Positions 1 to 57,625 of a stretch of DNA of 57,625 nucleotides are shown here, in pieces. The number at the start of each line of letters is the position of its first letter. The first letter of the stretch is position 1. The translations under genes and the position numbers were made by a program. Source of the stretch: Planctomycetia bacterium (GTDB lineage Bacteria > Planctomycetota > Planctomycetia > Pirellulales > Thermoguttaceae); assembly GCA_030527015.1 (NCBI GenBank), contig JAUNBR010000016.1, positions 1-57,625 of the forward strand, read 5' to 3'. The notes below the pieces were generated by a model. The model did not search any database. It was not told the origin of the DNA and saw nothing but the letters and a program-made list of their open reading frames with translations.

Positions 1-51
1 CGTATTGAATAAGTCGACCCAGCTTGCCTATTTGTTCATGCGCCGGCCCTG
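1..51 (+). mobile_element. Right end of a truncated ISAs1-family IS copy
   Basis: The first twelve bases read Arg-Ile-Glu-stop, the same last codons as the complete transposase on the minus strand further along. The following sequence to about base 55 is the exact reverse complement of 1487-1541, including the terminal inverted repeat CAGGGCCGGCGCATGAAC (here reversed, 34-51). This is therefore the 3' end of a second IS copy in the opposite orientation; the rest lies outside the window. The two inverted copies enclose the PEP-CTERM gene. Confidence 0.8.
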
Positions 52-235
52 CTTCAAGGAAGGGGAATTGTTCTCCCAGACGGAATATTTTGCCATTTTT
101 TTGAAAATTTTCAAGAATTTTAAGAAAAACAGCCTGGGCAAGCCTTGACGTTTCCGGGGGGGGGGTAGAATAGGAGGTGTCCAGAAGTGTTTTGGCGACA
201 GGTGAAATATTTCCCCCAACCCTTTTTGAAAAGGA
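52..235. repeat. Diverged copy of the IS-flanking repeat (repeat B)
   Basis: Parts of this stretch resemble the repeat found outside both ends of the complete IS: GAAGGGG near 60, a C-C-G-run-TAG block at 154-168, and GTGAAATATTTCCCCC near 202-217. Between these the sequence is unlike the other copies. In the other copies the G run is six long; here it is ten. Confidence 0.45.
145..171 (+). promoter_or_regulatory. Promoter-like sequence with a G10 tract as spacer
   Basis: TTGACG (145-150) and TAGAAT (166-171) resemble -35 and -10 boxes. The 15-base spacer contains ten consecutive G residues (156-165). The -10 box is about 70 bp upstream of the PEP-CTERM start codon. Poly-G in a promoter spacer is a known route to phase variation, because slippage changes the spacing; two more G residues would give the optimal 17. 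The G run seems to have grown from a shorter one in repeat B. Promoter activity is inferred only. Confidence 0.45.
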
Positions 236-242
236 AATCTTT

Positions 243-1409
243 ATGAAAACGAAATTTTGGGTACTCGGCATCGTTCTCCTGGCAGGCTTGTGGTGCGCGT
301 CGCCGTCATGGGGAAGGAACTATGAATGGGTAGGCGGTACAGGTGACTGGGATTCACCTGTGAACTGGGACCCCCCTGGCAGACCGAGTGCAGGGGATAA
401 TGTTACGATTCTTTCCGGTAGTGTGAGTGCTGAAAACACTATCAACCTCATACGTGGAACACTCACTGTCAATGACGGAAGTGTGAGTGCTGGAGTCTAT
501 ATCAACCTCGATTATGGAACACTCACCGTCTCTGGCGGGAGTGTGAGTGCTGAAGACACTATCAACCTCACACGTGGAACACTCACTGTCAATGACGGAA
601 GTGTGAGTGCTGGAGACACTATCCGCCTCGATTATGGAACACTCACTATCAATGGCGGAAGTGTGAGTGCTGAATGGGATATCAACCTCTTTTATGGAAC
701 ACTCACGGTCTCTGGCGGAAGTGTGAGTGCTGGAAACCGTATCAGCCTCTATGGTGGAACACTCACATTCCAGCAACGCAACGGAAATGCCCTGACAAGC
801 CGAGACGGAACGGGAAAATTAATCGGAGGGATTACGGCTTCAGGCTTCTCTGGCACCGCCGTGACAGTCGATGTTTTGGGAATTCAATTTGCCAACTCGG
901 GAACTACCTACACACTCATTGACTGTCCCCGAACTTCCTCTCCTCCAACCCTTTCCAGTAATCTATACAACCTGGACATTGTTAATTACGACCTCGTTGC
1001 CAACTTGAAAACCAACCTCCTCACCACCGGAACCGTTGGGGCGGTGAAACCGGAAAACGAGACCGATACCCTGACCGTTTATACCAACATTACAGATAAC
1101 CTCACGGATGACAATGACTTGTTTGACCAATTATTGGAGTGGCTTGGTGACAACAACGGCACGTTAGGTTTTTCAAAAGGAACCGACCCCTCCTCCATCC
1201 TCCTTTCGCTGAACGGGATGGGGGGGATGGACACGCTGATTTGGGACTTGTCCACCGATCCCGACAACCGATTCTCGAACGTCACCCTCACTTTCCCCTC
1301 ACCATCTTCCGCCGTCCCTGAACCAGCCACATGGCTCCTTCTGGCACTGGGAAGTATTTTGCTCTTAAAACGCAATATTCCCCTCTTTCAGAGGGGTGGC
1401 AGCCGATAG
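243..1409 (+). CDS. PEP-CTERM protein with six 20-residue tandem repeats
   Basis: Secreted surface protein of 388 residues; its exact function is unknown. The start at 243 is chosen because AAAAGGAAA lies just upstream and a signal peptide (MKTKFWVLGIVLLAGLWCAS) follows; an in-frame GTG at 177 is less likely. After the signal comes a W-G-G-x-G-D-W segment typical of extracellular beta-helix proteins, then six repeats (about residues 60-179) with the pattern GSVSA-x4-INL-x3-GTLTV. Near the C-terminus, VPEPATWLLLALGSILLLKR (from about residue 358) is a PEP-CTERM sorting signal, recognised in other bacteria by exosortase; no exosortase gene is in this window. The last eleven residues (NIPLFQRGGSR) are encoded by an intergenic repeat, so the original tail was probably replaced. 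The gene lies between two inverted IS copies. Confidence 0.8.
   Translation: MKTKFWVLGIVLLAGLWCASPSWGRNYEWVGGTGDWDSPVNWDPPGRPSAGDNVTILSGSVSAENTINLIRGTLTVNDGSVSAGVYINLDYGTLTVSGGSVSAEDTINLTRGTLTVNDGSVSAGDTIRLDYGTLTINGGSVSAEWDINLFYGTLTVSGGSVSAGNRISLYGGTLTFQQRNGNALTSRDGTGKLIGGITASGFSGTAVTVDVLGIQFANSGTTYTLIDCPRTSSPPTLSSNLYNLDIVNYDLVANLKTNLLTTGTVGAVKPENETDTLTVYTNITDNLTDDNDLFDQLLEWLGDNNGTLGFSKGTDPSSILLSLNGMGGMDTLIWDLSTDPDNRFSNVTLTFPSPSSAVPEPATWLLLALGSILLLKRNIPLFQRGGSR
421..780 (+). repeat. Six tandem 60-bp repeats inside the PEP-CTERM gene
   Basis: Each unit begins GTGTGAGTGCTG (421, 481, 541, 601, 661, 721) and is exactly 60 bp, so copy-number change keeps the reading frame. Alternating units are most alike: 1 with 3 and 2 with 4 share long stretches, suggesting duplication of a 120-bp pair. 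Confidence 0.95.
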
Positions 1410-1490
1410 GCTGACGGGGTGTTCTGCCGGGGGAAAGATTTCACCACTTCGGAACTACCCCCCGGCTAAAGCCGTACCCCTTCAGAGAAG
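1376..1490 (-). repeat. Repeat B, left copy flanking the IS
   Basis: This sequence is the inverted counterpart of 2889-3001. Shared blocks are CAGAGGGGTGGCAGCC, CTGACGGGGTGTT, a G/C-rich CCCCCGG block, GGAACTACCCCCC and GTACCCCTTCA. It begins inside the last codons of the PEP-CTERM gene and ends at the terminal repeat of the IS. Confidence 0.8.
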
Positions 1491-2888
1491 CAGGGCCGGC
1501 GCATGAACAAATAGGCAAGCTGGGTCGACTTATTCAATACGTTTTTCTGTGATATTCAAAAACGTCTCGATTATTTTTGACGAAAGTTTTCTACTGAGGA
1601 ACGCTCGCAGGGGGACGTGATCGAGGTGCATGACGCGGCCGTAGGTGTTCAGGGCGGAGAGGGCGGCGCGGCGAAAAATGAGAAGATTTTCCGGCCCGTA
1701 GCCCGTCCGGCTGCGCTCGGCATCTTCGCGGTAAACGAGGTCCAGCCGCCAGTGGAGATTGTTTTCAATCGACCAGTGCGAACGGATGTAATCCGCGATG
1801 GCGAGGCGGTTTTCCGGGGGAAGGCTCGTTATGTAGTAGCGGATCGTGACACTCGTTTTATCCTTTATTTTACGAGTCGAAGTCACTTTTACAAAACTCC
1901 GTACGTTTTTCCAGCCCTTCTCTCCAGTGAATTTTTCGGGGATTTTTCGTGTCTGATATGTTCGAATTTCGTCACGACCATGACCGTGGTTGAAAGTGGT
2001 GTGGGAGTCCTCCGACTTATCGTCCGGAAACATCTCTTTTGCTGCACAATAAGCATTCTTCTGGTTTCCCTTCAACGCAAAAATCCAGTCCCCGCCGGCC
2101 GCAACGACCGCTTCTGCAATAATTTTGTAACAAAAACCCGCGTCGGCTGTCAAAACCTTTCTTTTTAAGTCAAAAACTTTCAAAAGCTCCTTCGCAACCT
2201 CGATTTCTCCCACCTCTTTTTTGCCCGTTTTTTTCGTCGCAGCTACCGCCATCGACAGCCCCAACCGCGAGCACCAGAGCGAAACCGAGTGCAAGATTTT
2301 GTTCCCCGAATGCGTGTAATAACCGGTCACCGACTTGCCGTCCATGGCGACGTGCGAGGTGTCCATCGACGGGTCGGATTCGCGGAGGAGCCTTGAAATT
2401 ACGGCCTGAAACGTACTTTTGAGGAACTCCGGTCGCAGCATCGAAAGCACCCGCCGGAACGTGTCCCGCGACGGCGTCCTCCCCTCCGGCAGCCGTGTGT
2501 ACTGCCGCAACCACTCCTCCTCCATCTCCGCAAAAACCGCCATGTGCGAATACGACTTCACCTGGCAAATCATCGCCGCGAACGCAATGAACAGAATATC
2601 GCACAGTCGATATCGCACCTTGTTCGCCATCCGCAAATCGACATCTTTGATTTCCCCATTGATTTCCTCAACACGTTTTTCAAAACCGTTGCTGACCTCC
2701 CGAAGTCCCTCATTACGAATAATGTCCGGAAAGCCTTCCTCTTCGTACAACTGACGAATTTCCGCCTCAATCTTGCTCATCTTGCCCATTTTGATTCTCC
2801 TTTCCTCGAACCATCTCCCCTATTCTTCGACAAAATAAGCTTCAAAACGTTAATCGTTATATCTTACCCCGTTCATGCGCCGGCCCTG
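1491..2888 (-). mobile_element. Complete ISAs1-family insertion sequence
   Basis: A transposase gene is bounded by a perfect 18-bp inverted repeat, CAGGGCCGGCGCATGAAC at 1491-1508 and its reverse complement at 2871-2888. GAAG/CTTC extends the match to 22 bp, and the inverted homology then continues outward through repeat B, so the true element edge is uncertain. No clear target-site duplication is seen. A second copy ends at base 51 in the opposite orientation. Confidence 0.8.
1530..2789 (-). CDS. ISAs1-family transposase (DDE type)
   Basis: Transposase of 419 residues that cuts and joins DNA at the ends of its own element. An N-terminal helical region (about 1-130) is followed by a DDE catalytic core: Asp150 in AMDGKS, Asp216 in LTADAGFC and Glu342 in HWSIENNLHWRLD. 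The blocks GGDWIFALKGNQ and R-S-R-T-G-x-x-PENL are typical of the ISAs1 family. The frame is intact and the length is full, so the protein may be active. A good ribosome binding site (GGAAAGGAG) precedes the start. The product ends with KRIE, the same residues seen at the truncated copy at the window start. Confidence 0.93.
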   Translation of the reverse strand: MGKMSKIEAEIRQLYEEEGFPDIIRNEGLREVSNGFEKRVEEINGEIKDVDLRMANKVRYRLCDILFIAFAAMICQVKSYSHMAVFAEMEEEWLRQYTRLPEGRTPSRDTFRRVLSMLRPEFLKSTFQAVISRLLRESDPSMDTSHVAMDGKSVTGYYTHSGNKILHSVSLWCSRLGLSMAVAATKKTGKKEVGEIEVAKELLKVFDLKRKVLTADAGFCYKIIAEAVVAAGGDWIFALKGNQKNAYCAAKEMFPDDKSEDSHTTFNHGHGRDEIRTYQTRKIPEKFTGEKGWKNVRSFVKVTSTRKIKDKTSVTIRYYITSLPPENRLAIADYIRSHWSIENNLHWRLDLVYREDAERSRTGYGPENLLIFRRAALSALNTYGRVMHLDHVPLRAFLSRKLSSKIIETFLNITEKRIE

Positions 2889-3001
2889 CTTCCTTGAAGG
2901 GGTACGCCCGAAGGGCGGGGGGTAGTTCCGAAGTGGAGAACGCCTTCCCCCGGCGAAACACCCCGTCAGCCTAACGGCTGCCACCCCTCTGGAATGGGAA
3001 G
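2889..3001 (+). repeat. Repeat B, right copy flanking the IS
   Basis: Inverted partner of 1376-1490, beginning directly outside the right terminal repeat of the IS. It contains GAAGGGGTACG, a G6 run followed by TAGTTCCGAAGTGG, TTCCCCCGGC and AACACCCCGTCAGCCTA. Open frames across it are not convincing genes. Confidence 0.8.
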
Positions 3002-3132
3002 TATTAAGAACCGATCCTGCGAAATTGCTGGTAAACTCATTCGTAGGAAATTCGAGCGCGGATTTAGAGTATACACGACGAAAACGGGGCACGAAACCTG
3101 TGAGGAGTTTTTGCGAAAATTGGAGGAGATTC

Positions 3133-3233
3133 TACTCGAGACACTATAAGATTCTGCGTTTCCAGCATTTTGCTTCACTGAAAATGGCGGTTTTCAGAAT
3201 GTATAAAACGGAAATTTAAAGCTGGAAACATAC
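3133..3233 (+). repeat. TATAC repeat, plus, diverged ends
   Basis: Core GCATTTTGCTTCACTGAAAATG and the flanking CACTATAAGATT and GGAAATTTAAAG are present; both outer ends have drifted. It lies 16 bp downstream of the TadE-like gene. Confidence 0.75.
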
Positions 3234-3248
3234 AGAAATAAATTTATT

Positions 3249-3722
3249 TTAACGAACACTCACACTACTGACGCAAATCGTGTCATTCGTCGCGCTTATT
3301 CCCTTAAACTGGGGAAGAAGCCAATAATGTTTCGTTTTATTATTCGTGCTGAGTTCCTCCAGTTTAATCTGGACCGCCACATATCCACTGCCAAGTGATG
3401 GTGTGGTGACTTCCTGCCACGCACCTGAACCCGTTTTTTCTAGAATTTTAATTGTATCATCGGTCACAAGATCCGCAAAATACCATCCGTCGACAGCTTC
3501 TTTCGCTGCCTCCTTAATATTTACCACATTATCCTCTGTTACCGCCACCCGAGCTGCGGCAGCAGTCGCCGACTGAAGAGCCTGGTGCGTCATTAACATC
3601 ACGGAAACCTGGTAAATCAGCACGACCATCAGTAAAATAATGGGTAAAATCAGCACGAATTCCAGAGTTAAAGAGCCTCGTCGCGAAGATACAAATTTTT
3701 TCTTTTTATAGCACATAATCAT
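3249..3722 (-). CDS. TadE-like pilus-assembly/secreted protein
   Basis: Small protein of about 157 residues resembling TadE/TadG-like pseudopilins, which are processed and exported with Flp-type pilus systems. What shows this: a short positive N-terminus (CYKKKKFVSSRRG), then Gly-x-x-x-x-Glu followed by a hydrophobic helix (LTLEFVLILPIILLMVVLIY), then an Ala-rich helix (ATAAAARVAVTE) and a beta-rich C-terminal domain. The Glu five residues after Gly fits the TadE pattern. The open frame extends to a TTG at 3743, but ATG at 3722 (or 3716) is preferred; the ribosome binding site is weak. No other tad gene is nearby, so it may work with a distant locus. A perfect 18-bp palindrome lies 40-60 bp upstream. 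Confidence 0.7.
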   Translation of the reverse strand: MIMCYKKKKFVSSRRGSLTLEFVLILPIILLMVVLIYQVSVMLMTHQALQSATAAAARVAVTEDNVVNIKEAAKEAVDGWYFADLVTDDTIKILEKTGSGAWQEVTTPSLGSGYVAVQIKLEELSTNNKTKHYWLLPQFKGISATNDTICVSSVSVR

Positions 3723-3762
3723 GATTATCGCCTGTTTTATCAAAATTTTATCGAGAATTATT

Positions 3763-3780
3763 CATAATGGTACCATTATG
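3763..3780. promoter_or_regulatory. Perfect 18-bp palindrome upstream of the TadE-like gene
   Basis: CATAATGGTACCATTATG is fully self-complementary and sits about 40 bp upstream of the chosen start codon. Its position suits an operator for a dimeric regulator; the regulator is unknown. Confidence 0.4.
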
Positions 3781-3865
3781 TTTTTCGGTTATATTCTCTG
3801 ACAGATTCAGAGATTATCAAGAAACGCGCATAAAACAAAAAATCGGCATATTTTAACGTTTTTTT

Positions 3866-3893
3866 TCTCTTACGCGGAATTCCACGTAAGAGA
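3866..3893. repeat. 28-bp near-perfect palindrome
   Basis: Arms TCTCTTACG and CGTAAGAGA enclose GGAATTCC with a single mismatched pair. A T run precedes it on the plus strand, which is the wrong side for a minus-strand terminator, so it is not called as one. Confidence 0.5.
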
Positions 3894-4004
3894 CCGTACG
3901 CCAATTTATTTTAGCAGCAATAAATCAAAGAAGAAACTATCATCCACGTGCAGTTTTTTACAAAACATCAGTATTCCGTGAAGATTTTAAAACAAAATTA
4001 ATTT

Positions 4005-4109
4005 TATACCCGATACACTATAAAATTCCGCTTCACCGGTATTTAGCTTCACTGAAAATGCCTGCTTTCAGAAGCGCACAAAACGGAAATTTAAAGTAGA
4101 AGCAGTATA
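4005..4109 (+). repeat. TATAC repeat, plus, full length
   Basis: Typical 105-bp copy: left end TATACCCGATACACTAT, core TTAGCTTCACTGAAAATGCC, right end closing GCAGTATA. It ends 12 bp from the sigma-factor stop codon. Confidence 0.9.
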
Positions 4110-4121
4110 TGTCTCAAAATT

Positions 4122-4688
4122 TTAATGTTCTTCGGCAGATTTCCGCATTTTTGCTCGCGCACGAGAAAGAGTCGGGCCAATCGTATTTTCAGGAACGCCC
4201 GTTTCTTGCGCGATCTGTGCGTACGATTTTCCTTCTAAATGATACGCTCTGACAATTTTCGCTTCATTCGCCGGTAAACCAGCCAAAAGATACTCGATTT
4301 CCTCTTTATCCTCGATCCGTTTTTCCATTTCCCCGACATTTTCAGTCACAAAATAATCGGCCTGAGACTCTGTCTGGATATGTAAACGTTTTTGCAAAAT
4401 AATCCGTACGACAATTCTTCGCACGACGACGGTTAAATACGTGGCCAGACTGCTGTTTCCACGAAAACGCCGTAAAATAGTAAAATTATCTGCTAAAATC
4501 GCCGCAAAAGCTTCATTTACCAGTTCATCGTGATCTTCCGGAGAAAGATGAATATTCCTGGAAACCGATGTATGACGAATTACATGATATACCAGACCAA
4601 TAAATCGGTCCACAAAATCCTCCCAGGCACGTGGCTGTTTTTGCAGACACCGCTCCAGAATATTACGATCTATTTCGGAAAACGCCAT
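4122..4688 (-). CDS. ECF-type RNA polymerase sigma factor
   Basis: Sigma factor of 188 residues that directs RNA polymerase to a specific promoter set. Region 2 (about residues 18-112) contains the AWEDFVDRFIGLVYHVI helix, DELVNEAFAAIL and the RFRGNSSLATYLTVVVRRIV segment used for core binding and -10 recognition. Region 4 (about 130-185) reads LPANEAKIVRAYHLEGKSYA followed by a helix-turn-helix that binds the -35 element. The short linker and lack of region 3 mark the ECF group. No anti-sigma gene is adjacent. A weak AAGGAA precedes the ATG. The target promoters cannot be deduced from this window. Confidence 0.9.
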   Translation of the reverse strand: MAFSEIDRNILERCLQKQPRAWEDFVDRFIGLVYHVIRHTSVSRNIHLSPEDHDELVNEAFAAILADNFTILRRFRGNSSLATYLTVVVRRIVVRIILQKRLHIQTESQADYFVTENVGEMEKRIEDKEEIEYLLAGLPANEAKIVRAYHLEGKSYAQIAQETGVPENTIGPTLSRARAKMRKSAEEH

Positions 4689-5048
4689 AATTTATACATT
4701 CCTTGCTGCCAGGATTTTCTTCGAAAATCAGATTTTATTTTAAACTTTTTCCTTCTTTACAAAAATCACCATCTATATTAGATTATAATATGACCGCACG
4801 GAAAATCAATAAAAAAAATATAATTTTATAAAAATTTCTTTAGAAATTTACATCAGAAAAACGGTTTTTTCGGACTAAAATAAAATGTGCATTTATTTAC
4901 TCCCCATTTCTTGCCTTCATTTCCCTTTTTCCATCAAAAAAACAGACTTCCATTAATACAAAATTTTATAAAAGGCCATATCCCGTCCCGTCACCTGTCC
5001 TTCTTTCATTCTTTCATTCTTATCGCTGAACCTCCGACATAAACCCCC
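4689..5048. other. AT-rich intergenic region
   Basis: No gene or TATAC repeat is seen. The sequence is AT-rich with a short direct repeat TTCTTTCATTCTTTCATTCT near 5003-5022. It should contain the promoter of the sigma factor, but no box pair stands out. Confidence 0.5.
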
Positions 5049-7079
5049 TTAAAGCGATAAAATGTACTCTATTAAATCCTGTTTATCCTGTTCCGAAAGC
5101 TGATCCAGCCGTTTTTCAGGATCTCCATGATACCCTTTAAATAATAATTCCTGCAGCGTGGTATACCGCCCATCATGTAAATAAGGAGCCGTGCGAAATA
5201 CCTCATTTAACCCCGGAGTATCAAAATCACTGTAAGCATCATATTCATTTTCAGACAAAACATCATGCATTTTTTTGTCCGTAAAATATTTACCGTAATG
5301 ACAGGAAGAACATCCCGTACGATTACTAAAAAACAGTCTTTTTCCACGTTTCGCGGATTCCGTCAGTGTGCCGTCCGGATTTAACGCCATTCCCGGAGTG
5401 GGAGTTAATGCCTGAAGATATGCATCCACATCCTGATACAGTGATTCATCCTGGGGCATAAAATGAATGTGAATGAAACCTGCGCGTGTGGCAATAAACG
5501 CATTTTTTCTGATTCCCGTCACCATGCACGGCGGCGTCTGATACGAGTACAGCATACTTTTTGTGTTTTTATGATTCCCGACTCCATCATTCAAAAGATC
5601 CCAGTTCATCCCATCCACCCGTGCTTCCGGATGACATGTGGCGCAAGAATGCCACCGTTCCTGCGCGAGTTCCGCATCATGAAAATAAATCTCACCCCGT
5701 CTGACCGCATCCAAAACTGGAGGTTCTCCCAACGAAATTATATGAGGGTGAAAAGACGTAAAATGCTCACACGTACCATAAATTCCTCTCTCTTTTTTCT
5801 GAACCTTTTCTTTCGCTGCCATATTCTCACGAGAGAAAACCACCAGATTATCTGAAAAATATCCCGCCGCGACCGTATATTTTTCATTTATCACCAGCGC
5901 ACGTGGCCCGATCAGCTCTTCACAGCGCACCATTTTTAGCGTCTGCTGTAATGTTCCTGCACTCCAAACCACGTTATAACCCGCTGAAAGCCCCTGAAGA
6001 TCCCGTGTCATACGCGCTATCAGTTCTTCCACACCAATAAAACCGACTTCCCGACATCCCGAAAACGTGATCGCCAGCAGTTTTCCATCAGAAGAAATCC
6101 GAATACTCCACGGATTCGCGGCACCCTGTAAACTGTCATCCAGAAGATAACATCCCGTCCGATCCTCATTCTCCACATCTAAAATGGTTAAGCCATTCCG
6201 ATTCGTCCATCCGCCAGAAAGCTGAGAAGTTATCGAACGGTGCTCAGACTGAACATGGATTAAAAAAACATATTTTCCGTCCGGCGACACACAAAGATCC
6301 CGCACACTGTTCGAACCGTCCGGAAGTACCACATTTTTCACATCTCGAGTCATGGTATCCACAATCGAAATTTCCGCCGCCACGATCACTTCATTAGACG
6401 GCATTAACGGTAAAAAATTCGCCACATAAAGCCGCTTTTCATCCGGTGAAAGCTCCATCTGAAGTGGTTCTCGAACCACCTTCACTTTTGGCGCATTTTC
6501 CCATGCCTCTGCCGGGTCCTGATGAAGATCCACAAAAGCGACATCTGCATGATACCGCCGCGCGATAAGTAACGTATCTGAACGCTTTATATACGCCAGG
6601 GCAGTCGGTGTATGCATTCCTTTCCACCGACGAAGAATTTTCATCTCCACCGGATCCACTTCCACCACCTCCCCGTTCAGCTGACCACAAGAAATATAAA
6701 TCCGAGTGACCGTTTTTTCCGCCTTTTTAACTTCCACCTTTAACATATCATTCGGCCTGCCAGGAAGACTCATCTGCCGGAGTACCTTCTGCTGCTCCAA
6801 ACAAAAAATATCTAATCGCCACGCATCCTGCTGCAAAACGCACAGCGTTTTATCATCCAGAAACTCCAGCGCACTCGGCCCAAGATAACTTCCTGAAACT
6901 TCCTCGCTTTTTTGAAATTCCCCCACCTTTATTTCCTCCTCCGCATAAAACACCGTGGGCGGAAAATTCTCCTCTTCCGACGAAAATAAAAGTAACGCAC
7001 TCCATGATATTCCTAAACATGACAGCACTATTAAAAATAACTTATATCTCAAAAAAATACAAAAGTTCTTCATTTTCAT
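5049..7079 (-). CDS. Secreted beta-propeller protein with C-terminal di-heme cytochrome domain
   Basis: Exported protein of about 676 residues. A signal/anchor segment (YKLFLIVLSCLGISWSALLLF) is followed by a beta-propeller of the YVTN type (about 50-430), with blades such as MELSPDEKRLYVANFLPL and LCVSPDGKYVFLIHV. The C-terminal part holds two c-type heme motifs, CATCH (about residue 479) and CSSCH (about 590), plus the PYLHDGRYTTLQELL segment of the MauG/cytochrome c peroxidase family. That family reduces peroxide or oxidises protein side chains; which applies here is unknown. It should act outside the cytoplasmic membrane and needs cytochrome c maturation. The open frame starts at a TTG (7085), but ATG at 7079 is more likely; no strong ribosome binding site is seen. 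Confidence 0.8.
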   Translation of the reverse strand: MKMKNFCIFLRYKLFLIVLSCLGISWSALLLFSSEEENFPPTVFYAEEEIKVGEFQKSEEVSGSYLGPSALEFLDDKTLCVLQQDAWRLDIFCLEQQKVLRQMSLPGRPNDMLKVEVKKAEKTVTRIYISCGQLNGEVVEVDPVEMKILRRWKGMHTPTALAYIKRSDTLLIARRYHADVAFVDLHQDPAEAWENAPKVKVVREPLQMELSPDEKRLYVANFLPLMPSNEVIVAAEISIVDTMTRDVKNVVLPDGSNSVRDLCVSPDGKYVFLIHVQSEHRSITSQLSGGWTNRNGLTILDVENEDRTGCYLLDDSLQGAANPWSIRISSDGKLLAITFSGCREVGFIGVEELIARMTRDLQGLSAGYNVVWSAGTLQQTLKMVRCEELIGPRALVINEKYTVAAGYFSDNLVVFSRENMAAKEKVQKKERGIYGTCEHFTSFHPHIISLGEPPVLDAVRRGEIYFHDAELAQERWHSCATCHPEARVDGMNWDLLNDGVGNHKNTKSMLYSYQTPPCMVTGIRKNAFIATRAGFIHIHFMPQDESLYQDVDAYLQALTPTPGMALNPDGTLTESAKRGKRLFFSNRTGCSSCHYGKYFTDKKMHDVLSENEYDAYSDFDTPGLNEVFRTAPYLHDGRYTTLQELLFKGYHGDPEKRLDQLSEQDKQDLIEYILSL

Positions 7080-7158
7080 AATCAAAAATTAAAATTCTTT
7101 CACTAATTTCTCGTTAAATTTTCATTTCACACGGTTCCGCGTCAGTATTTTCAGGAAA

Positions 7159-7264
7159 ATACACGAGTTTTACTTTAAATTTCCGTCTTGTGCGCCTCTG
7201 AACGTACGCATTTTTCGCAAAGCAAAATGCCGCAAAAACGGAATTTTATAGTGTATCGAGTATA
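7159..7264 (-). repeat. TATAC repeat, minus
   Basis: Reads TACTTTAAATTTCCGTCTTG and closes GTGTATCGAGTATA. The inner loop arms are weakened (GCATTTTTC against GCAAAATGC). Confidence 0.85.
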
Positions 7265-7324
7265 AATCCTAGCATAAATTCCATATAACCACAAGAGACC
7301 ACCTGATTCTTTCATTTCATGGAA

Positions 7325-7429
7325 ATACTGGCTCCCATTTAAATTTCCGCTTCTGCGGCATTTTTGCTTCGAGAAAAATATCTGCTTTCAGAACCACGCA
7401 AAATGGAAATTTAACGGAAAACTTGTATT
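7325..7429. repeat. Chimeric TATAC repeat: minus left end joined to plus body
   Basis: The first 25 bases read as the minus form (ATACTGGCTCCCATTTAAAT). From the shared TTTCCG onward it reads as the plus form (CTTCTGCGGCATTTTTGCTT, then CTGCTTTCAGAACC). Both ends are therefore of the right-end type. This is what recombination or inversion through the shared inner arm would produce. Confidence 0.8.
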
Positions 7430-7485
7430 ACAGTAAAATCAGAATTCCACAAAAAATCATACGGCCACCATTTTTCGTATTCATA

Positions 7486-7592
7486 TATTACTGGTTCCAT
7501 TTTAAATTTCCGTTTTGTGCATCTCTGAAAGCAGGCATTATCGGCGAAGCAAAAATGCCGCAGAAGCGGAAATTTATAGTGTATCGGGTGTA
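7486..7592 (-). repeat. TATAC repeat, minus, full length
   Basis: Begins TATTACTGGTTCCA, has CTGAAAGCAGGCATT and closes GTGTATCGGGTGTA. Confidence 0.9.
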
Positions 7593-7718
7593 AAATAACG
7601 GCCATAAAGCACCGATTTTATTCATCGCGTAAAATTCAGACTTTTTCACCATCCTGTTTCTGATGAGAGAAAAACAGAAATTTATAGTGGCTCACACCAT
7701 GCAGACGTATGAAGAGTT

Positions 7719-7823
7719 TATACTGGTTCCACTTTAAATTTCCATTTTGTGCGCCTCTAAACGCAAGCATTTTTCGCGAAGCAAAATGCCGCAGAAACGG
7801 AAATTTATAGCGTATCGGGTATA
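7719..7823 (-). repeat. TATAC repeat, minus, full length
   Basis: Begins TATACTGGTTCCACTTTAAA and closes CGTATCGGGTATA; close to consensus apart from the middle. Confidence 0.92.
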
Positions 7824-7901
7824 CAAAATATTCAGAAAGCAAAAATATCGTGTGTGGGAAATTTCAGAAAATATTAAACACACCAGACATCTCACCTCAT
7901 T

Positions 7902-7940
7902 AAAAAAATGGAACTGGAAACATAAATGCTTCCAGTTCCA
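7902..7940 (-). terminator. Rho-independent terminator of the BON gene
   Basis: On the minus strand an 11-bp perfect stem (TGGAACTGGAA / TTCCAGTTCCA, ten-base loop) is followed by seven T residues. It lies 35 bp past the stop codon. Confidence 0.88.
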
Positions 7941-7974
7941 CCTGTCGCTTCGTTAAGAAGTTTTCACCACACTT

Positions 7975-8919
7975 TTACGGATTCATACGGAACAGTCCAC
8001 CACACGGACCACGCGTACTGCCATCATCAAAATCCACATGCCAGTAACCATCATGCCATTCCAGAGTAACTTTTCTCCAGCCATCCGGAACCTGAGGATA
8101 CGGATAAAACGGTCCGATAAACGGCCATGTTTTCGCACAGTAACGTTTCGGATACTGGACCGCAGCAGTATTCGGATAAGACGCATACGAAGGCCATGCA
8201 TGTCGCGGTAAATGCGGCTGGTCATAACGCATCATCGCACCACCATTCCGAGGAGTGGAATACGCCTGAGCATTCATCGGAAGTGGCATTCCCTGACTGC
8301 CCATATTATACGCCTGAGCCACAGGCTGAGCTTCTGTTACAGAACGCATGGGCTGAACGGGTGCAGAAACCACCGTATCACTAATGATGGTACTATAACC
8401 ATTCGCCACCGCAGGTGCCGGCGTAACCGGTGCCGCTTTTGTCGGCAGAGCCGGACTATTCATATTCGTTAATTCGTCCACCGAGATAACTTTATCAGAA
8501 ATAATCTGGTCACCACAAGGAATGGCACTCCTTCTGGATTCCTGCCGAATTTCTCGACGCACGATACTTCTTTCAAAAGCCGCAGCCTGTACGTCCGTAT
8601 CCTGAAATTTTTCAGAAACGGATTCTTTCGTACCCTCTGCCATTAAGTCGATTTTTAAATTATTAACGACTTTATCGACTCCCTTTACATGAAAAACGCA
8701 CGCTTCTATCGCCATTTTTCGCGCTTCTGATGGCACCGTTCCACTGAGCCATACTGTCCGATTTTGATACTTTAATCCCAATTCACAGCCATCTGCTAAA
8801 TCACTCGACTCCAGCATGGCCGCTACGGATTCCACCATTTTTTGATTGCTCGCTTCCGCCGACAGCGGCAGAAAGGTTACCGCGCATGCAATCATCATTC
8901 CATAAATTAACTGTCGCAT
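7975..8919 (-). CDS. Secreted BON-domain protein
   Basis: Exported protein of 314 residues. The start at 8919 is chosen because GGAGG lies seven bases upstream and a signal peptide (MRQLIYGMMIACAVTFLPLS) follows directly; the frame stays open to 8982. Residues about 30-90 form a BON domain (LKYQNRTVWLSGTVPSEARK ... VDKVVNNLKI), a fold linked to binding of phospholipid or other envelope ligands. The middle is rich in Pro, Ala and Met, and the C-terminus (about 270-314) is aromatic and glycine-rich: GWRKVTLEWHDGYWHVDFDD. The role is likely envelope-associated but is not known in detail. It is monocistronic with its own strong terminator. Confidence 0.75.
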   Translation of the reverse strand: MRQLIYGMMIACAVTFLPLSAEASNQKMVESVAAMLESSDLADGCELGLKYQNRTVWLSGTVPSEARKMAIEACVFHVKGVDKVVNNLKIDLMAEGTKESVSEKFQDTDVQAAAFERSIVRREIRQESRRSAIPCGDQIISDKVISVDELTNMNSPALPTKAAPVTPAPAVANGYSTIISDTVVSAPVQPMRSVTEAQPVAQAYNMGSQGMPLPMNAQAYSTPRNGGAMMRYDQPHLPRHAWPSYASYPNTAAVQYPKRYCAKTWPFIGPFYPYPQVPDGWRKVTLEWHDGYWHVDFDDGSTRGPCGGLFRMNP

Positions 8920-9248
8920 TCCTTTTACCTCCAGTTGAGTTTTTACGCAAGCCACCATTCCCACCCAATTTTTAATTTTCATTACAGAAAACTTTTACTA
9001 ATTTTGGATGTGAGTAAGAATCAGTGCTCTTAATAATATCGTCCTACTCGTTACTACCATCGGAAATAAGACAATTATAACTCCAGTCCGTTTCGGCATA
9101 ATCCGCATTTCTGCTGGTATTTTGTTTATTAATAGAATTAAAATCGCTATAATCCATACATCTTAACATTTTTATATACACTTTTCATTTTGTTAAAATT
9201 TACTTTTTTATACTATTTTAAAATTTTGGTAATTATCTTTTAAATCTT

Positions 9249-9374
9249 TATACCCGATGCATTATAAAATTCCACTTCTCCTGTCCGCCGACAGGCAGGC
9301 CGGAATTTTTGTTTCCCTGAAAACGCCTGTTTTCAGGGAAACACAAAACAAAAATTTAAGCGAGAACCTGTATA
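9249..9374 (+). repeat. TATAC repeat, plus, long subtype with nested insert
   Basis: Standard ends (TATACCCGATGCATTAT, closing GAACCTGTATA), but CTGTCCGCCGACAGGCAGG is inserted after CTTCTC (about 9280-9298). The core has also changed: TTTCCCTGAAAA (9312-9323) pairs perfectly with TTTTCAGGGAAA (9330-9341), a 12-bp stem with a six-base loop in place of the usual core hairpin. Confidence 0.9.
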
Positions 9375-9435
9375 TTTAATCAACTATTTTTGTGCAAAAG
9401 TCCATAAAGAATTTTTTTATACAATAATATTTATT

Positions 9436-9540
9436 TATATCCGATGCACTATAAAATTCTGTTTCTCCGGCATTTTTGTTTCGCTGAAAATGCCTGTTTC
9501 GGAGCCACACAAAACAGAAATTTAAACGAGAACCTGTACA
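9436..9540 (+). repeat. TATAC repeat, plus, full length
   Basis: Begins TATATCCGATGCACTATAAA, core CGGCATTTTTGTTTCGCTG, closes GAACCTGTACA. Confidence 0.9.
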
Positions 9541-9784
9541 AATAATAATTTCATACAAAATATCTTACGAATTCTAATTAAAAATGGACGGTACTTTACA
9601 AAAATTCGTCTCTTGTTATAATTTTTTCAAAATTTTCATGGTATGGATTTTTATTCTGCCTTTTTTTATTTATATCCTTTTCACTTTAAATTACTATTTT
9701 TGCGGCCATTAAAATACAGTTTTTAATTATTTTGTTTCTGACAAAATAATAATATGGATAATAATATAATAATATGGTCAAAAA

Positions 9785-9816
9785 AACGAAATTTAGATAG
9801 TGTATCAGAATATATA
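9785..9816 (-). repeat. TATAC repeat fragment (one end only)
   Basis: ACGAAATTTAGATAGTG followed by TATCAGAATATATA matches the TATCGGGTATA end of the minus form. It lies 30 bp upstream of the asd start, so it may provide -10-like sequence. Confidence 0.6.
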
Positions 9817-9847
9817 CCTTATTTAATATTATAAAGGGAGTTTTTCA

Positions 9848-10870
9848 GTGTTTAACATGACAGCCGTCGTCGGCGCAACTGGTGCTGTGGGTACTCTGAT
9901 CCGTGAATTACTTCAGGAACGGAATTTTCCGACAAAAAATACAAAATTTCTCGCCTCTAAAAATTCTGCTGGAAAAACGCTGGAATTCGCTGGGCGTATG
10001 GTCACAGTGGAAGAAACCTGTCCGGATGCCTTTCAGGGAGTGGATCTGGTCATCAGCAGTACTCCAGATGATGTGGCGGCAAAAATCGTACCAGAAGCGG
10101 TAAAACACGGCTGTATCGTCGTCGACGAAAGTGCCACATTTCGTATGTGTCCAGACGTTCCGCTGGTAATCCCGGAGGTAAATCCTGACGACATTATGAA
10201 GCACCAGGGAATCATCTCCAGTCCGAACTGCTCCACGACGCAGATGGTGCAGGCGCTTCAGCCTCTGCACGCGGCCGGTAAACTCCGACGCGTGAATGTG
10301 TGCACTTATCAGGCCACCAGCGGTGCAGGTGTCGGCGGCACACGGGATTTAATTGGAAGTTCCCGCGCGGATTTAGCGGGTGAAGAATATAAAAATGAGG
10401 TTTTTCCCCATAAAATCGCATTTAATGTGATCCCACAGATCGGTTCCCAGAAACACCGCGATCAGTTTCCCGGTTATACCTCAGAGGAAGTTAAAATGAT
10501 TCTGGAAACGCGGAAAATGTTAGGTGACGATTCGATTCAGATTAATCCGACCTGTGTGCGCGTTCCTGTCTCAAACTGTCACAGTGAAGTGATTACGGCG
10601 GAAACAGAGCGAAAAATCACCGTGGCGGAAGCTCTCGAACTGTGGAACGCCACTCCTGGTCTGGTGGTCATGGATGATCTGGATAAAGGAATTTACCCCA
10701 TGCCCTGTAACTGTACCGGAAGTGATGACACATTTATTGGACGTATTCGTGAAGATGCTTCCTGCGAAAATGGCCTGGTATTTTGGTGCGTCAGTGATAA
10801 CCTCCGGAAAGGGGCGGCGACGAATGCCGTTCAGATCGCGGAATTACTGGCGAAAAAAATGTTTGGCTAA
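9848..10870 (+). CDS. asd: Aspartate-semialdehyde dehydrogenase
   Basis: Cytoplasmic enzyme of 340 residues that reduces aspartyl phosphate with NADPH to aspartate semialdehyde, the branch point to lysine/diaminopimelate, threonine and methionine. The N-terminal Rossmann motif is VVGATGAVGTLIRELL. The active-site Cys is Cys128 in SSPNCSTTQMV, and QATSGAGVGG follows as in the family. Length is normal. GTG at 9848 is the best start because AAAGGGAG lies seven bases upstream; the ATG at 9857 would leave 16 bases. The methionine synthase metE follows on the same strand, though 350 bp separate them. Confidence 0.95.
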   Translation: MFNMTAVVGATGAVGTLIRELLQERNFPTKNTKFLASKNSAGKTLEFAGRMVTVEETCPDAFQGVDLVISSTPDDVAAKIVPEAVKHGCIVVDESATFRMCPDVPLVIPEVNPDDIMKHQGIISSPNCSTTQMVQALQPLHAAGKLRRVNVCTYQATSGAGVGGTRDLIGSSRADLAGEEYKNEVFPHKIAFNVIPQIGSQKHRDQFPGYTSEEVKMILETRKMLGDDSIQINPTCVRVPVSNCHSEVITAETERKITVAEALELWNATPGLVVMDDLDKGIYPMPCNCTGSDDTFIGRIREDASCENGLVFWCVSDNLRKGAATNAVQIAELLAKKMFG

Positions 10871-11222
10871 ACTTTATTATCGTTTCATATCCTTTATCAC
10901 CGTAAACATTTCCGTCTTTCGATAAATTATACGACTGGTGATAATCCATAAACCATACACGTTTCCATAAGCAAAATTTGTGAAAATCGAATTTTTATAG
11001 TGGTTTTCTGACTATAATTTTGGACATCAGAAAGCACACGGTGGGAATCATTTATGAGCACGACTCTCTGGCGAAGAAACGGAAGGTCATGGTCAATAAA
11101 CTTTATGTATATTCCTGATTTTAACCAGGGAATATTTGTTTTTTGTTGAGTCGGCACGGTTATTTCCATACCGAGTTGTCGGCTTTCCTTTTACTTATTA
11201 AATTTTTAAAGGAGTCGCTTTA
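10871..11222 (+). other. Intergenic region / metE leader
   Basis: No gene or TATAC repeat. TATAAT (11013-11018) could be a -10 box without a good -35. Near 11140-11190 there are overlapping short inverted repeats (CGGT/ACCG and CCGA/TCGG, the latter followed by a T-rich stretch) that could act as an attenuator. No SAM or cobalamin riboswitch consensus was recognised. Confidence 0.4.
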
Positions 11223-13502
11223 ATGAAAACTTTTGTACCTGGATTTCCGCGCATGGGCCTTCATCGGGAATTAAAATTCGCCATGGAATCTTTTTGGAAA
11301 GGCACAGCTTCTGCTTCTGAATTACTTCAGCTGGCCAAAGAATTACGTCTCCGTCACTGGAACATACAGAAAGAAGCCGGATTATCCACCGTGGCGACAG
11401 GCGATTTTTCTTTTTATGATCATGTTTTGGATACTGCCGTCATGTTCGGACTTATTCCAGAGCGATTTTCTGATCTGTCTTTCGACTCACCGGAAACACG
11501 TCTGACCTCCTATTATAAATTGGCTCGGGGAGACCAGCAAAAAGGAATCCCCGCGATGGAAATGACGAAATGGTTTAATACGAATTATCATTATATCGTA
11601 CCCGAAATCTGTGAGAAAACGCAGCCTAAATTATCCTGTCTGGACATTATTAATCAGACGCAGGAAGCTCTGGATGCAGGGTATACTCCGCGGCCAGTTT
11701 TAGTCGGACCGATCACGCTGCTGGCATTATCAAAAAGCGTCAGTGAAGAACCATATGACATCTGGAATCAGCTGTGGCCACTCGTCGCGCTTTATGAAAA
11801 AGTTCTGGCCGAGCTGGGCACCCTGTGTGAATGGATCCAGATCGATGAACCTATTCTCTGTTCTGACATACCAGAAGCTGGAAAACAAAATTTCCAGGCT
11901 GTGTATCAGCGCCTGATCGCCGCGGCAGGAAATGGAAAACTCCTGCTGACTACTTATTTTGACGCTCTGGACGAAAATCGGGATCTGGCTTTATCTTCCG
12001 GATGTGCCGGAATTCATCTTGATCTGGTCCGTGGAGCCAGCGCGCTGGACGCCATTCTGGATGCCATTCCAGATTCCATGGTCTTATCTGCCGGTGTGGT
12101 GGAAGGGCGTAATATCTGGAAAAATGATTTCCAGAAGAGTCTGGACACTCTCAATAAAATTAAGGGAAAATTAGGAGAGGACCGAATGATGGTCGCCGCG
12201 AGCTGTTCCCTTCTGCATTCCCCTGTGGATTTATCTGAAGAAACCGCTCTGGACGAAACCCTGAAAAGCTGGATGTCTTTTGCTGTTCAAAAATGTAGTG
12301 AAGTCCAGATTTTAGCAGATCTTCTTTCCGGGAAACCACGTGAAGCGGAATTTGAAGCGAATCAAAAAGCCATTCATTCTCGGCGGGAAAGCACCCGGGT
12401 GCATAATCCGGAAGTTTCCGCGCGCATGGCTGGCATTTCGGAAGATGCATTTCACCGTGCTCATGCATATCCCATCAGGAAACAGGCACAGGCGGATTTA
12501 AATTTACCTCTGTTCCCCACGACGACGATCGGTTCTTTCCCACAGACTGACGCCATCCGAAAAACCCGAATGGCTTTCCGTAAAAAGAATATCTCTGAAC
12601 AGGAATATACAGAATTCATGCAGAATGAAATCCGCATGGTCGTTTCCCGTCAGGAAGAATTAGGGCTGGATGTTTTAGTACATGGAGAGCCCGAGCGAAA
12701 TGACATGGTGGAATATTTTGGTCAGCAGCTCAGCGGATTTTGTTTCACTCAGAATGGCTGGGTACAGAGTTACGGCAGTCGATGCGTAAAACCGCCGGTA
12801 ATTTTTGGTGACGTATCACGTCCGCGCCCCATGACGGTGGAATGGAGCCGTTTCGCGCAGTCTCTGACGAATAAACCCATGAAAGGAATGCTTACCGGGC
12901 CGATCACGATTCTCTGCTGGAGTTTTGTCCGTGATGATATGGAACGTTCGGAAGTGGCGAAGCAAATTGCGCTGGCCATGCGTGACGAAGTGTCTGATTT
13001 AGAAAAAGCAGGGATCCGCATCATCCAGATCGACGAAGCGGCATTAAGTGAAGGAATGCCCGTCAAAACGCGAGATCATGAGGCATATTTAAAATGGGCG
13101 GTGGAAGCTTTCCGTCTGACCATGGCCTGTGTTCAGGATTCCACACAGATTCACACGCACATGTGTTACAGTGAATTTAATAAAATCATCACGGCGATCG
13201 CCGCCATGGACGCGGACGTCATAAGTATAGAGTCCAGCCGAAGCCGTATGGAATTACTCGACTGTTTCGTTCAGTATGAGTATCCGAATGAAATCGGGCC
13301 AGGCGTTTATGACATTCATTCTCCACGCATTCCCTCTCAGGAAGAAATGGTGGGTTTACTGAGAATCGCTGCGTCCGTCATTCCGAAAGAGCGTCTCTGG
13401 GTAAATCCTGACTGTGGTCTGAAAACTCGTCACTGGGAGGAAGTGATTCCTTCTCTGACGAATATGGTCGCCGCAGCGAAACAGATCCGCGAAGAAGCGT
13501 AA
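11223..13502 (+). CDS. metE: Cobalamin-independent methionine synthase
   Basis: Enzyme of 759 residues that moves a methyl group from methyltetrahydropteroyl-glutamate to homocysteine, forming methionine without vitamin B12. The N-terminal barrel begins VPGFPRMGLHRELKFAME; the C-terminal barrel begins about residue 430 with LPLFPTTTIGSFPQT. Zinc ligands are His646 and Cys648 (HTHMCYSEF), Glu670 (ISIESSR) and Cys731 (NPDCGLKTR), all present, so it should be active. AAAGGAG precedes the ATG. Length matches the family (about 750). It has its own terminator. Presence of MetE implies the cell can make methionine without B12. Confidence 0.97.
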   Translation: MKTFVPGFPRMGLHRELKFAMESFWKGTASASELLQLAKELRLRHWNIQKEAGLSTVATGDFSFYDHVLDTAVMFGLIPERFSDLSFDSPETRLTSYYKLARGDQQKGIPAMEMTKWFNTNYHYIVPEICEKTQPKLSCLDIINQTQEALDAGYTPRPVLVGPITLLALSKSVSEEPYDIWNQLWPLVALYEKVLAELGTLCEWIQIDEPILCSDIPEAGKQNFQAVYQRLIAAAGNGKLLLTTYFDALDENRDLALSSGCAGIHLDLVRGASALDAILDAIPDSMVLSAGVVEGRNIWKNDFQKSLDTLNKIKGKLGEDRMMVAASCSLLHSPVDLSEETALDETLKSWMSFAVQKCSEVQILADLLSGKPREAEFEANQKAIHSRRESTRVHNPEVSARMAGISEDAFHRAHAYPIRKQAQADLNLPLFPTTTIGSFPQTDAIRKTRMAFRKKNISEQEYTEFMQNEIRMVVSRQEELGLDVLVHGEPERNDMVEYFGQQLSGFCFTQNGWVQSYGSRCVKPPVIFGDVSRPRPMTVEWSRFAQSLTNKPMKGMLTGPITILCWSFVRDDMERSEVAKQIALAMRDEVSDLEKAGIRIIQIDEAALSEGMPVKTRDHEAYLKWAVEAFRLTMACVQDSTQIHTHMCYSEFNKIITAIAAMDADVISIESSRSRMELLDCFVQYEYPNEIGPGVYDIHSPRIPSQEEMVGLLRIAASVIPKERLWVNPDCGLKTRHWEEVIPSLTNMVAAAKQIREEA

Positions 13503-13529
13503 TCGCGTAAATCATAAACTACAAAAAAG

Positions 13530-13564
13530 CCGCACCTGGATTATCTCCAGTCTGCGGTTTTTTT
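13530..13564 (+). terminator. Rho-independent terminator of metE
   Basis: Stem CCGCA-CTGGA / TCCAG-TGCGG with a small bulge, followed by seven T residues, about 28 bp after the stop codon. Confidence 0.9.
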
Positions 13565-13623
13565 ATATCCATTTCGCTAAAATTTAAATTTTTGTGGCCA
13601 CAAAAACGGATTCGGCGACAAAT

Positions 13624-13724
13624 TATACTGGTTCCACTTTAAATTTCCATTTTGTGCGGTTCTGAAAGAGGCTTTTCCAGCGGAGTTAAATGTCGGTGAA
13701 GCGGAATTTTATAGTGTATCGGTA
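13624..13724 (-). repeat. TATAC repeat, minus
   Basis: Begins TATACTGGTTCCACTTTAAA, closes TAGTGTATCGGTA; the core is shortened and its hairpin arms are disrupted. Confidence 0.88.
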
Positions 13725-13908
13725 AAATGCGCTATAAAAAAAATTGAAGTGTTTCTGATTTATTATATCACATGATTATTCACATTAAAATCTGTATTTT
13801 CGCAGAAACAGAATCCTTCCGCCACATGACGTCAGAGCGTATGCAGCAAAATATTAGATTCTTTCATCCGTATTTTCTGAAAATACACCGTTTATTTCCG
13901 GCGTACTG

Positions 13909-14013
13909 TATACAGGTTCTCCTTTAAATTCCCGTTTCGTGTGGTTCTGAAAGCAGGTATTTTTAGCGGAAAAAAATGCCGGAGACACGGAAATTTATAG
14001 TACCTCGGGAATA
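13909..14013 (-). repeat. TATAC repeat, minus, full length
   Basis: Begins TATACAGGTTCTCCTTTAAA. Core GGTATTTTTAGCGG...AAAAATGCC keeps pairing through a G-T pair. Confidence 0.88.
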
Positions 14014-14076
14014 AAATTCATCGGGTACTTCTCAAAACATGTCTGCAAAATCTTTTAGTACGCCAGGAATAAAATA

Positions 14077-15252
14077 TCACGTTTCTGCGCCTTTCAGTTC
14101 TTCCAGCATCTGATGAAGATGTGTGGAAATTTTAATTTGCTGCGGACAGCGGGTTTCACAGATTCCACAAGAAACACATGAGGACGCCTGCTGCGCGGCG
14201 GGAATCGTGGCGTAATTATTCCTGATGGTAATGAGGTGCCCGTAACCTGCCGCCATATCTTTTAACTGATTCATAATCGCCAGATTACATGGAATATCCA
14301 CACCCTGCGGACACGGCGCGCAGTAACGGCAGTTCGTGCAGGGAATGGGTGATGAACGCCGATAAGCGGTCATCGCGGCGGAAATTGTCTCGCGCTCCTC
14401 TTCATTTAACGGCAAAAATGGCGCGAAAGTCCGCACATTTTCTTCCAGCTGCCCGAGCGTGGACATTCCGGAGAGAGTGATTAAAACGTTCGGCAGGGAC
14501 GCCGCGTAACGCAGACCCCAAGACGCGAGCGGTGCATCAGAATTCGCCTTTCTAAAAATTTCACGTGACTCGGCGCAGAGCCGCGTCAGAGTCCCTCCCT
14601 TTAACGGTTCCATCACCGCGACGGGAATTTTTAGTTCCGTCAAAATTTCATACTGCTGCGAAGCACGGCAGTCTTCCCAGTCCAGACAATTTAACTGAAT
14701 CTGCACCATATCCCACGGATAAGTCTGCGCGATTTCTTTTAGCTTATCCGAGTCACCATGAAATGAAAAACCGATACGCCGAATTTTTCCTTTTTCACGC
14801 ATCCGGATAAGAAAATCCCATACATGATAACGTTTCGCGATTTCCCAGTGCGCGCCGTTCAGCCAGTGCATGAGATAAAAATCGAAATACTCCAGACCGG
14901 TCCGCCGTAACTGTTCTTCAAAAATTCGCTCACAGTCTGCTTCACTGGTAAGCATATACGTCGGCATTTTATCTGCGACAAAAAAACTCGTCCGCGAATA
15001 TTTCGCCAGTGCATGACCGAGAAAAGTTTCACTTTCGCCCTCATGGTACATATACGCCGTGTCAAAATAATTTACGCCGCAGGACATGGCGTAATCCACC
15101 ATTTTCTGAGCCTGTTCACGGTCAATTTTCCCATCTTTTTCCGGCAGACGCATCCCGCCAAAACCGAGTTTCGGAAACGTTTCATCCGTATCTCGATAAG
15201 GATTCCGAGATACCTGCACCGTCTGTATGTCACTCTTTTCATTTATTTCCAT
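14077..15252 (-). CDS. Aldo/keto reductase with C-terminal 4Fe-4S domain
   Basis: Oxidoreductase of 391 residues. The aldo/keto reductase barrel has the full catalytic set: Asp64 and Tyr69 (YFDTAYMYH), Lys95 (VADKMP) and His129 (LMHWLN). The C-terminal part adds two cysteine clusters, C-x2-C-x2-C-x2-C starting at residue 305 (CTNCRYCAPCP) and a second from about 359 (CVSCGICETRCP). This architecture is common in anaerobes and gut bacteria; substrates are generally unknown. AGGAGA lies upstream of the ATG. The Fe-S part suggests electron exchange with ferredoxin or another redox partner in the cytoplasm. Confidence 0.92.
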   Translation of the reverse strand: MEINEKSDIQTVQVSRNPYRDTDETFPKLGFGGMRLPEKDGKIDREQAQKMVDYAMSCGVNYFDTAYMYHEGESETFLGHALAKYSRTSFFVADKMPTYMLTSEADCERIFEEQLRRTGLEYFDFYLMHWLNGAHWEIAKRYHVWDFLIRMREKGKIRRIGFSFHGDSDKLKEIAQTYPWDMVQIQLNCLDWEDCRASQQYEILTELKIPVAVMEPLKGGTLTRLCAESREIFRKANSDAPLASWGLRYAASLPNVLITLSGMSTLGQLEENVRTFAPFLPLNEEERETISAAMTAYRRSSPIPCTNCRYCAPCPQGVDIPCNLAIMNQLKDMAAGYGHLITIRNNYATIPAAQQASSCVSCGICETRCPQQIKISTHLHQMLEELKGAET

Positions 15253-15315
15253 TTTTTATTTCTCCTGATAATCTTTTTGTTTTCCGTATTTCCATTTCTT
15301 GGTATCATAATCTGA

Positions 15316-15416
15316 TAAATTAAATTTTACTTTTCTTACATTACTTTACTGAAAATGTAATGACAGATCCGCACAAAACTTAAATGGAAGGTAAAAATTC
15401 ATAGTGGATCGGATAT
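15316..15416. repeat. Chimeric, degenerate TATAC repeat
   Basis: Left and middle are of plus type (ACTTTACTGAAAATG, CAGATCCGCACAAAACTTA); the right end is of minus type (ATTCATAGTGGATCGGATATA). The middle shares CAGATCCGCACAAAACTTA with the copy at 16227, so the two are related. Confidence 0.65.
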
Positions 15417-15520
15417 ATACTGGTTCCACTTTAAATTTCCGTTTTTTGCGCCTCTCGAAGCAGGTATTTTCAGCGAAATAAAATGCCGGAGGAGCAGAAT
15501 TTTATAGTGTATCGGGTATA
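15416..15520 (-). repeat. TATAC repeat, minus, joined to the previous copy
   Basis: Begins TATACTGGTTCCACTTTAAA and closes TAGTGTATCGGGTATA. It shares the TATA at 15414-15419 with its left neighbour, as expected if a copy inserted at the TATA end of another. Confidence 0.9.
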
Positions 15521-15547
15521 TAATGCATAAAATCATGCATTATTCCA

Positions 15548-16177
15548 TCACCTTTTGAAGATTTCCGTCAGGCGATAAAAAATATGTAACAGAATAAATT
15601 CCGCGAAAAACGCCGCCACCATGCTGGCTAAACTTATTATAAAATCTCCGAAATAAAATCCATATCCGCCCGCTGCTAAAATCGGAAGCAGAAGCAGGAA
15701 AAGGATAACGTGGCGCCACTCGTTTCTCGGCAGCTCCACGCCAGATTTTAATTCAGGCAGAGACAGCGCGTGCAAAATAAAATCACGAAACGTCGTGTTT
15801 TCGTCGACACGGGAAAACATCCCTAAAATATCCCTCTTCAAGAAAAGCTGACATTCCTCCAGAAATAATTCCCATTCACACTCATCCATATTTCGTAAAA
15901 TTCGATTTCCCATGAGAATACTCACCTCGTCTTCCGGAAAAATCCATCCTTTATGATAATAACCGTTTCGGAGAGCTAATTCCGTGACTTTTCGCCAGAA
16001 AACCTCCTCTATTTCCGTTTTCTCCCAGGCTTTTCGTGCGTCTTCTTCCGTTCTTGAATTCAGAATCTCATTCACCCAGCATCTCACCTTCCGATTATAC
16101 CCTGGTTTCCACCCGATAAACCGTGCGAGAGAGCCTGGTAAAGGAACCGGAATTTCCGCCACCTTTAGAGCTTTCAT
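15548..16177 (-). CDS. Hypothetical protein with two C-terminal membrane helices
   Basis: Protein of 209 residues that I do not recognise. The N-terminal two thirds are soluble and charged (for example NSRTEEDARKAWEKTEIEEV). The C-terminus has two hydrophobic segments, about 156-174 (HVILFLLLLPILAAGGYGFY) and 178-200 (IISLASMVAAFFAEFILLHI), separated by a very short turn, so both ends probably face the same side, most likely the cytoplasm. TAGGAAAT precedes the ATG. It is flanked by TATAC repeats on both sides and shows no operon link. Confidence 0.6.
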   Translation of the reverse strand: MKALKVAEIPVPLPGSLARFIGWKPGYNRKVRCWVNEILNSRTEEDARKAWEKTEIEEVFWRKVTELALRNGYYHKGWIFPEDEVSILMGNRILRNMDECEWELFLEECQLFLKRDILGMFSRVDENTTFRDFILHALSLPELKSGVELPRNEWRHVILFLLLLPILAAGGYGFYFGDFIISLASMVAAFFAEFILLHIFYRLTEIFKR

Positions 16178-16226
16178 GGTATATTTCCTACTTTATAAGT
16201 TTTCATATATCCTGAAACACAGACGT

Positions 16227-16344
16227 TTTACCCGATACACTATAAAAATTCGCTTCTCCTGCATTTTATTTCGCTGAAAATGCATGTCTTCAGATCCGCA
16301 CAAAACTTAAATGGAAGATAAAAATTTATAGTGGAACCAGTAAT
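16227..16344. repeat. Chimeric TATAC repeat: plus body with swapped right part
   Basis: Left end TTTACCCGATACACTATAAA and core are of plus type; the right side contains AAAATTTATAGTGG (minus type) before GGAACCAGTAAT. It is about 118 bp, longer than usual. Confidence 0.75.
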
Positions 16345-16441
16345 TACTGCAGATGCGGATCCCACGTTTCTCCGTGCTTTTTTCGCACACGGCAGACGGT
16401 GATTCACCGCATCATCATATTTCATAAAAACATCCGGGAGG

Positions 16442-17635
16442 TTATTTCATTTCATCCCGCACCTGACAGAATGCCTGAACTACTTTTTCCAGTTCTTCCT
16501 GCGTATGAGCAGCGCATACCTGGGTACGGATTCTCGCGCGGCCACGTGGCACCACCGGGAAGAAGAAGCCCACCACGTACACGCCCTTTTCCAGCATACG
16601 CTGCGCCATTTCATTCGCCAGTCGTTCATCATAAAGCATGACGGGAACGATCGGATGTGTGCCGGGGATAATATCAAAATTCGCGGCCGTGAGCATCTGA
16701 CGATACATGTCCGTATTTCGCTGAAGCGTGTCTCGCAGTTCGGTGCTGGCCTCCAGAAGCTCTAATGTTTTTAGAGTTCCCGCCACCACCGCCGGCGCGA
16801 CAGTATTCGAGAACAGATATGGTCGGCTGCGCTGACGTAAAAGAGCGATAATTTCACGGCGACCACTGGTGTATCCACCGGACGCGCCTCCCAGAGCTTT
16901 TCCGAAGGTTCCCGTGAGAATATCCACCCGGCCCATAACCCCACAGTGTTCCGGCGTTCCTTTTCCATGCGCGCCGACGAAACCCACGGCGTGAGAGTCA
17001 TCCACCATTACCAGAGCGTTATATTTATCCGCTAAATCACAGATTCCCTGTAAATTCGCGATAATTCCATCCATGGAAAAAACACCGTCCGTGGCGATTA
17101 ATTTAATCCGAGCACCTGCCGCATCCGCCTCCTGAAGCCGTGCCTCCAGATCCTGCATGTCATTATTCTTATAACGAAAACGTTTTGCCTTACAGAGCCT
17201 CACTCCGTCAATAATACTCGCGTGATTCAGCTCATCACTAATCACGGCGTCTTCCGCCGTAAGAATCGTTTCGAAAAGACCACCGTTCGCGTCAAAACAC
17301 GAAGAATAAAGAATCGTATCATCCGTACCAAGAAAACGTGAAAGCGCAGCTTCCAGTTCTTTATGCCCGTCCTGAGTTCCGCAGATAAAACGGACAGACG
17401 CCATTCCGAAACCACGGTGATCATACGATTCTTTCGCCGCGGCAATAATTTCTGGATTATTCGCCAGACCAAGATAATTATTCGCGCACATATTAATCAC
17501 ACGCTGGCCACATGAAGTGCCGATTTCCGCACCCTGTGGAGTTACGATAATCCGTTCTTCCTTCCATAAACCCGCCTCACGGATTTCTTCCAGCTGTGTC
17601 TGATAATAATTTAAAATTTTCGTTCTGTCTTCCAT
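16442..17635 (-). CDS. kbl: Glycine C-acetyltransferase (2-amino-3-ketobutyrate CoA ligase)
   Basis: PLP enzyme of 397 residues that interconverts 2-amino-3-oxobutyrate plus CoA with glycine plus acetyl-CoA, in threonine breakdown. The PLP lysine is Lys246 in [14 protein letters not shown]; Asp212 (VDDSHAVG) and His137 ([10 protein letters not shown]) are the cofactor-contacting residues of the family. Sequence and length fit Kbl better than related ALA synthase or AONS. AGGAG lies six bases before the ATG. The usual partner, threonine dehydrogenase, is not adjacent. Confidence 0.93.
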
Positions 17636-17984
17636 TTTTTACTCCTAAAATGATTTTCCTTAAAAATTAATATGAAACATGGCACATCATTCTCTAAGGA
17701 TGAATGCGTCGTGATACTTTTATCTGTAAAATATAAATTTAACTCTTATTTTAGATAATATTTTTTATTATAACAAAAATTTTGATGCCCGCAACATATC
17801 CGCGACAAAATTTCCCACCCCTGGTGTTTTTTCGGACATTTCCTGTTAAAATAAAATTATAGACGGCTTTTTTGATTCCTGATGATTTATAGTCACCGCC
17901 GGACGGAGTTTTTAAATTGGATTCTCCCGAAAAATTTCAGAAACCGTAACTGTACACTCACCATTAATATCATGGATTTTAAAA
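17636..17984. other. Divergent promoter region of kbl and rsmG
   Basis: AT-rich, no TATAC repeat and no gene. It must hold promoters for both flanking genes; no box pair is convincing. Confidence 0.5.
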
Positions 17985-18881
17985 ATGACAGAAGAAAACA
18001 TTCTCCATACGCCGGAAGCTGGTCTGTGGGAAACACTGGCGAAATATGAAATCGAGATTCCAGACCCTGTGGTGGAACAGCTGGACCAGTTTTGTCGTCT
18101 GGAATGGAGCTGGAATGAAAAAGTAAATCTGACACGGCATACGACTTATCAAAAATTCGTAACCCGAGATCTTCTGGATACGCTGGCACTTTCTGAGTTT
18201 CTGGCACCCGGGGAACGTGTAATGGATGTCGGCAGCGGAGGAGGCGTGCCAGGGATTTTACTGGCCATTCTGCGTCCGGACATTACCGTGGCTCTGGCGG
18301 AATGTGTCGCGAAAAAAGCAAAAATTTTAATGGAAATCGTGGACGAAATGCGTCTGCCGGTTTATATTTTTGGCGGTCTGGGGCAGGATGTTCTCGGAAA
18401 TTATAAATTTCACACCCTCACTTTTCGCGCTGTGGCCTCCATGAAAAAAATTCTAGAATGGTTCCGCCAAGACTGGGATCATTTTGACCGTATGCTTCTT
18501 GTAAAAGGCCCGCGGTGGATTAATGAACGCGGAGAGGCTCGGCATTATAATCTTCTGCGTGGTTTAGCGCTGCGAAAACTTAAGGAATATACCATTCCAG
18601 ATATGATCTGCGAAGAAAAATCTTCCTCTGAACCAGAAGAAAATGAAAATGCCTCCGAAAAAAAACTCTCTGAAAATCGGAATGGTGAAAATCTGCTGAT
18701 TCCCTCCACTTTAACTGAAGAAGGAGCAAAAAGTTTTATTTTACAGATATGCCCTGAAAAGAAACTCATGGCGAATGATCTTTGCCGTCTCTCCAGCTGG
18801 GAAACAGCGAAATCGCGCGATCACCGAAAAGACAGAAGCCGCAGGAAAAACCGTACGGACGATAATCCAGAGCGCCTCTGA
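17985..18881 (+). CDS. rsmG: 16S rRNA (guanine-N7)-methyltransferase RsmG, with extended C-terminus
   Basis: Methylates N7 of a guanine in 16S rRNA using S-adenosylmethionine. The family signature is seen at WSWNEKVNLTRHTT (about 41-54) and in the SAM-binding loop DVGSGGGVPG (81-90). The protein is 298 residues against about 210-240 usual. Extra length comes from a Ser/Glu/Asn-rich insert (about 210-245) and a very basic tail (SRDHRKDRSRRKNR), which could add RNA contacts. No clear ribosome binding site precedes the ATG. Genes often near rsmG (mnmG, parA) are absent. Confidence 0.88.
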   Translation: MTEENILHTPEAGLWETLAKYEIEIPDPVVEQLDQFCRLEWSWNEKVNLTRHTTYQKFVTRDLLDTLALSEFLAPGERVMDVGSGGGVPGILLAILRPDITVALAECVAKKAKILMEIVDEMRLPVYIFGGLGQDVLGNYKFHTLTFRAVASMKKILEWFRQDWDHFDRMLLVKGPRWINERGEARHYNLLRGLALRKLKEYTIPDMICEEKSSSEPEENENASEKKLSENRNGENLLIPSTLTEEGAKSFILQICPEKKLMANDLCRLSSWETAKSRDHRKDRSRRKNRTDDNPERL

Positions 18882-19051
18882 TCTTCATTTCCTGACACAC
18901 GATTCTTACTGTTTTATACTTTCTTCCTTCAGGAAATCTTACTTTCGGTTTTCATGACCACCAGAATCATATCCGAAAAGAAAGCATAAAGTCTGAAAAA
19001 TGTTAGGATTTATGCTAAAACAGTTCAAGTTACGACTCACTGTAAGTAACG

Positions 19052-19154
19052 TTATGTGGGTTTCCCTTAAATTTCTGTTTTGTGTGGCCATGAAAATCAG
19101 ACATTTTACCGGAAAAAATGTCTGAGAAACGAAATTTTATAGTACATCAGGTAA
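19052..19154 (-). repeat. TATAC repeat, minus, diverged
   Basis: Reads TTATGTGGGTTTCCCTTAAA, then CAGACATTTTACCGG...AAAAATGTCTG, whose arms changed together (GACATTTT / AAAATGTC), keeping the hairpin. Confidence 0.8.
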
Positions 19155-19242
19155 AATCATCCTTCATTTCGCATCACACATCTTTTTCTCTTCAGCTCTC
19201 GGTAAAAACTACATTTTCTGAAAATCATTTCTTCTAAATTAT

Positions 19243-19279
19243 AAAAAAAAACTCTCTGGCATTTTGAATACCAGAGAGC
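19243..19279 (-). terminator. Rho-independent terminator of the giant gene
   Basis: On the minus strand the stem CTCTCTGG / CCAGAGAG with an 11-base loop is followed by about nine T residues, 26 bp past the stop codon. Confidence 0.9.
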
Positions 19280-19304
19280 TTCGTTCCATCAGAGGAAGAG
19301 AAAC

Positions 19305-22300
19305 TTAATCCCAGTCACCCTGGAAAATGCTGTCCACGGCTTTTGCTTCCGCAGTGCGAGAATCATTTCCTCCATTTTTTATGACAGATAATTCATCGAA
19401 ATTAACAAAACTTCGCGTAATGTTTTCCACGGAAGTCATCAGTGCTCCATTTATATAATCATACGAATCATTCATAATCGAATCATAAATTTCCGCCGTA
19501 TCTGTTCCACCGGTGGTCGCATATGCTTTCACATTTTGGAAACCGGTAACCTGATTATAAAAATCGTCGCCGGTGATGGAAGTTCTGTTCTGTAAATAAA
19601 CGGTATCTATAAATTCACTGCGTAAATGATCATTTCCTCTGGAATCATAAATTAGCGCGAAATCATTTCCACCGTTTCCGCCAGTCACATAAATATCACG
19701 GAAACCATCAGCAAAAACGCTGTAACCATTACTGGAAATCATCGTTACGGCATGAGGACGCAGCACCAGCGTTTCATCTGCACCAGAATCGGAAACGGTT
19801 AAATTATCATTTCCACCATGAACCCGATAAAGATTTATCGCCATAATTCCAGAGGCTTTATAATTATAACCATCACCCTTCGCTTCCAGCGCACCTGGAC
19901 TGAGGAAGAAGGAATCTTTTCCAGCAGAATCATACGCATTCAGAGAATCCGTTCCACCGTTCCCATAAATTTCCATTTTCGCAAAACCTGTGGCAGAATT
20001 CGTAACCACATTTCCTTCCACGTCCGCATACTGCAGTTTTGCGGAATCCGGAGTAAGGATAAAGGATTCATTATTCGCCGTACCAGTGATAATCGCATAA
20101 TCATCACCGCCATTTATACTCTGAGCACTGACGTTTCGGAAACCGCTGACCGTATTTTGGAAACCACCAGATCCGATATAAGACATGACCGCAGCATTTT
20201 CCATCACACGATACGTATCATTTCCTGTGGAATCTTGGAGAATGGCGGTATCATTTCCACCATTCACACTTTCCGCTTCCACAGTCGTGAACTGTTCCAG
20301 CTGAATCCGATAAGTACGGGTTTTACCTGCCTGGGGATCATAATAACTTCCCGTCATCACTGCCGTACGTGCACCTGCCGTCAGCGTGTCATCACCCGTG
20401 GTATCCTGCAGATACGCCGCATTCTCTCCGCCATTACCATACACGGTCACATCTTCAAAAGAGTACAGCGTATATGTTAATCCGGAAACCTTAAACTCTG
20501 TCTTCTCCGCCGAGGAATTTAGCGTATTACTGTAATTCGAGCCATAAAGCGTCGCGGTATCATTTCCACCAGAATAAAGAGTGACATTCGCGCCCTTAAT
20601 CGTCTGAACATAATGCGAGTTACGAATGACCACTCCGCTGGCGTCTGTTTCCACCGTATCATGAAACGCCGAAGTGGTAACTTCCGCGTTTACGGCATTT
20701 CCGCTGGTGCTGGCACTAAATTCCATATTCGTAAAATCACAGAGATGAATCGTCTGTCCGTTACACAGGAAATCCACATCATTCGCATTCACTTTCAGAT
20801 CCGCCGCCAGACCATTATTATTTATCATCGCAGAATGATTTCCTCCTTCACCATAAACTGAAAGATCCGCAAAACCTTTCACTGAAATGGAGAAAGTACC
20901 GCTGGCATCCGTCAGCTGAGCATACTCACTGGTCGTCACCGTCCCCGGCTTATACGTAAAGGTATTCGCCGTGCTGGTCGTGGCCAGCTCTGCAGTTACA
21001 CGACTGCCCGTGCCATCCGCAATAATAGATTTCGCACCGCGGACAGAAATCGATTTTTCTGCCGTCACCAGCGACGCATTCATGCCGATCGCGGAGAAAA
21101 CACCACTATCATCACTCAGAACGAATTCAGCCACCGCATCATTCAGTCCATTAAATATCACTTCCGTACAATTTCTGAGCGTCAGTTTATAATCCGCCGC
21201 GGTAATAACGACATTATTTCCTTCCACTTTTACCGTCTCACCTCCCATGGCGTTTATCGTCGCGCAGACGAAACCACCCTGAAGCTCAGACGCATCCAAA
21301 ATGTAATGATTTACACCGGATTCAGCAGAAATGGCATTTCCATTAAGCGTCATCCTCGGAGAAACGCCGGCGTTAAACGAAAACTCATTATACGTATCCG
21401 CTTCCAGCGTAACCGTCTGTGTCGTCACCGTGGCGGTAACCGTACCGCTGCCCACCACCAGGGCTTCTTTTGAAGAAGACCCCGAGGAGGAGTACGTCCA
21501 GTTACTGGTATATTTTCCCAGCGTTTTTGCCGTTCCTGTAACATCAGAAGTCGACACACTCACCAGCTGATAAATGTCCGTCTGTAAATCACCCTCCAGC
21601 ACAGTTCCCGGAGCCATACTTGACTGTTCCGGACCGACCCACACGACATACCGTTTTCCATTCGGCCCGACTGCACAGACTGAATTGTTTTCATCCCAAA
21701 TCGTGTAAATGTTTACCGATTCTTCACCCGTGGTGCTCCAGCGCAGACCGTCATATGTATACAGCTTCCCATAAACACCGTCCGAATCATAAATATTCTG
21801 TTCCTGACGATAAGACGTCCATGAAATGTAATACGTTCTGTATGCCGGATTTAACGCAGAAGCAAAACGATTAATCGCCACCGAAGCCTCATGCTGACTC
21901 TTGAGCGTCACATCATTCGTCAAAATTTCCGAGGACATCGGCGTACCATCCGCATTAAATCTTCTGTGCGACACGCCGAATTCATCACGGTCATACAGAT
22001 AACTCGACCATGCGACAACAAAATCTCCGTCGACCGTCATGGCAATTGACGGGCCGATCTGATCATTTGTCTGATACTCATTTATTTGGAACGTATCCGT
22101 CAGCAAATTCCCATCTCGGTCAAACTGCCTAGCGTATATATTATAACCAGAATTACTAGAAGAATATCCCTGCCATACGACAGTAAAGTTACCATTACCA
22201 TCACAGGCGATTTCCGGACAGGTCTGACTGAAATTATCCGCAGCATTCACCAAAACATTTCCACCCACGCGCTGAATCAGATCCACATTAATGGAATAAA

Positions 22301-25300
22301 TCTGATACCAGACACCATTTCTGTCATTCTGAATCTGCGTAGCGTCTATCGTTTTCGTGTCTTCATTCGCCCAGGTGATGATGAATCGACTGCCATTTTC
22401 ATCCATCGCCACAGACGATAAATGCTGTTTCCCACGCGTAATCGTATTCACCGGATCCGAAAGAACTTCCAGCGCGTCCGCATATGCCACACCATTACTA
22501 TAAAATACCTTCGCGTAAACGTTATCGGAATTCGCTTCCTCAAATTCTATCGTTCCATTCTGATTCTCATCCACGGAATTCGCTGTCCAGGTTACCACAA
22601 AAGTACCATTCGCGGCCATGGCCACGGACGCGTCTTTATGAATCACGCCAGGACTGTCCGAAATGATAAATTCCGTACCCTTCTTGGTTCCATCCTGTGA
22701 GTAAAGCTGACCATGAATGACCGTCCCGATCACTTCCCGCGCCTCTTCTTCGCCTTCTTCTCCTTCTTCCCCTTCCTCTCCTTCTTCCTCCGCGGCAAGA
22801 AGTTCCGTCGTCCAGACCACGACATAATTTCCATTCGCATCCATGGCCATGGCGGGCTCCGACTGATTTCCATCAGTGATGGTATTCACCCGATCTTCCA
22901 CATCCTTCGTGTCTCCTCCGTCACTCGGATCACCACCCGGAGTACCTTCGACCGTGATTCCGATCGTAACATTACCGCCTTCATGACCATCACGATCACC
23001 ATCCAGCGTATTTCCAGAACGATCTTCCACCCGATCTCGTATCGTGACCGTATAACCACCACCGGTTAACACGTCACCGCCACCGATACTGGACAGGTCA
23101 AAAGTAACCCAGTACGCGTTTTTCTGGCTTTCACCCGTGGGATAAAAACCATCCACATTACTTAAACTGGAATTATAACCATCCGTAATATCTTCTTCCG
23201 AATACTTCGTAATGCTGGCCACCGCATTCACGATCGTCCGGCCATCTTTCGTCACGATCCAGTTACTGGGAGAAAGAATACTATTCGAACCACGTTCATT
23301 TTCATACTGACCCATGAGCTGCTCACTAAAGATAAACAGCATTTTCTGAATATTTCCCTCAAGCACTGCACCGTCTTCCACCTGAGCATAATAAAATTCC
23401 TCGGTGCCCGCATCCACATCTCTCACCACGGTTTTCGCAAATACCGCCGCGACCATCGGAGGAGTATCATCCTCCATCCGGAAATACCAGCGATTATAAA
23501 TGCCTTCCACCAACGAATTATCATTCTCTCCCACACCCTGCCACACGGCGACAAAATCACCATTCGCTGTCATGCTCACACCAGGGAAACGCTGATCACC
23601 GGCCAAAGTACTATTAATCTGAAATTCAGCACCAAATTTTCCATTCGGATTCGAAATATTCGTGGCATCCACATTTTCATTCGCCACATACCGCTGTCCT
23701 AAAATACCCCAGCTGCTGGGCGTTCCCTGATCCACATTATTCATATCCATACTGTCTTGGAAACTTTCCCAGACGATAACGAATTCTCCGTCCGCGTCCA
23801 TGGCCACTTTCGACAGCTGCTGAATATTTTGAATCGTAGAATTCACAAGGAAATTCTCACCCACGGCGGCTCCGCTGGTGTCATACCGCTGCGCGAAAAT
23901 ATTATAAGACTGAGAATCCAGATAATTATCATTACTGAAGGAAGTCCATGAAATCACATAATCTCCGTCCGCATCCATGGCCACGGAAGACCATCTTTGC
24001 ATTCCGGCCGTGTCATTCACATTCACCAGCGTTTCCTCTCCGCCAACTTCCACCTGGACGATTGCGTCGATCCAGTCAGCGTACAGCGAAATTCGGGTAA
24101 AATCGATCACCATCCCGAAAGTACCATCCAGATCCGCATTTACCTCCGTGCCCAGAGCACCACGACATATGGCACTTATGATGTATGAATCACCACTGAC
24201 GAAAAATGCCGGACCTCCAGAGTCTCCCGCGCCAGTACTAATTTCCAGATTTCCGAATCCCAGATCATTCCGGCCAAGAAGAATTCCCAGTGCGTCATCC
24301 GCCGCATTTCCACTATCAAAATCCGCCAGAAGCGTCGGGAAATCCCAGTCAAGTTCCGTCGCGACACCTTCAAAACGATTCGTGCCCGTACGTTTCGTCG
24401 TGCCCATAATCGTTTCATCAAAACCTGTCGCACCGATTCCGGTCGTACCATAACCATAAAAGAAGAATTGTTGCCCGATTTCATCCGATGAACGATAAAT
24501 GTCATACGCTTCCACATACGTCGGTGGCGTTTCTTCTAAAACAAGAATCGCCAGATCATTATTTCCCTCCCCATCCCATTCCGGATGAACGATAATTTCA
24601 GTGACCGCGATTTCCACTATCTCCCCAGTTTCTGACTGGAAAGAAACAGAAGCAGTCGTCGCAGGAGCATTCGTACCCTCCGTGGTAACGACATGCGCTG
24701 CCGTCAAAACATGCTGCCTGGAGGTAAGCAGAGAACCCGTACCCTGCGCACCGTCCGCGACCACCACCGCGACACCAGTACGATCCAGCGACTCATAATT
24801 TTCCGGCGGAAGTGTACCTAAAACATGCTCCGCTAAACCAATTTGCGTCTGACCTGACAGCGCGGCAGTACTTACCACACCTCGCTGCGTCATATTACCA
24901 TATACGGTTTCGTTACTATAAAAATAACGTGAATAAATGTTCGAATCAGTCGACGAATCATCATCCTGCCCAAATGATGTCCAGGTAATGACAAAATTAC
25001 CACTATAATCCATCGCCACCGAGGCCCACTGCTGATTATTCGCAGTCGTCTGATTCACCAAAAATTCTGCAGGTGTTCCCTGAACCGCCGTGGAAACAGA
25101 AATGGATCCACCCGTCGCACCCAAAACCAGACCGCTTGTGTCTACAATGAATTCACTTATATCCCGCTTCGCATTCTCTCCGTGGAAATAAATCACGATC
25201 TGATTCGCACTGGACGCCACGACTTCTATTTCGATTCCATCCAGCGGAGAAATTCCATTTTCATACTTCTCCGGGTGCTGCAGAGCATATGCTTCCGCGT

Positions 25301-28300
25301 TTTCAATTAACTGCTGTAATTTTACTTGAATTTCTTCTTCCACGGCGAATGTGTTTCCGTCAAAAATAATCGGAGACGTTTCGAATGGTTCCGTCTGCAC
25401 GCCGTCATACAGTTTCAGAGTAAAGGAACCAGCCATCGAGCCAGTAAAATTCAGCGTCTGGACCGTACTGCTGCCACCGACCGATTCTCCCGCGGAATTA
25501 TAACGTTTCGCAAAAACGCCATAACCACTTTCATCTTCGTTCTTATTCCCATTACTCTGCCAGGTAATGACGAAATCCCCTTCCGGACTCACGGCGACAG
25601 AAGAATAAATCTGCGTCCCACGTGTGGTATCATTCACACGGAATGCATCCGTCTTCGCCACACCATTTAATGAATAAATCCGTGCGTATACGTTCCAGTC
25701 CTGAGCCAGCAGCGTCCCGTCATTTTGAGACCAGGTAACGACAAAATCCGTCGTGCCCCAAATGTCGTCCTCATCATAAATGTCGATTCCCGTGCCATTC
25801 ACGGCCACAGACGCGAATTCCACACGCCATTTATCTAATTCACTTAAATGATCTGTAACCTCTATAATCTTCGAACCTTGAGGTAAATTCGTTCGAACAT
25901 CATTCGTCACATCCCATTTCATGTAATCAATTCGCGCGAAAATACCCTCGGTCATACCATCTTCCACTCCCGTCCAGACGGTAACCGTATCCCCTTCATA
26001 ATTCGTGCCCACACTCGTCGGCGTCCAATTCAGACTATTATTATTTTGAACATCCGCCAAAATACCCTCGGAAGGTAACGTCTGCGTGGGATCCTCCGGG
26101 TCATAAATTTCCGGATCAATTACCGGTGCCTCAGGCTCATCTGGAGTTAAGACGTCATAAATAAGCGTATAATCACTGCCATTTTCCTCAAAACCCGTGC
26201 GGCCTAATGGATTTCCCGCCACGTCCGTCATAAGATTTCGCGCCACGAGAGTGTAATTACCGTCAGCCAGTTTTCCTTCGCCTAAAATATCGGTATTAAG
26301 CGTAATAATCGCTTCCCATTTATTTTCCGCAACATTTCCCGTGAGAATCGTACTCTGATTCATGCCGAATAAAACTTCTTGAATCGCACCCGATACTTCC
26401 ACACCATTATAAAGAATCGCCCAATTCGCGGGATTCGTCACGCTGGTGTTCCAGTAATGCAAATATTCACTGGGAGACAGCGACTGGAGCATTTTATTTG
26501 CGTCTCGCATTTCCTCATCAAAAGTAACGATCAGCATATTATCCGTCTCGTCTCCATTATTACTGAAGCCTTCCGAGGAAATCTGCTTTCCGTTAAAAAC
26601 TTTCACACCATCCACCGTTCTGACGCCAGTCACTTTCGGACCCGCCGCGTCATGCTCTTCATCAAACTGCCGGAAATAAATATTCTGATTCGCGTTAATC
26701 GTCGCTGTAAATTCATCCACCTGACGCAGGGACGTATACTCTTCATACTGCGTCCACAAAACACCAAAACTGCCGTCCGGCGTCATTCCGATATACGGAT
26801 ACTCCTGACTGGTACCCACGCTGGAAATTACCGCATTTAACGCTGGCAGCTGCTGAGCTCTCGCCAAACCTCCCTGTATGACGGTTCCCGCCTGGGCGCC
26901 CATCCACCACTGCGTGGTCGCAGCATTCGCATTAGGCCAGTTCTCATCATGGTAAATCTGAATGTTCGGAATATTTGTTCCCGCGCTGTCCCCAGTATAA
27001 ACGATCGTATAATTTATCTGCGTCCCGACCACTTCCATTTCGACAGTCGCATCATAATTCAGACCTGTTAAAGCCGCCTGAATCGCCGCGGCACCCGCCT
27101 CCCATGTGGGATGATTCGGATTTCCGACCATGTCTGCGGTAATCGTCATCACAGGATTCGTGCCCGTGTTCGCATCTCCGATCGTAATACCAAAAAATCC
27201 CTGCCCTGCTCCGCTGACAGCAGTATTTGTATTCACCGTAACTCGATGAACCTCATCCGTGGTGGTCACCGCGGTAATATTCATCAGCCCGACACCTAAA
27301 TCATGCAGATCTCCCTGGAACTGAATTTCGAAACCCACCAGATCAGGCCCCAAAAACATGGTCATATCACGCCAGCCAGTATCCCAGTAAGTACCGTCAC
27401 GTAACATGATTTCTTCCATATCCAGCACACGAACTTCCACCGGCCCTTCATTTTCCGGTTTCGCCCAGTTCTCACCTACACACGGAAGCGCAAGAATCGC
27501 CGTTTCGATCGCATGTGCCGTGGCACCTTCATCCAGAACATTATTCACGTACACCGGGGTCACCTGAACCTGCCCATTTCCCCAAGGAGTGACCACGGTC
27601 ATAGTAATCTGATCCCATCTTGTCCCAAACTCATTCGGCAAGAATAAATTAAACGCCGCATTCGCCCCATCTCGGTGAGCATTCGCCACACTATCACTGT
27701 AAAGCGGATCCGTGGTGCGCAGGGTCACATCCCCTTCTTCTCCATAAATCGGGAGCGCGTCAAACATGGAGAACAAAATACCGTTCGCTTCCCCACGTAA
27801 ATCACCAAAAACATTATTCAGGCAATTATAGAGCCGCCCTAACTGTTCATCATCCGCGCCTTCCTGCTGAGCATACGCCATGATTCCATTAATCATACTG
27901 CTGACATCACCATTCGAGAAGGCTTTTATCGTGTCATCCTCCCCGGAAACCAGCATCACACCCGCGCCATCCTGGCCAGTTCCATATCCTAAAACCTCAA
28001 ATCGATCTGCCGCAAACAGACTGTCCGCTTCTGGATTAAAGTACCGGCGTAAATCGGCATTTCGATTCTCGTTAATCTGCTCCGCAAACAGCGACATATA
28101 CCGCTTCAGCGCCGTACTGGAAATCGTGGCGTCAAAAACGTTTTCACTGGTATCAGGACCATAACCGGAATATACCACCGTAATGTCACCGTCCGCATCC
28201 ACCGCAACACGTGACCTGCCCTGATAACCTCCCCATAATGTATCTGAATCTGTATCCACGCTGGCACTATTCGCGCGATATATATTATGAATTGGCGTAC

Positions 28301-30569
28301 CCGTCACATCATACGTGCGAATACGCACTCCATGACTGGTTCCTTCCAGATGTTCATCATTATCGATTTCATTTTCCTCAGCGGAAATCACAAAATATGT
28401 CTGGTAATCTTCCGTGTTCGGCTCCCCCCCGAATCCCACCGTAAAAGCGATCGACGCTTCACTATTCGCCGGCGCGTCAAAAAAATCTGCCACGATTCGT
28501 TCGCCGGCCTCATTATATAACGTGCAGAATAAAGTCCCGGCATTCGTCCAGGTCTGTGTTTCTATTCCCCGCTTCTCATACTGGTCAGGTAAAGCAGTCG
28601 CAGAACGAATTCCCGTCCAGGCCATGGCGAAATAACCATCTTCATTCATCGCCACCCGCGGATAAACACTCTGCCCGGTCACCTCCGTATCCACCCGGAA
28701 CTGATCCGCGATCATATTCCCTTCCGCATCATAACGCTGCGCATAAATTCCATTAAAATAACTTGCCGTCTGCGACATCTGACACCAGACGACAATAAAA
28801 TTCCCGTCTTCATCCATCGCGACATCCGACATGCGCTGCTCGCCAGTGGTAAATGAATTCACACGGAAAGGATCCGTCACAGGTTTCACCGACTGAATGA
28901 AATCTTCTCCCATATTCGTGGGATCCTGCCATGACTGGGCCGTATACCGCCGTGCATACACATCCGCCATACTTCCCGGCGTCAATTTACTGTTCGCGTC
29001 ACTGCTGTACGTAATGATAAAATCACCATCATCATCCATCGCCACCGCTGGCTCATACTGATTCAGACATAACGGTAAACCCGTAACCGGGTCAAAACCC
29101 TCATCCAGATTCACCTGAAATTCCGGGCTGGATTCTTTAATTGTCGTAACCGTCACCGCCGGATTTATAATCGTCCGCCCATATGCATCCTGAATATTCA
29201 GAATATCATTCCCCATGGTATCTTTCAGTGCGCTGACGATCACCAGAGGCTGATCCTGCTTCCCGGAGGAGTTTACAAAAGTAATGTCAAAAGCTAATAA
29301 TTCTTTCTCCCCCTCCTTAATCCCATAAAGCCCATCCTCAAATTTCACGCCATATACTGGCGTAACCACCACTTCAGGTGTCGAGGTACGCACCAGATCC
29401 GGCATAACGGCTGGCCCCTGCGCTCCACCCGCTATTTTTTCTGGAGTGGGAAAGAAAACAGGCCCCGTTCCATAATTGGTAATCTGCCAGTTCTTAATAT
29501 ACTCTTCGATATACGCCGCGATCGACGCAGGATCATCCACCTTAAATTTCATGTCCACCGTGACCGCATTACGAACCATCTCGATATTCACGGAAGGCAA
29601 AAATCCAGCGTCCCGTATATCCCCTATGACGGTCGCCGTCAATAACTGCTGTGCCTGACCCGCGGGGCCAAATTCCACAATAAATTCCCGTGGAGAAATC
29701 GCCATGACCTGCGCGTTTTGTAAGGCATTCCCTCCCCGGATTCCTAAATCCTGAAGCTGTATTTCTAAACTATTGGCGTTTTGCTCGACACTTAACGACT
29801 CATCATATCTAAATGTCGTTCTTTCTCCTTCATAAGAAAATTGCACAAACAACACAAGATTCTCCACCGGATCCCCCTCCGGTGCCGCTTCCGCAGAAGA
29901 AAACGTAATCCGCTGCTGACAAGTCCCGCCCAGCGTTAAGGACATGCTGGCCGTACCATCCGCTCTCTCCGGATTCACCAGCTCATCTGCCGGTAACGTC
30001 AGTCGCTGAACTTCGTCCGTCATATATCGAGCATAAATATTATAATCGATCATCGACTCACCCGTCTCAGGATCTATATAACTGCCCGTGTCAATATCTA
30101 TATGCTGTATCCGAATCGAGGTGTCCAGATCCGTAATATAATAATCCACCGCATCGGATTTCAGTCGCTGAATAAACTCAAGTTCCGACTCCCCCTCCGC
30201 ACGGAGTAATTCATTCTGTAACTGATCCCGATAATACCCCTTCTGGTAATACCGACTCGTGGGATCCGCGATACGAACTTCCTCTCCACGCGTCCATGCC
30301 GCAACAAAATCACCATCATGATCCATCGCGATCGCCGAACCATTCGTGTCTGTCGTCTGATATTCACTGTAACTCGTGTTTACCAAAACGTCATACCATG
30401 TGGAGGGCGAAACCGAAAGCATGATACGATCCTCCAAAGTATCAAGCGTCAATTTTCGTTTACTATCCTCCGTTTTACGGGCTTTCGTGGCCGATACTTT
30501 CTGTACGCCAAGAAGGCTTCCAAAACCTGAAATAATATTTCTCAGTGGGGATTTTGCGAACAGTGCCAT
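19305..30569 (-). CDS. Giant secreted repeat protein with embedded trypsin-like protease
   Basis: Protein of about 3754 residues. ATG at 30569 is chosen because AAGGA lies about eight bases upstream; the frame extends to 30638. Near the N-terminus LDTLEDRIMLSVSP is the planctomycete extracellular motif, with no classical signal peptide. About 18 copies follow of an acidic repeat of the type VAMDADGDFVITWTS, then IYxRxYxxxG. A trypsin-like domain is embedded (about 24050-24860): His in LTAAHVV, Asp in NDLAILVLEE and Ser in GAGDSGGPAFF, so it looks active. Two Ig-like segments lie near 26150-26650 and 22930-23460. The last about 800 residues contain eight or nine GGNDTA-type repeats (for example GGNDTAILQDSTGND) 70-80 residues apart, resembling calcium-binding surface repeats. 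It probably acts on the cell surface in adhesion or degradation; its target is unknown. No frameshift is seen across 11.3 kb. Confidence 0.9.
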   Translation of the reverse strand: MALFAKSPLRNIISGFGSLLGVQKVSATKARKTEDSKRKLTLDTLEDRIMLSVSPSTWYDVLVNTSYSEYQTTDTNGSAIAMDHDGDFVAAWTRGEEVRIADPTSRYYQKGYYRDQLQNELLRAEGESELEFIQRLKSDAVDYYITDLDTSIRIQHIDIDTGSYIDPETGESMIDYNIYARYMTDEVQRLTLPADELVNPERADGTASMSLTLGGTCQQRITFSSAEAAPEGDPVENLVLFVQFSYEGERTTFRYDESLSVEQNANSLEIQLQDLGIRGGNALQNAQVMAISPREFIVEFGPAGQAQQLLTATVIGDIRDAGFLPSVNIEMVRNAVTVDMKFKVDDPASIAAYIEEYIKNWQITNYGTGPVFFPTPEKIAGGAQGPAVMPDLVRTSTPEVVVTPVYGVKFEDGLYGIKEGEKELLAFDITFVNSSGKQDQPLVIVSALKDTMGNDILNIQDAYGRTIINPAVTVTTIKESSPEFQVNLDEGFDPVTGLPLCLNQYEPAVAMDDDGDFIITYSSDANSKLTPGSMADVYARRYTAQSWQDPTNMGEDFIQSVKPVTDPFRVNSFTTGEQRMSDVAMDEDGNFIVVWCQMSQTASYFNGIYAQRYDAEGNMIADQFRVDTEVTGQSVYPRVAMNEDGYFAMAWTGIRSATALPDQYEKRGIETQTWTNAGTLFCTLYNEAGERIVADFFDAPANSEASIAFTVGFGGEPNTEDYQTYFVISAEENEIDNDEHLEGTSHGVRIRTYDVTGTPIHNIYRANSASVDTDSDTLWGGYQGRSRVAVDADGDITVVYSGYGPDTSENVFDATISSTALKRYMSLFAEQINENRNADLRRYFNPEADSLFAADRFEVLGYGTGQDGAGVMLVSGEDDTIKAFSNGDVSSMINGIMAYAQQEGADDEQLGRLYNCLNNVFGDLRGEANGILFSMFDALPIYGEEGDVTLRTTDPLYSDSVANAHRDGANAAFNLFLPNEFGTRWDQITMTVVTPWGNGQVQVTPVYVNNVLDEGATAHAIETAILALPCVGENWAKPENEGPVEVRVLDMEEIMLRDGTYWDTGWRDMTMFLGPDLVGFEIQFQGDLHDLGVGLMNITAVTTTDEVHRVTVNTNTAVSGAGQGFFGITIGDANTGTNPVMTITADMVGNPNHPTWEAGAAAIQAALTGLNYDATVEMEVVGTQINYTIVYTGDSAGTNIPNIQIYHDENWPNANAATTQWWMGAQAGTVIQGGLARAQQLPALNAVISSVGTSQEYPYIGMTPDGSFGVLWTQYEEYTSLRQVDEFTATINANQNIYFRQFDEEHDAAGPKVTGVRTVDGVKVFNGKQISSEGFSNNGDETDNMLIVTFDEEMRDANKMLQSLSPSEYLHYWNTSVTNPANWAILYNGVEVSGAIQEVLFGMNQSTILTGNVAENKWEAIITLNTDILGEGKLADGNYTLVARNLMTDVAGNPLGRTGFEENGSDYTLIYDVLTPDEPEAPVIDPEIYDPEDPTQTLPSEGILADVQNNNSLNWTPTSVGTNYEGDTVTVWTGVEDGMTEGIFARIDYMKWDVTNDVRTNLPQGSKIIEVTDHLSELDKWRVEFASVAVNGTGIDIYDEDDIWGTTDFVVTWSQNDGTLLAQDWNVYARIYSLNGVAKTDAFRVNDTTRGTQIYSSVAVSPEGDFVITWQSNGNKNEDESGYGVFAKRYNSAGESVGGSSTVQTLNFTGSMAGSFTLKLYDGVQTEPFETSPIIFDGNTFAVEEEIQVKLQQLIENAEAYALQHPEKYENGISPLDGIEIEVVASSANQIVIYFHGENAKRDISEFIVDTSGLVLGATGGSISVSTAVQGTPAEFLVNQTTANNQQWASVAMDYSGNFVITWTSFGQDDDSSTDSNIYSRYFYSNETVYGNMTQRGVVSTAALSGQTQIGLAEHVLGTLPPENYESLDRTGVAVVVADGAQGTGSLLTSRQHVLTAAHVVTTEGTNAPATTASVSFQSETGEIVEIAVTEIIVHPEWDGEGNNDLAILVLEETPPTYVEAYDIYRSSDEIGQQFFFYGYGTTGIGATGFDETIMGTTKRTGTNRFEGVATELDWDFPTLLADFDSGNAADDALGILLGRNDLGFGNLEISTGAGDSGGPAFFVSGDSYIISAICRGALGTEVNADLDGTFGMVIDFTRISLYADWIDAIVQVEVGGEETLVNVNDTAGMQRWSSVAMDADGDYVISWTSFSNDNYLDSQSYNIFAQRYDTSGAAVGENFLVNSTIQNIQQLSKVAMDADGEFVIVWESFQDSMDMNNVDQGTPSSWGILGQRYVANENVDATNISNPNGKFGAEFQINSTLAGDQRFPGVSMTANGDFVAVWQGVGENDNSLVEGIYNRWYFRMEDDTPPMVAAVFAKTVVRDVDAGTEEFYYAQVEDGAVLEGNIQKMLFIFSEQLMGQYENERGSNSILSPSNWIVTKDGRTIVNAVASITKYSEEDITDGYNSSLSNVDGFYPTGESQKNAYWVTFDLSSIGGGDVLTGGGYTVTIRDRVEDRSGNTLDGDRDGHEGGNVTIGITVEGTPGGDPSDGGDTKDVEDRVNTITDGNQSEPAMAMDANGNYVVVWTTELLAAEEEGEEGEEGEEGEEEAREVIGTVIHGQLYSQDGTKKGTEFIISDSPGVIHKDASVAMAANGTFVVTWTANSVDENQNGTIEFEEANSDNVYAKVFYSNGVAYADALEVLSDPVNTITRGKQHLSSVAMDENGSRFIITWANEDTKTIDATQIQNDRNGVWYQIYSINVDLIQRVGGNVLVNAADNFSQTCPEIACDGNGNFTVVWQGYSSSNSGYNIYARQFDRDGNLLTDTFQINEYQTNDQIGPSIAMTVDGDFVVAWSSYLYDRDEFGVSHRRFNADGTPMSSEILTNDVTLKSQHEASVAINRFASALNPAYRTYYISWTSYRQEQNIYDSDGVYGKLYTYDGLRWSTTGEESVNIYTIWDENNSVCAVGPNGKRYVVWVGPEQSSMAPGTVLEGDLQTDIYQLVSVSTSDVTGTAKTLGKYTSNWTYSSSGSSSKEALVVGSGTVTATVTTQTVTLEADTYNEFSFNAGVSPRMTLNGNAISAESGVNHYILDASELQGGFVCATINAMGGETVKVEGNNVVITAADYKLTLRNCTEVIFNGLNDAVAEFVLSDDSGVFSAIGMNASLVTAEKSISVRGAKSIIADGTGSRVTAELATTSTANTFTYKPGTVTTSEYAQLTDASGTFSISVKGFADLSVYGEGGNHSAMINNNGLAADLKVNANDVDFLCNGQTIHLCDFTNMEFSASTSGNAVNAEVTTSAFHDTVETDASGVVIRNSHYVQTIKGANVTLYSGGNDTATLYGSNYSNTLNSSAEKTEFKVSGLTYTLYSFEDVTVYGNGGENAAYLQDTTGDDTLTAGARTAVMTGSYYDPQAGKTRTYRIQLEQFTTVEAESVNGGNDTAILQDSTGNDTYRVMENAAVMSYIGSGGFQNTVSGFRNVSAQSINGGDDYAIITGTANNESFILTPDSAKLQYADVEGNVVTNSATGFAKMEIYGNGGTDSLNAYDSAGKDSFFLSPGALEAKGDGYNYKASGIMAINLYRVHGGNDNLTVSDSGADETLVLRPHAVTMISSNGYSVFADGFRDIYVTGGNGGNDFALIYDSRGNDHLRSEFIDTVYLQNRTSITGDDFYNQVTGFQNVKAYATTGGTDTAEIYDSIMNDSYDYINGALMTSVENITRSFVNFDELSVIKNGGNDSRTAEAKAVDSIFQGDWD
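22735..22797 (-). repeat. Glu-Gly simple repeat in the giant gene
   Basis: Codes for a run of EEG units (EEEGEEGEEGEEGEEEAREV). At DNA level it is a polypyrimidine stretch of CTTCTTCTCC-like units, so copy number may vary by slippage while keeping frame. Confidence 0.8.
24050..24860 (-). other. Trypsin-like (S1) protease domain within the giant protein
   Basis: Catalytic His codon is near 24695, Asp near 24553 and Ser near 24219, in the right order for the S1 fold. The domain sits between two acidic repeats (one ends near 24870, the next begins near 24040), so it was inserted into or evolved within the repeat array. Confidence 0.85.
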
Positions 30570-30830
30570 CTTCGTATTCCTTAATTGAACTGTGTGGATC
30601 GCCAATTGTGATTCTTTCGCCGCGCAGAAATACCTCATTCATTATTTATTATAAACATAAATAAGATAAAACCACAGCTGCACGCCACACACACGATAAA
30701 ACGCCTGTGTGACTCACAACCAGGGACAACTGATTAAAATATATTAATTATTTATAAATTTCTTATTATCGGGATTATCCCAAACTTTTTATCTGTTCTG
30801 CGGGAAGCCTTTTTTATTTTCGGCCTTTTT

Positions 30831-30921
30831 AAATTCGGCACACAATAAAATTCCGCTTTACGAGTATTTCGCGATATGTGAAATACCTGTTTCTGGACCG
30901 CACAAAACTTTATTTAACGTA
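30831..30921 (+). repeat. TATAC repeat, plus, diverged with compensatory core changes
   Basis: Reads CACACAATAAAATTCCGC; the core arms are GTATTTC and GAAATAC instead of GCATTTT and AAAATGC. Both arms changed so that pairing is kept. Confidence 0.75.
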
Positions 30922-30998
30922 TTTTCCGTATCCGTAATAATATTTCTTTGTATCTTCCGAATAAAACAAATTTTTTCACCACGTGAAATAACAGTTTT

Positions 30999-31105
30999 TA
31001 TACCCGATGCACTATAAATTTCCACTTTCTCGGCATTTTGCTTCGCAGAAAATGCCTGCTTTCAGAACCGCATAAAACGGAAATTTAAAGTAAAACTAGA
31101 GTATA
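30999..31105 (+). repeat. TATAC repeat, plus, full length
   Basis: Begins TATACCCGATGCACTATAAA, core CGGCATTTTGCTTCGCAG, closes AACTAGAGTATA. Confidence 0.92.
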
Positions 31106-31180
31106 AATATGAATTCCTGTATATTATAATATAAAATCACTGGCAGAAACATAAAAATCCTGCAGCTTTCAAAAATTTTT

Positions 31181-32278
31181 TTATTTTTCGTGGTTCACCT
31201 CATGTGACCTTAACCACCAGGAAGAGTTTTCCGTCGTAATCGCCTCATGACAGGTGGGAAGCTCCGGCGTTAATATGGCCGCATGACGCGCACCCGGCAA
31301 GAGCCGAACATCATAAATTTCTTCGCATCCCTCTGTAAATTCAAAAAAACCCTCTAAATTTCCCGTCAAAACATTTACCACGGCCACTCCACAAAGTAAA
31401 TTTTGAGTTTTTTGGACAGGTAAACCGCTTATCTGATGATGTTTACGAATTTTGGACAGTCCGATAATTGCAAAATCGCGCCAAAAATCCAAACCACGTA
31501 AGTATCCCGGAAGCCGAACGACCACTTTATTTTCTTTAGTACGTGGATTTACCACCCAGAGTTCTCCCTCACCAGAGTTAAGAAACCATAAATTCTGGCG
31601 ATAAAACCGAGGGCTGTGCGGTAAACATAACCCCTCCAAAACGACCTCATTCGTACGTATATCCATCAAAACACCACCAGAAAGTTTTTTCTCACTCCAC
31701 CCTCTGGCAGTATCTGTGGCTCCGAGCATGGTAACATAAGCGGGCTGACCATCCACCAGAGTTACACCATTCAGATGACAGCGATCTTCCGGGACGATAT
31801 CCGTAATAAAAGGCGGCTGCCATACAGGAGAAAAATGAAACCGAAAACTTGGCCGTGCAAGACAGGAAAACCGAGTATTTACCATTAAAATACCCTGACT
31901 ATCAAAAAGAACATCATGTACGTTTAAATCCCCGGTATACCATTTCGTTCGTGGCAGATAACAGGCATCATAACTTCCAATATTTTTTGTGTCATATTCA
32001 TAAGCCAAAACTTTTGCATTACTAAAAAGAGTGATCTCTCTCCGGCTGGCCAATAAGATCTGGTCATTATGGTATGCCACGCCCATGGGTTTATCGAAAT
32101 CGCGCATCGTCAAAGTAACTTGACGACCGTCCCAGCCGATAAAAGCCAATTTATTAGCCTGATATGTCGAAACCATCACACTTCCGCCTAAATGATTTAT
32201 CCATGCTCGGAATCCATCATTCGACGTACAATTTACCATTTTTTGAAAAGTAGACGGCTGATTTATGTCCACACTCAT
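31181..32278 (-). CDS. TIGR03032-like protein (conserved, function unknown)
   Basis: Cytoplasmic-looking protein of 365 residues with no signal peptide. It matches the TIGR03032/DUF4915 pattern as I know it: HDVLFDSQGILMVNTRFSCL, then WQPPFITDIVPEDRCHLNGV, then PHSPRFYRQNLWFLNSGEGE and LPGYLRGLDFWRDFAIIGLS. The repeated short beta-rich units suggest a beta-propeller. Family members occur with tetratricopeptide or glycosyltransferase genes elsewhere, but the activity is not known to me. No ribosome binding site stands out before the ATG. Neighbours do not suggest a pathway. Confidence 0.78.
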   Translation of the reverse strand: MSVDINQPSTFQKMVNCTSNDGFRAWINHLGGSVMVSTYQANKLAFIGWDGRQVTLTMRDFDKPMGVAYHNDQILLASRREITLFSNAKVLAYEYDTKNIGSYDACYLPRTKWYTGDLNVHDVLFDSQGILMVNTRFSCLARPSFRFHFSPVWQPPFITDIVPEDRCHLNGVTLVDGQPAYVTMLGATDTARGWSEKKLSGGVLMDIRTNEVVLEGLCLPHSPRFYRQNLWFLNSGEGELWVVNPRTKENKVVVRLPGYLRGLDFWRDFAIIGLSKIRKHHQISGLPVQKTQNLLCGVAVVNVLTGNLEGFFEFTEGCEEIYDVRLLPGARHAAILTPELPTCHEAITTENSSWWLRSHEVNHEK

Positions 32279-32504
32279 CGTTTTTTATTAAAAAATTATG
32301 ATTATTTATTCAGGAATTCTATGATCCTGGTTCTCCTACAATTCTCGTTTTGTACAGCACCGCCACAGGTATTTTCAAAAACTGCAAAATACCTGAAAAT
32401 AAAAATTTCATATTACAGGGAAAAAATTTTGTCCGTATCTCTCATATTTTCAGTCAGCGGTATTCAAAATACATGAAAATTTATACATTAAACTTTAATT
32501 AAAA

Positions 32505-32580
32505 TTACTGATTTCTGTTTTATTCTCCGTTTAATGTGACTCTGAACACAGAATTTCCGGCTCAGCCTGCACGGGCAGGG
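32505..32580 (-). repeat. Degenerate TATAC repeat with small hairpin
   Basis: CCGTTTAATGTGACTCTGAA resembles the minus form. The rest is replaced by CCTGCACGGGCAGG, a short inverted repeat like inserts in other copies. Confidence 0.45.
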
Positions 32581-32584
32581 AAAG

Positions 32585-32691
32585 TTACGCTGATTCTCGT
32601 TTAAATTTCCGTTTTATACGGCTCTTTATTCAGACATTTTCAGCGAAGAAAAAATGTCGAGGAAACGGAAATTCATCGTGTCTCGGATATA
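32585..32691 (-). repeat. TATAC repeat, minus, full length
   Basis: Reads GATTCTCGTTTAAATTTCCG, GACATTTTCAGCG...AAAATGTC (both arms changed together), closing GTGTCTCGGATATA. Confidence 0.85.
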
Positions 32692-32933
32692 AAACAGTCA
32701 AAAAAAGTCCATATTTCCCAGCAAACATTCTTCGAAACGAAATGTCAGGATAAATCTGCACACCAGTCAGGAAAATCAAAAATTTATTTTAAAAAACCGA
32801 AAAAGAATCATCGTGTTCCATGAAATATCATACATTAAACATAATTTTACATAATCTGGGACACACGTAATCTTTCATTTTATAAAATCAAAAATTTATT
32901 GACAAAATTTGTTTTTTTTACTAAAAAATTCTT

Positions 32934-32949
32934 TTTTGACTAGTCAAAA
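32934..32949. promoter_or_regulatory. 16-bp perfect palindrome
   Basis: TTTTGACTAGTCAAAA is fully self-complementary. It lies in the divergent region, nearly 400 bp upstream of the TraB-like gene. It could bind a dimeric regulator. Confidence 0.3.
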
Positions 32950-33140
32950 CATGATATTTAAGATAAAATTTGAACAGGTGATAACTTTTTATCATAAATC
33001 CATAAAAATTTATTCTTCGGAAAACCTTACCGTAAGACGTATGTTTTATGATCCTATCTTTAGTTTTAATGTAAAAAAACCATATTTCATTTCCACATAA
33101 AAAACTTTTGTACTTCAAAACATTAAAATTATCTGGAATT

Positions 33141-33169
33141 TTGACATACTAATTTTAATATTTTATTTA
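33141..33169 (+). promoter_or_regulatory. Possible promoter for the TraB-like gene
   Basis: TTGACA (33141-33146), 17-base spacer, TATTTA (33164-33169). The -35 is perfect, the -10 weak. It lies about 165 bp upstream of the start codon. Confidence 0.35.
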
Positions 33170-33329
33170 TGATCATTCTCCCTCATTTACGAACAGAGTA
33201 AAAATTTTATCTGTGATCGTTAGTATAATCGGAAAATTTCATATAAAAGAAGAATAGTTTTACTATAATAACCGAACATAAGTACATATTTATAAAAAAT
33301 AATCCTCAAAATCGGAAAGGTTTAGGTGC

Positions 33330-34295
33330 GTGATGTATAATAATTTACACAATTTCTCCATTTCAAAACATCCTGTTATCATTTTTGTTTTTTTCTTTTT
33401 ATTCATTTTGACAGAATCTATTTATTCTCACTTTTGTTATGCGAATGAAACGGAAAACAAAAATTCTGAAGAAGCAGTCCTCGAAACAGAAGAGCAAAAT
33501 GCCAAAAAGCCTTCTTTAGAATCTTTATTTTTACGTCTGAAGAAAGATGCCGAGGGAAATCATGTCGCGCTGGAAACGTCTTCGGTAACGTATGCCTCCG
33601 AAGAAAAAGGGATTAAAGTAACATTAATTGGTGCAGTTCACCTGGGCGAAAAAGAATACTACGATGATTTAAATAAGCATTTTAAGGATTTTGAAGTGGT
33701 ACTTTATGAAGTCGTCGCGGAAGAAGGCACACGTCCGAAAAAAGAAACATCAAGAACCTCGGCGATTAGTCTGCTCCAGCGCCAGATGTCGGCCGTTTTA
33801 GGTCTGGAGTACCAGTTATACTGTGTCGATTATTCGCCCGAAAATATGATTCATGCGGACATGAGCCCTGAAGAATTCAAAGATGCCATGAAAAAACGGA
33901 ATGACAGTTTTTTACAGTTATATCTCCGCTCGGTGGGATACAGTATGGCGATACAAAATAAAGCGGGTAAGGAAGGTTCCGTCTCTTCCATTCCGCTGAG
34001 AGACTTACTGTTCGGGAATCGTTCCTTGGCTTTAAAACGCATTATGGCTGAAGAAATGGGAAATGTAGGTAATTCCGTTTCTCCATTCGAAGGAAAAAAT
34101 GGCTCCGTCATTCTGACAGATCGAAACGCGAAAGTCATACGAATTTTACAAAAACAGCTGGATGAAGGCAAGAAAAATATCGCCATTTTTTATGGCGCAG
34201 CCCATTTACCCGATTTCGCACAGCAGCTTGAGAAAGATTTTAATTTAACACCACAAAAACCACGCTGGTTTACCGCATGGGATTTAACAAAATAA
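33330..34295 (+). CDS. TraB/TIKI-like family protein, secreted or membrane-anchored
   Basis: Protein of 320-321 residues. An N-terminal hydrophobic segment (VIIFVFFFLFILTESIYSHF) should export or anchor it. The rest resembles the TraB/GumN/TIKI superfamily: KVTLIGAVHLGEKEYYDDLN with the conserved His104, then VVLYEVVAEEGT, an R-N-A-K-V-I-R-I-L helix, and near the C-terminus IAIFYGAAHLPDFAQQLEKD with the second His. Some relatives are metal-dependent proteases; activity here is unproven. The start may be the GTG at 33330 or the ATG three bases later; GGAAAGG is upstream. Confidence 0.75.
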   Translation: MMYNNLHNFSISKHPVIIFVFFFLFILTESIYSHFCYANETENKNSEEAVLETEEQNAKKPSLESLFLRLKKDAEGNHVALETSSVTYASEEKGIKVTLIGAVHLGEKEYYDDLNKHFKDFEVVLYEVVAEEGTRPKKETSRTSAISLLQRQMSAVLGLEYQLYCVDYSPENMIHADMSPEEFKDAMKKRNDSFLQLYLRSVGYSMAIQNKAGKEGSVSSIPLRDLLFGNRSLALKRIMAEEMGNVGNSVSPFEGKNGSVILTDRNAKVIRILQKQLDEGKKNIAIFYGAAHLPDFAQQLEKDFNLTPQKPRWFTAWDLTK

Positions 34296-35022
34296 ACAAA
34301 AATTAAAGTAAACAGAATTCTTTTCTCTTACTTTATGAATCATTCCCATAAATTTAACGGTTAAAGTATTTACACTTTCACTTTCCCCGGCGTTTCTTGA
34401 AATATGTTTTTTGACACACATTTCGTAATAAAAGTTTTTTTATATATGTTTTTAGTTCATAATTTGTAATGCACGTTTCGTTATCTGTGATTCGCACTGC
34501 TGGTGAAGCAGCACGAGACAAAAATTTAGAAGCGAAATCTTTCGTGCCATATTTTTAATTAAATGTTTTCATAATCATTCTGGCATGTTATACGGGTTCC
34601 ACTTTAAATTTCCGTTTTTTGCTTCACTGAAAACAGGCATTTTCATCGAAGCAAAATGTCGGAGAAGCGGAAATTTATAATGTATCGTGTATAAAACTTT
34701 TCTTTCATTCACCTCTGGAAAAGTTTTCTCATGCCAGATTCTTTTGTGCTCAAAAGATTTTTGTTTTCAAAATTTATATTTTCGTCCGAGAAAGTATTTT
34801 TCGCTGTATTTAAAGGCAGTTTTTGCCATATTTAAGGGGAATTTTATAAAAAATCAGGAGATTTTTGCGGTAACAGATATACATTATATTTAATAATTAA
34901 TATTTATTTTTTATATACCTGGCCTCCTGTTTTAAATAGGAGCTCTCGACTTTCGTTCTCTCTGAATATCCCCTGGCACTAAATGTTTTTATTTTCAAAA
35001 TCTGGTACATAAAACGTTTATG
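34296..35022. other. Convergent intergenic region with one TATAC repeat
   Basis: Besides the repeat, a ten-base-pair stem (AAAACTTTTC / GAAAAGTTTT, 34693-34727) directly follows it; it lacks a convincing T run. The remainder is AT-rich and unexplained. Confidence 0.5.
34589..34693 (-). repeat. TATAC repeat, minus, full length
   Basis: Begins TATACGGGTTCCACTTTAAA, closes ATGTATCGTGTATA. The middle has GCTTCACTGAAAACAGG in place of the usual GTGCGGCTCTGAAAGCAGG, as if partly overwritten by the plus core. Confidence 0.88.
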
Positions 35023-36972
35023 TTAAGAATCGAAAAACCGCGCACGCTGTTCAGAAATCATCATCGCCAGTAAAAGATATGTATGATTTTCTCCCGCGAA
35101 ATGAGAAGAAACTACTTTTCGGACCGTATCCGGATTAAATGTACCACGTTCCAGACTTTTATCACTTAAAAGCAGCGATTTAACCACCAGTGAAAGTTCT
35201 CGGCGTAACCAAAGACCCATTTTTTCATACGGCTGGTATCCAGGAAATCCGAGTTTTGCGAAAATTTTATGCCGTAAACCAGAAAATTTCTGGCGAAAAT
35301 ATCCCGCACCGATAAAAGTACCTGTATTTACATTTTTTACATTTAAAAAAGCAGGACGGTATTTTTCTAAAATCGTTTTTTGAATGGTTTCCGCCATTTT
35401 TAACTCAGGAGGAAGTGCCAGAAGCATATCCGCGAGCTGATTATCTAAAAACGGCAGACGAATATTTACCTGCGAATCAAATTTTCGCATGGAAAGAGGG
35501 ATTTCTCGATAAACTCTCTGACGCAGGTAAAGTGTCCATATGGTCTGCACCGGAGGAAGATTTTTGTCCATATTTGCATCCTGCAGAGCTTTTCTGAGGG
35601 ATTCCTGAGCCGAGTTTTGAAACATTTCAGGAGAGATTCCTTTCAGTAATGGCGCATTTACACCATCTAACATATAAGCCTGGAGGTGAGAAAGCGCCCA
35701 GCGAAAAATGTCATCTGGAGAGGCAAGATTCCTTAATTCATTTTGCGTGAGAGAAAAGGCATATGCTTTCGACATATGCATCAGTTCCCCGGCGTGCCCA
35801 CGCAGCAGCGTTCCGATTTTTTTTTGTCGATAAAAAGGAAGAGTGGGAATAACGATGCATGAAGAAAGATACTGTCCATCAGTTAAACGTACCATTTCCG
35901 CCATATGGTTTTCATAAGACATCAAAAAATCGGTATTCAGTTCATAATTATAATGTTTCGTTTTCGCGAGTTTCGCCAGCTGGGAAGCCAGCAGGTGATC
36001 CGCGCTTCCGGGTACACCCAGAGCCACGGAAGTTATATTTTCCGAATCAGGAATAAGTCCTAAAATGCTTCGTGCATCCAGCCCTCCTGAAAGAGAGATC
36101 CCCAGGTCAGGCGTATTTTGTGACTGCTGGCGCACAGAAGTACAAAATGCGTCTGCGACATCTGAAACTGAGTATTTTTTTGAATCGGAAAGAGTTACGG
36201 GAGTCGGATGCCAGTAAACGTCTTTACACAAACGATTTTCATTTATGGAATATTCGTACCATGCTGCCGGAGGAAGGATCTGAACGGATTTCAGAGAAGT
36301 TTCCTGATGGAGATAATGGCCAAAAGTTAAAAAATCTGTAATCGCAGAAATATTTTCTTCTCGGGAAACCGACATATCCGCTAAAAGCGTTTTTATTTCT
36401 GCTGCAAAAAGAAAACGCTCTGGTGTCTGCGTCCAATAAAGTGGCCGCGTGCCAAAACGGTCAGACGTAAGAATAACACACTGTTTTCTTCCGTCATAAA
36501 TTGCTGCCTGAAACCGACCGTTCATATACGGAAAAAATGCCTTTCCTTTCGCACGGTATGCTGCCAAAATCAGAGCACTGGGAGATAAATACGATAAAGA
36601 CGCTTCTGCATTTTTTTCTGTACGAAGAAAAATATTTTCCTCTGTTTTTGAAATTTCTCCTAGAAAAGGAGCGGATTCAGAGATACCATGAAAAGCGTCA
36701 TTTCCCAAAAAGGAAACGATTTCATTTATATTAAAGATTTCTCCACAGACGACTACAAAAATATCATCTTCGGGAGCTTTCGTCATGGGAGAGGATCTCT
36801 GCTCTAAAATCCCCAGACCTGTCTGAATAAATGCCACATCATGAGTTTCATGAATCATTTTTGAGGTTTTTTGAATATACCATGAATGTAATAATGCACG
36901 TTTTTGCATTTCTGAAAAGATATTTTCAAAATGTGAAAATTTTTTCCCAATAATTCCTGAAATCCCTGGCAT
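35023..36972 (-). CDS. Asparagine-synthetase-like amidotransferase without the glutaminase Cys
   Basis: Protein of 649 residues. The N-terminal half follows class II glutamine amidotransferases (GEIFNINEI, NGRFQAAIYDGRK, SDRFGTRPLYW) and the C-terminal half the asparagine synthetase ATP-pyrophosphatase (ISLSGGLDARSIL at about 292-304, and RLPFLDNQLADMLLALPPEL). The start is well supported (AAGAGGAAG just upstream) and gives MPGISG, while active enzymes begin MCGI. The N-terminal nucleophile Cys is therefore replaced by Pro, so glutamine should not be hydrolysed. It may use free ammonia or another amine, or form a different amide, as beta-lactam synthetase does. The loop has SGGLDAR rather than SGGLDSS, another sign of divergence. 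Substrate unknown. Confidence 0.82.
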   Translation of the reverse strand: MPGISGIIGKKFSHFENIFSEMQKRALLHSWYIQKTSKMIHETHDVAFIQTGLGILEQRSSPMTKAPEDDIFVVVCGEIFNINEIVSFLGNDAFHGISESAPFLGEISKTEENIFLRTEKNAEASLSYLSPSALILAAYRAKGKAFFPYMNGRFQAAIYDGRKQCVILTSDRFGTRPLYWTQTPERFLFAAEIKTLLADMSVSREENISAITDFLTFGHYLHQETSLKSVQILPPAAWYEYSINENRLCKDVYWHPTPVTLSDSKKYSVSDVADAFCTSVRQQSQNTPDLGISLSGGLDARSILGLIPDSENITSVALGVPGSADHLLASQLAKLAKTKHYNYELNTDFLMSYENHMAEMVRLTDGQYLSSCIVIPTLPFYRQKKIGTLLRGHAGELMHMSKAYAFSLTQNELRNLASPDDIFRWALSHLQAYMLDGVNAPLLKGISPEMFQNSAQESLRKALQDANMDKNLPPVQTIWTLYLRQRVYREIPLSMRKFDSQVNIRLPFLDNQLADMLLALPPELKMAETIQKTILEKYRPAFLNVKNVNTGTFIGAGYFRQKFSGLRHKIFAKLGFPGYQPYEKMGLWLRRELSLVVKSLLLSDKSLERGTFNPDTVRKVVSSHFAGENHTYLLLAMMISEQRARFFDS

Positions 36973-36995
36973 TTTCTTCCTCTTTTTTAAAAATT

Positions 36996-37101
36996 GTACT
37001 CTGATTTTACTATAAAATTTCTGTTTTATACAGTTCTGAAAGCCTGCATTTTCAGCGAAACATGCCGGAAAAGCTGCTGAAATTTATAGTATATCGGTAT
37101 A
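36996..37101 (-). repeat. TATAC repeat, minus
   Basis: Reads GTACTCTGATTTTACTATAA, core CCTGCATTTTCAGCG, closes ATATCGGTATA. It begins 24 bp upstream of the neighbouring start codon, so transcription of that gene likely begins in or beyond the repeat. Confidence 0.85.
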
Positions 37102-37396
37102 AATACCTGTCTAAAATACTAAAAAAGTTTTATATCTTCGACAAAAAATTACATCTTCAGCATTTTTCTAAAAGTACACAGCGTTCGTGACCGTATGAAA
37201 CTTAAATTTATAGGTAATCCTCAGAATAAACCGCTTCCAAATACTTTTCTAAAAATGAGTTACAGTATATACAGAAACTCATTCTTTCTCTGATTTCTAA
37301 AATTTTTTATATTATACACTATTTTTAGAATTTCTCCATCATATACTCATGAAAAATAGGAATTTTAGGAAATACTTTTCGATATTTTTGAAATAT

Positions 37397-37501
37397 TATA
37401 CCCGATACACTATAAAATTCCACTTTCCCCGCATTTTATTTCGCTGAAAATGCCTGCATCCAGAGCCGCACAAAACGGAAATTTAAAGTGGAACCAGTAT
37501 A
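37397..37501 (+). repeat. TATAC repeat, plus, near consensus
   Basis: Reference copy. TATACCCGATACACTATAAA at the left, GCATTTTATTTCGCTGAAAA in the core, AAAGTGGAACCAGTATA at the right. The outer 26 bases of the two ends pair at about 20 positions. Confidence 0.95.
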
Positions 37502-37619
37502 TTATGTTTTATTGACATAAATTACTAAAAATGCTAAAATAAGGAAAAATATTTGTTTCATTCTGAAATTTCACGTTTTCTGTAACAGTAACAAATAAAT
37601 TTTGCCACACAAAACAGAA

Positions 37620-37722
37620 TGATCCCCGATACACAATAAATTACAGTTTCTCCGGCATGTTTCGCTAAAAACGCCTGTTTTCAGAGCCGCACAAAACAAA
37701 AATTTAAAGGAGAACCAGTATA
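37620..37722 (+). repeat. TATAC repeat, plus, full length
   Basis: Begins TGATCCCCGATACACAATAA; closes AGGAGAACCAGTATA. A separate scrap, CACACAAAACAGAAT, directly precedes it. Confidence 0.88.
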
Positions 37723-37756
37723 AAAAGTAAAATCAGAATATTTTTCCCTCCATATT

Positions 37757-37822
37757 TATATCCGATACACATTAAATTTACTTCTTCAGTTTTTTTGCTT
37801 CACCAGAAACGCCTGTCAGAAC
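37757..37822 (+). repeat. TATAC repeat, plus, right part missing
   Basis: Begins TATATCCGATACACATTAAA and continues to CACCAGAAACGCCTGTCAGAA, then stops matching. Confidence 0.75.
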
Positions 37823-37845
37823 GGCAGGATTAATAAGATGAATTT

Positions 37846-37951
37846 TATACCCGATACACTATAAATTTTCGCTTCTCCGGCTTTTTTGCTTCGCTGAAAA
37901 AGCCTGCTTTCAGAGCTGCACAAAACGGAAATTTAAAGTGGAACCAGTATA
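37846..37951 (+). repeat. TATAC repeat, plus, near consensus
   Basis: Begins TATACCCGATACACTATAAA, closes AAAGTGGAACCAGTATA. It ends 61 bp before the TIM-barrel start codon. A GTG inside it opens a false N-terminal extension of that gene. Confidence 0.95.
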
Positions 37952-38012
37952 TGTGGAATCGGAATATAAGACTAAACTTTATATCAGAATAAATCAGAAA
38001 GGATTTTTTACC

Positions 38013-38852
38013 ATGAAATTAACACGCCGTGATCTTTTACGTTTCGGGCTGGGTGCATCTGCACTGGCTTTTGCCCCGATAAAGCTTTTTGCTGAGGGTG
38101 TCGTGCCGAAATCCATTCCGATCGCCGTCCAGCTGTACTCCATCAGAAATATCGCAGGAAAGGATCTTCCAAAAACTTTTGAGACAGTCGCCAGCATGGG
38201 TTACACAGGAGTGGAACTCGCTGGCACTTACGGAAAAAGCGCACAAGATCTGAAAAAACTGCTGGATGATGCCGGTCTGAAATGCGTCAGCACTCATATC
38301 GGCATGAATAGTTTTGAGGGAGACTCTCTCGCGAAAACAGTAGAGTATTATAAAATACTTGGCACAAAATATCTCACCATTCCCGGCATGAACGTGGAAA
38401 AAACAGTGGATGCATGGAAAAAACGTGCGGAATGGTTTAACCAGAAATCTGAACTCTGCCAAAAAGATGGCATGTTTATCGGTTACCATAACCACCAGTG
38501 GGAATTTAAAGATCACCTTTTTGACGGCATCACCGGCTGGGAAATCCTTTTCAAAAATACAGATAATCCGGTCACACACCAGATAGACGTGGGACACTGC
38601 GCCGGTGCAGGTTTTGACCCGGTAAAATATATTCAAAAATTTCCCGGACGCACACGCCATCTTCACATGAAAGAAAATGGAGGTAATGGTATCATCGGGA
38701 AAGGCTCTGTCGACTGGCCTGCCGTAATTAAAGCATGCGCAGAAGTGGGAGGCACCGAGTGGTTTATTGTCGAAAATGAGCATAATTTCGATAAATTTGA
38801 CGGAATCCGTGACTGTTATGTAAATCTCGCAAAATTTCGTGATGAAGCATAA
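38013..38852 (+). CDS. Tat-exported xylose-isomerase-like TIM-barrel protein
   Basis: Protein of 279 residues. It begins with a twin-arginine signal (MKLTRRDLLRFGLGASALAF), so it is probably exported folded. The rest is a sugar phosphate isomerase/epimerase-type barrel (AP endonuclease 2 family): VQLYSIRNI, MGYTGVELAGTYG, IGYHNHQWEF, THQIDVGHCAGAG and FIVENEH, which supply the metal-binding Glu, Asp and His residues. Such proteins in planctomycetes act on sugars or inositols; the substrate is unknown. The frame extends upstream into a TATAC repeat, but ATG at 38013 has AGAAAGGA before it and gives the Tat motif directly. Confidence 0.87.
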   Translation: MKLTRRDLLRFGLGASALAFAPIKLFAEGVVPKSIPIAVQLYSIRNIAGKDLPKTFETVASMGYTGVELAGTYGKSAQDLKKLLDDAGLKCVSTHIGMNSFEGDSLAKTVEYYKILGTKYLTIPGMNVEKTVDAWKKRAEWFNQKSELCQKDGMFIGYHNHQWEFKDHLFDGITGWEILFKNTDNPVTHQIDVGHCAGAGFDPVKYIQKFPGRTRHLHMKENGGNGIIGKGSVDWPAVIKACAEVGGTEWFIVENEHNFDKFDGIRDCYVNLAKFRDEA

Positions 38853-38862
38853 ATTTCTGGCC

Positions 38863-38987
38863 CATACAGGTTTTCCTTTAAAATTCCGTTTTGTGCGATT
38901 TTTAAAACTGATATTTTTAGCGAAGCAAAAATGCCGGCCGGCCTTTCGCTGACAGGAGAAGCGGAAAAATTTCATGCATCGGGTATA
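38863..38987 (-). repeat. TATAC repeat, minus, long subtype with nested insert
   Basis: Begins CATACAGGTTTTCCTTTAAA, closes ATGCATCGGGTATA. After AAAATGCCGG an extra stretch (GCCGGCCTTTCGCTGACAGG) is inserted at the same point as in the copy at 9249. It begins 11 bp after the stop codon of the TIM-barrel gene. Confidence 0.88.
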
Positions 38988-39016
38988 TAAGCCACCGGAT
39001 AATTTCCAGGCGGTTT

Positions 39017-39046
39017 TATGCCCGATACACTATAAATTTTCACTGC
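39017..39046 (+). repeat. TATAC repeat fragment, left end only
   Basis: TATGCCCGATACACTATAAA followed by TTTTCACTG; the rest is missing. Confidence 0.75.
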
Positions 39047-39117
39047 CGTTTATAAAGATGATACCACATCTTTCACGTCTTCTCTTTTAAATGTTTCTTG
39101 GAATGTGAGGTAAAATT

Positions 39118-40131
39118 ATGATTCCACTTCCTTTCACATCTCCTCTTTTAAACCCTTACCGAAATATGCGTGATCGCACCCTTCGTGGAGAAAACTTATT
39201 TATCGCGGAGGGAGATCTGGTCGTGGAACGTCTTCTGGACAGTCCTTTTCCTGTGGAATCAGTCATGGTCGTGGATCGCGCTGTGCAGCGTGTGCGTACC
39301 ATGCTGGAGAAAAAGGTTCCCCAAAATGTTCCTATTTATCTGGTAAAATTTACAGAAGTCGAATCTCTGGTCGGTTTTCCTTTTCATCAGGGAATATTAG
39401 CTCTCGGAAATCGTTCCACACCGTGGAGCCTTCAGGATTTTCTCTCGCCGAAAGATTTTTACTCACCTCTGGAGGTTATTTCACATCCAGAGGTTAAAAC
39501 TTCGCCAGAGATATATCCGCCGCATAATTTAAGTATTCCACATAATTTAATTCCTCCCCCAGACATTCTTACGCCTTCTGTTTTACCTGCCCCTCAGGAG
39601 ACCATTCCGAATTCTGATTTAAGCGGTGATTTAAAAAATAAAGAGGATTTAAGAAGTAAAGAGGAACCGAAAATTTCTCGAAAGTGTATTATCGTTTTAC
39701 CGGACATCACAAAACCAGATAATCTGGGAAATGTTTTTCGCTGCGGTGCAGCTCTGGGAGCAGACGGCATTTTATTAGGCTCACAGGCATGTGACCCACT
39801 TTCCCGACGCGCGATGAGGGTTTCCATGGGTGGTGTCATGCAGCTTCCGTGGATAAAAAGTCAGGATCTTATTAAGGATTTACATTTCCTTAAATCCTCA
39901 TATGGTTATCAGATTTACGCGACGGTCGTTTCCGAAAACGCGATTCCTCTTCCTGAAATATGCTGGGGACCTAAAATCATCCTCTGTTTCGGAAATGAAT
40001 ATGACGGGCTAAAACCTGAACTGCTGGCAGAATGTGACTTTCACATCACGATTCCCATGTCCCGAGAAGTGGATTCTCTGAATCTGGGAGTTTCCGCTGG
40101 AATATTTCTTTATTCTGCTTTACGGACATAA
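39118..40131 (+). CDS. SpoU/TrmH-family RNA 2'-O-methyltransferase
   Basis: Enzyme of 337 residues that methylates a ribose in rRNA or tRNA with S-adenosylmethionine, through a trefoil-knot (SPOUT) fold. An N-terminal substrate-binding part (FIAEGDLVVERLLDSPFPVE ... PFHQGILALG) is followed by the catalytic domain: DNLGNVFRCGAALGADGILL (about 200-220), CFGNEYDGL (about 290) and IPMSREVDSLNLGVSAGIFL. Between them (about 110-185) is a Pro/Asn/Lys/Glu-rich spacer with near-repeats (HNLSIPHNLIPPP, DLKNKEDLRSKEEP) unusual for the family. Exact target unknown. A TATAC repeat begins 4 bp after the stop codon. Confidence 0.88.
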   Translation: MIPLPFTSPLLNPYRNMRDRTLRGENLFIAEGDLVVERLLDSPFPVESVMVVDRAVQRVRTMLEKKVPQNVPIYLVKFTEVESLVGFPFHQGILALGNRSTPWSLQDFLSPKDFYSPLEVISHPEVKTSPEIYPPHNLSIPHNLIPPPDILTPSVLPAPQETIPNSDLSGDLKNKEDLRSKEEPKISRKCIIVLPDITKPDNLGNVFRCGAALGADGILLGSQACDPLSRRAMRVSMGGVMQLPWIKSQDLIKDLHFLKSSYGYQIYATVVSENAIPLPEICWGPKIILCFGNEYDGLKPELLAECDFHITIPMSREVDSLNLGVSAGIFLYSALRT

Positions 40132-40135
40132 GTTT

Positions 40136-40240
40136 TATACCCGATACACTATAAAATTCCGCTTCCACGGCATTTTGATTCACTGAAAATGCCGGCTTTC
40201 AGAGCCGCGAAGATCTGAAATTTAAAGTGGAACCAGTATA
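40136..40240 (+). repeat. TATAC repeat, plus, 4 bp after a stop codon
   Basis: Begins TATACCCGATACACTATAAA, closes AAAGTGGAACCAGTATA. The SpoU stop codon ends at 40131. Confidence 0.95.
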
Positions 40241-40342
40241 TTTTTAAATTTAAGTTTTATGCAGTTATAAAGCCAGCATTTTAATGCATGTCACAGGATG
40301 CCTGACAAGAGAAAACTTTAGTGAATCTGGGAGATGAATTAA

Positions 40343-40852
40343 ATGAAAATATTTCATTCCATCTTTCGTAAATGCCTCGCACGCTGGCGCAGATTACCGG
40401 AACTAGAACCGCTGGAATTTCCACCAGAACTGTACCGTAACGTATCTGGCACTCTGGGAGCACGGGGAGAAAATATCGCCGCATGGTATGTAGAAAATGT
40501 TCTTGGATTAAAAATTTTACAGCGAAATGCAGAAATTCATTTCCCAGATCTTAATAATCGGGTTCATGGAGAACTGGATATTATCGCTAAAGATGGAAAC
40601 ATGATCGTTTTTGTCGAAGTTCGTACACGCAGATATATTTCAGCAGAATATGGAGGAGCGGAAACGACCATTCTTACAACAAAACAGTTTCATGTTACTC
40701 ACGCTGCGAATTTATGGCTGAGAAAAAACCATATTTCACCATTAATTCCCGTGCGTTTTGATGTCGCGGCCGTGGTGCTGGGTCAGAATAATCCGACAAT
40801 TAAATATTATTTTAACGCATTTCACTGGCAGGAAATGGACGCACCCTGGTAA
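40343..40852 (+). CDS. YraN family (UPF0102) endonuclease-like protein
   Basis: Protein of 169 residues, longer than the usual 120 because of an N-terminal extension of about 38 residues (basic, then Pro/Glu-rich). The family core is clear: ARGENIAAWYVENVLGLKIL, then HGELDIIAKDGNMIVFVEVR with Glu77, Asp79, Glu92 and Arg94 in place of the usual Lys, then a late RFDVAAVVLG strand. The fold resembles restriction-endonuclease-like nucleases, but no activity is established here. GGGAG precedes the ATG. Confidence 0.86.
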   Translation: MKIFHSIFRKCLARWRRLPELEPLEFPPELYRNVSGTLGARGENIAAWYVENVLGLKILQRNAEIHFPDLNNRVHGELDIIAKDGNMIVFVEVRTRRYISAEYGGAETTILTTKQFHVTHAANLWLRKNHISPLIPVRFDVAAVVLGQNNPTIKYYFNAFHWQEMDAPW

Positions 40853-40865
40853 ACAGAATGCGTTT

Positions 40866-40969
40866 TATACCCGACACACTATAAATTTTCACTTCCCCGG
40901 CATTTCGCTTCGCGGAAAATACCTGATTTCAGAACCACATAAGAAGGAAATTTAAACGAAAACCAATAA
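40866..40969 (+). repeat. TATAC repeat, plus, 13 bp after yraN
   Basis: Begins TATACCCGACACACTATAAA. The core is CGGCATTTCGCTTCGCGGAAAATACCTG, in pieces: GCATTTC pairs with GGAAAATAC only by allowing wobble. Ends AACCAATAA. Confidence 0.85.
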
Positions 40970-41082
40970 ATGTCACAAAAAACGATTCTCGGCGTTATCC
41001 CGGTTCCACCTGAGACTTCAGGGCATTCCAGATAAAACTGTCGAAAGTCGTACGAAAAGTAAATTTATGGACAGCATTTCTC

Positions 41083-41101
41083 CCCTCCCTCCCTCCCTCC
41101 T
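41083..41101. repeat. CCCT tetranucleotide microsatellite
   Basis: About four and a half tandem copies of CCCT, lying 160 bp upstream of the blaI promoter. Such tracts often vary by slippage. Confidence 0.8.
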
Positions 41102-41263
41102 CGCCAGGTTTTGTAACACTTTTTCTAAAATGGATAACGTTCACTTATTCACTGATTTTCCGACCGATTTTTCTTTATTTCAGAAGATCACAGAGGAATA
41201 AAATCTGCCACATATTTATATTTATATATTTATAAAAAATATTAAAAAAATTTAAAAAGGCTC

Positions 41264-41292
41264 TTGACAAACATATTAGACACTTGTAAAAT
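41264..41292 (+). promoter_or_regulatory. Strong sigma70-type promoter of the blaI-blaR1 operon
   Basis: TTGACA (41264-41269), 17-base spacer, TAAAAT (41287-41292). This is the best promoter match in the window. Its distance to blaI (350 bp) implies a leader of about 340 nt. Confidence 0.65.
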
Positions 41293-41293
41293 A
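41274..41293. promoter_or_regulatory. BlaI-like operator dyad overlapping the -10 box
   Basis: TATTAGACACTTGTAAAATA is an imperfect 20-bp dyad with half-sites ACA-N2-TGT, like the TACA-N2-TGTA operators of BlaI/MecI. Repressor bound here would block the -10 box and so autoregulate the operon. Confidence 0.5.
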
Positions 41294-41453
41294 CCGATAT
41301 AAGACATCTGCCAAAAATTGTTTTTTTCATTTTTTCGGGAAAACTTATTAAAATATTTCTCGAAAAATTAATACAAAAATCGAAATATTATTTATCTTTA
41401 TTTCACTTTTCGTTTTATTTTTAGTTTTACATAGTCTTTCCAGCAGGCAGGTA

Positions 41454-41559
41454 TTTTGACCCGACGCACATAAACTTCCATTTCCTCGGCATTTTCGCTG
41501 CGGTAAAAATGCTCTGCATTTAGAGCAGGTATAAAATGAAAATTTAGAGGAGAACCCGA
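41454..41559 (+). repeat. TATAC repeat, plus, diverged, in the blaI leader
   Basis: Reads TGACCCGACGCACATAAACT; core GCATTTTCGCTGCGG...AAAATGC keeps its stem. It lies between promoter and gene, so it should be transcribed in the mRNA leader. Confidence 0.75.
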
Positions 41560-41641
41560 AACTGACTGTTCTGGCTGTCAAAACAAAAGTGAATATTTAG
41601 AGTGCATCCCAGCATATAATTAATATAAGGAAGGGGAAAAG

Positions 41642-42010
41642 ATGAAAAAACTTCCGGATTCAGAATTCGAAATCATGAAAGTGGTCTGGACGAACGATCC
41701 GCCGGTAACCACGAATACGATTATGGAATCCCTGGGCAAGGAAAAAGACTGGAAAGCGGCGACGGTTATTTCTTTAATGCTGCGACTGGTGGAAAGAGGC
41801 TTTCTTCGAACAGAGAAACATGGAAAAGAACGGACATATTATCCGTTAATTGAACGAGATGCATACTTAAAATTCGAAACAGGAAATTTTTTACGCCAGT
41901 TTCATGAAAATTCATTTTTCAGTTTCGTAAATACATTATATAATGATAAAAATTTAACAGAATCCGATTTAGATGACCTTCTTCAGTGGGTGAGAGAACG
42001 GAGGAATTAG
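41642..42010 (+). CDS. BlaI/MecI-family transcriptional repressor
   Basis: DNA-binding protein of 122 residues. A winged helix-turn-helix occupies about residues 1-80: LPDSEFEIMKVVWTNDPPVT, then ATVISLMLRLVERGFLRTEK and the wing GKERTYYPLIERDAYL. The C-terminal helices should mediate dimerisation and carry the site cleaved on induction. AAGGAAGGGG lies upstream of the ATG. It is followed after 3 bp by an M56 peptidase gene, the standard sensor partner. It likely represses its own operon through the dyad at 41274. Confidence 0.93.
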   Translation: MKKLPDSEFEIMKVVWTNDPPVTTNTIMESLGKEKDWKAATVISLMLRLVERGFLRTEKHGKERTYYPLIERDAYLKFETGNFLRQFHENSFFSFVNTLYNDKNLTESDLDDLLQWVRERRN

Positions 42011-42013
42011 GCG

Positions 42014-44005
42014 ATGCAAAATTTTCTCACGATTTTATTTATTACATCTGTCAGCATGTCACTACTAGTATTCCTGATGATGGTGTTCTCACCATTTTTC
42101 ACCAGGAAATGTTCTCCCCGGTGGCAGTATGGTGCATGGCTGGTAATCGCGCTGGGATTTTTGGTTCCTTTTCGCCCACAGTGTGAAATCGGACTCATTC
42201 CACTCCCGATTTCTTCCGTATCTCAAGAACTTTCCACTTCCATAACGGATCACTTTTCCAGAGATTCAAAATTCGCTGATTCAAAATCCGTCCTTTCGGA
42301 AGAAAAAACATCTTTTTCTGAAGTAAAAACCTCACTTTCTGACGAAAATATACATTTCGACAAAAATTCGCTTTTTAACGAAAGTACTTCCTCTTTTCAG
42401 GAATTTTCAGATAAAAATGAGGGGAGAACATGCTCTGTGTCATTACCCCTGACCCCCTCCATGACACAGGCTTCCCCCTCATTCCCCTTACATCCTGAAG
42501 AAAATGCTTTAGCTAAAGATGACACGCTGAAGGAAAAAACTTTTTTTTATCATGTCGTTCAAAAATGCATCAAAATTTTTTCTGGTCTGTCATTTTCACA
42601 ATTTTTATTCGGGTTTTGGTTCATGGGAATCACCTCCATTTCCATATGGCACATATGGCGTTATTACCGTTTTATAAAAATGGTAAAACGGTGGAGTACG
42701 GAGGTAACGGAAGAGAAAACGCATTCTCTTTTTGTAAATATTTTGTCTGAAATGAAGATTCGTCAGCAGGTAAAACTAAAAACCTGTTATGGAGTGTCTT
42801 CCCCCATGATGTATGGTTTTATCTCACCGGTAATTCTTCTTCCTGAAATGGACATTCCTGCAGATGAACTGGATTTTATTCTTCGTCATGAGTTAACTCA
42901 TTTAAAGCGGAAAGATTTATGGTGGAAAACGGCGGTGCTGGCAGCGACCATTCTTCACTGGTTTAATCCGATCGTTTATATTATGGCGCGGCAAGTTGCG
43001 GAAAAATGTGAGACTTCATGTGATGCAGAAGTTATTAAGAACACGAATCTCTCTCGCCGTCAGCAGTATGCCGAAGCGATTATCGGCGTTATTCGTAATC
43101 GGGGACGCGTTCAAACTGTTTTAACCACAAGTTTTTATAGTGGAAAGCGTGGAATGAAAAATCGCATTTTCACGATCATGGATACCCGGCAAAAAGCCAC
43201 CGGGGCGGCTGCCTTCCTGGGTGTAATCACCATAACGCTCTGCACGGGTTTCCTTTTTGCCACAGTAATCCCCATGACAGAAATTCATGCCCCACTTCCT
43301 GTAAACGAAATATCCAATTTACTTTCGGATAATTTATCAGAAAACACATCAGAAAACACATCAGAAATTAAAGTTACATCGGAAAGTAAAACTGAAGAAG
43401 AAATAAAAAGCATTTCTGAAGAAGAAATTCCAGAAAATACCCCTCAAGACACACTCTCTGACCGCCTTTTTTCACCAGAACCATTTCCACAGGAATCATC
43501 TTTTGAGGAATGCCCTGCGGTACCTCTGACGAAAGAGCCTGCGGAAATTTCTCGGCAGATTTTAGAGTATCAGAATTCACATACACACTCACCGCAGATC
43601 CAGGTTCAGATTCAGGAAATGATGCTTCATTTACCACAGGAAGAAATTCCACCATACTGTGTACAGCAGGAACCTTTATCCATTTCACCTTCTTTCACGG
43701 TGCGTATTCCTGTAAATCCCATGTGGGACGGCGGACGAAGGGAAAAAGAAGCAGAAAAATTTCGAACTTTACCTGATGGCCAGCGTATTTTAGATGAGAC
43801 CAGAGTACGGGAAATCATTTTTTCACGGGTTCCAGATAATCATTATGGCATTACCATTTTAAGAATGACATTAACACACGAAGCTCAGGGTACATTTTAT
43901 AAAGGTACTTTTCAAAAAGACGAAAACACATGGCAATTTTCATTAGATGCAATAAACGGTGAAATTCTGGAATGGAAAGAGATGAATCTTTCCTCTGGAA
44001 CATAA
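42014..44005 (+). CDS. BlaR1-like M56 membrane metallopeptidase with PepSY-like C-terminus
   Basis: Membrane protein of 663 residues that is expected to cleave the BlaI-type repressor after sensing a signal. Membrane helices lie at about 5-28, 40-54, 190-215 and 395-420. Between helices 3 and 4 is the zinc protease motif HELTH (292-296) in LRHELTHLKRKDLWWKT, followed by EKCETSCDAEV. A long Ser/Glu/Lys-rich stretch (about 70-175) separates helices 2 and 3 and a second (about 425-560) follows helix 4. The C-terminus (about 575-660) resembles a PepSY domain (SLDAINGEILEWKEM), not the penicillin-binding domain of BlaR1, so the signal is unlikely to be a beta-lactam. GGAGG precedes the ATG, overlapping the end of blaI. 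Confidence 0.85.
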   Translation: MQNFLTILFITSVSMSLLVFLMMVFSPFFTRKCSPRWQYGAWLVIALGFLVPFRPQCEIGLIPLPISSVSQELSTSITDHFSRDSKFADSKSVLSEEKTSFSEVKTSLSDENIHFDKNSLFNESTSSFQEFSDKNEGRTCSVSLPLTPSMTQASPSFPLHPEENALAKDDTLKEKTFFYHVVQKCIKIFSGLSFSQFLFGFWFMGITSISIWHIWRYYRFIKMVKRWSTEVTEEKTHSLFVNILSEMKIRQQVKLKTCYGVSSPMMYGFISPVILLPEMDIPADELDFILRHELTHLKRKDLWWKTAVLAATILHWFNPIVYIMARQVAEKCETSCDAEVIKNTNLSRRQQYAEAIIGVIRNRGRVQTVLTTSFYSGKRGMKNRIFTIMDTRQKATGAAAFLGVITITLCTGFLFATVIPMTEIHAPLPVNEISNLLSDNLSENTSENTSEIKVTSESKTEEEIKSISEEEIPENTPQDTLSDRLFSPEPFPQESSFEECPAVPLTKEPAEISRQILEYQNSHTHSPQIQVQIQEMMLHLPQEEIPPYCVQQEPLSISPSFTVRIPVNPMWDGGRREKEAEKFRTLPDGQRILDETRVREIIFSRVPDNHYGITILRMTLTHEAQGTFYKGTFQKDENTWQFSLDAINGEILEWKEMNLSSGT

Positions 44006-44039
44006 CTCATTTTTTGCTTTTACCCATCACTGAAAATTT

Positions 44040-44146
44040 TATACCCGATGCATGATAAATTTTCGTTTCCCAGGCATTTTTGTTTCACTGAAAATGGCCT
44101 GCTTTCCGAGCCGCGCTAAACGAAAATTTAAAGGAGAACCAGATAT
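44040..44146 (+). repeat. TATAC repeat, plus, 34 bp after the M56 gene
   Basis: Begins TATACCCGATGCATGATAAA, core AGGCATTTTTGTTTCACTG, closes GGAGAACCAGATAT. Confidence 0.88.
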
Positions 44147-44218
44147 TTTATACGTCGAGTTTATAAATCATATTTCATCTTGTAACTGTTCAGGAAAACA
44201 TTTAGGAGGTACATAACC

Positions 44219-45367
44219 ATGAAAAAACTGTTATCTATTTTTTGTATGACAGTAATAATTGTCGTTTTAATACTTTATGGTCGGGAAATTTCTGCACTGG
44301 CCGCCGAAAAGGTGGTCGATCTGTCAAAAATAGGAGAAATCGCCGAGGATATTCAGAAAGCGGAATCTAAAAAAGATGCTCCGCCATGGTGGATCGGAGT
44401 ATCTCTGGCTCCGGTACCAGACATGGCGCGTGCACAGCTGCTGGAAGGCAGTCTGGAAGAAAATACGGGCATCATGATCATGGAAATCACGCCTGGAAGT
44501 CCTGCAGAGAAAGCTGGGTTAAAGGCTTATGATATTATCACCCATGCTGGCGGACAAAAAATCACGACAATTATTGAGCTTACAGACACGATTCAAAAAG
44601 CGGAAGGACGCGAAATCAGCCTGAGCATTTTACGTGCCAGCGTAAAGGACATGGTTCTGATTACGGCCGTTCCCATGCCAGAAGAAATTATAGAACAGCA
44701 AAAAATGGCTCGTCAGGGCATGATTCCCGGTGGAATTCAGATTCAGATTCCGCAGGCCGGTATACAGTTCGGTGGCAGAATGAATGGCATTCCTAAAAAC
44801 TTCATTCCGGAAGATGTCCGTAAAATGATGGAAGATGCTTTCGGTAACGATATTTTTTCAGAAAAAGATGAAGATGAAGAAGAGACTCCACAAAATGACG
44901 AAAATGATAACGAAGAAATCGACGAAAATGATATTATTCTGAATCCCAGATTTCCGAAACGCCTTCCTGGTTTCGGTGGAGGAAATTTCCGTATTCAGAT
45001 ACCGAACATTCCTGGTGGTATGAATCAGAACAGCAGTTTCTCTGTTTCAAAACATGTCCGAATTCAGCATAACGGAAAACCTCTGGAAATCACGATTACG
45101 CGTTCTAATGATGATCCCGCAGAAATTAAGGTAAAATGGGACGGAAAAGATTATGATTCCACGGAAGATAAGCTGGAATTTTTCCCGGAAGAGATTCGTG
45201 AAAAAATTGAAGGCATACTGAAAGATGATAGTAGCGTTATCACCTTTTCCCCATCTTTCAAAAAAGCTCCTGCTGAAAAAGAGGACGGTAAAATGAAAAA
45301 TGAAAATTCTGAAGAAGATTCTGAGCTGAAAGTTCGTAAAGAAGAAGTGATTAATCTGAAAAACTAA
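44219..45367 (+). CDS. Secreted PDZ-domain protein
   Basis: Protein of 382 residues. A signal or anchor segment (FCMTVIIVVLILYGREISAL) is followed by a PDZ domain at about 57-155: WWIGVSLAPVPDMARAQLLE, ITPGSPAEKAGLKAYDII and a GREISLSILR strand. PDZ domains bind peptide C-termini. The rest has a Gln/Ile/Gly-rich stretch (GGIQIQIPQAGIQFGG), an acidic stretch (DEDEEETPQNDENDNEEIDE) and a charged C-terminal tail. No protease active site is seen, so it would serve as an adaptor or scaffold. AGGAGG gives strong translation. It follows the blaI/M56 operon on the same strand and ends with its own terminator; a functional link to the M56 sensor is possible but only inferred. Confidence 0.85.
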   Translation: MKKLLSIFCMTVIIVVLILYGREISALAAEKVVDLSKIGEIAEDIQKAESKKDAPPWWIGVSLAPVPDMARAQLLEGSLEENTGIMIMEITPGSPAEKAGLKAYDIITHAGGQKITTIIELTDTIQKAEGREISLSILRASVKDMVLITAVPMPEEIIEQQKMARQGMIPGGIQIQIPQAGIQFGGRMNGIPKNFIPEDVRKMMEDAFGNDIFSEKDEDEEETPQNDENDNEEIDENDIILNPRFPKRLPGFGGGNFRIQIPNIPGGMNQNSSFSVSKHVRIQHNGKPLEITITRSNDDPAEIKVKWDGKDYDSTEDKLEFFPEEIREKIEGILKDDSSVITFSPSFKKAPAEKEDGKMKNENSEEDSELKVRKEEVINLKN

Positions 45368-45380
45368 CATTCTTAAATGA

Positions 45381-45412
45381 GAGCCGTCCACATTTCGGAC
45401 GGCTCTTTTTTT
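45381..45412 (+). terminator. Rho-independent terminator of the PDZ gene
   Basis: Nine-base-pair GC-rich stem GAGCCGTCC / GGACGGCTC with a seven-base loop and eight T residues. Confidence 0.96.
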
Positions 45413-45466
45413 ATATACGTTCTTTTTGATAATCGCCTTTTCGTTTTCTTCTTTTATTCTCATTCC

Positions 45467-45907
45467 ATGAACATTTCCCGCTCAAAAATTCCATCTGAAT
45501 CCTCCACTTCTGTTTTACGTCATGGAGTCACCGGCATCCTTTTTCGCCAGGGACGTGCCCTGACCATTCGTCGTTCCGCGACAGTAATAGAACCTCTGAA
45601 ATGGTGCTTTCCAGGAGGAGGAATCGAGGAAGGAGAAACACAGGAAGAGGCTCTTATGCGTGAATTTCAGGAAGAGCTGGGTATTTCCATAAAACCCATA
45701 CGAAAAATCTGGGAATCCATCACCCCGTGGGCAGTTCACCTTAACTGGTGGACCGTAAGTAGCACCGCGACGACTTTTAATCCGAATCCTGCAGAAGTGG
45801 ATGCTGTAAAATGGATGACTTTTCATGAACTTTTAGCAGATCCTGACCTGTTACGCAGTAATATAATATTTCTTCAGCGCGTCTTGGCAGGTGACATTTC
45901 CATATAA
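45467..45907 (+). CDS. Nudix hydrolase
   Basis: Cytoplasmic hydrolase of 146 residues for nucleoside diphosphates linked to another group. The Nudix box spans about 50-73: GGGIEEG-E, REFQEELGI, with all metal-binding glutamates present (REFQEE). The frame is open from 45377, but that region is the terminator of the previous gene, so ATG at 45467 is the real start. No obvious ribosome binding site precedes it. The substrate cannot be told from sequence. Confidence 0.88.
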   Translation: MNISRSKIPSESSTSVLRHGVTGILFRQGRALTIRRSATVIEPLKWCFPGGGIEEGETQEEALMREFQEELGISIKPIRKIWESITPWAVHLNWWTVSSTATTFNPNPAEVDAVKWMTFHELLADPDLLRSNIIFLQRVLAGDISI

Positions 45908-45942
45908 TATATTCTTTACTTAAACTTTTATACCGAAACAGG

Positions 45943-46050
45943 TATATTCTGGTTTTATTTTAAATTTCCGTTTTCTCCGGCTCTGAAAGCCGGCCCTTTT
46001 CGAAGAAACAAAAATGTCTGAAAAGTGAAATTTATAGTATTTCGGAGATA
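45943..46050 (-). repeat. TATAC repeat, minus, 36 bp after the Nudix gene
   Basis: Begins TATATTCTGGTTTTATTTTA; closes AGTATTTCGGAGATA. Confidence 0.82.
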
Positions 46051-46100
46051 AAATTCCACTTCCCTGTCTGCTGACCAGGCATCTCTGCTGGCAAATTTTC
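46051..46100 (+). repeat. Degenerate TATAC half-copy with nested insert
   Basis: AAATTCCACTTCCCTGTCTGC matches the plus left part, then a variant of the CTGTC...GACAGG insert (CTGTCTGCTGACCAGGC) and the match fades. Confidence 0.5.
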
Positions 46101-46407
46101 ATAAAAATCAGCGTTTCTCTGAATATGCACGAAATATTTTTTACAGATTTCTCCTAAATGCTTTCGATTTTCTGTTACTTTATCAAGAAAATGCGAAAAT
46201 TTGAATTACAGGTCTCTTGCAAAACACAATCATACTGATAAAATGGAGAGTCGAAAATCATAAAAATGGAATTTTGTACCTGACATATAATACGTCTATA
46301 AAATTTATCGTTATGATTATAGAAAAGGTATGGTTAAAACCCCATTCAGTGTTTCAGATGTGGAAGTTTATCATCATATATCGTATGTAAAATCTGAAAG
46401 AGATACC

Positions 46408-47439
46408 ATGAAAAAATTATATTTTGTCACCGGATGTGCCGGATTTATCGCCTCTCGGACTGTACGCCTGCTTCTGGATGCAGGAAATCTGGTCGTGGGT
46501 GTGGATAATATGAATAACGCATATGATATTCGGATGAAAGAATGGCGGCGAGAACAGTTACGGAAGTTTCCTGAGTTTATTTTTTATGAAATGGATGTCG
46601 CGGACTATGAAAATCTTTCGTCTGTGTTTCATCAGGGACTTTTGGAAATGAAAAATCGGTTTTCCGGTGAATGTCCGGATCATTATTCAGGCATATTTCA
46701 TCTGGCGGCACGAGCCGGAGTACGTTATTCGGTAAAAAATCCTTGGGTATACTGCCAGACAAATATTCTTGGAACCTTAAATCTTCTGGAAATATGCCGT
46801 CAGCGAGAAATTTCAAAATTTGTCATGGCGTCATCTTCCAGTGTTTATGGAAATACTCCAGCGACACACCAGGGAATTTCCTTCTCTGAAGATTTTCCGA
46901 CAGATTTTCCATGTTCCCCGTATGCCGCGACGAAAAAATCCGCAGAAACACTGGCCTTTAGTTATCATCATTTACACCATCTGGACATTTCCGTCCTACG
47001 ATTCTTTACGGTATATGGTCCCGCAGGACGGCCTGACATGAGCGTGCTGCGTTTTATACGAGGAATGATGGAAAAAGAGCCGATTCTGCTTTATGGAGAC
47101 GGATCTCAGTCCAGAGATTTTACGTATGTAGAAGATATCGCGCGTGGAGTAATTCAGGCGTTAAAACCATGCGGTTACAGTGTTTTTAATCTCGGTGGTG
47201 ACAGGCCACACTCGGTAAATACACTCCTTCAGATGATTTCAGAACTGACAGGAAACGCGCCAATTATCGAAAGAAAGACGGCACACAGGGCGGATGTGGA
47301 CATGACCTGGGCAGATATTACCCGAGCTAAAACTCTGCTGGAATGGAAACCGGAAGTTTCACTGAAAGACGGACTGACACGGACAGTAGAATGGTATATG
47401 GAAAATCGTGACTGGATGAAAACCTTAAACATGGACTGA
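46408..47439 (+). CDS. NAD-dependent sugar-nucleotide epimerase/dehydratase
   Basis: Extended short-chain dehydrogenase of 343 residues that probably epimerises a UDP-linked sugar such as UDP-glucuronate or UDP-glucose for surface polysaccharide. Evidence: Rossmann motif TGCAGFIAS (8-16), Asp33 for NAD selectivity (VGVDNMNNAYD), FHLAARAGVR, the catalytic Ser/Tyr/Lys set (ASSSSVYG; Tyr172 and Lys176 in YAATKK), and LRFFTVYGPAGRPDMSVLRF followed by DGSQSRDFTYVEDIA. The AGVRYS and GRPDM patterns suggest the UDP-glucuronate 4-epimerase group. The open frame begins at 46330, but ATG at 46408 has GAAAGAGA upstream and starts directly at the Rossmann fold. Confidence 0.9.
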   Translation: MKKLYFVTGCAGFIASRTVRLLLDAGNLVVGVDNMNNAYDIRMKEWRREQLRKFPEFIFYEMDVADYENLSSVFHQGLLEMKNRFSGECPDHYSGIFHLAARAGVRYSVKNPWVYCQTNILGTLNLLEICRQREISKFVMASSSSVYGNTPATHQGISFSEDFPTDFPCSPYAATKKSAETLAFSYHHLHHLDISVLRFFTVYGPAGRPDMSVLRFIRGMMEKEPILLYGDGSQSRDFTYVEDIARGVIQALKPCGYSVFNLGGDRPHSVNTLLQMISELTGNAPIIERKTAHRADVDMTWADITRAKTLLEWKPEVSLKDGLTRTVEWYMENRDWMKTLNMD

Positions 47440-47440
47440 A

Positions 47441-47537
47441 TGTAATTTTGGTTTTCCTTTAAATTTCCGTTTTGTGCAGTCACAGAAGCAGATTTTTCAT
47501 GCATTACGAAATGCAGAGAGAAAAAATTCATCGTATA
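47441..47537 (-). repeat. TATAC repeat, minus, directly after a stop codon
   Basis: Reads GTAATTTTGGTTTTCCTTTA, TGTGCAGTCACAGAAGCAG, ATTCATCGTATAAA. It starts 1-2 bp past the epimerase stop codon and is degenerate in its core. Confidence 0.7.
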
Positions 47538-47544
47538 AAAATAT

Positions 47545-47640
47545 TATACCCGATGCACTATAAAACTCTGGTTCTTCGGCATTTTGTTTCGTTAAAAATA
47601 ACTGCTTTCAGAATCACACAAAACGAAATGAGAACCAGCA
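47545..47640 (+). repeat. TATAC repeat, plus, slightly shortened
   Basis: Begins TATACCCGATGCACTATAAA; closes AATGAGAACCAGCA. Together with the preceding copy it forms a back-to-back inverted pair. Confidence 0.85.
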
Positions 47641-47680
47641 GAATCATGCTTCGGATATTTTTTATCTGTATCAGAAAATA

Positions 47681-47700
47681 TTAAATTAAATTAAATTAAA
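47681..47700 (+). repeat. TTAAA x4 tract next to the pdxJ ribosome binding site
   Basis: Four perfect TTAAA units end one base before GGAGAGG. Slippage would change spacing of upstream mRNA but not the ribosome binding site itself. Confidence 0.85.
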
Positions 47701-47713
47701 TGGAGAGGATCCC

Positions 47714-48427
47714 ATGGTGGAATTAGGCGTAAATATCGATCATATCGCGACTGTCCGAGAAGCCCGAAAAACGAATGAACCAGAACCCGTATGGGCGGCT
47801 GCACTGGCAGAACTTGGCGGAGCAGATGGAATTACAGTTCACCTGAGAGAGGACCGGCGTCATATTCAGACTCGGGATGTGGAGATTTTACGAAAAACGG
47901 TAACCGCGAAACTAAATCTCGAAATGGCATGTAACCCGGAAGTACTGGAAATCGCGTGCCGCGTACGGCCAGAGCAGGCGACACTTGTGCCCGAACGGCG
48001 TGAAGAACTTACCACAGAAGGTGGCCTGGATATTCTCTCTCAAAAAACGCGTGTACATGATACCATGAAGGCATTACAGGACGCAGGAATCGGGGTAAGC
48101 CTATTTCTGGCACCAGATCTTGCGCAAATTGAAATGGCAAAAGAACTCGGCGCACAGGCCGTGGAAATTCATACCGGACATTACGCGAATACCGTGGGAA
48201 CCGCACGAGAACATGAATTGGAAATTATCACCGTGGCCGCCGCGAAAATTCGAGAACTGGGAATGAAACTTCATGCCGGACACGGCCTGACATATCATAA
48301 CGTTCTGCCCATCTGCCGATTACCCGACATGCAGGAACTAAATATCGGCCATTCTATTATTTCTCGCGCTCTGATGGTCGGAATGACCACTGCCGTCCGA
48401 GAAATGAAAGAACTGATAAACCAGTAA
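47714..48427 (+). CDS. pdxJ: Pyridoxine 5'-phosphate synthase
   Basis: Enzyme of 237 residues that joins 1-deoxyxylulose 5-phosphate and 3-amino-2-oxopropyl phosphate, forming pyridoxine 5'-phosphate, the last ring-closing step of vitamin B6 synthesis (DXP-dependent route). The protein is typical from end to end: [59 protein letters not shown] and [12 protein letters not shown], which carry the catalytic His and Glu residues. GGAGAGG lies six bases before the ATG. No other pdx gene is near. Confidence 0.97.
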
Positions 48428-48440
48428 AATTTTATCTCTG

Positions 48441-48837
48441 AACTTCTCTCTTTCCGACATTTTTCGCCTAAAATACGCACGCTTCAGAAATACACGAAAC
48501 ATAAAATAAAAACATTCCGGACGCTCTTTTCATTTTATTTTCGCGCAGTCATAAAAACAAGAATTTTCTGAACCGCACATTCCGGCGGAAAAGCAAAAAT
48601 CGCTGGGGGACACGAATTTATAGTACGTCCGGAATTTATAACTTCCCTCTTTCCGACATTTTTTCGCCTAAAATACTCACGCTTCAGAAATACGCGAAAC
48701 ATAAAATAAAAACATTCCGGACGCTCTTTTCATTTCATTTTCGCGCAGTCATAAAAACAAGAATTTTCTGAACCGCATATTCTGGCGGAAAAGCAAAAAT
48801 CGCTGGGGGACACGAATTTATAGTATATCCGGAATAA
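48441..48837. repeat. Tandem duplication of a 199-bp intergenic unit containing a diverged TATAC copy
   Basis: Copy 1 is 48441-48639, copy 2 is 48640-48837; they differ at only a few positions and one T indel. Each unit has CTTTCCGACATTTTTCGCC near the left, and on its right a minus-type TATAC derivative (CGCAGTCATAAAAACAAG ... GGGGACACGAATTTATAGTA). The duplication is recent compared with the divergence of the repeat itself. No gene is present in 48428-48864. Confidence 0.9.
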
Positions 48838-48864
48838 AAGCAGAAAAAGCGTGTGCTGAAAAGT

Positions 48865-49776
48865 TTAGCCGAACATGGCGTCTATATATTCGTCGGCGTC
48901 AAACAGAGCCAGATCCTCTGCTTTTTCTCCCACTCCCACATATTTTACAGGAAGTGCCATCTGCTGACGAATCGCGACAGCCACTCCACCTTTCGCGGTT
49001 CCATCCAGTTTCGCTAAAATAAGGCCCGTGCAGTGAACGGATTCCGAAAAATGTTTCGCCTGGCTAATTCCATTCTGTCCGGTGGTGGCATCCAGCACCA
49101 GCAGAATTTCGTGCGGCGCGTCCGGTACCACTTTTCCGATTACACGATGAATCTTCTCCAGCTCTCGCATAAGATTCTGCTGAGTCTGCAGTCGTCCGGC
49201 AGTATCTATAATACAGACATCCACACCTTTTTCCAGCGCAGCCTGCGCAGCTCGGTGCGCCACGCTGGCAGGATCACTATTCGGATTTCCACGAACGATT
49301 TCCGCACCAAGACGCTCTGCCCAGACGGTAAGCTGTTCCACCGCGGCAGCACGAAAGGTGTCTGCGGCACCCAACAAAACAGATTTTCCCTCACTGCGAA
49401 ACATCTGCGTCAGTTTCGCGATGGAAGTCGTTTTTCCACTTCCATTCACGCCACATACCATGATTACCGTGGGCTTTTTTTCGTTTAAAATAATCGGAGA
49501 GGAATCTTGTCGCATTAACTCTTTTAAATCAGTTTTAATGCGTTCTAAAACATCTTCCATCTGCACCACTCGGCCACGATACTCCGTCTGAATACTATTT
49601 ACGGTTTTTTGAGCCGCCTGGACGCCCACATCCGTACGGATCAGCGAAGCAAAAAGCTCCTCCAAAAATGTTTCATCCACCAGGCGCCCCTCTTTTTTAA
49701 AGAGATCACGAATATCTGTATTCAAAAATTGCCGTGTCCGTTTCAGTCCACGTTTAAAAAGATCTAAAAGCCCCAT
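48865..49776 (-). CDS. ftsY: Signal recognition particle receptor FtsY
   Basis: GTPase of 303 residues that docks ribosome-SRP complexes at the membrane. An N domain (1-90) starts with a short amphipathic helix (LLDLFKRGLKRTRQFL), enough for membrane contact. The G domain has GVNGSGKTT (109-117), DTFRAAA (about 139), DTAGR (191-195) and LDGTAKGG (about 256). The acidic A domain seen in E. coli FtsY is absent, as in many bacteria. AGGAAGAGG precedes the ATG. Essential chromosomal gene. Confidence 0.97.
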   Translation of the reverse strand: MGLLDLFKRGLKRTRQFLNTDIRDLFKKEGRLVDETFLEELFASLIRTDVGVQAAQKTVNSIQTEYRGRVVQMEDVLERIKTDLKELMRQDSSPIILNEKKPTVIMVCGVNGSGKTTSIAKLTQMFRSEGKSVLLGAADTFRAAAVEQLTVWAERLGAEIVRGNPNSDPASVAHRAAQAALEKGVDVCIIDTAGRLQTQQNLMRELEKIHRVIGKVVPDAPHEILLVLDATTGQNGISQAKHFSESVHCTGLILAKLDGTAKGGVAVAIRQQMALPVKYVGVGEKAEDLALFDADEYIDAMFG

Positions 49777-49960
49777 AATCCTCTTCCTGTGAGAAATAAG
49801 TTTTCCTGTTCTCAGTTTATAAGAAAATATATGATATTATAACATTCTGACAAAAAAAAGCGACCACCGGTTAAGAAATATAAGATTCTGGAGGTCTACA
49901 AGATTTTACTTTCGTAAAGCATGAAATACCTCGGCCTTAATGACGACACAAAACTAAATT

Positions 49961-50071
49961 TATACTCTGGTTTTTTTCTTTAAATTTCCATTTTATGCGG
50001 CGCGGAAAGCCGAAAGTTTCAGCGAGGCAAAATGTCAGAAAATCAGAAATTTATAGTATGCATCGGGTATA
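49961..50071 (-). repeat. TATAC repeat, minus, slightly long
   Basis: Begins TATACTCTGGTTTTTTTCTT; closes TATGCATCGGGTATA. Confidence 0.85.
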
Positions 50072-50092
50072 AAAATGGAAATGGCACAAAAG

Positions 50093-50137
50093 AAAACTGT
50101 CCTCAAAGAAGATTTTCTCTCCTGAAGACAGTTTTTT
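50093..50137 (-). terminator. Probable terminator of the large unknown gene
   Basis: Stem AAAACTGTC / GACAGTTTT with a loop of about 25 bases that can pair further. On the minus strand it is followed by TTTTCTTTTG. It lies 240 bp past the stop codon, so it is less certain than the others. Confidence 0.55.
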
Positions 50138-50262
50138 ATATCCGATCATACACCCGATGTACTATTCATTTTTTGATTTCTTCGTCCGCCGACAGACAGG
50201 CAGTTTTTTCGTTTCCCTCAAAACACCTGTTTTAATAGCCACACATAATAAAATTTACTGTA
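50137..50262 (+). repeat. TATAC repeat, plus, degenerate long subtype
   Basis: Two left-end motifs (TATATCCGAT and ACACCCGATGTACTAT), then GTCCGCCGACAGACAGGCAG, then GTTTCCCTCAAAACACCTG, as in the copy at 9249. Right end faded. Confidence 0.65.
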
Positions 50263-50373
50263 AATTTCAGGCATGTATTTCCACACCTTTTTCTCGTATA
50301 ATACTTCATGAAAAAATACTTGTGCCTCCATCCCATGAAATTTACAGTAAAATCAGATATTCCTGGCACGGAA

Positions 50374-52626
50374 TTAATCTTCGTTTTGTTTTTCCACAGG
50401 AGCCAGACGATAACCCACCTGTAACCAGCCCTCCTGCATACTTACCACCACAGGCACCAGCTCCATATCATTCTGCTGGAAATATTTCTGGTTCACCTGC
50501 GGAGATCCCTCACGGTTCAGAGGGATATTCTTTAATTCGTATTTTTCATCCATAATTTCTTTTAGCCGCCGAGCCATAACCCGCCGAATACTGGTAACAC
50601 TTGCGGAAAGCCGTGCATCCACTTCTGGATCATAATTCGGTGGCAATAAATGAAACTCTCCATCTCGGACAAAATAAAGCTTACCATTTTGGCACTCCAG
50701 ACGATACGTCACCTTAATCTCCAGCGCGGGATAAACTTTATCCGTACTTATAAATTGAGTGCCATTTATCGTAAGTTCCAGTTTTTTGTCCGCTGTAAAC
50801 GTTACCGAAACAGGATAATAATTAGAAAAAAGAATCGCAGGCGCAGAATCATCCTCATCTTCTTTTGGCACTTCAGACATTTTTAAATTGGCAGGCAGCG
50901 CAGCACGAAATTTGTTTCCAGCATCCTTATCCAGAAGCATTCCTCCCACAAAACCTGAAGCTAAATTCTGTAATGCAGATTCATGAAATGAAAAGAACAC
51001 ATCCACTGGACTTTCTTCTGTCTGAAGCATCTGCGGTGGAGAATCCGCAGCCATTAATCCATTTTTACTGGAGAGAAAAGTAAACACATTCATCTGACCA
51101 TCTGTCGTGGAAGTTCTGGTACACGAAACATCTAAACCACGTGGTTTCAGCTGATGACATAAATTGTCGCGCATGGTTTTATTCGCTTCCTTAAAACGCG
51201 CATTAAATTCACTGTCCAGCAGAGACTTAAGCCGTGCGGTCTGACGTGAAATCAGAATACTCTCCGTCTGCGGTTTTTGCTCATATGCGCGGCGCCGTGC
51301 GGCATTCTGAATCATGGCACGTCCATTTACATCCTGAACAGATATAATTTTAGAATTCGAATGAAGTTTCGCGGTGGCAGGCAGAGTATTCAGACCTGTT
51401 CCATCAAAAAATATACTTTTTTCGCCAAGAATCGTAGTGTCTGCTGTACTACGAATGATCGCGGGACCAGAAGTGGAAACTGTCTGCCCCGTGGCACGCC
51501 CTTCCAGACGAAACATCAGCTGCGCCCTATTCTCATTCGGAACTGGGAAAATACTCGTTTTTCCACGAAAAATCGGATTTCCACGAATATGAGCACGATT
51601 CACCATTTCATTTAAAGTCTGTTTCTCTTCGATTTCCTGAGAGGCATAATTCTGGAAAAAGTGTTCTGTAAGATGAATTACGAAATTAGAAGTTCCCCAT
51701 AAAGAGCGAGTTTTATCTGTCAGCTCCGGTGCCTGTCCCATCCACTGCATCCAGCGTAAACAGTTTTCCACCGCCCGCTGCGTATCTCCATGAGGGTTCT
51801 TTGCCGCTTCCGCCAGTAAAACAGATAACATCTTCGCTACAGTTTTATAAGATTCTTTCGCCGCTTCCTCATTTCGCAGAACTGCGTGAAGAGTAACATA
51901 ATTCTGAATCGCATATCGTACCTGGGTAAAACAGTCCAGCTCCAGCCCAAAAGCCCCAGAGGAAAGTCGCATATACGTGGTACCCAAGACACAAAAATCT
52001 GCGGTTTCTTTTTTCTGTAATTCACGCACAAAAAGATCCCATTTCAGCATTTTTTTCCAGGATTCTCCCTCTTTTTGATTTTTCTGAAAAACTTTCTGCA
52101 GATAATTCGCATGCTGAATGAGAACATTTTTGGCGTTCAAAATATCTTGGTCTGACGGCATTACAAAATTTTCAGATGCTTCCTTCCACCGATTCGAAAG
52201 CTGCAAAAACATATTTTTTTGAATTTCTTCTTCCGTATATTGGCTCAGAATTTTCTCTGGATCCGGATTAAGCAGTAATGGCTTCAGAGGTAATACATAT
52301 TTTGGTAAAGGAGGAAGCTGTAAAGAAGGACCCATTTTCTCTTTTTTTTCTTGTACACCATTTTCACCATCTTCCTGCACCGCCTTTACTGAAGTGGAAG
52401 TGGATACGGAATCTATAATTTCTTGAGATTTCACCTCCTGCACAAAATTTATTTCTTGGTAATACTCCGCCAAAACAGGAAATTCATCATAACCATACAC
52501 CACCGCTGAACTCTTGCTTTTAGGCGCGCCCAAAAGACAGTCCGCACACGTCCACGAAATGAAAATCGCAAAAAAAACATAAAAAATTATGGAAAAAGAC
52601 ATGCGCTTTCGTGTACAATTTAACAT
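50374..52626 (-). CDS. Large secreted protein of unknown function
   Basis: Protein of 750 residues that I do not recognise. It starts with a signal peptide (MSFSIIFYVFFAIFISWTCA, from residue 9), so it should be exported. Residues about 40-130 are Lys/Glu/Pro-rich. About 130-350 are helical with repeated charged patterns (ILSQYTEEEIQKNMFLQLSN; NEEAAKESYKTVAKMLSVLL). The C-terminal half looks mainly beta with GLDVSCTRTSTTDGQMNVFT and FSNYYPVSVTFTADKKLELT; a basic helical segment (SIRRVMARRLKEIMDEKYEL) is near 680-700. No catalytic motif is evident. GGAGAAG lies before the ATG. The size and layout fit planctomycete-specific proteins. Confidence 0.7.
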   Translation of the reverse strand: MLNCTRKRMSFSIIFYVFFAIFISWTCADCLLGAPKSKSSAVVYGYDEFPVLAEYYQEINFVQEVKSQEIIDSVSTSTSVKAVQEDGENGVQEKKEKMGPSLQLPPLPKYVLPLKPLLLNPDPEKILSQYTEEEIQKNMFLQLSNRWKEASENFVMPSDQDILNAKNVLIQHANYLQKVFQKNQKEGESWKKMLKWDLFVRELQKKETADFCVLGTTYMRLSSGAFGLELDCFTQVRYAIQNYVTLHAVLRNEEAAKESYKTVAKMLSVLLAEAAKNPHGDTQRAVENCLRWMQWMGQAPELTDKTRSLWGTSNFVIHLTEHFFQNYASQEIEEKQTLNEMVNRAHIRGNPIFRGKTSIFPVPNENRAQLMFRLEGRATGQTVSTSGPAIIRSTADTTILGEKSIFFDGTGLNTLPATAKLHSNSKIISVQDVNGRAMIQNAARRRAYEQKPQTESILISRQTARLKSLLDSEFNARFKEANKTMRDNLCHQLKPRGLDVSCTRTSTTDGQMNVFTFLSSKNGLMAADSPPQMLQTEESPVDVFFSFHESALQNLASGFVGGMLLDKDAGNKFRAALPANLKMSEVPKEDEDDSAPAILFSNYYPVSVTFTADKKLELTINGTQFISTDKVYPALEIKVTYRLECQNGKLYFVRDGEFHLLPPNYDPEVDARLSASVTSIRRVMARRLKEIMDEKYELKNIPLNREGSPQVNQKYFQQNDMELVPVVVSMQEGWLQVGYRLAPVEKQNED

Positions 52627-52696
52627 TTTCTTCTCCTGGAGTTTCTGAACTAAATTTTGATCATGAATTATCAGATGATATACGAGTCGACGACTT

Positions 52697-52805
52697 TATA
52701 CCCGATACACTATAAATTTTCGCTTCTCCGGCATTTTTTGCTTCGCTGAAAAAGCCTGCTTTTAGAGCCGCACGAAACGGAAATTTAAAGTGGAACCAGA
52801 GTATA
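52697..52805 (+). repeat. TATAC repeat, plus, near consensus
   Basis: Begins TATACCCGATACACTATAAA; closes AAGTGGAACCAGAGTATA. Lies 70 bp upstream of the unknown gene. Confidence 0.95.
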
Positions 52806-52926
52806 TGAAATTCACACACTGATAAAAACAGACATCTCGGACGAGGTAACATAACATTATATCAGAGAATCTGTCTCCTGACAGCAGACCGTGTATGAAT
52901 CTCAAAACACGCCAGATATGTGCTCA

Positions 52927-53013
52927 TTTATTTAAAATTTCAGTTTTCCCTGCATGACCAGCAGGCATTTCATGGATCGTGGAATACTGCGTAATTTAAA
53001 AATTACCGTGCTT
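52927..53013 (-). repeat. TATAC repeat, minus, degenerate
   Basis: TTTATTTAAAATTTCAGTTT, then CCTGCATGACCAGCAGGCATT, then AATTACCGTGCTTCGAACAT; only the outline of the minus form remains. Confidence 0.5.
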
Positions 53014-53260
53014 CGAACATAAAAGATGAAAAATAAAACTTTTCATACATTAAAAATATATTATCTTGTATTTCATCGTAATAATCTGAGAAAAACATTC
53101 GTTTCTGTAATCCGTTCAAGAGATAAAATCTCTTCTTTCCCCCAAACAGAAACAATTATCGCGATTATTCTGCCTGGGCAAAATCATTTTTTCATGATAT
53201 ATTCGTTCCACATCAAATTTTCGTTTTACGTACTGATTCATCATAAATATTTTTTTGTTT

Positions 53261-53366
53261 CTAAATGGATTCTCTTTTAAATTTCCGTTTTGTGCGGCTC
53301 TGAAAGCCGGTATTTTCAGCGAAATAACATGCCGAGAACACACAAAAAATTATCGTGTATCGGAAA
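53261..53366 (-). repeat. TATAC repeat, minus
   Basis: Reads GGATTCTCTTTTAAATTTCC, CTGAAAGCCGGTATTTTCAG, closes ATTATCGTGTATCGG. Confidence 0.85.
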
Positions 53367-53473
53367 AAAAGCCTGCGAAATGAAAATTTGTTACGAATCA
53401 AAAATAATTCCTCTCTGATTTTTAAGTCTCCTTTTTCATCTTGTCAAAAATTTTATTTACTTTATACTGATTT

Positions 53474-53581
53474 TATACTCGATACACTATAAATTTCCGT
53501 TTCCCTGGTATTTTTGCTTCGATGAAAATAACGGCTTTCAGAACCGCACAAAACGAAATTTTAAAGGAAAACCAGAGTATA
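53474..53581 (+). repeat. TATAC repeat, plus, full length
   Basis: Begins TATACTCGATACACTATAAA; closes AAAGGAAAACCAGAGTATA. About 100 bp upstream of mtaB. Confidence 0.92.
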
Positions 53582-53683
53582 CTTCGCCGAAAATATATGA
53601 CTCTGACCATGTAAAACTTAAACTCATTTAAAAGTAGAACCCGTACAGAACATCTCTCCCCTACGAAAATTAGAAATAATAAA

Positions 53684-55276
53684 ATGAAAACATTTTGCAT
53701 TTTTACCTTGGGATGTAAGGTAAACCAGTATGAAAGTGAAGAAATTTCCCAATTTTTACAGCAGATGGGTTATTCACTGTTCCCTAAAAAGAATGCTGCA
53801 CACTCCAAAACGCATACTCATAATTCGGATCCGCCGACTGCCATTTTAGATTTATGTATTATTAATAGTTGTGCTGTTACCGCGGAAGCAGAAGCAAAAA
53901 CACGAAAATTAGTGCGGCATGTAATAAAAAAGTACACTCCTCGGGAAATGATAGTTTTTGGCTGCGCTGCGACTCATCATCCCGACATTTTTCGTAAAAT
54001 TCCGGGAGTGACTCATGTAATTACGGCGGAAGAAACTGGGGGAAATCGTGTCACGGCAGTAATTCAGGCTATTTTTGAAAATAAAAATACCTCCGTTTCC
54101 GAAACAAAAAACGAACACTCTAAAAATTCTTCTCCTGAAAAATGGCAAAAAAAATGGCAGGACATACAAAAAAAACACGGATTAACAGGTTTTGGTACCA
54201 GACACCGAGCATATATAAAAATTCAGGATGGCTGCAAACAATTTTGTACATATTGTATCGTTCCTCACTTACGAAAAACACTCAGCAGCGTTCCTCTGGA
54301 AGAAGTTCTGCAGGAGGCCACCTCACTGCTTTCGCGAGGATACAGAGAATTAGTTTTAACTGGGATTCATCTGGGATATTATGGCCAAAACATTCGCAGC
54401 CGTACGATTACAGACTGGAATGCTTCCGCATTTTTACCAGAAAATAATCATCATGATCACAGTATAAATCTCACCTCTGTTCTTCACGCGCTGGTAAATA
54501 TAAAATTATCACCTGCCCCTCTTTCCTCCTCAAATTTTATTTGCCCGAATTCTTTCTCCGCAGATTCTTCGTCACCTATTTTTGACGGAAAATTTCGAGT
54601 ACGGATTTCCAGTTTAGAGGCATACGAAGCTTCTGATGCTCTACTTTCCACAATAAATGAATATCAAGACAAAATTTGTCCTCATTTACATCTTTCCATG
54701 CAGAGTGGCTCTGAAAGTGTTTTGCGCCGTATGAACCGTCCCAGGAGTGCGGCACAGTATTTAGAAAGATGCATCGCAGCACAAGAAATTATCAAAAATA
54801 TCGCCCTGACGACAGACGTTATCGTGGGATTTCCTGGCGAAACAGAAAAAGAGTTCCTGGAAACATGTGAAATAATAGAAAAAATAGGGTTTTCAAAAAT
54901 TCATATTTTTCGTTACAGTCCACGTCCCGGTACACCAGCCTCCATGATGGAAGGCCAGATTTCGGAAGCAGAAAAACAAAAAAGAGCGAATTTTCTTGCA
55001 AAATTAGAATTTCGGTCACGAGAAAAGTACTTTCAAAATTTACTTGGAACAAAACAGGAAGTTTTAGTAGAAGAATGCAGACAAATTTCCAGTGATAAAG
55101 AAAATGCATGTACCTCTGATGCTTCTGGCAAAAAAATATTTTTACTTCGTGGAACATCCGAGAGGTATATACCGGTGGAAATTTTTTCAGAAAAAGATTT
55201 TTCTGGGCATTTTGCACATGTAATCGCACAACAATTACTGCCTGAAAATAAAGGATTTTTGGGAAAGATTATTTAA
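53684..55276 (+). CDS. mtaB: tRNA t6A37 methylthiotransferase (MtaB type)
   Basis: Radical SAM enzyme of 530 residues that adds a methylthio group to t6A37 of tRNAs, forming ms2t6A and improving codon reading. The N-terminal part has the three cluster-binding Cys residues: Cys11 (TLGCKVNQYES), Cys63 (NSCAVT) and Cys94 (GCAATHHP). The radical SAM motif is C184-x3-C188-x2-C191 (GCKQFCTYCIVP). Near the end, IHIFRYSPRPGTPASMM is typical, followed by a TRAM-like tail. Length is over 80 residues above usual. Extra Asn/His/Ser/Lys-rich stretches occur at about 36-50, 135-160 and 245-300. No clear ribosome binding site is seen. Confidence 0.93.
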   Translation: MKTFCIFTLGCKVNQYESEEISQFLQQMGYSLFPKKNAAHSKTHTHNSDPPTAILDLCIINSCAVTAEAEAKTRKLVRHVIKKYTPREMIVFGCAATHHPDIFRKIPGVTHVITAEETGGNRVTAVIQAIFENKNTSVSETKNEHSKNSSPEKWQKKWQDIQKKHGLTGFGTRHRAYIKIQDGCKQFCTYCIVPHLRKTLSSVPLEEVLQEATSLLSRGYRELVLTGIHLGYYGQNIRSRTITDWNASAFLPENNHHDHSINLTSVLHALVNIKLSPAPLSSSNFICPNSFSADSSSPIFDGKFRVRISSLEAYEASDALLSTINEYQDKICPHLHLSMQSGSESVLRRMNRPRSAAQYLERCIAAQEIIKNIALTTDVIVGFPGETEKEFLETCEIIEKIGFSKIHIFRYSPRPGTPASMMEGQISEAEKQKRANFLAKLEFRSREKYFQNLLGTKQEVLVEECRQISSDKENACTSDASGKKIFLLRGTSERYIPVEIFSEKDFSGHFAHVIAQQLLPENKGFLGKII

Positions 55277-55370
55277 AAAAGTTCCTCGATACTTGTTTTT
55301 TTAGTAAAAAAGGGTATAATTTTTTAAAATATTTTTCAGTAAAACGTCTATATACATTTACAAAACTATT

Positions 55371-56060
55371 ATGTCCATTCAAATTGTGCCAGCCGTTTCC
55401 ACTTTATTTTTAGAAAATGGATATGTTATTTATGATGATGAGAATCCCCAAAAAGAATGTATTTTTGTGGATCCTGGACTGGAACCACAAAAATTTATTG
55501 ATTTCGTGAATCAGGAAAAACTTGTCCCTGTGGCGATTCTTTGTACGCATGGGCACGCAGATCATATCGCAGGAATCGCCTCTTTAAAATCTAAATATCC
55601 AGAAATGGAAATTGTCATCGGCCAAAAAGACGCACAAAAACTGACCAGCCCCCGGAAAAATATGTCTCTGCGTTTCGGATTTCCTTTTACAGTTCCGGAA
55701 GCCACGAAAATATTATTTGAAGACGGTGAAGAAATCCAACAATTTTCTCTTGGTTCCATAAATATCGAAGCACGGTATACACCTGGTCATACGATCGGCC
55801 ATGCGATTTATCGTATTTTGGGATGTAAACCTGAATCTTTAATTGTCGGAGACCTTATCTTTAATCAGAATGTCGGAAACACAGATTTCGCTGACGGGGA
55901 TTTTGACACACTGAGCCAGAGCATACGTAACCATGTTTATATTTTTCCAGATGATACCATTTTGTATTCAGGGCATGGAAACACAACGACTGTAGGAAAC
56001 GAAAAGTACAATAATCCGTATGTTCGTATGGAGAATGTGTCGAAACAGGGTATTTCCTGA
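55371..56060 (+). CDS. Metallo-beta-lactamase-fold hydrolase (glyoxalase II-like)
   Basis: Cytoplasmic hydrolase of 229 residues. The metal site is intact: H60-x-H62-x-D64-H65 (CTHGHADHIAG), a later His in RYTPGHTIGHA, Asp in IVGDLIF and the final His in LYSGHGNTT. The short form without the C-terminal glyoxalase II domain is common and acts on thioesters or similar substrates; the exact one is not known. It lies 94 bp after mtaB on the same strand, with no strong ribosome binding site, so co-transcription is possible. Confidence 0.88.
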   Translation: MSIQIVPAVSTLFLENGYVIYDDENPQKECIFVDPGLEPQKFIDFVNQEKLVPVAILCTHGHADHIAGIASLKSKYPEMEIVIGQKDAQKLTSPRKNMSLRFGFPFTVPEATKILFEDGEEIQQFSLGSINIEARYTPGHTIGHAIYRILGCKPESLIVGDLIFNQNVGNTDFADGDFDTLSQSIRNHVYIFPDDTILYSGHGNTTTVGNEKYNNPYVRMENVSKQGIS

Positions 56061-56116
56061 AAATACTGAATTCAGAACTTCATTTTCATTTCGCGCAGTC
56101 ATATACAAAAACATAT

Positions 56117-56226
56117 TATACCTGATACACTATAAAAAATATCCGCTTCTCCGGCATTTTGCATCACGGAAAATGCGCATGCTTTCAGAACCGTATAAGA
56201 CGGAAAATTAAGGTAAAATCAGGGAC
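56117..56226 (+). repeat. TATAC repeat, plus
   Basis: Begins TATACCTGATACACTATAAA; right end drifted (AAGGTAAAATCAGGGACA). Confidence 0.85.
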
Positions 56227-56250
56227 ATATCTCTGAAAATGCGAAAAATG

Positions 56251-56357
56251 TATCTTCAGGCTTTTCATTAAATTTAATTTGTGTGACCACGGAAACCAGC
56301 ATTTCTGGTAACGCAAAATACTGACAAAACGAAAATTTATAGTATCTCGGGAATATA
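56251..56357 (-). repeat. TATAC repeat, minus, diverged
   Basis: Reads TTCAGGCTTTTCATTAAATT and closes AGTATCTCGGGAATATA. Shares its last TATA with the next copy. Confidence 0.75.
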
Positions 56358-56458
56358 CGGGTTCTCCTTTAAACTTCCATTTTGTGCTGCACTGAAAGCA
56401 GGCATTTTTAGTGAAGTAAAATACCAGAGAAGCGGAATTTTAGAATACATCGGGTATA
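56354..56458 (-). repeat. TATAC repeat, minus, ending 3 bp before a start codon
   Basis: Begins TATACGGGTTCTCCTTTAAA; closes ATACATCGGGTATA. Three A residues then the ATG of the sulfatase-like gene follow, so the whole upstream region of that gene is repeat. Confidence 0.92.
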
Positions 56459-56461
56459 AAA

Positions 56462-57316
56462 ATGTTTAAAACACCGATTTTTTTTTCTGTGGATAAACTT
56501 TCCATTTCATCTCCCGGATGTTTTGGAAATACTCGAGTACATACACCTGGCCTGGATTCTCTTGCAGTCAAAAGTTGTGTTTATGACCGCGTATACGCCG
56601 AAGATGCAGATCCACGGATCACGCTGAGAAAAATGTGGGATTCCCTGGATCCCATTTCATATCCAGAGGGAAGATTTCTTCTGACAGATGACGCACAGAT
56701 TCACCCATCTTCTTTTTTTGATGATTTTCTGTGTGTGGAAAATTTTTCGCAGCTAACAAAAATGTTAGAGTGTATCCAGCAGGAGCTGCCCGATGTTTTT
56801 CTTTGGTGTCACACGCAGAATGTGGATATAAACACGCTGGATTCTTGGGTTTTAACGCATGAAATTTCTGCCTTATTAAGTGTCCGAGGAATGGACGTGC
56901 GAAAAATAACAGAGGAAGACGCTCCCGAGGAGAATCTCCGACGAAACATGATTCACCACCAAGAAGTTCAGTTACCCTGGTGGATTTCATTTCCTGATTT
57001 TTTAAATCTGTCTGGCACACGCTGTAAGTCACTTTTAGCGGCAGAAGATTTCGGAAAGATTTTACGGACAGAAGATCCACAAAACATATCTCGTGAAATT
57101 ATATTTATAGAAGACGCCCCACGCTGGGCGGTGGTTACGGCGGAATGGTTTCTCACCGGGGATGACCGTCTGGACAGAAAATCAGAATTTCCTGGTGAAC
57201 TTTACTTGAAACCAGACGACTGGTGGGAACAGAATGATGTTTCCGACAGATGCCCTGAGATCATGGAAAAGTTACATGCGCTCCGATCGGCGCGTTTTAT
57301 GCCCGACACGCCATAA
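56462..57316 (+). CDS. Degenerate sulfatase-like protein
   Basis: Protein of 284 residues resembling the ends of a sulfatase (alkaline phosphatase superfamily). The N-terminus FFSVDKLSISSPGCFGNTRV, then HTPGLDSLA, resembles the sulfatase pattern D-x-L-R-x-D-x-L-G-C-Y-G-N then T-P-x-L-D-x-L-A. The C-terminus GELYLKPDDWWEQNDVSDRC resembles the usual E-L-Y-D-L-x-x-D-P-x-E-x-x-N. The middle, including the catalytic C/S-x-P-S-R formylglycine motif and metal ligands, is absent and the length is about half of usual. It is probably not a working sulfatase. Its start lies just past one TATAC repeat, with no ribosome binding site, and its last residues (MPDTP-stop) are encoded by another. Confidence 0.6.
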   Translation: MFKTPIFFSVDKLSISSPGCFGNTRVHTPGLDSLAVKSCVYDRVYAEDADPRITLRKMWDSLDPISYPEGRFLLTDDAQIHPSSFFDDFLCVENFSQLTKMLECIQQELPDVFLWCHTQNVDINTLDSWVLTHEISALLSVRGMDVRKITEEDAPEENLRRNMIHHQEVQLPWWISFPDFLNLSGTRCKSLLAAEDFGKILRTEDPQNISREIIFIEDAPRWAVVTAEWFLTGDDRLDRKSEFPGELYLKPDDWWEQNDVSDRCPEIMEKLHALRSARFMPDTP

Positions 57317-57436
57317 TTTTTCATTTTACGCAGCCACAGCAGCAGACTTTTAACACGATGATGTGGTTCCGAATGCCCAGTATTTTTAGCGAAACAAAAT
57401 GCTGGAAAAGCAGAGAATTTTATAGTGCATCGGACA
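57298..57436. repeat. Mosaic of TATAC repeats overlapping a stop codon
   Basis: Begins with a plus left end (TATGCCCGACACGCCATAAT) that supplies the TAA stop of the sulfatase-like gene, then switches to minus-type sequence (CATTTTACGCAGCCACAG), then a second minus body (GTATTTTTAGCGAAACAAAA ... TATAGTGCATCGGACATA). Confidence 0.75.
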
Positions 57437-57457
57437 TAAGAAAGCGAAAATACAGGG

Positions 57458-57489
57458 AAAACGGAAACTTATCGTGCATCGGGCATAAT
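57458..57489 (-). repeat. TATAC repeat fragment (end portion)
   Basis: GAAAACGGAAACTTATCGTG followed by CATCGGGCATAAT: the last part of a minus copy, identical to the end of the full copy that follows. Confidence 0.8.
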
Positions 57490-57594
57490 TATACTGACTC
57501 CACTTTAAATTTCCGTTTTGTGCGGTTCTGAAAGCAGGCATTTTCAGCGAAGCAAAATGCCGGAGAAGCAGAAACTTATCGTGCATCGGGCATA
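57490..57594 (-). repeat. TATAC repeat, minus, full length, in tandem
   Basis: Begins TATACTGACTCCACTTTAAA; CTGAAAGCAGGCATTTTCAG in the core; closes GTGCATCGGGCATAAT. Identical sequence recurs 107 bp later. Confidence 0.95.
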
Positions 57595-57596
57595 AT

Positions 57597-57625
57597 TATA
57601 CTGACTCCACTTTAAATTTCCGTTT
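57597..57625 (-). repeat. TATAC repeat, minus, cut by the window end
   Basis: TATACTGACTCCACTTTAAA and TTTCCGTTT repeat the start of the previous copy at a 107-bp period; the array continues beyond the window. Confidence 0.92.

Follow-up and report, generated by a model that had tools for sequence, protein, structure and literature searches.

A dense family of 102-bp palindromic MITEs in a planctomycete genome, probably mobilized at TA sites by an IS630 transposase

The window analyzed here is a stretch of 57,625 nucleotides from a Planctomycetia bacterium, in which copies of a short palindromic repeat lie among the predicted genes. A profile search recovered 47 copies at E<=0.01, 41 of them at E<1e-5 and 31 at full length, defined as model positions 1-5 to 101 or beyond (Table 1); this is close to the roughly 42 full or nearly full copies and eight fragments counted in an earlier sequence-only reading of the same DNA. 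The repeats account for 8.0% of the bases in the window, or one copy per 1,226 bases. The unit is 102 bp, from TAC to GTA, which leaves no room for a transposase gene. The terminal repeats, inner arms and core hairpin described in that reading are all present in the consensus: the ends are TATACCCGATACACTATAAA and, as the reverse complement, TATACTGGTTCCACTTTAAA, and the inner arms AAATTTCCG/CGGAAATTT flank the hairpin. At the boundaries, the left end at TAC is TACCCGATACACTATAAATTTCCG and the right end at GTA, as the reverse complement, is TACTGGTTCCACTTTAAATTTCCG; the ends are imperfect. There were no matches in an Rfam scan of the window at gathering scores, in viral contigs queried with a single exact pattern, or in the plasmids searched.

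Table 1. Repeat copies in the window, with profile scores
Position	Strand	Class	Bits	Remark
3132..3224	+	near full	61.3	
4004..4107	+	full	98.5	
7164..7265	-	full	80.5	
7331..7426	+	near full	67.9	
7489..7593	-	full	101.3	
7721..7823	-	full	95.9	
9248..9372	+	full	74.0	~20-base internal insertion
9435..9538	+	full	93.1	
13626..13722	-	near full	77.7	
13911..14014	-	full	84.5	
15418..15520	-	full	95.1	TATATA, then degenerate copy (11.4 bits) just upstream
16228..16342	+	full	71.9	13-base insertion
19058..19154	-	full	54.8	
30830..30908	+	partial	28.1	
30998..31098	+	full	97.2	
32327..32415	-	degenerate	21.8	
32506..32585	-	degenerate	20.0	
32590..32692	-	full	83.2	
34591..34694	-	full	91.0	
37001..37100	-	full	58.1	
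37396..37499	+	full	99.3	
37622..37720	+	full	78.2	
37756..37828	+	partial	31.1	
37845..37949	+	full	110.8	top score in window
38865..38987	-	full	71.0	internal insertion
39016..39047	+	left-end fragment	14.9	E 0.0095
40135..40238	+	full	94.4	starts 4 bases past end of gene 39118-40131
40243..40332	-	degenerate	19.6	
40865..40965	+	full	78.6	
41459..41558	+	full	56.7	
44039..44142	+	full	89.6	
45949..46051	-	full	67.5	
47449..47535	-	partial	31.0	
47544..47638	+	full by model span	63.3	
48524..48635	-	degenerate	24.0	within 200-base tandem duplication
48724..48837	-	degenerate	29.2	unit 2 of 200-base tandem duplication
49974..50072	-	near full	66.9	
50149..50260	+	degenerate	26.1	
52696..52799	+	full	106.0	
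53268..53365	-	full	71.2	
53473..53575	+	full	87.7	
56116..56222	+	full	70.7	
56257..56355	-	full by model span	36.0	TATA shared with next copy
56356..56459	-	full	85.4	
57361..57439	-	partial	42.8	
57442..57488	-	left-half fragment	23.6	
57492..57595	-	full	104.3	

Two details of the earlier description held only in part. All copies had been placed outside conserved coding sequence, which is mostly so, but for 3 of the 47 the overlap with a predicted gene exceeds 10%. Adjacent copies had been said to share a single TATA at two points; they do so at 56354, whereas at 15416 the sequence TATATA lies between the copies.

The sequence-only reading had proposed scanning the genome with a profile of the copies, and the profile was applied to further DNA of this genome. 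Twenty contigs chosen without regard to repeats held 317 copies in 314,161 bases (9.5% of bases), and stretches chosen by hits held 503 in 389,350 bases; the same profile matched nothing in 20 reversed stretches or in the window when reversed. Both strands were used evenly (443 versus 424 of the 867 copies in the window and sampled DNA), and the copies diverged from the consensus by 15.5% on average. A 20-base left-end pattern, allowing up to 3 mismatches, occurred 2,023 times in the whole 3.84-Mb genome, and its reversed form not once, which bears out the thousands of copies projected from the window; by scaling, we estimate the whole-genome load at about 3,500-4,300 copies. The same pattern was found 191 times in one of seven congeners, 15 times in another and not at all in the other five, two of which have one partial match each.

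The sequence-only reading had considered both a non-autonomous element of IS630/mariner type and a unit used by the host. In the latter case selection would maintain the palindromes, whatever their origin, because they serve as transcribed hairpins, as terminators, or as sites for RNase or nucleoid proteins. Consistent with such a role, 807 of the 867 copies overlap coding sequence by less than 10% in sampled DNA that is 70% coding, and gaps between convergent genes are denser in copies than divergent ones (ratio 1.47, p 0.0017). The gap fifth adjoining a start codon is avoided (50 of 426 copies). However, avoidance of genes and of this fifth is what purifying selection on insertions would produce, and the copies show no preferred orientation relative to genes (244 versus 227, p 0.46). 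Among 568 unthinned copies, paired columns (0.825 versus at most 0.822 in 200 shuffles) and double changes (326 versus at most 312 in 200 shuffles) were slightly in excess, a result compatible with some selection acting on the hairpin; yet slid pairings yielded as many double changes (186-371 versus 326). After thinning to 404 copies, the outer arms showed no covariation (z -0.5) and the inner hairpin a slight signal (z 3.4), so that conserved RNA structure was not adopted as an explanation. Folding was only weakly better than that of shuffled sequence (mean z -0.93, 60 copies), and the end pattern is missing from five of the seven congeners. Taken together, a host-used role gained little support, and we regard it as improbable.

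TA was present at both flanks in 322 of 564 junctions, versus 0.6% expected. TTTTA preceded the left end at 225 of the 564, versus 32 when reading in from the right and a background of 0.85%, which shows a directional target in which the left end is preceded by a T run and then TA. The T tracts of terminators were not supported as the target, given that the copies are not oriented relative to genes. Neighbors within 200 bases pointed the same way more often than not (142 versus 59), a tendency of full copies; the directional target probably explains much of this clustering, with local tandem duplication explaining part.

Empty sites were taken from duplicated DNA within the same genome, in place of a comparison between strains, because the congeners are too distant (60-67% protein identity in the best pieces). 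Relative to its empty counterpart, a filled stretch has gained the element and a single dinucleotide, which is TA in the filled copy. The cleanest empty site, L205:12369-12488, matches the filled L205:17118-17219 at 89% over 120 columns and carries a single TA. The empty site of the L120 and L127 pair reads TG, and the copy at L215:10463-10563 sits in an IS630 end for which four other loci are empty, with CA or CG replacing TA; thus the TA is unchanged in only one empty site and the dinucleotide has diverged in the others. Only these named cases were counted as empty sites. When flanks were joined and compared by BLAST, 436 of 564 had no junction-spanning match anywhere in the sampled DNA; 128 did have one, and many of the 40 listed are adjacent or tandem copies. 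Joins nested in another copy were found in 48 of the 564, where six random controls gave 6-18 out of 564, and at 40 bits or more in 17, versus 1-7. Interior nested joins carried TA on both sides in 31 of 47 cases, and two of the four non-repeat cases lacked a clean TA pair (TA/CA and TA/AA). Copies were also found inside IS630 genes.

These junctions bear on whether recombination or local tandem duplication, and not transposition, was the main way in which the repeats spread. Local arrays do show duplication: it includes the spacer in 20 of 91 same-way pairs separated by 51-200 bases and in 3 of 11 pairs separated by 31-50, and same-way pairs at 51-200 bases are more alike (0.82 versus 0.73). 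Against this reading stand the many joined flanks matching nothing across the junction, the TA on both element edges, the copies lodged in IS630 genes or in one another, and the equal use of both strands; single-copy empty sites, which would refute it, were also seen, and we give it almost no weight.

The sequence-only reading had suggested looking for a transposase gene with like ends, and IS630 genes of this kind were found in the genome and in congeners. The genome contains six DDE_3 and 12 NF033545 matches, all partial or with stops. The assembly (93% complete, 132 contigs) yielded no intact IS630 transposase gene; two of the six DDE_3 matches lie at contig ends, and the draft assembly may hide an intact gene. 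The ends of the local remnants and of the repeats are alike but not identical: among 125,080 background positions, 0, 1 and 0 equal the scores of the three right ends, and 3 reach that of the sole left end seen. IS630 ends in congeners follow the same plan; the ten congener ends scored are equaled by 0 to 154 of the 125,080 positions. The congener with 191 end patterns yet has no IS630 matches. No pair of half repeats 0.6-3 kb apart, as expected of an autonomous element, was found in the sampled DNA, where 38 halves were right and 37 left. Since the genome yielded no intact gene of this kind, movement of the repeats in trans by an IS630 transposase is an inference, though a likely one. The presence of MITEs inside decayed IS630 genes suggests that the parasite contributed to the loss of its own driver.

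An alternative raised earlier, a REP/REPIN-type element whose movement depends on a RAYT (Y1 tyrosine) transposase, would likewise give short, mainly intergenic palindromes in thousands of copies, but REPs and REPINs are moved by RAYT enzymes through a mechanism that does not double TA, whereas here TA is doubled at insertion, the ends match IS630 and the genome has no Y1_Tnp (PF01797) matches, so that we reject this driver as having a negligible chance.

We are therefore highly confident that the repeats belong to a single family of 102-bp MITEs that insert at and duplicate TA, likely moved in trans by a now decayed local IS630 transposase, which upholds the earlier IS630/mariner-type reading. 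In the proposed mechanism, an IS630-family transposase (Tc1/mariner type) would have cut and pasted the non-autonomous element in trans, inserting it at TA, with the TA duplicated and the T run of TTTTA ahead of the left end. The outburst probably arose in this lineage and is largely over by now, as the search for an intact IS630 gene found none and the copies have diverged from their consensus to the extent given above. The absence of copies from genes would be due to selection and not to targeting.

The closest known elements, set by description of size, target and mechanism, are RUP and the Correia elements. Correia ends begin with TATAG, unlike the TATAC found here; compared by description, the two agree in size, terminal inverted repeats, TA ends and target duplication. 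The Correia elements, or nemis, of Neisseria are ~107 and 155 bp long, carry terminal inverted repeats of 24 bp, end in TA and duplicate their target (PMC2229807); N. gonorrhoeae has more than 120 of them (PMC10969869). RUP of pneumococcus is an AT-rich element of 107 bp with terminal inverted repeats and TA targets, present in 108-110 copies; its ends resemble an IS630 element of the same genome, it inserts into IS genes, and its mobilization by IS630-Spn1 has been proposed (PMC2229807, PMC3049150). By description, the present family shares with RUP its size, TA target, inverted ends, IS630-like ends in the same genome and insertions into IS genes, but its estimated copy number is far higher, and the cited parts of those sources describe no directional TTTTA target for RUP (PMC2229807, PMC3049150). 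ERIC elements of enterobacteria, which are small, resemble MITEs, end in TA and duplicate their target (PMC2229807), reach 711 copies in Photorhabdus luminescens, the largest count given in the cited part of a 2024 review (PMC10969869) and about five times fewer than estimated here; those sources, in the parts cited, name no IS630 source for ERIC, whereas here there are IS630 remnants with matching ends. The REPs and REPINs of Pseudomonas fluorescens SBW25, with 1,422 16-mers in a single genome when up to 2 substitutions are allowed (PMC3116915), are similarly dense intergenic palindromes, but the present unit is longer and its genome lacks Y1 transposase matches.

The mechanism is thus already known, and the load is the exceptional part. 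According to the cited part of the 2024 review, such a MITE load has not been seen in bacteria or archaea (PMC10969869). We consider the chances slightly better than even that this is a MITE load on the scale of plants and the heaviest by a single short transposon family reported in any prokaryote: some 4,000 copies, a tenth of the DNA and about a third of the intergenic DNA, in one species of the genus, made by an IS630 enzyme that reads TTTTA as a directional target, and still present after the last intact copy of that enzyme was lost. It becomes testable how a small, gene-dense genome bears thousands of insertions, what stopped the outburst, and why one species was affected when the seven searched congeners hold 0 to 191 ends.

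With a repeat profile that was started from the window copies and then refined with sampled DNA, we detected the repeat 47 times in the window (E<=0.01). For 41 of these copies E was below 1e-5, and 31 were full length; the same profile gave no match in a reversed-sequence control of 446,975 bases. The consensus reads TTATACCCGATACACTATAAATTTCCGCTTCTCCGGCATTTTTGCTTCGCTGAAAATGCCTGCTTTCAGAGCCGCACAAAACGGAAATTTAAAGTGGAACCAGTA. The element is 102 bp long, from TAC to GTA, and copies in the sampled DNA are evenly divided between the strands (443 versus 424, n=867). The host draft genome, in which the window is contig C37, comprises 3,838,372 bases in 132 contigs at 93.4% completeness. In 20 contigs chosen by number with their content ignored (314,161 bases), the repeat made up 9.5% of the bases (317 copies, 186 full); the share was 8.0% in the window and 12.5% in 20 stretches picked to surround strong matches (503 copies in 389,350 bases). 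Three unselected contigs of 2.6-2.8 kb (L208, L211 and L217) held no copy over their whole length; they may be entirely coding or not belong to this genome. Direct scaling to the whole genome gave 3,873, 4,959 and 3,131 copies from the unselected, hit-chosen and window samples, respectively. Allowing at most 3 mismatches, we counted 992 + 1,031 = 2,023 occurrences of the 20-base left end genome-wide and none of the reversed pattern. Multiplying this count by the profile copies per left end (2.13, 1.96 and 1.74 in the three samples), we estimate ~3,500 to 4,300 copies per genome.

Passages of the cited papers put plant MITEs at 8-10% of the genome, describe prokaryotes as without anything so extreme and give 711 copies for ERIC (PMC10969869). 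They also give 108-110 copies for the 107-bp RUP, linked to IS630-Spn1 (PMC2229807, PMC3049150), 1,422 REP 16-mers in SBW25 (PMC3116915) and 147 MITEs in Anabaena 90 (PMC3542288); in Thiomargarita, 260 of 439 contigs have BLAST hits to one MITE, and TATA ends belong to another one (PMC4853749). Our search of the open-licence literature found no report of a comparable MITE load or of this 102-bp family.

Among the 564 near-full copies (out of 867) with both flanks, 322 had TA on both sides, against an expected 0.6%. An IS630 remnant carried the repeat in the host stretch L120 and lacked it in L127, the difference being the element plus two bases and the empty site reading TG. A duplicated stretch of L205 offers a second case: the repeat at L205:17118-17219 has an empty counterpart at L205:12369-12488 (89% identity over 120 columns), where a single TA stands. 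The IS630 end that holds the repeat at L215:10463-10563 is without it in four loci, which read CA or CG instead of TA. Two further cases among the four with non-repeat flanks showed no clean TA pair. Joining the flanks rebuilt another repeat copy at 48 of the 564 junctions, compared with 11, 11, 18, 16, 6 and 15 of 564 random intervals; at >=40 bits there were 17 such copies versus 5, 7, 7, 2 and 1 in random controls. Nested interior insertions had TA on both sides in 31 of 47 cases.

The five positions before the left end read T67 T78 T75 T94 A89 (per cent), and on the right side there is no T run, the two bases of the TA after the element occurring at 78 and 77%. TTTTA preceded the left end at 225/564 junctions and was read inward from the right at 32/564 (background, 0.85%); at the empty sites in L127 and L205 the T run is present without the element. 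Pairs of full neighbours shared one orientation in 142 of 201 cases at a separation of <=200 bases, 59 of 112 at 201-1,000 bases and 117 of 217 beyond 1 kb. We infer that the TTTTA left flank of one copy acts as a directional target for the next; local tandem duplication that took in the spacer as well (20 of 91 pairs) accounts for part of the excess. The table lists local head-to-tail arrays in which the spacer has been amplified along with the repeat.

Repeat arrays, an apparent second palindromic family and other window genes (L-numbers, sampled stretches or contigs)
Feature	Location	Description
Head-to-tail array	L174:11186-12086	repeat + spacer, period ~190-300 bases
Head-to-tail array	L172:5927-6747	repeat + spacer, period ~190-300 bases
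Head-to-tail array	L161:2474-3044	repeat + spacer, period ~190-300 bases
Head-to-tail array	L214:8791-9509	repeat + spacer, period ~190-300 bases
Head-to-tail array	window 48460-48835	repeat + spacer, period ~190-300 bases
Apparent second palindromic family	flanks of L174:5613-5716	
Apparent second palindromic family	flanks of L199:18357-18495	
Apparent second palindromic family	L161:1992-2086	
Apparent second palindromic family	L118:1-100	
Apparent second palindromic family	L141, L143	
Protein with 60-base tandem units	window 177-1409 (+)	repeats 416-826; PEP-CTERM-like tail below cut-off
ISAs1-family transposase gene	window 1530-2789 (-)	268 bits, nearly whole model covered
Cytochrome-type protein	window 5049-7085 (-)	di-haem peroxidase domain
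Presumed CoA ligase gene	window 16442-17635 (-)	
Single 3,777-residue open frame	window 19305-30638 (-)	internal DNA repeats D17, D19; N-terminal LEDRIMLS stretch

The IS630 DDE domain (PF13358) had 6 matches in the host, 16 in the congener G004, 7 in G005 and none in the other five genus members; the IS630 model NF033545 had 12, 24 and 9 matches, respectively, and 1 in G001. All IS630 matches of the host are partial or contain stops. The element ends read TATACTCAATCGCATTTAAAATTCCG, TATACTACTTCTCCTATAAAATTCCCG and similar in G004 and G005, and TATACTCATGCCATTTTAAAATTCAG in the host. We scored such ends with matrices from the repeat's own ends, using the top-scoring position of each short stretch, which makes the counts somewhat favourable. 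Three host right ends were equalled by 0, 1 and 0 of 125,080 background positions and the host left end by 3; the counts ranged from 0 to 154 for ten congener ends and were 478 and 89 for the flanks of the window's ISAs1 gene, which is unrelated. One L120 end that was labelled as a left end in this scoring is in fact a right end in reverse orientation. The host remnants L117, L120 and L127 share one repeat copy at a common place in the transposase gene, and the G004 element L138 has no repeat there. The repeat presumably once jumped into an IS630 gene, and the broken IS would then itself have been multiplied.

The 568 full copies differ from the consensus by a mean of 15.5% (5-95%: 5.8-30.8%). 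Median identity to the nearest neighbour is 88%, and 50 copies reach >=97%, some of which are probably tandem duplicates. Since our searches revealed no intact transposase, the family is probably inactive at present; at two of the six host PF13358 matches a contig end falls in the IS630 piece, which leaves room for a hidden intact copy.

A consensus search of the host and 59 relatives, with up to 14 candidates scored per genome, gave matches in 5 of the 60 genomes, host included and all in one genus, and none in the 52 genomes of other genera; G001 and G005 had one partial match apiece. The left-end pattern occurred 191 times in the congener G007, 15 times in G004 and not in the other five, and the G007 copies keep both ends around a different core hairpin. 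The congeners are distant (protein identity of best pieces, 60-67%). Viral contigs gave no match to one exact repeat pattern, and plasmids no BLAST match. An apparent second palindromic family, which has similar TATAC ends and a GTGGTGCGTGGCTCCGACGG-like core, is present in the host, G004 and G005, and the first family inserts into it.

Among the other window genes, the one that we take to encode 2-amino-3-ketobutyrate CoA ligase is 73-75% identical to sequences of 'Candidatus Apopatosoma intestinale' and Hungatella and at best 36% identical to a congener sequence, and was therefore likely acquired from outside the genus. The cytochrome-type protein scored 88.9 bits against hydrazine synthase beta-gamma, far below the cut-off of 1250. 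LEDRIMLS in the 3,777-residue frame is a motif known in planctomycetes; the first 200 residues had no NCBIfam match.

A simple gene caller classed 70% of 761,136 sampled bases as coding, and 807 of the 867 repeat copies overlapped genes by <10%; repeats made up 35% of the non-coding bases, a value biased upward by the inclusion of hit-chosen stretches. Within co-directional gaps, repeats showed no preferred orientation relative to the genes (244 versus 227, p 0.46), and the fifth on the start-codon side was poor in copies (50/426). Convergent gaps were 1.47 times as densely populated as divergent ones (p 0.0017). In all 568 full copies, column pairing was 0.825 versus a shuffle mean of 0.819, slightly above 200/200 shuffles, and double changes in paired columns numbered 326 versus a mean of 268, above all 200 shuffles; slid pairings of the same copies gave 186-371. 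In a thinned set of 404 copies, covariation was absent from the outer arms (z -0.5), and the inner hairpin gave z 3.4. These data do not call for a host function, although single copies might have one. They fit insertion followed by the loss of harmful copies.
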